Below, piece after piece: positions 1 through 25,722 of a DNA stretch of 25,722 nucleotides; within the stretch, counting starts at the first letter, position 1, and each line of letters starts with the position of its first letter. Both the position numbers and the translations under genes were made by a program. Under the pieces are notes generated by a model. That model saw only the letters and a list, made by a program, of their open reading frames with translations, was not told where the DNA came from and searched no databases. This DNA comes from a virus. Location of the stretch: IMG/VR virus record IMGVR_UViG_3300037258_001191, positions 1 through 25,722 of that record. The stretch is one strand, 5' to 3'.

Positions 1-1560
1 TCACTCGCGGTCCAGAATTTCGCGCACTTTATGCGTGAGTGAGGCGGCGGTGTAAGGTTTTGGCAGGAACGCAATGCCCGGTTCGAGCATGCCGTGCTGG
101 ACCAGGGCATCGTCGGTGTAGCCGGAAGTAAAAAGGACCTTGAGGTCGGGGCAGGTTTCTTTCAGCCATTCGGCCATCACCTTGCCGCTCATTTGCGGCA
201 TGATCACATCGGTGATGGCGAGGCGAATCGGCTGGTCTTTGTATTCACGCGCCACACGCAGGCCTTCCTGCCCGTTGTTGGCCGACAACACATTGTAGCC
301 TTGTGATTGCAAAATATTGAATGCCAAATGGCGCACCGTAGGTTCATCTTCGACCAGCAATATCGTTTCCGTCCCCCGCACCAGCGGCTTCGCCGCGGCG
401 GGCCTGGCCGGGGCATCCAATGCCTGGTCAACTTGCGGAAAATAGATCCTGAATGCCGTGCCTTTGCCGGGTTCACTCTGCACCTCGATAAAACCGCCGC
501 ATTGTTTGACGATGGTTTGGCAGGTGGCCAGCCCCAATCCAGTGCCTTTCCCCTTCGGCTTGGTCGTAAAAAAGGCTTCGAATAAATGGGCTTTGACTTC
601 ATCGCTCATTCCCGTGCCTGTGTCGCGTATCGACAGCATGACATAATTGCCCGGCCTGGCGTCCGGGTGCGCATGTGAATGATTCTCATCCAGCGTGACG
701 TTGTTCGATTCAATGGTGAGTTTGCCCCCGTTGGGCATGGCATCCCGGGCGTTGACGGCGAGATTCATCAGGACCTGTCCGATATGGCCGGCATCGGCTT
801 TGATCCGCCCGATTTCTTTTCCGGGTACTATCGCTAGTTCAACATTTTCATCGATGAGCCGCCGCAACATTTTCTTCATGTTTTCCACGGCGTCATTCAA
901 ATCCAGGACGACCGGTTGCACCGTTTGTTTACGGCTGAAGAGCAGGAGCTGCCGGGTCAGCCCCACCGCCCTGTCCGCGGCGTGTAAAATTTCTTCTATA
1001 TGCTTGTGCACGGGGCTCTCAGGGCCAAGTTCCTCCTTCGCCAGGTCGCCATAGCCAATGATGACACCCAGGATATTATTGAAATCGTGCGCCACGCCTC
1101 CGGCCAGTTGTCCCACCACTTCCATCTTCTGTGCTTCGATAAATTGCGCTTCGAGTTGTCTGCGCTCCGTTCGCCCCCTGGCCTCAATCAGAGCCCGTTC
1201 CACCGCTTTCCCCAACCGGCCCAGCCGGTCCTTTAAAAGATAATCAGTCGCCCCAATCTTCATTGCCTCCACAGCGGATTCCTCGCCGACCGTCCCGGAA
1301 ATGAGGATGAAGGGGATGTTCAATCCGCTCTGGTGCAAAAGTTCCACTGCCCGCGGCCCGCTGAACCCCGGCATTGAATAATCGGAAAGGACGATGTCGG
1401 GTTTCTTTTCCAGTTCCGCCTTGAAAGCGGATTCGGAGTCCACGCGCCTGCACACCGGCGCATATCCGGCGCGCTCCAGTTCGGCAATAATCAACTCGGC
1501 ATCATTTGGCGAATCTTCCGCCAACAATACATTTAACGGTGTGGCAGGTGTATTGGACAT
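1..1560 (-). CDS. Hybrid histidine kinase, REC-HisKA-HATPase-REC
   Basis: Cytoplasmic two-component hybrid kinase of 519 residues with no membrane segment and no PAS domain. The N-terminal receiver (about residues 9-125) has acidic pair E15/D16, phospho-acceptor D60 (LSDY), T90 and K110. A short coiled linker leads to a HisKA H-box with H158 in the sequence AHDFNNIL. The HATPase part has an N-box near 266-278 (NLAVNARDAMPNGG) and G-boxes near 313-343 (DTGTGM, GKGTGLGL). The C-terminal receiver (about 399-515) has D405, D451, T478/S479 and K501. Family knowledge: the first receiver probably takes phosphate from another kinase and gates this one. The frame stays open upstream to 1794, but those extra 78 residues resemble no domain, and an AGGGAAG ribosome-binding site precedes the ATG at 1560, so I chose that start. 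It is a host gene unrelated to the phage module. Confidence 0.93.
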   Translation of the reverse strand: MSNTPATPLNVLLAEDSPNDAELIIAELERAGYAPVCRRVDSESAFKAELEKKPDIVLSDYSMPGFSGPRAVELLHQSGLNIPFILISGTVGEESAVEAMKIGATDYLLKDRLGRLGKAVERALIEARGRTERRQLEAQFIEAQKMEVVGQLAGGVAHDFNNILGVIIGYGDLAKEELGPESPVHKHIEEILHAADRAVGLTRQLLLFSRKQTVQPVVLDLNDAVENMKKMLRRLIDENVELAIVPGKEIGRIKADAGHIGQVLMNLAVNARDAMPNGGKLTIESNNVTLDENHSHAHPDARPGNYVMLSIRDTGTGMSDEVKAHLFEAFFTTKPKGKGTGLGLATCQTIVKQCGGFIEVQSEPGKGTAFRIYFPQVDQALDAPARPAAAKPLVRGTETILLVEDEPTVRHLAFNILQSQGYNVLSANNGQEGLRVAREYKDQPIRLAITDVIMPQMSGKVMAEWLKETCPDLKVLFTSGYTDDALVQHGMLEPGIAFLPKPYTAASLTHKVREILDRE

Positions 1561-2134
1561 GGTCTTCCCTGGTTTGGCGGTTCCGCCGTTTTCGAAAACG
1601 GCGCGGAGCATTTTGACGCTGTTGTTGTCCTGGTTGCACGCATTGGATGAATCAATAGTTTGTTTTAAATGCGCGGTATACGCGCCGGTTTTTCGAACAA
1701 TGATGGGCAAAATATGAAGCCACTTTTCCCGGCACTGATTCCAGATCAGCCCCATGCCTCCGCAAAAAAACAATTCAGCTGCCACCCGAACCATCGGGCT
1801 TAGCCATATCGATTTGCGGAAACACCAGTTTACGCTTCATTTTCCCACAGCTTTCTTCATAAAAAGCTACTATTATGCCACTTATCATCGCTTTGTGAGG
1901 GGAAGTGCAAGTTTTTAAAATGCAATTCGAGCGCCAGATTCCGTCCTGCGAATCTTATCATTTCCCTGGATGGGAACCCCGCTCTTTGCAAGTGACGCTG
2001 GCCACCCTCACTGTCATGGCAAACGACGCTGCGCTGTGCGGCAACAAAAAGGCCAGTGGCGCCGCCACTGCTTCAACCATGGCCGGTGGCGCCGCCACCC
2101 TTTGACTTTTCGAGTTTTGGGCCGACATTGGACT
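1561..2134. other. Gene-poor stretch between kinase and small ORF
   Basis: No gene is supported here. Positions 1561-1794 are open in the kinase frame but have no domain-like content and are read as the kinase leader. Positions 1795-1960 are A/T-rich (for example 1857-1920) and probably hold the kinase promoter, although I could not fix a convincing -35/-10 pair on the minus strand. Positions 2054-2099 carry two palindromic repeats described separately. Confidence 0.45.
2054..2099. repeat. Pair of GTGGC-core palindromes
   Basis: Two near-palindromes, CAGTGGCGCCGCCACTG at 2054-2070 and GGTGGCGCCGCCACC at 2085-2099, separated by 14 bases. The same family recurs at 4164-4180, 9913-9929, 10272-10288 and 21293-21321, several times inside coding sequence. 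Each copy can form a short GC-rich hairpin. Confidence 0.75.
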
Positions 2135-2566
2135 ATGAGGGTGGTTTCGGCGAGGACCAGGGGATGGCAGAAATTCTGTTGGGAATTGGCTCAAGCCGGC
2201 ACGGCATTTGAGATTCACGATTTCGCACCGGAACAGATTTTATTTGTTCAGGAACTCTGCGCCGCCTATCGATACAAGCATAAAATTCTTGGGAAAAACC
2301 TTCAGTTACATTCCCAGCCTTTGATCTCCAGTGATCTGAATCCCGAAATCGAGCGCGAACTAAAGAGGTTGCTTCGTAAAATTACCGATTCGGAGATGCG
2401 GCCTGACAAAGAGACCATGGACATGTGCGCCCGGTATCTCGTCCTCTGTTTGGAATCCGATAATCCCGGCGAAAGGGCGATTGAAATCGCCCAAAGACTA
2501 TTGGATGTGATGGAACAATTTTCGAAAATCCCGCTTGAGAGCCGCCCGGTACGGGATGCGCGATAG
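2135..2566 (+). CDS. Hypothetical protein, 143 aa
   Basis: I do not recognise a family. The ORF encodes 143 residues that look like real protein: a Trp/Phe-rich start (WQKFCWEL), a middle part with FAPEQILFVQELCAAYRYKH, and a helical charged C-terminal half (EIERELKRLLRKI, then a long helix with ERAIEIAQRLLDVMEQ). There is no signal peptide or membrane segment. The frame extends upstream to an ATG at 1970, but that extension translates the two GC palindromes at 2054-2099 into Trp/Arg/His-rich text, so I prefer the ATG at 2135. No strong ribosome-binding site precedes either start. It is probably host DNA, since the repeats and MITE downstream separate it from the virion genes. Confidence 0.55.
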   Translation: MRVVSARTRGWQKFCWELAQAGTAFEIHDFAPEQILFVQELCAAYRYKHKILGKNLQLHSQPLISSDLNPEIERELKRLLRKITDSEMRPDKETMDMCARYLVLCLESDNPGERAIEIAQRLLDVMEQFSKIPLESRPVRDAR

Positions 2567-2576
2567 GTGGTCTCCC

Positions 2577-2712
2577 TCACCCGCCGTCGCTTCGCTATGG
2601 CGCGGCAGGCCCTTGCCCTCGCCGCAAAATCGAAGAAACCTCAACGTCCTCGCTCGAACGATTCTCCCTACAAATGAACAACATGAGAGCAGGCGCTCGC
2701 CACGCTTGCTAG
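2577..2712. repeat. Composite interspersed repeats left of the MITE
   Basis: Positions 2577-2615 match a motif that returns at 3081-3116 (GCCGTCGCT, then GCTATGGCG and GCAGGC), which has a CCCGCC/GGCGGG-type stem. Positions 2663-2712 form a 50-bp unit repeated at 11114-11163 with only two mismatches (C/T at 2684 and at 2707), ending in GCTAG. The 50-bp unit contains a GAGCAGGCGCTC self-complementary core. No gene is supported here. Confidence 0.8.
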
Positions 2713-2987
2713 CAGCCTGTTGAAAAACTCTGGATACCGCCGTTTCAATAAAAACCGAGCGCCGACGAGGCGCGACGAAAGAGAATACCCTTCATGGGTC
2801 TTCGACTGAGGAGCAACAAAGCCGCCGTCCGGTTTTTGTTGAGACCCTTCGGGCTGAGGTCTTTTTGATTCTGTGCTTTGTCGCTCCTCGGTCATGGATC
2901 CATGAGGATACGTTCCCTCGTCGCTCCGCGCACAAAACCAAAAATCCTCTCAGCGGCGATGTCCAGAGTTTTTCAACAGGCTGCTAG
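2709..2987. mobile_element. MITE-like element, 279 bp, perfect 26-bp TIRs
   Basis: The left end at 2709-2734 begins CTAGCAGCCTGTTGAAAAAC. The right end at 2962-2987 is its exact reverse complement over 26 bases. The outer CTAG on each side may be a 4-bp target duplication rather than part of the terminus, which would leave a 271-bp core (2713-2983) with 22-bp TIRs. The interior has no coding capacity. It is itself an imperfect palindrome: about 2763-2813 pairs with about 2876-2933, so the whole element can fold back. A non-autonomous element moved in trans by a transposase that targets CTAG/YTAR-like sites is the best reading. The matching unoccupied repeat at 11114-11199 supports insertion. 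The source IS family cannot be named from this sequence alone. Confidence 0.85.
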
Positions 2988-3120
2988 AGCCCTTTCCCTC
3001 TCCCGTCGGGCGAGGGGAATTGTTGGCCAATGGTTTGGAGTTGCGAGTGATTTCAGTGGTCTGGGCGAGGTAGTGCGTGCCCCGCCGTCGCTCGGAGGCT
3101 ATGGCGGGCAGGCGAGCCCG
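2988..3120. repeat. Repeat remnants right of the MITE
   Basis: Positions 2988-3019 continue the repeat interrupted by the MITE (AGCCC, then CCCTCTCCCG with a GAGGGG arm), matching the arrangement at 11168-11197. Positions 3081-3116 are the second copy of the GCCGTCGCT/GCTATGGCG motif seen at 2577-2615. No coding potential is evident. Confidence 0.6.
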
Positions 3121-3152
3121 TGGGGTGTCAAAAGGTGTCAAAAGGTGTCAAA
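3121..3152. repeat. Three tandem 10-bp iterons (GGTGTCAAAA)
   Basis: GGTGTCA occurs three times at exact 10-bp spacing (3124, 3134, 3144), separated by AAA. A 10-bp period puts the copies on one helical face, as expected for cooperative protein binding. They lie about 40 bases upstream of the first virion-module gene. A regulatory role is an inference; a short slippage array is the alternative. Confidence 0.6.
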
Positions 3153-3188
3153 TACAGTTGTTGAGAACGATCCCCCAAAGTGAGAGAT

Positions 3189-3671
3189 ATGGTGGCAATG
3201 AAACACGCGGTTGCCAACTTACTCCTGAACCTGGCAGCGTCTATTAAGGGCAAAGATAGAGCTTCCAAGATAGAGCATGGAAATCTAACTAACAAGATAT
3301 CGCCTGTCTTCAATCCTTCATCCTCACCGCACGTGGAAGCCCTGCTCACCGCCGGCCCTGTGTGGGGAGTTGATGAGGCCAAAGCCGCCGCCGCCTTTTT
3401 GAACTCGCCGGCAGGACAGCTTTTTTCGAAACGGATTCGCTCGGTGGCGGCGCACGTGGCCATTGAGGGCGCCAATGATCGCGCCAATACGATCCATTCA
3501 GCCGGCGTGAGCGCCGGATGGAATGAATGCGTGCGGTATATCCATTCACTTTCGCGGGTGTCCGGCGACCAGGACACCGCCCGGGTTGGGCGTTCCGACC
3601 TAAATGACAGGCCGTCGATAGAGGACGAATCGGCGTTGCTTGAGAGATTATCGCCCTGGAAAAATGGATGA
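3189..3671 (+). CDS. Phage-module hypothetical protein before scaffold
   Basis: A 160-residue protein with no firm family assignment. The C-terminal half has a recognisable pattern (FLNSPAGQLFSKRI, then HSAGVSAGWNECVRYIHSL). It resembles the pattern of small phage proteins often encoded between portal and scaffold, of the Bbp19 type, where an N-terminal SPxG stretch is followed by an aGxxxGxxxxxxxI helix. That comparison is by eye and weak. I chose the ATG at 3189 (GAGAG just upstream); a GTG at 3180 and an ATG at 3198 are alternatives. The last codons run into the TGGATGAATGG repeat at 3662, so the native C-terminus may have been altered. Next gene: the scaffold, 103 bases downstream. Confidence 0.6.
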   Translation: MVAMKHAVANLLLNLAASIKGKDRASKIEHGNLTNKISPVFNPSSSPHVEALLTAGPVWGVDEAKAAAAFLNSPAGQLFSKRIRSVAAHVAIEGANDRANTIHSAGVSAGWNECVRYIHSLSRVSGDQDTARVGRSDLNDRPSIEDESALLERLSPWKNG

Positions 3672-3774
3672 ATGGATTGATGGATAGTTGGATAAATGGG
3701 GAGCATGCGCCAAAGGCGCACCCGTTTCCCAACCCAACAATCCACAAATCCAATGATCCATTAATCCAACAACT
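3659..3774. repeat. TGGATGAATGG / CCATTAATCC structured repeat
   Basis: The left arm is rich in TGGATnAATGG-like text (3664-3700). The right arm, ending just before the scaffold ATG, is its approximate complement (AATCCACAAATCC, CCATTAATCCAAC). A central hairpin TGCGCCAAAGGCGCA lies at 3706-3720. A related arrangement occurs at 20303-20485, again ending directly before a start codon. It may act as an intercistronic structure. Confidence 0.65.
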
Positions 3775-5034
3775 ATGAGCCAGAACATAACAGACATGCC
3801 GGGAATTGAAGCCGCGATGGAACGGTTTGATACGATGACAGGTTCAAACGACGCCGCCGATGCGGCGGAATCTGTTGGCGGGAAAACCGATGCCAGAGCG
3901 GACACGTCGGGCGATGGCGCCCTCCGTGCACGCGAGGCGCGTGCGCTCCCCCCGACTACGCGCGAACCCAGGGCTGACGCGCAGCCCTCTGTGGGAAGGC
4001 AGAGCGGTAGCTCTGCTCTACCTGATGTTACGGCTCAAAACTCCGTTACTTCTTCCACCGACACACCAGCGGCGGCAGCCTCCTCGCAGGCGGGCCACGC
4101 TTCGCAGACTGATAAACAACGAGACGAAAAGGGAAGGTTCACGGCAAAGCCAGGGGAGAACGACAGTGGCGGCGCCACTGGCCAATCTGCCCTGCCGGAA
4201 AACGGGACGCAAACCACGCAAGGCGGCAAGCCTGAGAACGGCGGCCCCGGCGCAAGCCGGTTCGCCAAAGCGCAGGAACGGCTGGAAAAGACATGGGAAG
4301 CCGTCAACAAGCGCAAAGGCGACCTGGACGCGCAGACGCAGGCCATCGAACAGCAGCGGCTGACCTTGGAGCGCGATCAGGCGCAGTTTGAGGCGATTCG
4401 CCGCCAGGCGGAACAGCCCCAGGCCACGCCCGATCAGGCGCTCCATGCGGCGCAGTTGCGCCGGCGTGATGCCGATGCCTTGCGGATGCAGGCCAAACGG
4501 GCCGAAGACGCAGGGCGTTTCGAAGAAGCTCAAAGGCTGAATAAACAGGCTGACAAAGCCGAGAGTTTGGCCGATGAACTGGGCGAATATGCCGGGCAAC
4601 TTCGAACGAACCCTCCCGTATCCATGCAGCAGCGCCAGCAACAGTTTGAGCAGGCGCGCAAGCAGTGGACCCTGGAAGCGTGCAATGCGTTTCCTGAACT
4701 GGGCAAAAACGGCAGCCGTTTGCAACAGGTCGTCGCCCGGCACTTGAACGGGGTGGCGAAACAGGACCCGCATTTGCTCGTGCATCCATCGTTGATTTAT
4801 CACGTCGCCAGGCTGGCGGACGCGCAGATCAAGGCCAATGACCTTGAGGCTGCCGCCGCTCGTGTGCCGGTGTTGGAGAAGGCAGCGGAGTCGTTACGCG
4901 CGAGGATTAAGGACCTCGAGGCCGAGACGACTCCGGCCGGGAACGGCGGTGCAGCGCGCCTGGGCGAACCTGCCCAGGACGACTACGCGTCGTTGCGCCA
5001 GTCGGCGGTTGAGCTTGGTCACGGGCGATGGTGA
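3775..5034 (+). CDS. Putative capsid scaffold / assembly protein
   Basis: A 419-residue, highly hydrophilic protein directly upstream of the major capsid gene, which is the usual place for a podovirus-type scaffold. The N-terminal 160 residues are disordered and contain RDEKGRF at about 116-122, a motif common in phage scaffold proteins. Residues about 160-275 and 345-385 are long Gln/Ala/Glu-rich helices expected to form coiled coils. Residues 296-345 look folded (WTLEACNAFPELGKNGSRL). Residues about 46-84 and 129-140 are translations of inserted palindromic repeats (3909-4022 and 4164-4180), carried in frame without a stop. The ATG at 3775 follows the structured repeat, with no clear Shine-Dalgarno. 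Role assignment rests on position and composition, not on a named domain. Confidence 0.75.
   Translation: MSQNITDMPGIEAAMERFDTMTGSNDAADAAESVGGKTDARADTSGDGALRAREARALPPTTREPRADAQPSVGRQSGSSALPDVTAQNSVTSSTDTPAAAASSQAGHASQTDKQRDEKGRFTAKPGENDSGGATGQSALPENGTQTTQGGKPENGGPGASRFAKAQERLEKTWEAVNKRKGDLDAQTQAIEQQRLTLERDQAQFEAIRRQAEQPQATPDQALHAAQLRRRDADALRMQAKRAEDAGRFEEAQRLNKQADKAESLADELGEYAGQLRTNPPVSMQQRQQQFEQARKQWTLEACNAFPELGKNGSRLQQVVARHLNGVAKQDPHLLVHPSLIYHVARLADAQIKANDLEAAAARVPVLEKAAESLRARIKDLEAETTPAGNGGAARLGEPAQDDYASLRQSAVELGHGRW
3909..4022. repeat. Three consecutive hairpin repeats inside scaffold gene
   Basis: Positions 3909-3953 are a copy of the GGGCGCCCTC...GCACGCG...GCGCGTGCGCTCCCC family. Positions 3970-3988 form an AGGGCTG/CAGCCCT hairpin. 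Positions 4000-4022 form a CAGAGC/GCTCTG hairpin followed by CTCTACC, a partial copy of which lies at 12077-12097. All are translated in frame into an Arg/Ala/Pro/Ser-rich linker. Confidence 0.8.
4164..4180. repeat. GTGGC-core palindrome inside scaffold gene
   Basis: CAGTGGCGGCGCCACTG, the inverse orientation of the copy at 2054-2070. It is read in frame as SGGATG within the disordered part of the scaffold. Confidence 0.75.
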
Positions 5035-5088
5035 CCCCGTCGAGACGACGGGGTTAACCGACAGGCGAGATGCCTGCCCTACGGTCTT
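5034..5088. repeat. Hairpin repeat between scaffold and capsid genes
   Basis: A perfect 9-bp stem (ACCCCGTCG, loop AGA, CGACGGGGT) spans 5034-5054, starting at the last base of the scaffold stop codon. It is followed by a smaller CAGGC/GCCTG hairpin at 5060-5074 and CCTAC. No T-run follows, so it is not a simple intrinsic terminator. It could tune the scaffold-to-capsid expression ratio. Confidence 0.6.
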
Positions 5089-5111
5089 CGCGCATTTAGA
5101 AAGGTAAAAAT

Positions 5112-6251
5112 ATGGCGTTTCAAACAACACAAACAGACGGATTCTCAAATAGAGTCCTGTCCTTTTACAACAAGCAGCTTCTTCAGGCGATTCAGCTTAA
5201 CCTGCGCCTGAGTCATTACGCACGGCAACAGGCTGTGCCAAAATCAACGGGATTCAACGGCATCAGGTTTTTCCGGCCCCGGCGGGCTTCACGCGCCGGC
5301 GTGGGGGCTCTGACTGAGGGAACGGTGCCGACAACGTTGAACGATGTCAGTGTGGGTTACATCGACATCAAACTCGCGCAGCGCGGCAGCCTGGCGAAGA
5401 TTTCCGACATCGTCACGGCAACAGACCTGTTGGATACGCTGGACGTGTATTCCAAGACATTGGGCGCGGATGCGGCGCTGGACCTGGAATCGGTGAACTG
5501 GCATGCGATTTGTTCCAAAGCGGGAACGGCGGATGCCGACGGCACGGCCAATCCGATCCCCAACGGGCAACTTACGCTGAACGGGTCGAACACGATGTTT
5601 GAGCGTTTTGGCGGCACCGTACAGACGGGCGTTTCCGCCACAGACTACAACACGTTCCGCGCTCAAACAGTCGCCAACAGCATTATTACACGCGCGGTCC
5701 ATCTGGGTTGCATGACACAACTCAAGATCAACGGCGTTCCAATGGTCGGCGGAAAGTATGTGTGCGTCATTCCATCGCCGGTGCTGATGGATATGCGCAA
5801 GGACACGACCTGGACGAACACCGCGCAATTCAATCCCGACCAGTTGCTCTGGAAATGGGCGCAGTTTGAATTGGACGGCGCCGTGTTTGTGGAGGCGATG
5901 CGGCCGGACTTGCTGTTCATCGAGGACGCTTCACAGGCGGCAAACGTGGGCTATGGCGTTCATGCGCCGGCGGCGGCCAATACGGCCAGCGCATCGGATG
6001 CGGGCGCGATCTATTCGACGCTCTACCTGGGTGAGGACGCCTTTGGCATTCCCAAAATGGTCGGGGACGCCGGGAGCGACCCGGCCACGCCGAGCCTCAA
6101 AATCGTGAAAAACCCGGACAGCGGCAATCCGCTTGGCCAGTTCATCTTTGTGGGCTGGAAATCGTTCTACATGAGCGCGCTCTTGTGGACGAGTGAGGCG
6201 ACGGACATTCCGCATGCGGTGCAATTGCGGACACGGACAACGTTCTTCTGA
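5112..6251 (+). CDS. Major capsid protein, N4-gp56 family
   Basis: Major capsid protein with the HK97-type fold expected for the N4-gp56 family, 379 residues, which fits the family size. Visible family features are: an N-terminal helix (FSNRVLSFYNKQLLQAIQLN); RFFRPRRASRAGVGALTEGTVPT, matching the usual frr....LtEG.~P pattern, at about 53-75; a strand set LAQRGSLAKISDIV at about 90-103; the central VGGKYVCVIPSPVLMDMRKD; and late motifs STLYLGEDAFGIPKM and FIFVGWKSFYMSALLW. AAAGG lies 8 bases before the ATG. The scaffold lies 77 bases upstream. This gene is the clearest evidence that the region is phage-derived. The frame is intact and no repeat interrupts it, unlike many of its neighbours, which suggests this protein tolerates no insertions. 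Confidence 0.92.
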   Translation: MAFQTTQTDGFSNRVLSFYNKQLLQAIQLNLRLSHYARQQAVPKSTGFNGIRFFRPRRASRAGVGALTEGTVPTTLNDVSVGYIDIKLAQRGSLAKISDIVTATDLLDTLDVYSKTLGADAALDLESVNWHAICSKAGTADADGTANPIPNGQLTLNGSNTMFERFGGTVQTGVSATDYNTFRAQTVANSIITRAVHLGCMTQLKINGVPMVGGKYVCVIPSPVLMDMRKDTTWTNTAQFNPDQLLWKWAQFELDGAVFVEAMRPDLLFIEDASQAANVGYGVHAPAAANTASASDAGAIYSTLYLGEDAFGIPKMVGDAGSDPATPSLKIVKNPDSGNPLGQFIFVGWKSFYMSALLWTSEATDIPHAVQLRTRTTFF

Positions 6252-6390
6252 CCGGCTTGCGCCGGGGCCACCGGTTTGGCTCCGGCGCAGCCATAACTCC
6301 GAATTTGAAATTGAGCATGAACTGCTCGTGCGGGGGCGCACTCGTTGCACGCGGGGCGCGCGCGCTCCCCTGACAAAGGAAAACAAAAAT
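6252..6390. repeat. Hairpin plus GGGCGC repeat after capsid gene
   Basis: TGCGCCGG at 6258-6265 pairs with CCGGCGCA at 6282-6289, with GCCA/TGGC extending the hairpin inside the loop. Positions 6331-6370 are a copy of the GGGCGC...GCACGCGGGGCGCG...CGCTCCCC family, also found at 3909, 6484, 13643 and 17540. The ribosome-binding site AAAGG of the next gene follows directly. Confidence 0.65.
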
Positions 6391-6831
6391 ATGAAAAATA
6401 AATCTAATGCGGGACCAGGATTGATTGTGGCGCTGGGTTCTCCTTCTGACGACGCCGGCAAGATGGGGGTTGGATCTGCGGGCGGGGGCGCCCTTGATGC
6501 ACCCGGGGCGGGTGCGCTCCCCGGGGATGTGAATGCCCTGTCTGATGCGGCGAATACGGACACTGTGCCGGTCTCGATGCTGGCGATGCCGGATGATCAG
6601 GAACAGATGCAGCCGCCGGACGTGGGTGACGTGGTGAATTACCAGGTCACGGGCAAGGTGGTGGCCATTGAGGGCGACTACGCCACGGTACAACGGCAAA
6701 GCATCAATGGACAGGAATTGCCGGGAGCGGAAGATGGAAGCCCGGAGACGGGAGATGGGGACAGTGGCGGGGACGATGCCGGCGGCCAGTCGCTCCGAAA
6801 TGATGCGGCAAGCATTGGGATGCTGAGCTGA
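6391..6831 (+). CDS. Small virion-module protein with beta-rich core
   Basis: A 146-residue protein following the major capsid gene. The ATG at 6391 has AAAGG 11 bases upstream. I recognise no named family. The core at about 75-111 (DVGDVVNYQVTGKVVAIEG followed by DYATVQRQSINGQ) looks like a small beta-barrel. Flanking regions are Gly/Ala/Asp-rich and probably disordered. Residues about 32-45 (GGALDAPGAGALPG) are the in-frame translation of a repeat at 6484-6522. Proteins in this position in related phages are often minor head or decoration proteins, but the sequence does not prove this. Confidence 0.65.
   Translation: MKNKSNAGPGLIVALGSPSDDAGKMGVGSAGGGALDAPGAGALPGDVNALSDAANTDTVPVSMLAMPDDQEQMQPPDVGDVVNYQVTGKVVAIEGDYATVQRQSINGQELPGAEDGSPETGDGDSGGDDAGGQSLRNDAASIGMLS
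6484..6522. repeat. GGGCGC...CGCTCCCC repeat copy inside CDS
   Basis: GGGGGCGCCC...GCACCCGGGGCGGGTGC...GCTCCCC. A copy of the same family lies only about 150 bases upstream at 6331-6370. Here it is read in frame in the small post-capsid gene. Confidence 0.75.
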
Positions 6832-6884
6832 ACAATTTCACCACAGAGGCACGGAGTACGCAGGTTTTTTCAACAGCTAAAAAT

Positions 6885-8948
6885 ATGAGTTTCAACTTTT
6901 CAGTTTATCAGGCCGGCCGCCGTTGGGGCGATCGGGCCCGCTGCGGCGCATTGGCAGTTTTCTGCGCGCTCCTTGTCTCTGTGGTGAATAGCCGCGCGCA
7001 GACCGGGCCTTATGTTGTGATGCCGGGTGTTCAGGTCGGGCCAGACGCCCAATACTCGAGCGCACAATTTGCTACAAGCTCGGGCGGACTTCTTGTCCCC
7101 TGGGCAAACAGCTATCTGACGAATTTCGGCCAGATCACAATCTACACCAATGCGGCAAATCAGAACCTGCCGCCAAATATTATCGGCACGTATTCGTATA
7201 GTAGTACCAACTCAGGTTTGGGAGTTGCCATCTTTGTCAATTCCACTGTGGCGACGACAAATGTTCTCGTTTATTCGCCGAATGGACAGAACTTTGGCTT
7301 CGCGGGATGGAACCTCGTGCCATCAAATCAGATCGCCGCTGGAGGCACGTCGTTTGACATCCAGCCTCCGAGCGGTGGGTCTTTGCAAAATCTCACGGGA
7401 AACTGGACAGACGACGATGGCAATTATATTGGCGGAATTTGCCTCGGGACGTACGGCATTACTGCCAGCGTCTCTCAATCGGTAGCGCTGTCGGCAGCGG
7501 CATTGATTTCTGGTTCAGTTCCGCCGGTCCCAGGATATGTGGCCTATTTCGACCCGGCAACGGCCGCGACGAACAACGGGGCCACACTGACCGCATGGAA
7601 TGACAGCTCGGGCAATGGTAACACGATTGCTTTTGGCGGTGGCGGAATTACATGGTCTGAAAATGGGATCGGCGGGCGCCCGGGTATCTTTTTTAATGCC
7701 TCAACTTCGGTTGGAACGAACGATGGTTTCTTTTCGCGTTATAGCCTCAATACCAGTATCACATTGTTCCTTTGCTTCAATGATTACGGAGCAGCAACGA
7801 TTCCTCAATGGGGCGGTTCTGGAGCGCCTTATATATTCTGCGCGGGCACGCCGGCGGATTTTAATGGATGGTTTATTTCCCCCGCCGTTGGAGGTCCTCC
7901 AGGAAACGTTGGGTATATGTCTGGCACAAACGGCTATCAGGCGTACTGGGGAATCACCTTGAGGCGCGATCCGCAAGTGCTTTGCGTGCGTTATGACGGG
8001 GTCAGTTTCAAAGTTTACAGGAATGGCATAAAGGAGAGCGACCCGAACATTCAAAACTCATTGGGCGGTGGCAATGCGCCGCAACCAAACGGTATCGGTG
8101 CGGCTGGTAACTTCATCCTTGGCCAACTCGGCAATATTGCGGAGAACGCATGGAACGGGATTTACGGAAGGATTATTGTTTATCCCACGGCGTTATCTGC
8201 CAGTCAGGTTAATCAGGTCAATTCATTCCTGATGAATTATTATGGGATTGGGCAGAATGAAATCCTGTTAGAGGGCGATTCAATCACGTTGGCCGATGAA
8301 GGAGGTAATTTTTCGAATCTTGAAGCGTACGTTTCCGAAGCGTTTCCTTGGTTCCAGGTCGCAAATGTTGCCCAGCTTGGGAGAACGACAATCGGCGACG
8401 TCACTAATGCCTACAATTGGGCGCCGTTCAATAGTGAGGGAAACGGAGTGCACATTGCCGCGTTTATGGAGCGGGTGAACGACGACAATGCCAGTGACAG
8501 CATCGCCATAACGGAGACCAACTACCTGAATTGGGCGTCGATCGCCAGGAGCAACGGCTGGCAGACGATTGCCTGCACGATACCTTCTTACCAGGAGGGC
8601 GACAATAACGGCACGCGTACAAACCTAAACACGTACCTTCGGACGAATTGGTTCGGCCTTGGGTTCAATGCCATCTGTGATTACGCGGCGGTTCCGACGA
8701 TTGGAACAAACGGGGCCTGCAGCAATAGTGTAGTATTTTTCTCTGATAAGACGCACCCGCTATCGAACGGCTATCAGTATTTCTCCAACTCTCTCGTCAA
8801 CACGATCCAGTCATTGATCCCGAACTCGGGTTACATTTGGGACCAGCCGTGTTCGCCATTTGTCACGCCGCAGTTATGGAACAGCAATGATACGGGGGTG
8901 TTATTTTGGGACTCGGGACTGCACTCAAACCTCGTCTCGGCCCAATGA
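6885..8948 (+). CDS. Secreted SGNH-hydrolase with LamG-like domain
   Basis: A 687-residue protein with an N-terminal Sec signal peptide (hydrophobic core about 21-35, likely cleavage after SRA near residue 38). Residues about 205-450 contain a LamG/concanavalin-like beta-sandwich pattern (YFDPATAATNNGATLTAWND, later GIYGRIIVYPTALSASQVNQ). Residues about 457-665 are an SGNH/GDSL hydrolase: block I is GDSIT with nucleophile S466, and block V is DKTHP with D621 and H624. Family knowledge: such enzymes deacetylate or cleave esters on polysaccharides, so in a virion module it may be a tail-associated depolymerase. The signal peptide is unusual for a virion protein and suggests either a host-derived cargo gene or display at the cell envelope. 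The start is the ATG at 6885; no strong ribosome-binding site precedes it. A generic CACAGAGGCACGGAG repeat lies upstream. Confidence 0.8.
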   Translation: MSFNFSVYQAGRRWGDRARCGALAVFCALLVSVVNSRAQTGPYVVMPGVQVGPDAQYSSAQFATSSGGLLVPWANSYLTNFGQITIYTNAANQNLPPNIIGTYSYSSTNSGLGVAIFVNSTVATTNVLVYSPNGQNFGFAGWNLVPSNQIAAGGTSFDIQPPSGGSLQNLTGNWTDDDGNYIGGICLGTYGITASVSQSVALSAAALISGSVPPVPGYVAYFDPATAATNNGATLTAWNDSSGNGNTIAFGGGGITWSENGIGGRPGIFFNASTSVGTNDGFFSRYSLNTSITLFLCFNDYGAATIPQWGGSGAPYIFCAGTPADFNGWFISPAVGGPPGNVGYMSGTNGYQAYWGITLRRDPQVLCVRYDGVSFKVYRNGIKESDPNIQNSLGGGNAPQPNGIGAAGNFILGQLGNIAENAWNGIYGRIIVYPTALSASQVNQVNSFLMNYYGIGQNEILLEGDSITLADEGGNFSNLEAYVSEAFPWFQVANVAQLGRTTIGDVTNAYNWAPFNSEGNGVHIAAFMERVNDDNASDSIAITETNYLNWASIARSNGWQTIACTIPSYQEGDNNGTRTNLNTYLRTNWFGLGFNAICDYAAVPTIGTNGACSNSVVFFSDKTHPLSNGYQYFSNSLVNTIQSLIPNSGYIWDQPCSPFVTPQLWNSNDTGVLFWDSGLHSNLVSAQ

Positions 8949-8957
8949 CTCTTCATG

Positions 8958-9131
8958 CTACCACGCGCTCAAATCAATTCGGCAGGCATCGCAGACAAGG
9001 CAATGAGACTTTTTAACGGTTGCCGGGTTCTTTCCGCACACTTCGCAAAAGCTGTCCGGGTGCGGACCGACCCGCGGGAAAAACCAACCGAGAAGTTTAG
9101 AAAGTATGTGCCTCATGGCGCTTAGATTCAT
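8958..9131 (-). CDS. Small zinc-ribbon protein, antisense
   Basis: A 57-residue minus-strand ORF lying convergent to the SGNH gene. The C-terminal half reads FCEVCGKNPATVKKSHCLVC followed by DAC: a CxxC, a 14-residue spacer, and a second CxxC with a further cysteine three residues on. This is a clear zinc-ribbon arrangement and unlikely as a chance translation. The N-terminus has a hydrophobic helix (HILSKLLGWFF). The frame stays open upstream to 9314 but would then overlap the next plus-strand gene, so the ATG at 9131 or 9116 is preferred. Only 15 bases separate it from the plus-strand start at 9147, leaving little room for promoters. Function unknown. Confidence 0.45.
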   Translation of the reverse strand: MNLSAMRHILSKLLGWFFPRVGPHPDSFCEVCGKNPATVKKSHCLVCDACRIDLSAW

Positions 9132-9146
9132 GGCGACCCAATTCTC

Positions 9147-9479
9147 ATGATGAATACCAAAAACATCAACTGGGGCAAGATGTATTCGATCACCGGGACT
9201 CTGGGTGTCCTTGGCGCGTTTGCGATTTGGGCGTTCACCAAGGCGAGCACGTATGCGGTGTTGCCGGGGCAGGTTGCGGATCACGAGCGGCGGATTACAG
9301 CTTTGGAATCTCAAGCGGCGACGAATGCGGTGCGGCTGGATGATCGGTTGGATCGGATTGACAGGGATTTGAAGGTGATTTTCCGGAGGTTGGACGCAGG
9401 GGGAAGCGCCGTGAATGAGGTGGATGCCAGGAGCGCCGGGAGTGCCATGACCACAACGAACATTATTAGTGAGAGGTAA
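9147..9479 (+). CDS. Small membrane protein with coiled coil (holin/spanin-like?)
   Basis: 110 residues. One membrane helix at about 14-31 (SITGTLGVLGAFAIWAF) is followed by a heptad-like helix at about 43-85 (ADHERRITALESQAATNAV, then LDDRLDRIDRDLKVIFRRLD). This N-anchored, coiled-coil layout is common for small phage envelope proteins near lysis genes, but no family is identifiable. It starts with ATGATG and sits only 5 bases from the next gene, so the two are probably translationally linked. Its neighbours are other small envelope-directed proteins, which together suggest an envelope or lysis subcluster (9147-11414). Confidence 0.65.
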   Translation: MMNTKNINWGKMYSITGTLGVLGAFAIWAFTKASTYAVLPGQVADHERRITALESQAATNAVRLDDRLDRIDRDLKVIFRRLDAGGSAVNEVDARSAGSAMTTTNIISER

Positions 9480-9484
9480 ACATC

Positions 9485-9844
9485 ATGACGAATCCGAATC
9501 CATTACTTGAACTGGGACAACAAGCCGCGAGCTACGCGGGTTACAACCTGTCTGGCGGCGAAATTACTTTAATTGTCAGCGCGACTGGAACGGTCGTTGC
9601 GGGACTGGTCCACTATGCGCACCTGGCGGTTTATGCCTGCGGCCGAGCCGGCGGTTGGGAGGGGGTGAAGCGGTTTGTGAGGACGGGTTCAACAGCGGTG
9701 GTGGCTGGTCCGAGTTCGGTCAATCCTCCCTCACCCCTGCCCTCTCCCCAAGGAGAGGGTGTCGCGCAGGTCAGTCCTGCGGCGTTGGCAGGTGGGACGA
9801 TGATCTCGCCGGATCCACATATGAAAGGGCCGCTGGGATTGTGA
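9485..9844 (+). CDS. Small membrane protein carrying repeat-derived segment
   Basis: 119 residues. There is one strongly hydrophobic segment at about 25-51 (ITLIVSATGTVVAGLVHYAH). AGAGG lies just upstream of the ATG. The size and hydrophobicity would fit a holin-like or membrane-associated phage protein, but no family is recognised. Residues about 80-104 (PPSPLPSPQGEGVAQVSPAA) come from an interspersed repeat at 9726-9771, which has also been read in the same frame in the gene at 11745. The native C-terminus may therefore end near residue 78, with the tail after it acquired. Confidence 0.6.
   Translation: MTNPNPLLELGQQAASYAGYNLSGGEITLIVSATGTVVAGLVHYAHLAVYACGRAGGWEGVKRFVRTGSTAVVAGPSSVNPPSPLPSPQGEGVAQVSPAALAGGTMISPDPHMKGPLGL
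9726..9771. repeat. CCCTCACCCC...CTCTCCC...GGAGAGGG repeat
   Basis: CTCCCTCACCCCTGCCCTCT, then CCCC-AAGG-AGAGGG forming a hairpin, then GTCGCGCAGGTC. Near-identical copies lie at 11801-11850 (same translation frame, including GEGVAQV) and 11170-11199 (different frame). Confidence 0.85.
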
Positions 9845-9876
9845 GGCGTAAGATTTCGGTACAAACAAAAAACACA

Positions 9877-10272
9877 ATGAAAACAAAACCATTAGCACTT
9901 ATCGGCATCGCGGTGGCAGCGCCACTTGCATTTGCATTAACCGGGTGTGCGACGCAATCGGTCACGACTGCGGCATACAAAACTGAAGCGACGACGGACG
10001 CCGCTGTCACCACGGCCATGAGCGCCTGGGGCGCCTATGTATCCATGTATCATCCGCCGACCAGCCAGGAGTTGGAAGTGGAAAAGGCGTTCGACGCGTA
10101 TCAACAGGCGGAGTTGGCGGCGATTGATGCCACGACAGCTTACGCGAACGCCGCCGGCACAAATTCCGTGGCCGAATCGCAACAGGAAACAGTGGCACTT
10201 ACGTCGGCGACGCAGTCTCTGACGGATCTGTTGAATTTGGCGGCGCAGTTTGAGCAATCGACGAATAAATAG
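9877..10272 (+). CDS. Predicted lipoprotein
   Basis: 131 residues with a lipoprotein signal peptide: MKTK, a hydrophobic stretch at 6-21, and lipobox LTGC with acylated Cys24. The mature part is Ala/Thr/Gln-rich and helical (ELEVEKAFDAYQQAELAAID). The likely location is the inner face of the outer membrane or the periplasm. In a phage module it could act at the envelope in lysis (outer spanin-like), in superinfection exclusion, or be a host-acquired cargo gene; the sequence does not decide. Part of the signal peptide is encoded by a GTGGCAGCGCCACTTGC palindrome (9913-9929), and the same 17 bases start again inside the stop codon (10272), so the gene is bracketed by a direct repeat. Confidence 0.75.
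   Translation: MKTKPLALIGIAVAAPLAFALTGCATQSVTTAAYKTEATTDAAVTTAMSAWGAYVSMYHPPTSQELEVEKAFDAYQQAELAAIDATTAYANAAGTNSVAESQQETVALTSATQSLTDLLNLAAQFEQSTNK
9913..9929. repeat. GTGGCAGCGCCACTTGC repeat within signal peptide
   Basis: A 17-base unit with an inverted GTGGC/GCCAC core, identical to 10272-10288. It is translated as VAAPLA in the lipoprotein signal peptide. Confidence 0.8.
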
Positions 10273-10288
10273 TGGCAGCGCCACTTGC
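10272..10288. repeat. GTGGCAGCGCCACTTGC repeat at lipoprotein stop
   Basis: An exact second copy of the 17-base unit, beginning at the last base of the lipoprotein stop codon. It could form a weak hairpin but has no T-run. Confidence 0.8.
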
Positions 10289-10366
10289 CTGGATAAAAAC
10301 AAAAACCGAAAACCCGTTCGAGGACGAGAACGAGAACGGCGACGAGAACGAAAGGAGTCAATAATC

Positions 10367-10570
10367 ATGAATCAAGCAATGTTACAACTGGTGCTCTTCG
10401 GAATCGAAGAGGTCATTCAACAGGCCCCGGCTTTGGCGGCGGATCTGCAAAAGATATTCGCCAATGGAACGCCAACGGCGGCGGATTTTGCGGCTCTGCG
10501 AGCCAAGGTGGCGGCGCAGAGTTATCAGCAATTTGTGCCGGGGACGGCGGTTGGCGCCGCGGCCAAATAA
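10367..10570 (+). CDS. Small helical protein, 67 aa
   Basis: A 67-residue protein with a strong ribosome-binding site (AAAGGAG, 9 bases before the ATG at 10367). It is mostly helical and Ala/Gln-rich (LQLVLFGIEEVIQQAPALAA, then DLQKIFANGTPTAADFAALR). There is no membrane segment, no cysteine and no recognised family. Immediately upstream (10320-10351) is a short tandem of GACGAGAACG-like units, noncoding in this frame. The good translation signal and in-line position between the lipoprotein and hydrolase genes argue that it is a real gene. Confidence 0.6.
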   Translation: MNQAMLQLVLFGIEEVIQQAPALAADLQKIFANGTPTAADFAALRAKVAAQSYQQFVPGTAVGAAAK

Positions 10571-10616
10571 AACCTGGAAAAATTAGAGCGGATTGACATC
10601 CGCTGCCACGCATAAA

Positions 10617-11414
10617 ATGCCAAAAATCCTCATCTGGACCGGGGCGCATGATCCGTTGGATGGCGCGATAAAGTTTCTCACGCACGGTCGTGGGACGCAT
10701 GCGGCGTTCCTGCGGGCCGACGGCGCAACGGTGCATGAGGCGTTTTGGCCGAAGGTACGGGACCGGGCGTTGACGGATGCTGATCTGCAAAATGCGCGCG
10801 CTTTCGCGATCGAAGGCGTGACGCATCAGCAATGCCTGGCGTTCGAGCATCTCTTCGACGCGAATCTGCGCCGCGGGATCCGGTACTCGATCGTGGACCT
10901 GTTTCGCTATGCGCTGAACATGCCGTCGAGGGATGAGCATCACACATTTTGTTCCCGGTACGTGCTGCACTGTTGCAATGCAATCCTGCACGAATATCAA
11001 ATGCCGCTGATCCGCATCCCGGACCATGACTGGGCGAGTCCGAGGGATTTGCTGATTTCGCCGCGGCTTTCGGAGACGGATGTGCTCAGGGCTTATTTGG
11101 CGAGCGCGGCCGCTCTCCCTACAAATGAACAACACGAGAGCAGGCGCTCGCCACGCTCGCTAGCTAGAGCCCCGGCCCTCTCCCGCTGGGAGAGGGTGAC
11201 AAGCAGGGCCGGTCAACCGCGAACTAACTTTATGAATAACGATCCGATCCACATTAAGCCGTCGCATAAGGGTTTGCTGACGGAGAAGGCGCGCGCGGCG
11301 GGGAAAAGCCCAATCGAGTTCGCGCATTATGTCCTGGCGCATAAGGATATTTTTCATCCGGCCACGATTAAGGAGGCGCAGTTTGCGGTGAATGCCTCGA
11401 AATGGAAGAAGTAG
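10617..11414 (+). CDS. YiiX/DUF830-type cysteine hydrolase fused to small phage protein
   Basis: 265 residues in two modules. Residues 1-151 match the YiiX/DUF830 group of NlpC/P60-like papain-fold hydrolases: His28 in the GTHAAF strand, then HEAFWP, a GIRYSIVDLFRYALN helix, catalytic Cys112 in HTFCSRYV, and the closing DWASPRDLLISP. Such enzymes cut amide or thioester bonds, so a role in cell-wall entry or lysis is plausible. Residues about 164-203 translate inserted repeats (11114-11199). Residues 206-265 form a separate 60-residue module beginning with its own ATG at 11232 (HIKPSHKGLL...AQFAVNASKWKK), a pattern typical of very small stand-alone phage proteins. The repeat probably removed the stop of the first gene and joined the two. 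Independent initiation at 11232 remains possible. Chosen start: the ATG at 10617. Confidence 0.7.
   Translation: MPKILIWTGAHDPLDGAIKFLTHGRGTHAAFLRADGATVHEAFWPKVRDRALTDADLQNARAFAIEGVTHQQCLAFEHLFDANLRRGIRYSIVDLFRYALNMPSRDEHHTFCSRYVLHCCNAILHEYQMPLIRIPDHDWASPRDLLISPRLSETDVLRAYLASAAALPTNEQHESRRSPRSLARAPALSRWERVTSRAGQPRTNFMNNDPIHIKPSHKGLLTEKARAAGKSPIEFAHYVLAHKDIFHPATIKEAQFAVNASKWKK
11114..11199. repeat. Empty-site copy of the MITE target repeat
   Basis: Positions 11114-11163 match 2663-2712 at 48 of 50 bases. They are followed directly by CTAG again (11164-11167), then AGCCCC and a CCCTCTCCC/GGGAGAGGG hairpin corresponding to the sequence right of the MITE at 2988. The junction therefore reads CTAGCTAG, with no element between the halves. 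Confidence 0.85.
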
Positions 11415-11453
11415 TCAGAGACTCCTGACGTCGTCTCCTACGAGATTAAGAAT

Positions 11454-11726
11454 ATGCCGATTTACGAATATGAAAACAGGGTGACCGGGGAGCGCGTAGA
11501 GCTGATCCGGTCGGTGGGGAAGAAATATGATTGTCCACCGGATTTGTTGCCGGTGATCTCGCTTCCCGGCAGGCCGAAGGTTGGAGATGGCCTGCCGAAT
11601 CCCGCGGATGCTGATCAGTCGATTCCACGGGCGTTTAAGGAGTGCGAGCAGCGCATCGGGACGTCCGAGACCTGCCGGCAGAGCGGGTTTACCGCGAAAC
11701 AAATCAAGAAAGCGTGGGGAATCTAA
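11454..11726 (+). CDS. Small hypothetical protein, 90 aa
   Basis: 90 residues starting MPIYEYENRVTGERVELIRS. The first residues resemble the start of FmdB-type regulatory proteins, but the CxxC zinc ribbon of that family is missing: the only cysteines are isolated (KYDCP, FKECEQ, ETCRQ). The C-terminal end is basic and helical (TAKQIKKAWGI). It is probably a small virion-module protein of unknown role. It starts at the ATG at 11454 after an A-rich leader and ends 18 bases before the next gene. Confidence 0.55.
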   Translation: MPIYEYENRVTGERVELIRSVGKKYDCPPDLLPVISLPGRPKVGDGLPNPADADQSIPRAFKECEQRIGTSETCRQSGFTAKQIKKAWGI

Positions 11727-11744
11727 CCGCGGAGAACAAAGAAT

Positions 11745-13634
11745 ATGAAAAAGAAAAAAGTTGAATTTAAATTTGATGGGGAAACAAACGCAGCGGCCGC
11801 CCTCCCTCACCCCGGCCCTCTCCCGCTGGGAGAGGGAGTCGCGCAGGTCCGTCAAGCCGTGGTCGACCGTGGGCCGTATGCGGTCGGAATGAAGGAAGCA
11901 TACAAAGCGGATAGTGTGACTATCGAAACCCCAGGAAGCTCGGTCACTTATACCAGGCAGGACGTCGAGATGTGGTTGCACGGAATGAACATTGTGAGAC
12001 GAATGGCTGGTGATGAGGCTTGCCGTCAGTCTGTCGCCATTACAATCAACAATAAAACTGCTGCAATGTCAGGGGAAAAGAGTACTTCTGCTCTACCTAA
12101 ATTGGTGCGGGCGCTGGCGATCGTGGCAATCCTGTTTTCCGTTTTCATAGGCGGGCCATGCGATGGCTCGGAGATTATTCGGGGGTATGCGCCGGTGGAT
12201 GGGCAGCAGCTCTATGCGGCGGACCTGGATAACCTGGTGGATGAATCGACCATTGGCGTGCAGTTCTATAATGATCAACAGACGACGCCGGTGCTGGGGG
12301 CGGGCTATTATTTCCTCATTTTGAACCCGGCGAATCAGACTTATTACCGGCTTAACGCGCAGCAGGTGCTTTACGGCAACACGAACTTTTTCATTAACGC
12401 CCCGCTTGAGAGTGTGCCGGGATACGGACTGATGTTGTTTTATGACCCGACAAATGGATGGGTGGCTTCCACCACAGTTTCAAATTTTCTTTGGAACTCG
12501 GCGTCGAACATCAATGTGGCGGGGTTATCGTTCGCCAATACGAACAATGGCGGGGCCACGAATGCGTTTGTTCTGGCGCGCTGGCCGTACCCGGGGCCAT
12601 CGGGCGCGGCGCCGAACTGGACAAATTATCCCGCGCATTTTCTCATCTTCGATACTAACGGCATTCCGTATCGAGAGGGGATGTCCAACCTCGACGTGAA
12701 TGTGGCGTTTGACCTGGGGACGGTCTATGCGCTGCCTTATGAATTCGAACAGGAATTCGCGCCCTGGCGATTGTATGGGACCAATACAGCGGCGCCGTAC
12801 ACGAATGCTTTCGGCTGGCAGACCAATTTTCCAATTACGGCGTATTTCCAGACGAACATTTCCGGCACGAACCTGCCGACGTTGACGGACAACGACACGA
12901 TTCCAATCAATTCGACACAGCAGGGGGTGGTTGGGAGCGGCCCGACAAACACGGCGGCTTCCCTCCTGTCCATCTACGAGTACATGACAAACAAGAACGC
13001 GTTGCCGCCGTATACGATTGCGCGGATTCAGTTCGCCGGCGTTCCGGACCAACTGGCGATCACTAACATGGATTCGATAACGGGGTTTATCACGAACGTA
13101 AGCGCGGCGATCGATTGGTCAAACTCATTTCCGGTAGCCGTATCCTGGGCTGGAGAGGTGGCGCAGATTCCGACCGTGCCCAGCGTGCAGAGTAATACGC
13201 TTTTTTACGCAGTGCAGACCAATAACGGAACGGCGCCGCTGGCGTTTCAGCTTTATACGAATTTGGCGACGGCGTTGACGAGGACCACGCCAATAACCGG
13301 GAACGGTGTGAACCCGACGCACGGCGGGACGTTGTATTGGATTACGAATGTTACGTGTGTGAATGCGGACGTGATACAGACGGTATCGGCGACGTCACTG
13401 CGGACCGGCGTCTATGATGTTTATTTTCGGACCCCGGCCGCGAATGCGCTGTATTACTTGTCCGGGATGTGTTTGCAGCCGCCTGCGGGGGGCGGCTTCG
13501 CCAATTTCACTGAGCATGTTGTTCTTTCCCAGGATGATATGATTACGACGAATTTTGTCCGGATTTTGACGGAGGCGGATAATAACAACGCGGCGCAGTC
13601 GCCGCTGAACCAGGTACTCATACAACCGCAATAA
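11745..13634 (+). CDS. Large Asn/Thr-rich tail-fibre-like protein, composite N-terminus
   Basis: A 629-residue ORF in three parts. Residues 1-17 are basic, and 19-40 translate an interspersed repeat (PHPGPLPLGEGVAQV). Residues about 45-107 look like an independent small protein (SVTIETPGSSVTYTRQDVEM and onward). From about 108 there is a new Met followed by a Sec-type hydrophobic stretch (LVRALAIVAILFSVFIGG) and a long beta-rich, Asn/Thr/Gly/Tyr-rich region. That region opens YAPVDGQQLYAADLDNLVDE, the kind of short segment seen at the start of phage fibre or receptor-binding proteins. A partial copy of the CTCTACC hairpin repeat at 12077-12097 lies exactly at the join, so two genes may have been fused; a start at 12066 would give a secreted protein of 522 residues. 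I annotate the full frame because it has no stop. Position before the adaptor and nozzle genes supports a tail role. Confidence 0.6.
   Translation: MKKKKVEFKFDGETNAAAALPHPGPLPLGEGVAQVRQAVVDRGPYAVGMKEAYKADSVTIETPGSSVTYTRQDVEMWLHGMNIVRRMAGDEACRQSVAITINNKTAAMSGEKSTSALPKLVRALAIVAILFSVFIGGPCDGSEIIRGYAPVDGQQLYAADLDNLVDESTIGVQFYNDQQTTPVLGAGYYFLILNPANQTYYRLNAQQVLYGNTNFFINAPLESVPGYGLMLFYDPTNGWVASTTVSNFLWNSASNINVAGLSFANTNNGGATNAFVLARWPYPGPSGAAPNWTNYPAHFLIFDTNGIPYREGMSNLDVNVAFDLGTVYALPYEFEQEFAPWRLYGTNTAAPYTNAFGWQTNFPITAYFQTNISGTNLPTLTDNDTIPINSTQQGVVGSGPTNTAASLLSIYEYMTNKNALPPYTIARIQFAGVPDQLAITNMDSITGFITNVSAAIDWSNSFPVAVSWAGEVAQIPTVPSVQSNTLFYAVQTNNGTAPLAFQLYTNLATALTRTTPITGNGVNPTHGGTLYWITNVTCVNADVIQTVSATSLRTGVYDVYFRTPAANALYYLSGMCLQPPAGGGFANFTEHVVLSQDDMITTNFVRILTEADNNNAAQSPLNQVLIQPQ
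11801..11850. repeat. CCCTCACCCC...GGGAGAGGG repeat near CDS start
   Basis: Second full copy of the family seen at 9726-9771, with CCCTCTCCC/GGGAGAGGG inverted arms and the trailing GTCGCGCAGGTC. It is read as PHPGPLPLGEGVAQV in this ORF. Confidence 0.85.
12077..12097. repeat. Partial CTCTACC hairpin repeat at gene junction
   Basis: AAGAGTACTTCTGCTCTACC resembles the unit at 4000-4022. It sits at the boundary between the small N-terminal module and the signal-peptide-like segment of the ORF starting at 11745. Confidence 0.5.
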
Positions 13635-13642
13635 GACTCGTC

Positions 13643-13685
13643 GGGCGAGGGCGCCCTCCGGGCACGCGGGGCGCGTGCGCTCCCC
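13643..13685. repeat. GGGCGC...CGCTCCCC repeat between genes
   Basis: The most complete copy of the family also found at 3909, 6331, 6484 and 17540. The self-complementary core is GCACGCGGGGCGCGTGC. It fills the gap between the fibre-like and adaptor genes and ends about 10 bases before the adaptor's AAGGA ribosome-binding site. Confidence 0.8.
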
Positions 13686-13707
13686 AAAAAAGAAGGAAAA
13701 ACACACT

Positions 13708-14958
13708 ATGACTCTGACTGATTTAGCGAATCATATCTGCACCCAATGCGGTATGACGGACACGGATGACGTGGCGGCCGCACAAATGTTTCTTCAACGG
13801 CGGCTGGAGATGATCTGGAATTCGGCGCTGTGGCGGGACTCGTTACTGGAGGCGACTTTGACCATCAATCCGGATGACACAACGACGCTGTCGGATTCGT
13901 ATTGGATTTCGGAGCGCTCCGTTCTTTTGCTGCCGGCGGCCATTGAAAAGGTGATTGCGGCGCGGCTCAATACCAACATCCTGGAGGCGTCGTCGCTGGA
14001 GAGTTATTACCGGACGGACACGGATTGGCTCGATTACCAGGGCACGCCGTTTGAATTTCAGGTGCTCAAGCCGGTCGTGATGGAATGGGCGAGTGCGCAG
14101 ATGCTTTCAGCATTTGACACCAACGCGGCGGATTCAAGCGCTGTGCCGGCCATTAGTTGCAATTTTTCTTATTCACCGGATGGAGTTACGATTTCGAACG
14201 GGACGTGGGGCATGTCGGGAAATGCGACGCCAATCGCCACGGCATTGCAACTGTTCACATTCAGCAAGCCGGTAACGCAGGGGAATGTGATGCTTTCGAT
14301 TCCAGGAGCGGATCTGGTTCCTTCCGGCGCTATTTATCCAAAAAGCACGGACGAATATGATGTCAGCGGATTATTGACGCCGGGTGCCGCCTACCTAATT
14401 AAATGGGGGCCAAACGATACGTATTTTAACTATGGTGTGTCGGCTGACAATTCGACCCAAATTCACAACCCGGGCGGCGGCGGCACTTCGATTTTCACGT
14501 ATCCAGCCGGCGCGACTTACGCTGTGCTCGGCGTAGGTGATTCAGACAACACGCCCGTAACGGCGACCATCAGCCCATTGCGATGCGCCGTGACAGTTCA
14601 GGCGGCCCGCAATAATGCCCCGATGCATCAGCGCATCCGGTTGACGGAAGCGCCAACGGTTTCGACCAACCTGCGTGTTTTGGGAAAGGGGAAATGTCCG
14701 ATTTTAGGGCCTTACGATTCAACCCCGATTACCAATGCGGAACCGGCACTGATGGCGTTTGCGCGCGGCGATTTGCTGTTGCGGCAACGGCAGTTTGGCA
14801 AGGCGGCGCTGGCCCAGCAGGAGGGCGCTTCGTTGCTCAAGGAACTCGTGGAAAACGAAGCCTTCCAGCAGGCGGGTGAATTCAGGATTCAGCCGGACGG
14901 AGGGTTTGGGTCGGATATCTGGTGGCGCACGCAGCCGGATTCTTATCACCCCCTCTGA
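13708..14958 (+). CDS. Head-tail adaptor-like protein with central insertion
   Basis: A 416-residue protein. Residues 1-130 resemble podovirus head-tail connector or tail-tube-A type adaptors: LTDLANHICTQCGMTDTDDV, MFLQRRLEMIWNSALWRDSL, then LLPAAIEKVIAARLNTNILE and LESYYRTDTDWLDYQGTPFE. Residues about 145-310 form a beta-rich domain with SYSPDGVTISNGTWG and GGGGTSIFTYPAGA, as if inserted. The C-terminal 100 residues return to a conserved helical pattern (LMAFARGDLLLRQRQFGKAA, LLKELVENEAFQQA). Adaptors bind the portal ring and seat the tail; no portal gene is visible in this window. AAGGA lies 10 bases before the ATG at 13708. Assignment is by sequence pattern and by its place before the nozzle gene. 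Confidence 0.65.
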   Translation: MTLTDLANHICTQCGMTDTDDVAAAQMFLQRRLEMIWNSALWRDSLLEATLTINPDDTTTLSDSYWISERSVLLLPAAIEKVIAARLNTNILEASSLESYYRTDTDWLDYQGTPFEFQVLKPVVMEWASAQMLSAFDTNAADSSAVPAISCNFSYSPDGVTISNGTWGMSGNATPIATALQLFTFSKPVTQGNVMLSIPGADLVPSGAIYPKSTDEYDVSGLLTPGAAYLIKWGPNDTYFNYGVSADNSTQIHNPGGGGTSIFTYPAGATYAVLGVGDSDNTPVTATISPLRCAVTVQAARNNAPMHQRIRLTEAPTVSTNLRVLGKGKCPILGPYDSTPITNAEPALMAFARGDLLLRQRQFGKAALAQQEGASLLKELVENEAFQQAGEFRIQPDGGFGSDIWWRTQPDSYHPL

Positions 14959-15310
14959 ATTTACGATCTATGGAACAGATGTTTGCAAGTCGCGGAGCGA
15001 CATTGGAAATTAGCCAGACACGCGGTGTCTGGCGGGCTGTGAGAAATGATGTTTGTCCTGAAGGGACAACGGAATCCACCCGTCCCTTCAGGACGGAATA
15101 TCTTTGCATTAAATCCAGACACTTTGCGTCTGGCTACATTCCGCTTGTGCCTTCAGCACGAGCAAAACATCTCGGTCCCTCCAACGCCGTGCCCTCCGCG
15201 TTTGTGCGATGAAGACCCCTTTCGATATTAACCTGCGTCCGCAATCCGCAACACGCGCGGCCAAACCATTTCGACTTTTAACGATTTAACGTTTCAACAA
15301 CGCAATTTTT
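14959..15310. other. 352-bp intergenic region, structured repeat and AT leader
   Basis: No gene is supported. The left two-thirds is the 116-bp structured repeat (14988-15103) and its tail to about 15160. The remainder (15200-15310) is unstructured and ends in an A/T-rich leader before the nozzle gene ATG. Short overlapping ORFs here have no protein-like composition. Confidence 0.6.
14988..15103. repeat. 116-bp structured repeat, copy 1
   Basis: It begins AGTCGCGGAGCGACATTGG. It contains inverted pairs CCAGACAC/GTGTCTGG and GTCCTGAAGGGAC/GTCCCTTCAGGAC and ends GGACGGAATATCT. A second copy of exactly the same length is at 17679-17794. Compensated stems and a constant length point to a mobile or RNA-structured unit. 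The sequence after it (15115-15133) repeats the CCAGACAC...GTCTGG pairing. Confidence 0.85.
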
Positions 15311-16951
15311 ATGGCCATAGACAGCTCAATGCTTCAACTGTACGGCAAGCCCATCTTCACGATCGATGGGACGGATGACGATTTGCAGTTTGAGCAGGTG
15401 ATTGATTTTTCCGGGGGCGAGGATGATTACCGGCGTTCGACGCTTATCGCCCAAAACCAATGCCAAAAGCTCATCAACGTGATCGTGCGGGACAATTATG
15501 AAGCGTGGACAAGGCCTGGAGCGGACCGGTTTGCACCGGGGCCGCTCGCCGCGGCGGCGGTCATGACGCTGGTTTATTTTGATACGCCACAGAACAAGTT
15601 TTTGCTGTCGATTTGCAATGGGATACTGAGGGCGTGCGCGGGGCAGAATCAGAATTGGCAATCGAGTTTCAATGGCGGCGCGACTTATACGGCCGCCAAT
15701 ACGAACACACAGGTCGAGATAGAACAGGGCGTTGATACGGTCCTGATTTCGGATGGCGTGAACGCCATGGCCATCCTGGATGGCGACTTGAATCTGACGA
15801 CTTGCACGACAACGGCGGGCGATCCTCCGGTGGGGGCGACGATTCTTTGCTGGCATACGGGCCGGATGTTTGCCGCCGGATTTTCGGGCATTGGCGGCGG
15901 CGCGGTGCCGCGAGATACGATCGCCGTGAGCAACCTGCTGGCGTTCGGAAACGGACAATGGAATTTGACGACGCGCAGTTTCCGCGTGGGCGACGGGGAT
16001 GGAGACCCGATTGTAGCCCTCTATTCCATGCAGGACTCGAACCTGGCCGTTTTCAAGGCGAACAGCATTTGGCTGGTGAATACGCCGGCCTCCGCGGATG
16101 CGAGCGGGTTCAGCGCGACGACGGATGTGGATAGCGTGGCGTTTGGAGTGGGTTGCGTGGGCAAACGGGCGTTGTGCGGCGTGGCCAATGACATTTTTTT
16201 CATGGCGCAGGATGGTGTCCGGAGTTTGCAGCGGATGCAGGCGGCGGCCGGGCAATGGCAGCTTTCGGCGCCCATCTCGCAACCGGTCCAGAAGTATATC
16301 GAGCAGATCAATCCGGCGGCGCAGCCGGGCATCGTGGCGACTTCGTACAAGGAATTTGTCTTCTTTGCGATTCCCCTGGGCACGAGCATGGTCAATAACG
16401 CCGTGCTGGTCTATAACACGCGGTTAAGTTCATGGCTGGGTTGCTGGCAAAACTGGACGCCTTCAGCGTGGACCGTGAGCCGGTTTAACCCGGTGCAGCA
16501 GCTTCTATTCGGGGACAGCCTCGGCGATGTGAATTATTGGAAGGATGCGGCTTCGACGACTGACCCGGCGACTTACACTGACGCCGGCGTGAATATCGCC
16601 ACGGCGATCTGGACGCGGTCGTTTCAGTTTCTCCAGGCGGTGAATGACAAGTTTCCGTACAACTGCACGCTGCGATTTACGGCGGGGAACTCGGTGGTGT
16701 CGGTGGCCGCGATCATGGATTTGGCGCAGCAACTGGCCTGGCAGTCTCAGATGCAACCGGCAGGGGATATTTTGGGCCAGCACATCCTGGGGCCGTTTCA
16801 ACTGGCGACCGTGAAACCGGCAAAGATAGAAAAGTCCCTGCGTTCGTGTCCGGCCTTCAACGAGATGTATCTGACGATTTCGACGTCGAGCGGGTATATG
16901 CAACTGCGAAATATCACGGTCGCGGCGTTTTTGAAGGCGTTGGGCAATTGA
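15311..16951 (+). CDS. Podovirus-type tail nozzle / stabilisation protein
   Basis: A 546-residue protein with the layout of podovirus tail nozzle proteins (gp10/gp12-like, beta-propeller). The N-terminal part has FSGGEDDYRRSTLIAQNQCQ and NVIVRDNYEAWTRPGADRF, matching the usual start in which the protein counts its contacts and names the genome-delivery tube. Repeated blade-like segments follow. A diagnostic stretch at about 277-305 reads FGVGCVGKRALCGVANDIFF followed by MAQDGVRSL. The product would form the distal nozzle below the adaptor and contact fibres. The ATG at 15311 follows an A/T-rich leader with no clear Shine-Dalgarno. The frame is uninterrupted and free of repeat inserts, like the major capsid gene. 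Confidence 0.75.
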   Translation: MAIDSSMLQLYGKPIFTIDGTDDDLQFEQVIDFSGGEDDYRRSTLIAQNQCQKLINVIVRDNYEAWTRPGADRFAPGPLAAAAVMTLVYFDTPQNKFLLSICNGILRACAGQNQNWQSSFNGGATYTAANTNTQVEIEQGVDTVLISDGVNAMAILDGDLNLTTCTTTAGDPPVGATILCWHTGRMFAAGFSGIGGGAVPRDTIAVSNLLAFGNGQWNLTTRSFRVGDGDGDPIVALYSMQDSNLAVFKANSIWLVNTPASADASGFSATTDVDSVAFGVGCVGKRALCGVANDIFFMAQDGVRSLQRMQAAAGQWQLSAPISQPVQKYIEQINPAAQPGIVATSYKEFVFFAIPLGTSMVNNAVLVYNTRLSSWLGCWQNWTPSAWTVSRFNPVQQLLFGDSLGDVNYWKDAASTTDPATYTDAGVNIATAIWTRSFQFLQAVNDKFPYNCTLRFTAGNSVVSVAAIMDLAQQLAWQSQMQPAGDILGQHILGPFQLATVKPAKIEKSLRSCPAFNEMYLTISTSSGYMQLRNITVAAFLKALGN

Positions 16952-17046
16952 ATCTCACGCAAAGGACGCAAGGTGAACGCGATGAAAAATAGATTTCAAA
17001 ATCTCCCGGCGCAGCCTCCAATTGAATGCCCTGAAAGGGCGAAGTC

Positions 17047-17664
17047 ATGCCAAGCATAAATCTGATCTACGGCCGCTCCATTTCGCATTCCGAATTTAGC
17101 CATCCGCATTCTGCGATGGGCCATCCATCTTCGCAGGCTTTCACCCTCGCCAAATTCTTTCTGAATCATCGAGGGCGTTGTTTCGAGGGCTGGTCCACGG
17201 ACAAAATATTCTATTACGTCCTTGTCAATCTGCTTAACCGCAATGTCTTCGTGGCGTTGGCGGACAAATTTGGGCGGATTGGCACTTCCGTCCTGCCCGG
17301 GATTGGCCTGGCGGTCATTGCGTGGCTCGACGATGCGGCACGAATTCAGGATTTGGATGCCTGCGGGTTGCCGTTGTTCGATTGGAATGGGTTTCCATCC
17401 GATGGCGATTCCATTGTGATTGCCGACGTCGCCGGCGATCGGCGATTAATGCCTGAAATTTTAAAACAGGCGATTGTGCGATGGGGAGAACACGCGCCTC
17501 GCGTGTTGTTTCGCGCGCCTTCGCGCGAAACGGACGCGGTGGCGCGCCCTGATGCTCGCGGGGCGCGAGCGCTCCCCACTCAGAAAAGATTGTTTACGTA
17601 TCGTCGCAGGAAATTGGTCGAACTGAGTTGGAAAACAGTGATTAGATTTTCAAATCAAGCATGA
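17047..17664 (+). CDS. Virion-module protein with repeat insert (GNAT-like?)
   Basis: 205 residues. The N-terminal part (about 40-145) has a helix with WSTDKIFYYVLVNLLNRNVF, a hydrophobic strand VLPGIGLAVIAWLDD, and SIVIADVAGDRRLMPEILKQ. This order is reminiscent of GNAT-fold proteins encoded after tail genes in some podoviruses, but the match is weak and the role unknown. Residues about 147-180 are a translation of three hairpin repeats (17489-17577) placed between QAIVRWG and KRLFTYRRRKLVEL, which look like parts of one original sequence. GAAAGGGCGAAG precedes the ATG at 17047. Insertion without a frameshift suggests selection kept the ORF open. Confidence 0.55.
   Translation: MPSINLIYGRSISHSEFSHPHSAMGHPSSQAFTLAKFFLNHRGRCFEGWSTDKIFYYVLVNLLNRNVFVALADKFGRIGTSVLPGIGLAVIAWLDDAARIQDLDACGLPLFDWNGFPSDGDSIVIADVAGDRRLMPEILKQAIVRWGEHAPRVLFRAPSRETDAVARPDARGARALPTQKRLFTYRRRKLVELSWKTVIRFSNQA
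17489..17577. repeat. Three hairpins inserted in a virion-module CDS
   Basis: AACACGCG-CCT-CGCGTGTT (17489-17507) and TTTCGCGCG-CCTT-CGCGCGAAA (17509-17530) are perfect hairpins. They are followed by a copy of the GGCGCGCCCTGAT...GGGGCGCGAGCGCTCCCC family (17540-17577). Confidence 0.85.
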
Positions 17665-17678
17665 AACAAATGCCTTTC

Positions 17679-17794
17679 AGTCGCGGAGCGACATTGGAAA
17701 TTAGCCAGACACGGAGTGTCTGGTGGACTCTTAAAGAGGTCCCTGTCCTGAAGGGACGACGGAGTTTCCGCCGTCCTTTCAGGACGGAATATCT
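17679..17794. repeat. 116-bp structured repeat, copy 2
   Basis: Same length and same conserved ends as 14988-15103: AGTCGCGGAGCGACATTGG at the start and GGACGGAATATCT at the end. Stems CCAGACAC/GTGTCTGG and GTCCTGAAGGGAC with a GTCCTTTCAGGAC partner are conserved, while the segment between the two stems has diverged. It fills the gap before the minus-strand membrane gene. Confidence 0.85.
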
Positions 17795-17852
17795 CCGAGT
17801 GAAATTCTTAAATTGGAAGACCGCCCTCTACTTCAGCCGAATAAATGGTGGG

Positions 17853-18206
17853 TTACTTTGCCGGTAAAATGAACCCCAGGAAAAGAATTTCTACCGCAAG
17901 AATGCAAACCGGAATAATTAATCCAATTAACCAAACCGACCACCGTCTTGTCCATTTGGGAATCATCAACACCCCATTCGATATCAGAATGACGAGAATG
18001 GAACAACAAACGAAATACCAAAACGGCGTAAACCAGGAACCCTCCTTAAAAACCAGGGCGAACAGCAACAAATTAAGCGAAATAAAAGCCGTGAGCGGCA
18101 ACAAAACCCCATGAACCATCTTTGTCCCAGACCGATACCCCGTAGATATAGCGGCGCCGATCGAAACCAAGAGTCCGATGCAAGCGATGACGATGAGTCC
18201 AATCAT
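17853..18206 (-). CDS. Four-helix membrane protein, reverse strand
   Basis: A 117-residue minus-strand protein with four predicted membrane helices: LIVIACIGLLVSIGAAI, VLLPLTAFISLNLLLFALVF, FVCCSILVILISNGVLMI and WLIGLIIPVCILAVEILFLG. Short basic loops such as PKWTRRW separate them. No family is recognised. The opposite orientation within a co-directional virion module fits an independently transcribed cargo gene (a moron) or a host gene brought in by rearrangement. A role in membrane protection, such as superinfection exclusion, is only a guess. The region is A/T-richer than its neighbours. No good ribosome-binding site was seen. Confidence 0.65.
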   Translation of the reverse strand: MIGLIVIACIGLLVSIGAAISTGYRSGTKMVHGVLLPLTAFISLNLLLFALVFKEGSWFTPFWYFVCCSILVILISNGVLMIPKWTRRWSVWLIGLIIPVCILAVEILFLGFILPAK

Positions 18207-18275
18207 TTGAGGACGACGATTGATAACTTGACCAATGTACCCACGTCAATTGTAAATCGAAAATCGTAAATCCCC

Positions 18276-19328
18276 ATGGCTTCTTCCCCAAACATACCTG
18301 ATCCAAACGCCGCCGCGGTAGCGGGCGCTCTCGCGCAGGCCGGGACGTTTCCGTTCCAGCAATACATTGATTATCTTGCGCAGACGGGCGGCGCCGCGAA
18401 TGTGGGCGGTACAAACTATAATTTTACCGGCCTGGGCAATGCGCAGCAGAACGCCGCGCTTTCGCAGGCGATGTTGCCGGCGGAATTGAACATCCAGCAA
18501 CAGTACGGACCGCAATATGTCCAACAGGCGCTGGCGAATTTGCGGCAGGCAAACCCGAATGCAGTCGCGGCACGTCAACAGGAGTTTTCCAATATCGCCT
18601 CGAATGCCCAGGCGACGCCAAACCGTCCGATGGCCACCGGCCTGCAGAATCAGATTCTCGCGCTCGCCGGCCAGGGCAGCAATCTCACCACCGGGCCGAA
18701 CAGCGAAACCGAAGCCGTCCAGCAGGGTGTGCGCGGACAGCAGGTCGCAAACGGGATTTATTTGGGCAATGCGCCGGCGTCGCAAGAGGCCGCGGCGGTG
18801 GTCAATGTCGGGGACCAGCAACAGCAGCAGCGACAACAACAGGCGCTGGACTTTTTACAGAGCGGGGTTTCACCGGAAGACGTGACCTACCGGCGCGTGC
18901 AGCAGTCGCTCTCAAACCTGGGCAATGCGATCAATGGCCAAACGCCCGAGGCGCAATTTCAGTCGCTCTCAGGCGCGGCGAGCGGAGCGGCGCCCTTCAA
19001 TACGGCAGGGGTACAGTCGCCGTCTGTGAACACGAACTCGGCGTTGCAGGGGCTTCAGAATGCGTCGGAGATTTACGGCGGAAATGTGAATTGGGCGGAG
19101 AACCAGGCGAATCCGTGGACGGTGGGGCTTTCGTCGCTCGCGGGCAGTGCGAACATTTTAAACAGTAGCGGGGCGTTGGGGAATTTATCGAATGTACTGA
19201 CGCCTGCGCCCACGGTTAATTACGGACAATACGCGAGCCCGGGTAATTGGAGCACACCGTCCCCGGCCGCAACGACGGCATCGCCTGCGAGTTGGAGTCA
19301 GACGATTCCAGTGGGAGAAGGATCGTGA
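18276..19328 (+). CDS. Q/A/N-rich internal virion-like protein, paralogue A
   Basis: A 350-residue low-complexity protein rich in Gln, Ala, Asn and Ser, with no cysteine. It is related to the gene at 20486 in three blocks. One is at about 74-100 (IQQQYGPQYVQQALANLRQA). A second is at about 197-235 (GVSPEDVTYRRVQQSLSNLG then AINGQTPEAQFQSLSGAASG). The third is near 275-287 (ENQANPWTVGL). The composition and position after the nozzle gene fit internal or ejection proteins of podoviruses, which leave the capsid with the DNA. The order of blocks is the same in both paralogues, so they arose by duplication. The start ATG at 18276 follows an AATCG-rich leader without a clear Shine-Dalgarno. Confidence 0.6.
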   Translation: MASSPNIPDPNAAAVAGALAQAGTFPFQQYIDYLAQTGGAANVGGTNYNFTGLGNAQQNAALSQAMLPAELNIQQQYGPQYVQQALANLRQANPNAVAARQQEFSNIASNAQATPNRPMATGLQNQILALAGQGSNLTTGPNSETEAVQQGVRGQQVANGIYLGNAPASQEAAAVVNVGDQQQQQRQQQALDFLQSGVSPEDVTYRRVQQSLSNLGNAINGQTPEAQFQSLSGAASGAAPFNTAGVQSPSVNTNSALQGLQNASEIYGGNVNWAENQANPWTVGLSSLAGSANILNSSGALGNLSNVLTPAPTVNYGQYASPGNWSTPSPAATTASPASWSQTIPVGEGS

Positions 19329-19452
19329 ACGCCCATGGCGAAGATGGTAGGGACGCTGCGCCGCGGCGTCCAGCGCCGCGTGCAGCGGCGCAACGAGCGT
19401 TGTCGGACGATCTTCCGCGACGATTCCGCGCTCCACGCGCGGTGACGGCGCA

Positions 19453-19565
19453 GGGGACGCGAAACTCCACGATCCCCCATCCTCGCCGCAAATAGGCGTG
19501 GCCCCGGTGCAAACCGGCCAACAATTCACAATGAAACCGCCCTCCGCGAACTGCCGCTGAAATAA
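19453..19565 (+). pseudogene. Truncated duplicate of the cupin gene 5' region
   Basis: Positions 19453-19516 match 19803-19866 at 57 of 64 bases with no gap, exactly 350 bases apart. The duplicated block ends where the downstream gene begins (GTGCAAACCG here, ATGCAAACCG there). The upstream copy then shortens and reads GAACTGCCGCTGA, against GAATTGCCGCTGA further into the gene, before stopping. It looks like a relic of tandem duplication followed by internal deletion. Confidence 0.6.
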
Positions 19566-19613
19566 AAAATGGAAAATATGGAACATCGAATTGATGCGAT
19601 TCAAGGGGTAGTT

Positions 19614-19770
19614 AAAGCCCGTAGGGCTGGCGTATTTGTGGAAAACGGATCTAAAACAAATACAAAGCATTCCATGTTGGCGCAGCCACTAACTGAGAAC
19701 CCTGAAAGGGTTCACGATATTAGCCAGGGGTCAAGCCCGACTCCGGGAGGGCGACCACCCCTGGTAACTG
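19614..19770. repeat. CCCTGAAAGGG and ATTAGCCAGGGGT repeat cluster
   Basis: Stems visible: AGCCC/GGGCT (19616-19628), GAACCCTGAAAGGGTTC (19697-19713), and CCAGGGGT at 19724-19731 pairing with ACCCCTGG at 19757-19764. The CCCTGAAAGGGCGAAG text before the gene at 17047 is a relative. Confidence 0.7.
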
Positions 19771-19856
19771 TCACAAATATAATTCCCTCTCCCGCGGGCG
19801 CGGGGGACGCGAAATTCCACAATCCTCAATCCTCGCCGAAAACAGGCGTGGCCCCG

Positions 19857-20489
19857 ATGCAAACCGCTGGTTCCGCTTCAACGCTCATCGACTCCCTCCA
19901 GGCGGCCGTCGAGCGTATGCCGCAGGTGGAATTGCCGCTGACGCATCGGTTCACGCCGGGGATGTATGTTCGCACGATTTTCATGCCGAAGGGCGCGCTG
20001 GTGATCAGCAAGATTCATCGCACGCAACATCCGTTTGTCGTAACCAAAGGACGATGCCTGGTTTGGGCTCCCCGCCAAAGTGCGCCGGGTGAGGACACCC
20101 GGCCTGCAACCGAGGTCCAGGAAATTGCGGCCGGCCACATCGGGATCACCCTGCCGGGGACGCGTCGCATCATCTATATATGCGAAGACACGGAATGGAC
20201 GACGTTTCATGCCACGAACAAGACGACGCCGGAAGAAGTCGAGGCGGACATCATCGAGCCGCACGACTTTGACCGGGAAGAAGCGTTGGCCCAAATGGGC
20301 CGGATGAATGGATTTCTGGATGGGTGGATAAATGAGCAAGGCTCGCTCTCACCTCCGCCTTCGAAGGTGAAATCCTCTCCGGAGGAAGAAGAGGATGCAG
20401 GTGAGAGCGGGCATCGATCATCGGCGAAGGGGCCGATTCATTTTCCATTAATCCAACAATCCACTAACCCAAAAATCCAATTCTCATGA
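19857..20489 (+). CDS. Cupin-like phage protein
   Basis: 210 residues from the ATG at 19857. Residues about 10-128 form a small cupin-like barrel: MPQVELPLTHRFTPGMYVRT, then IFMPKGALVISKIHRTQHPF with candidate metal ligands H54 and H58, ITLPGTRRIIYICEDTEW, and TTFHAT with H118. Small proteins of this pattern are common in phages, with no settled function. The C-terminal 60 residues (from about 150) are acidic and low-complexity and overlap the structured repeat at 20303-20485, so the end of the gene may have been rebuilt by repeat insertion. The stop overlaps the next ATG by 4 bases (ATGA), suggesting translational coupling. The frame is open to 19569, but that extension is repeat-derived. 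It lies between the two paralogous internal proteins. Confidence 0.65.
   Translation: MQTAGSASTLIDSLQAAVERMPQVELPLTHRFTPGMYVRTIFMPKGALVISKIHRTQHPFVVTKGRCLVWAPRQSAPGEDTRPATEVQEIAAGHIGITLPGTRRIIYICEDTEWTTFHATNKTTPEEVEADIIEPHDFDREEALAQMGRMNGFLDGWINEQGSLSPPPSKVKSSPEEEEDAGESGHRSSAKGPIHFPLIQQSTNPKIQFS
20303..20485. repeat. TGGATGAATGG-type repeat with nested hairpin
   Basis: The left arm (GGATGAATGG, GGATAAATGAG) and right arm (CCATTAATCCAACAATCC) resemble the copy at 3659-3774. Between them CGCTCTCACCT (20344-20354) pairs perfectly with AGGTGAGAGCG (20399-20409), with CCTTCGAAGG and CCTCTCCGGAGG inside. As at 3774, the unit ends just before a start codon. Confidence 0.7.
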
Positions 20490-21763
20490 GTTTTGCAACT
20501 ACAGCCACAGTGATAGGAGCCGTTGGCGCGACCGCCGGCCTGGCAGAAACCGGTTACGCCCTTGCGGGTGGCAACCAACCTCAATACCCAAATGAAGCCG
20601 CGTCGTCCGCGCAGATGGCGAATACGACGGCGGCGTTGTTGCCGATTCAGCGCGGGATGGCTGCCGCGGCGCAGTCGGGCGGCAATTATACGTTCAATTT
20701 GCCGCAGGGCGCATCGGCATCCGCGCTGGGAATCCAGCAGTCGGGCGGCGGCTGGTATGGACCGAATGGGCAGCTCGTTTCCGGCGATCAAAATTACCTG
20801 CTACCGCAGGCGAACCCGGGCTATTCGCGTTACGGCGGCCAGCCGCAATATAATTACGTTTCGCCGCAATCGGCGGGGCTTGCCTGGAAGCCGGGGGCAA
20901 CGACGATTGACGGCGTTCCGATCAAGCAGAACGGCGACGGTTCCTACACGATTGATTTCAACGGTTACGGCGCCGCGCAGGCCGCGGCCACGGAAGCGCA
21001 GCAAAGTGCGGCGAGCCAATTGTCGCTCGAACAGCAGTATGACCCGAAGTTCATCGCCCAGGCGTTGCAACAGGAACAACAGGCCGATCCCGAAAGTTTC
21101 GCCGCGCGGAATGTGATGAATAATCTGGTGGAGCAGCAAAGCGCCGCGCCGCTGAATGAGCCGGTCTCGACGATGCTGAATTCGCAGATCCAGGATGCGC
21201 TCAACGCGGGACAAAATAATTCGCTCACGACGACGGATACGGAACGGTTGAATGCGGCGGTGTCGAATGCGCTGGGGTCGAGAGGAGGAGGCAGTGGTGG
21301 CAGCGGTGGCAGTGCCACTGACGTTAATTGGGGTCAGCCGTTGACGAGTGAGTTTCCGGGGGAACAGCGGCAGGCGCAGGCGGCGCAATCGGCGATGGGA
21401 TTTTTTGGGAGCGGCTCCGATCCCGAGGACATTGAGTATCGGCGCACGCAACAAAACCTGGCGAACCTGGCGGCGGAAGCCAATGGACAAACGCCGAGCA
21501 GCCAATTTTCGTCGCTCTCCGGCGCATCATCCGGGCCGGCGCCGATGTCGAGCGGGGCGACTTTGCCACTCTTGACCGACAACGGCGCGGCGGCACAACA
21601 GATCGGGCTGCAAAACTGGGAAACACAAATGCAGAACGCCAATAACCAGGTCAACCCGTGGATGACTGGACTTACGGGGATGCTGAACCTGGGCAGCGCG
21701 CTGACGCCAAGGGCGACGACCGCAATGCCCACTTTGTTAAGCCCACAAAATCCGGCGTCGTGA
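20486..21763 (+). CDS. Q/A/N-rich internal virion-like protein, paralogue B
   Basis: A 425-residue paralogue of the protein at 18276. Shared blocks, in the same order: EQQYDPKFIAQALQQEQQAD at about 181-200; GSDPEDIEYRRTQQNLANLA then ANGQTPSSQFSSLSGASSG at about 310-350; and NNQVNPWMTGL near 385-396. The N-terminal 170 residues differ: a hydrophobic Gly/Ala-rich helix (VIGAVGATAGLAETGYALAG) that could associate with membrane, then beta-like Gly/Tyr/Asn text. A GTGGC palindrome at 21293-21321 is translated as GGSGGSGGSAT. It is expected inside the head or ejected with DNA. The start ATG overlaps the previous stop (ATGA). Confidence 0.6.
   Translation: MSFATTATVIGAVGATAGLAETGYALAGGNQPQYPNEAASSAQMANTTAALLPIQRGMAAAAQSGGNYTFNLPQGASASALGIQQSGGGWYGPNGQLVSGDQNYLLPQANPGYSRYGGQPQYNYVSPQSAGLAWKPGATTIDGVPIKQNGDGSYTIDFNGYGAAQAAATEAQQSAASQLSLEQQYDPKFIAQALQQEQQADPESFAARNVMNNLVEQQSAAPLNEPVSTMLNSQIQDALNAGQNNSLTTTDTERLNAAVSNALGSRGGGSGGSGGSATDVNWGQPLTSEFPGEQRQAQAAQSAMGFFGSGSDPEDIEYRRTQQNLANLAAEANGQTPSSQFSSLSGASSGPAPMSSGATLPLLTDNGAAAQQIGLQNWETQMQNANNQVNPWMTGLTGMLNLGSALTPRATTAMPTLLSPQNPAS
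21293..21321. repeat. GTGGC-core repeat coding for Gly-Ser linker
   Basis: AGTGGTGGCAGCGGTGGCAG followed by TGCCACTGA: the outer arms CAGTGGT/GCCACTG pair, and the interior is a short GGTGGCAGC tandem. It is read in frame in paralogue B as a Gly-Gly-Ser linker. Confidence 0.65.
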
Positions 21764-21851
21764 GTTCGCCTGCCTTCGCGTCCATCGCGGGACAACCTCA
21801 AATCTGAAATAAGAACATCGAACATTTAACGTCCCAAACTGAGAGAAAACT

Positions 21852-22958
21852 ATGAACATACGAAGCGCAGAATTATTGAATCAATCGCTGCAAAATGCGG
21901 CGGATAACATCTATCGCAACCGCGCCCTGACGGCGTCCATGCAGGAGGAAGCCGAACGGAACGCCGTGGAGCAGTCCTTTCGCAACGCCATGATGCAGCA
22001 TTACGCGAACATCGAGCAAAAGCAGGCTGAGTCGGCGGATTTGCAGGAGCAGCGGCTGGAGAACGAAGATAATGCCGTGGAAAAAAAGTACGGCGTGGTG
22101 CAGGCCATCCAGGACGGCAAGGACGCCCAGGAACGAGTGATGCAGGGGCTCCAGGGACTTTCGCTGGACCAGAAACTGTCGCCGCTCCAAAAAACGGAAT
22201 ATCTCCGGCAATCCATTGATTCGATGCCGTCGCAGGGCAAAACCGCTTTCTTGCAAAACCCGCAGATCAACGCCCTTTACCAGGGCCAGGGTGATTGGGG
22301 AGCGGTGGCAAGTCTGGTTCAACAGCATCAGGCCGCCGCAAAAGCGGCTGGCGCGAGATTGAAATCGAACGCCGGCGACACGGGCGACTTCGACCGGGAA
22401 GTCAGCCAGGCGCCGCAACAAATCGCCAATGCGGTGGCGCAAAACGACCCCTACGTGCCCAAGGATGCCGACACCGGAAAGCCCATGCTCCCGGTTACCG
22501 TCAATCCGGCCGATGCGCAGCGTATGGGCGTTTTGGCGGGGCAATTGGCGGCTGCGGGCGTGCCGGGTCCGATTCCGACCGCCGCAGGCCTGATCTTCGG
22601 GACCAACGCGGCGGTGCGGCCAAACATCGCTCCGGCCCGGCCCGGTTCCGGCTCCGGCTCCAGCAGCGGCAGTGGCGGGAATGGCAGCGGAAATAACACG
22701 ACAACGAATTCATTCACGTTGACTCCGGGTGGCATGAATCAGGATGCGTTGGCGAATGTGGAAGCGGCTCCCGGCGGACCTGGTATTTTGAAATCGTTTG
22801 GCATTGCTCCGCCGCAACCATCAGCCGGTCAGGACGTCCCGCCTACATCCCCGGCGCAAAGCGTCCGAGTGCAACGGCCGGACGGCACAATTACTTCAAT
22901 TCCGGCGGTTCATCTGAACGACGCCTTGAAATACGGATACAAACCCATCACGCAATAA
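21852..22958 (+). CDS. Coiled-coil internal virion-like protein
   Basis: A 368-residue hydrophilic protein that closes the virion module. Residues 1-110 are helical and Gln/Glu-rich (LNQSLQNAADNIYRNRALTA, then QEEAERNAVEQSFRNAMMQH and an AQERVMQGLQGL segment), likely a coiled coil. Residues about 255-285 are a Gly/Ser linker, and the C-terminus has VRVQRPDGTITSIPAVHLND and KYGYKPI, a short motif frequent at the ends of phage structural proteins. GAGAG precedes the ATG by 4-8 bases. No catalytic motif is seen. Its place next to the two Q/A/N-rich paralogues suggests it belongs to the ejected core. There are no frame defects. Confidence 0.6.
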   Translation: MNIRSAELLNQSLQNAADNIYRNRALTASMQEEAERNAVEQSFRNAMMQHYANIEQKQAESADLQEQRLENEDNAVEKKYGVVQAIQDGKDAQERVMQGLQGLSLDQKLSPLQKTEYLRQSIDSMPSQGKTAFLQNPQINALYQGQGDWGAVASLVQQHQAAAKAAGARLKSNAGDTGDFDREVSQAPQQIANAVAQNDPYVPKDADTGKPMLPVTVNPADAQRMGVLAGQLAAAGVPGPIPTAAGLIFGTNAAVRPNIAPARPGSGSGSSSGSGGNGSGNNTTTNSFTLTPGGMNQDALANVEAAPGGPGILKSFGIAPPQPSAGQDVPPTSPAQSVRVQRPDGTITSIPAVHLNDALKYGYKPITQ

Positions 22959-22967
22959 CCGATTACT

Positions 22968-23096
22968 ATGTCCACTACAGCTTCTATTCCACCGTTCCTG
23001 CGGGAGATTCTTGCCACGCCGCCTCGGGCGGGTACCGGAGTTCATCAATGGCTTAAGAAAGATGGGCGCGACTATGCGCTTACCACCGAAAACTGA
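22968..23096 (+). pseudogene. 5' stub of a primase/ATPase-like gene
   Basis: A 42-residue ORF, MSTTASIPPFLREILATPPR followed by AGTGVHQWLKK. The PPRAGTGVHQWL segment resembles the N-terminal signature I associate with D5/primase-like or AAA-type genes in Verrucomicrobiota, where the pattern continues for several hundred residues with alternating helices. Here the match ends after about 32 residues, and the frame stops at 23096 in unrelated sequence. It therefore looks like a gene cut by deletion or recombination, marking the right boundary of the virion module. A genuine 42-residue protein is the alternative. Confidence 0.4.
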
Positions 23097-23226
23097 GTTT
23101 CGTTCCACCTTTTACGTATCAGGGAATCGAGGGGTGAAACGAACCGAAAAATGGGCCAAAATGCCAATGAAATTAGGGTATCAAGTGGAACGAAACCGCG
23201 AAAAAAAGAGGGATTTTCGTTCCAGG
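23097..23226. repeat. Array of GTTTCGTTC-type motifs, both orientations
   Basis: GTTTCGTTCCAC at 23097-23108 is the exact inverse of GTGGAACGAAAC at 23185-23196. Related GTGAAACGAAC (near 23134) and TTTCGTTCCAGG (near 23215) lie between and after them. The first copy overlaps the stop of the truncated gene at 22968. It could be an operator cluster or a recombination junction. Confidence 0.6.
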
Positions 23227-23482
23227 ACGAGGCTGTTTTCGATTGTGGTAAGCGAATGAGAAAAACCATTAATTGAGGGATTTTCAGGTAAACGGATGTT
23301 CTAAAAACGAGTACTCTGGTTCACCTCGACAGGGCGGGGTCTGCTGCTTACAAACGGCGGCAGCGCGTTAATCGAGCGACGGTAAACGATCGGCCGGTCA
23401 ACTGCGCTGGCTAATACCGCTCTGTGATCTAAAATGTGATCTAGTGGGCCTAATTTTTATTGTCTAAACGAAGTTGTTACAA
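23227..23482. other. Intergenic stretch before SecB-like gene
   Basis: No gene or RNA is supported. The text 23300-23420 is G/C-rich and could be a relic of a lost gene. A CTGCTGC/GCGGCAG stem around TTACAAACG (about 23342-23364) is tRNA-like only in appearance. TGTGATCTA occurs twice, 12 bases apart, at 23424-23444, a possible operator. After that, A/T content rises into the SecB-like gene. Confidence 0.4.
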
Positions 23483-23950
23483 ATGAAAGCTGCTCCGCTC
23501 CAAGTCAATCGGATATTCTTTTCAGAAGTCCATATCCTCAATTCGCCTTCGCCTTCGCCGGATGAAAACGTAATTCCAGATTTAGAAATTGACCCAACCC
23601 TTCAACCGCGAAAGGAGGGCAGTGGTGAATGGTGTTTAGTGTTACGTGTGCTGCTCAAGTCAAGAGAAGGAATGATGGCCAGTTACGTCGGGAAAATAGA
23701 AACGGTCGGACTATTTACAGTTGATGAATCGGCATGGAGCGTCGAAAACTGCGAAAAGTTGGTTTTTGTCAACGGCGCTGGAATTCTATATTCAGCCACG
23801 CGGGAGATGGTGTTGAATATCACTTCAAGGGGCCTGTTCCCTCCTATAATTTTGCCGAGCTATTCCTTCAGCCAGATTTACCAGGAGCGGGAGGCTGAAA
23901 AAGGCAACGCGACGCAGCAGCTTTCCGTGTCTCCCAAGCAGGGCGCTTGA
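23483..23950 (+). CDS. Solitary SecB-like chaperone
   Basis: 155 residues, about the same length as E. coli SecB, and alignable by eye along its whole length. The start LQVNRIFFSEVHILNSPSP corresponds to SecB FQIQRIYTKDISFEAPNAP. DLEIDPTL and WCLVLRVLLKSREG match the next strands. VGKIETVGLFTVDE is the conserved gGiF strand. ILYSATREMVLNITSRGLFP followed by PIILPSYSFSQIY matches the signature LFPYARE...SRGtFPqLnLaPvNFdaLy. The PYA of SecB is replaced by YSA, and the acidic C-terminus differs. Family knowledge: SecB is mainly a proteobacterial export chaperone, while solitary homologues elsewhere are often chaperones of toxin-antitoxin or defence loci. I chose the ATG at 23483; an in-frame TTG lies at 23474. 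The local A/T-richness suggests transfer. Confidence 0.85.
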   Translation: MKAAPLQVNRIFFSEVHILNSPSPSPDENVIPDLEIDPTLQPRKEGSGEWCLVLRVLLKSREGMMASYVGKIETVGLFTVDESAWSVENCEKLVFVNGAGILYSATREMVLNITSRGLFPPIILPSYSFSQIYQEREAEKGNATQQLSVSPKQGA

Positions 23951-24093
23951 TATCCTAATTGTTTTCAGCCGCTGATTCGGCCCTATTTCGACTTCTCATC
24001 GGTTGTCGGTCTAAGCGCTATGTGGCCATTATCTGTGACCTCTCGCAATTTTTAAGGCTGTTTCTAACCGAGCCATTTATCCCTTGCATTTTC

Positions 24094-24099
24094 TATAAT
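24094..24099 (+). promoter_or_regulatory. Possible -10 box (TATAAT)
   Basis: A consensus TATAAT lies 20 bases before the ATG at 24119. No good -35 hexamer is present at the expected 16-18 base distance, so this is a weak call. It would place a promoter for the 24119-25722 gene pair separate from secB. Confidence 0.3.
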
Positions 24100-24118
24100 C
24101 GCGATTAAATATGCCACA

Positions 24119-24364
24119 ATGTTGTTTCCCTATAACCGAGCTCGTCAAATACAAATGCTTATGGCAAATCGCACGTCTTCCGGAGTTGACGGCAACGAGA
24201 AGGTCGCTTATGACCTGATGAAGCTAATTTCAGAGCAAGAGGCCGACAAGGTTGCAGAAAAAACAAGGAATCCAAGAAAATATTATCTGGAACTCTACGC
24301 CCAATGCATAAAGATTGTCAGCGGCGAGGATCTTGAGGATGTTTTCGATAGCGCTGAGCAATAA
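24119..24364 (+). CDS. Small hypothetical protein, SecB-like locus
   Basis: 81 residues, no recognised family. The second half is helical and charged (NEKVAYDLMKLISEQEADKV, then RNPRKYYLELYAQCIKIVSG and DLEDVFDS). There is no signal peptide, membrane helix or metal motif. The start could be the ATG at 24119, 24155 or 24161; none has a strong ribosome-binding site. The stop lies 11 bases before the next start, so the two are probably one operon. Size and position between a SecB-like chaperone and a membrane protein fit an antitoxin, adaptor or small client protein, but that is inference only. Confidence 0.55.
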   Translation: MLFPYNRARQIQMLMANRTSSGVDGNEKVAYDLMKLISEQEADKVAEKTRNPRKYYLELYAQCIKIVSGEDLEDVFDSAEQ

Positions 24365-24375
24365 TAAAATTCGTT

Positions 24376-25722
24376 ATGATTGATCAAATCGTCGAAAAAA
24401 TTAATAGCTTAAGTGAAGACGCGCAGAACGCTGCAATTCAAAAGGCCAATGAATTAAAATTTGACCTAAATAAGGGATCCATTCCCTTAATTGAATCATT
24501 CTCGAATTTAAATTTAATAAGGGCGACTCTAACGGATGCTACTGAAAAACAGAAGCTCATTCAGTTGCCAATAACACTCCAAAGGGAGTTGGTTGAGCAG
24601 CTCAATACTGTCGCGCGATTTATTTCAGGCCTAACAGGGGGCGCGGATGAGGTCGTGAACTTGGCCAATGCGATTGAAAAAGTGAACGCGACTATTTGGC
24701 TTTGGGGACTACATAATCTTTCAGATGAATTTCTCGGCTATCAAACTAAACTTAACCAAGTAAAGCAACTTGAGGTGGAGCTGCAAAAACTGCGGGAAGA
24801 TCTGCGGCAAGGCTTGGCGCTCAAAGGCACTTTGGGTGAGGCTGTCTCAGAGGCGCAAGGCGTCAACACGTCGCTCAAGGAAATTTTGAGAACTGCGGAA
24901 GCTGCCAAAGTTTCTGCCGAAGTCCTTGCAGAAAAGGCCTTGAAAGCCCAGCAGGAAACCTCCGCATCATTAACAAATGTTCAGAAGAATGAGGTGACGT
25001 CGACCGAGCAATCGCAGTTGACGGCAACAAAGGCGGGGTCAGTCACGGCTAAAGAGGCGGAGATTAAAAAGTTTTTTGATGAGGTCGAAGCCTATCGAAA
25101 GAAAATCACCACGGCCACCGCCGATGCGGAGGCGACTGTTAGCAAAAATGATTTGGAAACCGATAAATTGGTAAAAAGGCTCTCAAGGCTTGAGGACCAG
25201 ATTAAGGATCAAATTGAGAGGGCCACCGGGTTCTCCCTTTTTCAATCCTTTCAAAAGCGGCAAGAAAGCATTGCTGGTTCGAAAATGTTCTGGGTTTATG
25301 CCTTGGCCATTCTAGTTTGTGTTTCGCTGGCCCTCACTTACTACGTTATTCATTCGTCGGGAACATTCGACAAGGCGTTTTTCATGAAGTTGTCGTTCTC
25401 TCTCCCATTGATATTCGCAATTACTTTTTGCGTTGTTCAATACTCGCGGGAGCGGCGTCTTGAAGAGGAATACGCGTTTCGAGCCAATATTTCGATATCC
25501 CTGAATCCGTATCAAGAGCTCGTGGGAAAATTGATTGATAAAACCCTCCCTGCAGAACGTGAGAAATTCACCGGATTTCTTATCGAGTCGGTAAATAAAG
25601 TTTTTGCGTCGCCGACCGATAAAGTGTTTGATTCGCCTCATAAAGATTCTGGACAGGCAGACAAGACCCTTAAGCAGGTCACTTCGATTGTTAAGACCGT
25701 GGCAAAAAGTTTGAGGCATTGA
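24376..25722 (+). CDS. Coiled-coil protein with two membrane helices
   Basis: A 448-residue protein. The N-terminal 300 residues are cytoplasmic and mostly long helices. About 120-200 and 225-285 are coiled-coil-like (LNQVKQLEVELQKLREDLRQ; DLETDKLVKRLSRLEDQIKD). A motif ATGFSLFQSFQKRQ at 283-296 precedes membrane helix 1 (about 304-326). Helix 2 (about 336-355) follows a short external loop. The C-terminal tail returns to the cytoplasm with RRLEEEYAFRANISISLNPY, then two amphipathic helices. I recognise no named domain, but a long coiled coil plus paired helices and a YxFRA-xxxxxSLxPY tail is a layout seen in membrane effectors of bacterial defence loci. It is complete: the stop ends the window. 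Codon use is A/T-richer than in the virion genes. Confidence 0.7.
   Translation: MIDQIVEKINSLSEDAQNAAIQKANELKFDLNKGSIPLIESFSNLNLIRATLTDATEKQKLIQLPITLQRELVEQLNTVARFISGLTGGADEVVNLANAIEKVNATIWLWGLHNLSDEFLGYQTKLNQVKQLEVELQKLREDLRQGLALKGTLGEAVSEAQGVNTSLKEILRTAEAAKVSAEVLAEKALKAQQETSASLTNVQKNEVTSTEQSQLTATKAGSVTAKEAEIKKFFDEVEAYRKKITTATADAEATVSKNDLETDKLVKRLSRLEDQIKDQIERATGFSLFQSFQKRQESIAGSKMFWVYALAILVCVSLALTYYVIHSSGTFDKAFFMKLSFSLPLIFAITFCVVQYSRERRLEEEYAFRANISISLNPYQELVGKLIDKTLPAEREKFTGFLIESVNKVFASPTDKVFDSPHKDSGQADKTLKQVTSIVKTVAKSLRH

Follow-up and report, generated by a model that had tools for sequence, protein, structure and literature searches.

Probable host REP elements within phage virion genes, and an in-frame RAYT lineage within essential genes of Verrucomicrobiota

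Palindromic repeats that are translated within proteins are already known from the in-frame REPs of Opitutus terrae (Verrucomicrobia; PMC3733652) and from the Rickettsia palindromic elements (RPEs; PMC10969869). RAYT-REPs and REPINs (Nunvar 2010, PMC2817692; Di Nocera 2013, PMC3733652) are scattered imperfect palindromes; they have a short G-rich head, show compensatory changes in their stems, form inverted doublets and lie in inverted orientation on either side of a gene for an IS200/IS605-like HUH/Tyr transposase. The repeat family F1 (GCACGCGNGGCGCGTGCGCTCCCC), which is found in the window analyzed here (the whole of a 25.7-kb virus record, IMGVR_UViG_3300037258_001191), is alike in these respects. 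When reversed, F1 begins with a GGGGAGC head, which is followed by a 7-bp hairpin and then by a second hairpin, and it displays three of the features by which RAYT-REPs are recognized: a high copy number in hosts, a compensatory hairpin and inverted flanking of a HUH/Tyr transposase. However, the head is GGAG (within GGGGAGC) and not the canonical GT(A/G)G, and we therefore describe F1 as working like a RAYT-REP without filing it as a canonical GTAG REP. F1 also differs in that copies occur in phage virion genes and in that its apparent cognate transposase is an in-frame domain of essential proteins, whereas that of the known REPs is a separate gene.

Other described systems resemble F1 in part. 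The REPs of O. terrae, for which the most intragenic GTAG repeats are reported, are likewise verrucomicrobial, occur singly or as doublets and are translated within housekeeping proteins, but their head is different, and the accessible parts of PMC3733652 mention neither phage genes nor an in-frame RAYT. The original prediction compared the repeats of the window with RPEs, and the comparison was right in kind, as both are dispersed host palindromes lying in frame in proteins and absent from homologues. RPEs are found in frame in unrelated proteins (Ogata 2000, 2002; PMC10969869); in contrast to F1, with its GGGGAGC ends and RAYT, they have CGTC ends and apparently no dedicated transposase (PMC3733652). 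They also belong to a different phylum, and RPE-1 is longer. TIRtrons (TIRYT; PMC3733652) have inverted ends around a tyrosine transposase and a GGGGWSAS motif close to the GGGGAGC start of F1, although this motif match is imperfect, and F1 has a genuine hairpin REP as its core and a high copy number. Finally, inteins are comparable in lifestyle only: they are also in-frame guests of essential conserved genes, but no splicing domain was seen in the RAYT guest described below, which occupies variable linkers and apparently remains part of the protein. Our search of mostly open-access literature found no report that places REPs in phage virion genes or RAYTs in essential genes. In a 2018 census of this transposase family, proteins of unexpected length were discarded as fusions of genes or errors of annotation (PMC6006769); RAYTs residing within genes could have been filtered out in this way.

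A neutral repeat map, for which the phage loci were compared with 0.75 Mb from a related host MAG (its phage contig excluded), revealed 12 repeat stretches in the window, 11 of which are located in the phage module (3180-22958). The repeat families that had been claimed from the sequence were recovered both within the window itself and independently by host-MAG matching. The relevant features, with the numbers of host matches, are as follows.

3775..5034, plus strand: scaffold-like gene with a variable N-terminal linker; homologues in phages L009, L007, L004 and L005
3912..3956, plus strand: F1 REP in frame in the scaffold gene, encoding GALRAREARALP, composed of the second hairpin, GCACGCG-AGG-CGCGTGC and GCTCCCC; 22 host matches
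5112..6251, plus strand: major capsid gene, repeat-free, aligned without gaps with L009, L004, L007 and L005
6335..6370, plus strand: intergenic F1 REP upstream of the 6391 gene; 8 host matches
6496..6524, plus strand: F1 REP variant GCACCCG-GGG-CGGGTGC, in frame in the post-capsid gene 6391-6831
9715..9759, plus strand: F2 repeat (CCCTCTCCC..GGAGAGGG) at the C-terminus of the 9485-9844 ORF; 6 host matches, no comparator
11170..11199, plus strand: F2 repeat at a two-gene junction within the 10593-11414 'hydrolase' ORF
11802..11838, plus strand: F2 repeat in frame near the N-terminus of the fibre-like gene 11745-13634 (PGPLPLGEGVAQV); 9 host matches
13645..13689, plus strand: intergenic F1 REP; 20 host matches
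14970..15114, plus strand: longer intergenic repeat with three of six frames closed; second copy at 17661-17805
15311..16951, plus strand: nozzle/head-closure gene, repeat-free in the window
17006..17040, plus strand: intergenic host repeat (CCGGCGCAGCC...CCTGAAAGGGC); 4 host matches
17483..17577, plus strand: complete inverted F1 doublet (REPIN), in frame in the gene 17047-17664; with host matches
19346..19393, plus strand: intergenic host repeat; 5 host matches

Scans for relatives identified phages with capsid identities of 94% (L002/L009), 88% (L003/L007), 87% (L004, located in the Verrucomicrobiia MAG JOPF050) and 76% (L005), as well as a near-identical contig (L006). Alignments with these homologues revealed insertion polymorphism in phage genes between the window and its relatives. 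The scaffold insert is common to the window and L009 and is missing from L007, L004 and L005. The insert in the 6391-6831 gene, an F1 variant with a compensatory stem change, is present in the window only and not in L009, L004 or L005, and in L009 an unrelated repeat occupies the same linker of the homologue. The F2 copy near the N-terminus of the fibre-like protein is missing from the L004 homologue. In the 17047 gene, the 95-nt doublet (GGGGAGA-ACACGCG-CCT-CGCGTGT ... GCTCGCG-GGG-CGCGAGC-GCTCCCC) is not found in L007, which carries a different F1 insert at another site where the window has none. The original prediction placed such repeats in eight virion ORFs, and alignment of these ORFs with homologues confirmed insertion in these four. 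It did not do so for the other four. In the hydrolase ORF, two genes have been joined and the repeat lies where they meet, while L009 and L004 have the small downstream gene as a gene of its own; the copy in the 9485 ORF is C-terminal; and in the lipoprotein signal peptide and paralogue B, host-MAG matching detected no host repeat (the linker of paralogue B is GS-rich in the window and reads GRAEVPFRQG in L009). In none of the confirmed cases are the segments conserved across the homologues. The major capsid gene, said to be repeat-free, carries no repeat in any of the five phages, while the same statement about the nozzle gene holds for the window but not for L007, whose homologue has a QLGQSGSSALP insert.

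A key question is whether these repeats belong to the phage or to its host. In G001, the Verrucomicrobiia MAG carrying phage L004, 35 copies of F1 were found with at most 3 mismatches, and the reversed F1 control pattern gave zero matches in the same genome. F1 was also present in 24 of the 59 genomes of the relatives search (up to 40 copies per genome), and G088 contained 67 copies. Exact F1 patterns, on the other hand, occurred in only 4 of the 2.9 million viral contigs of the collection. Repeats restricted to phage genomes can therefore be rejected, and the hairpins of the window are most likely REP elements of the bacterial host, represented here by related host genomes. The palindrome is conserved as such: 143 of 332 F1 stems are perfect, compared with a mean of 43 and a maximum of 60 after shuffling of the arms, and there are 141 Watson-Crick double changes, although the copies are related to one another and these counts do not amount to a strict probability. 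In host genes, F1 is found in frame in alaS, valS, purL, metH and the altronate dehydratase gene; valS and purL carry it in G001, and valS, purL and metH in other genomes. A hydrophobic REP (GRSLTVAAL) recurs in several L004 phage genes. The idea that it provides signal peptides more generally was set aside, with one weak N-terminal case among the sampled host copies, and is mentioned as a lead only.

Y1_Tnp genes were detected in six of the eight F1-bearing genomes. In G058 (L081), the transposase lies between inverted F1 copies, and the whole unit is in frame inside alanyl-tRNA synthetase. Inverted F1 copies on both sides of a RAYT were also found at alaS site A in G209 (L129) and G088 (L130), and site A of the G001 alaS gene still bears the pair of inverted F1 copies, which enclose no transposase; a second F1 doublet lies in the same gene. 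The F1-linked RAYT clade was not found in G001, and G054, with ~40 F1-like copies, has no detectable Y1_Tnp domain; loss or MAG incompleteness is a possible explanation in both cases. No transposase was linked to F2. From this arrangement of sequences, F1 is most likely copied by a RAYT-type HUH tyrosine transposase, and the RAYT residing in alaS may be the one that mobilizes it.

The F1-linked clade is present in 38 of 293 genomes of the order. All RAYT matches with at least ~44% identity lie in open frames of at least 555 aa with no stops, while many of the weaker matches are stand-alone genes. Pfam places Y1_Tnp between the AlaRS halves, within ThrRS and within PriA (one of two at threshold), and beside DnaE domains; only Y1_Tnp was seen between the halves of the host proteins, and no self-splicing HINT domain was found. 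Of the 33 RAYT copies that were read, AlaRS accounts for 25 (17 at site B, 6 at site A and 2 unresolved), ThrRS for 5, PriA for 2 and DnaE for 1. A phylum-wide search added further AlaRS cases in other lineages, as well as RecG and an Eco57I-type methylase; the RAYTs in recG, dnaE and the methylase gene are more distant than the alaS/thrS/priA clade. Every complete copy has the HUH and Tyr motifs, and the sole locus lacking them is truncated where its contig ends. Pairwise estimates of dN/dS are ~0.04-0.1, although dS is often >1 and the values are rough.

Could these loci be assembly artefacts or pseudogenes? This reading is rejected, as frames are open in all strong matches from dozens of genomes and one case is contained in a contig of several megabases (G133). 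Moreover, alaS is a single locus across 20 genomes, with PF01411 pieces flanking the guest where it is present; in G047 and G054, alaS is uninterrupted (~940 aa). Open frames and single-copy alaS suggest that the RAYT-bearing proteins are made full length. One copy at site A (L131) groups inside the site-B clade and has the same REP ends, which indicates a move from one in-frame site to the other. It seems probable that Verrucomicrobiota harbor a RAYT lineage with an intein-like lifestyle, that is, one translated as a domain inside essential proteins (at two sites in AlaRS, and in ThrRS and PriA; RecG, DnaE and a restriction-modification methylase house related RAYTs) under strong purifying selection, with its flanking REPs serving as translated linkers, moving in frame from site to site and spreading REP copies as peptide-coding inserts in host and phage virion proteins.

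Another important question is whether the in-frame position of the repeats reflects selection on frame or insertion tuned to coding DNA, the two alternatives offered by the original prediction. Among host F1 copies with both flanks coding on one strand, as called with our own hexamer model, the two flanks share a frame in 16 of 18, open in 15 of these, and are shifted in two; one third would be expected in frame, and since several copies share a gene, there are fewer independent events. Insertion aimed at coding DNA, or an element evolved specifically for in-frame insertion, would fit the cognate RAYT clade, which is always in frame inside genes, and the F1 consensus, which is open in all six frames. 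However, the consensus is open because its G+C content is ~82%; at high G+C, ~5.3 of 6 frames would be expected to be open on composition alone. Furthermore, repeats of the phage module are depleted from genes (7 of 11 wholly within ORFs, against a coding density of 88.8%, p = 0.027), and ~85% of the F1 copies in hosts could not be shown to lie within genes. Selection on frame is thus supported and gene-targeted insertion is not; we consider the latter very unlikely.

A functional role of the encoded peptides in the virion (e.g., AREARALP) has one observation in its favor: plus-strand F1 copies in ORFs of hosts and phages combined show phase counts of 10, 2 and 0, with the AREARALP phase preferred, a bias that could also reflect selection against the HARRVRS phase. 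Yet stems change in a compensatory manner while the peptide alters (GALDAPGAGALP, DARGARALP), the peptides are missing from the corresponding sites of relatives, some linkers carry unrelated repeats instead, and the same repeats are found between genes. The compensatory changes and the replacement by unrelated repeats speak against functional peptide modules, which we also consider very unlikely. Slightly less credible again is the view that the ORFs are spurious or degraded prophage genes and the repeats neutral debris. One in-frame stop in the L003/L007 scaffold gene, the fused hydrolase ORF and the nature of virus records as trimmed fragments speak for it, but the scaffold, capsid, 6391 and nozzle genes are conserved in related phages and, apart from that single stop, open.

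We regard it as highly probable that host REPs, with F1 copied by a RAYT, enter phage genes regardless of frame and that the copies that keep frame in linkers are retained by selection. F1, having the architecture of RAYT-element ends, would owe its copying to a RAYT-type HUH tyrosine transposase, whose clade lies in frame as an internal domain of essential single-copy proteins; with the RAYT in frame inside such proteins, its flanking REPs would be read as linkers. F1 copies would enter genes, including those of phages, irrespective of frame, and a phage may gain them while replicating or residing as a prophage in such hosts. Being G+C-rich and stop-free, the elements would be easily tolerated as peptides, and purifying selection would retain those copies that preserve the frame and sit in tolerant linkers.

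These results show host REP elements re-shaping phage virion proteins. They also point to an apparently undescribed niche for domesticated transposases, namely lasting in-frame residence in single-copy essential enzymes. Such residence would shield the transposases from deletion and stop codons, letting their REPs persist, and the old question of how palindromic repeats enter proteins becomes testable by biochemistry.

A second host repeat, GGTCGCTCCCTCACGGTCGCGGCTCTG, was matched ~23 times in 0.75 Mb of host sequence and is translated as GRSLTVAAL within hydrophobic or signal-peptide stretches in several genes of L004, the related phage in a Verrucomicrobiia MAG:

L004:11404, 13194, 15540 and 16820, copies of the GGTCGCTCCCTCACGGTCGCGGCTCTG/GRSLTVAAL repeat

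At locus L083 (G001:C251), GGTCGCTCCCTCACGGTCGCGGCTCTG repeats surround a REP-associated tyrosine transposase (RAYT), and a pilin-like N-methylation motif follows downstream of this RAYT in the same reading frame. Another RAYT (L078, G038:C74) is placed in frame ahead of the DnaE HHH/OB domains and is followed by VGQASSLSG...TGGTPVP repeat peptides; the peptide TGGTPVPL is common to this repeat region and L004 genes. In the bacterial genome G054, no Y1_Tnp domain was detectable despite the presence of ~40 copies resembling F1, the main host REP hairpin family, often close to contig ends.

The window contains other repeats:

2709-2987, MITE-like element with 211 nt between inverted ends of 34 nt that are 94% complementary
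2663-2713 and 11114-11164, 51-nt direct repeat, copies 96% identical, spacing 8.4 kb
3658-3768 and 20302-20487, oppositely oriented arrays flanking gene ends, each built from TGGATNNA-type 8-nt units

Its left end is occupied by a further gene:

1-1794, minus strand, hybrid histidine kinase

In L004, the counterpart position, between portal and the 3180 gene, holds a 996-aa minus-strand gene. Neither terminase nor portal was found within the window; both genes of this phage may be located beyond its ends.

Among the related phages, L003/L007 carries a single in-frame stop in the scaffold gene (1-1251). L005 was binned with a MAG labelled Patescibacteria and is probably a misbinned Verrucomicrobiota phage.
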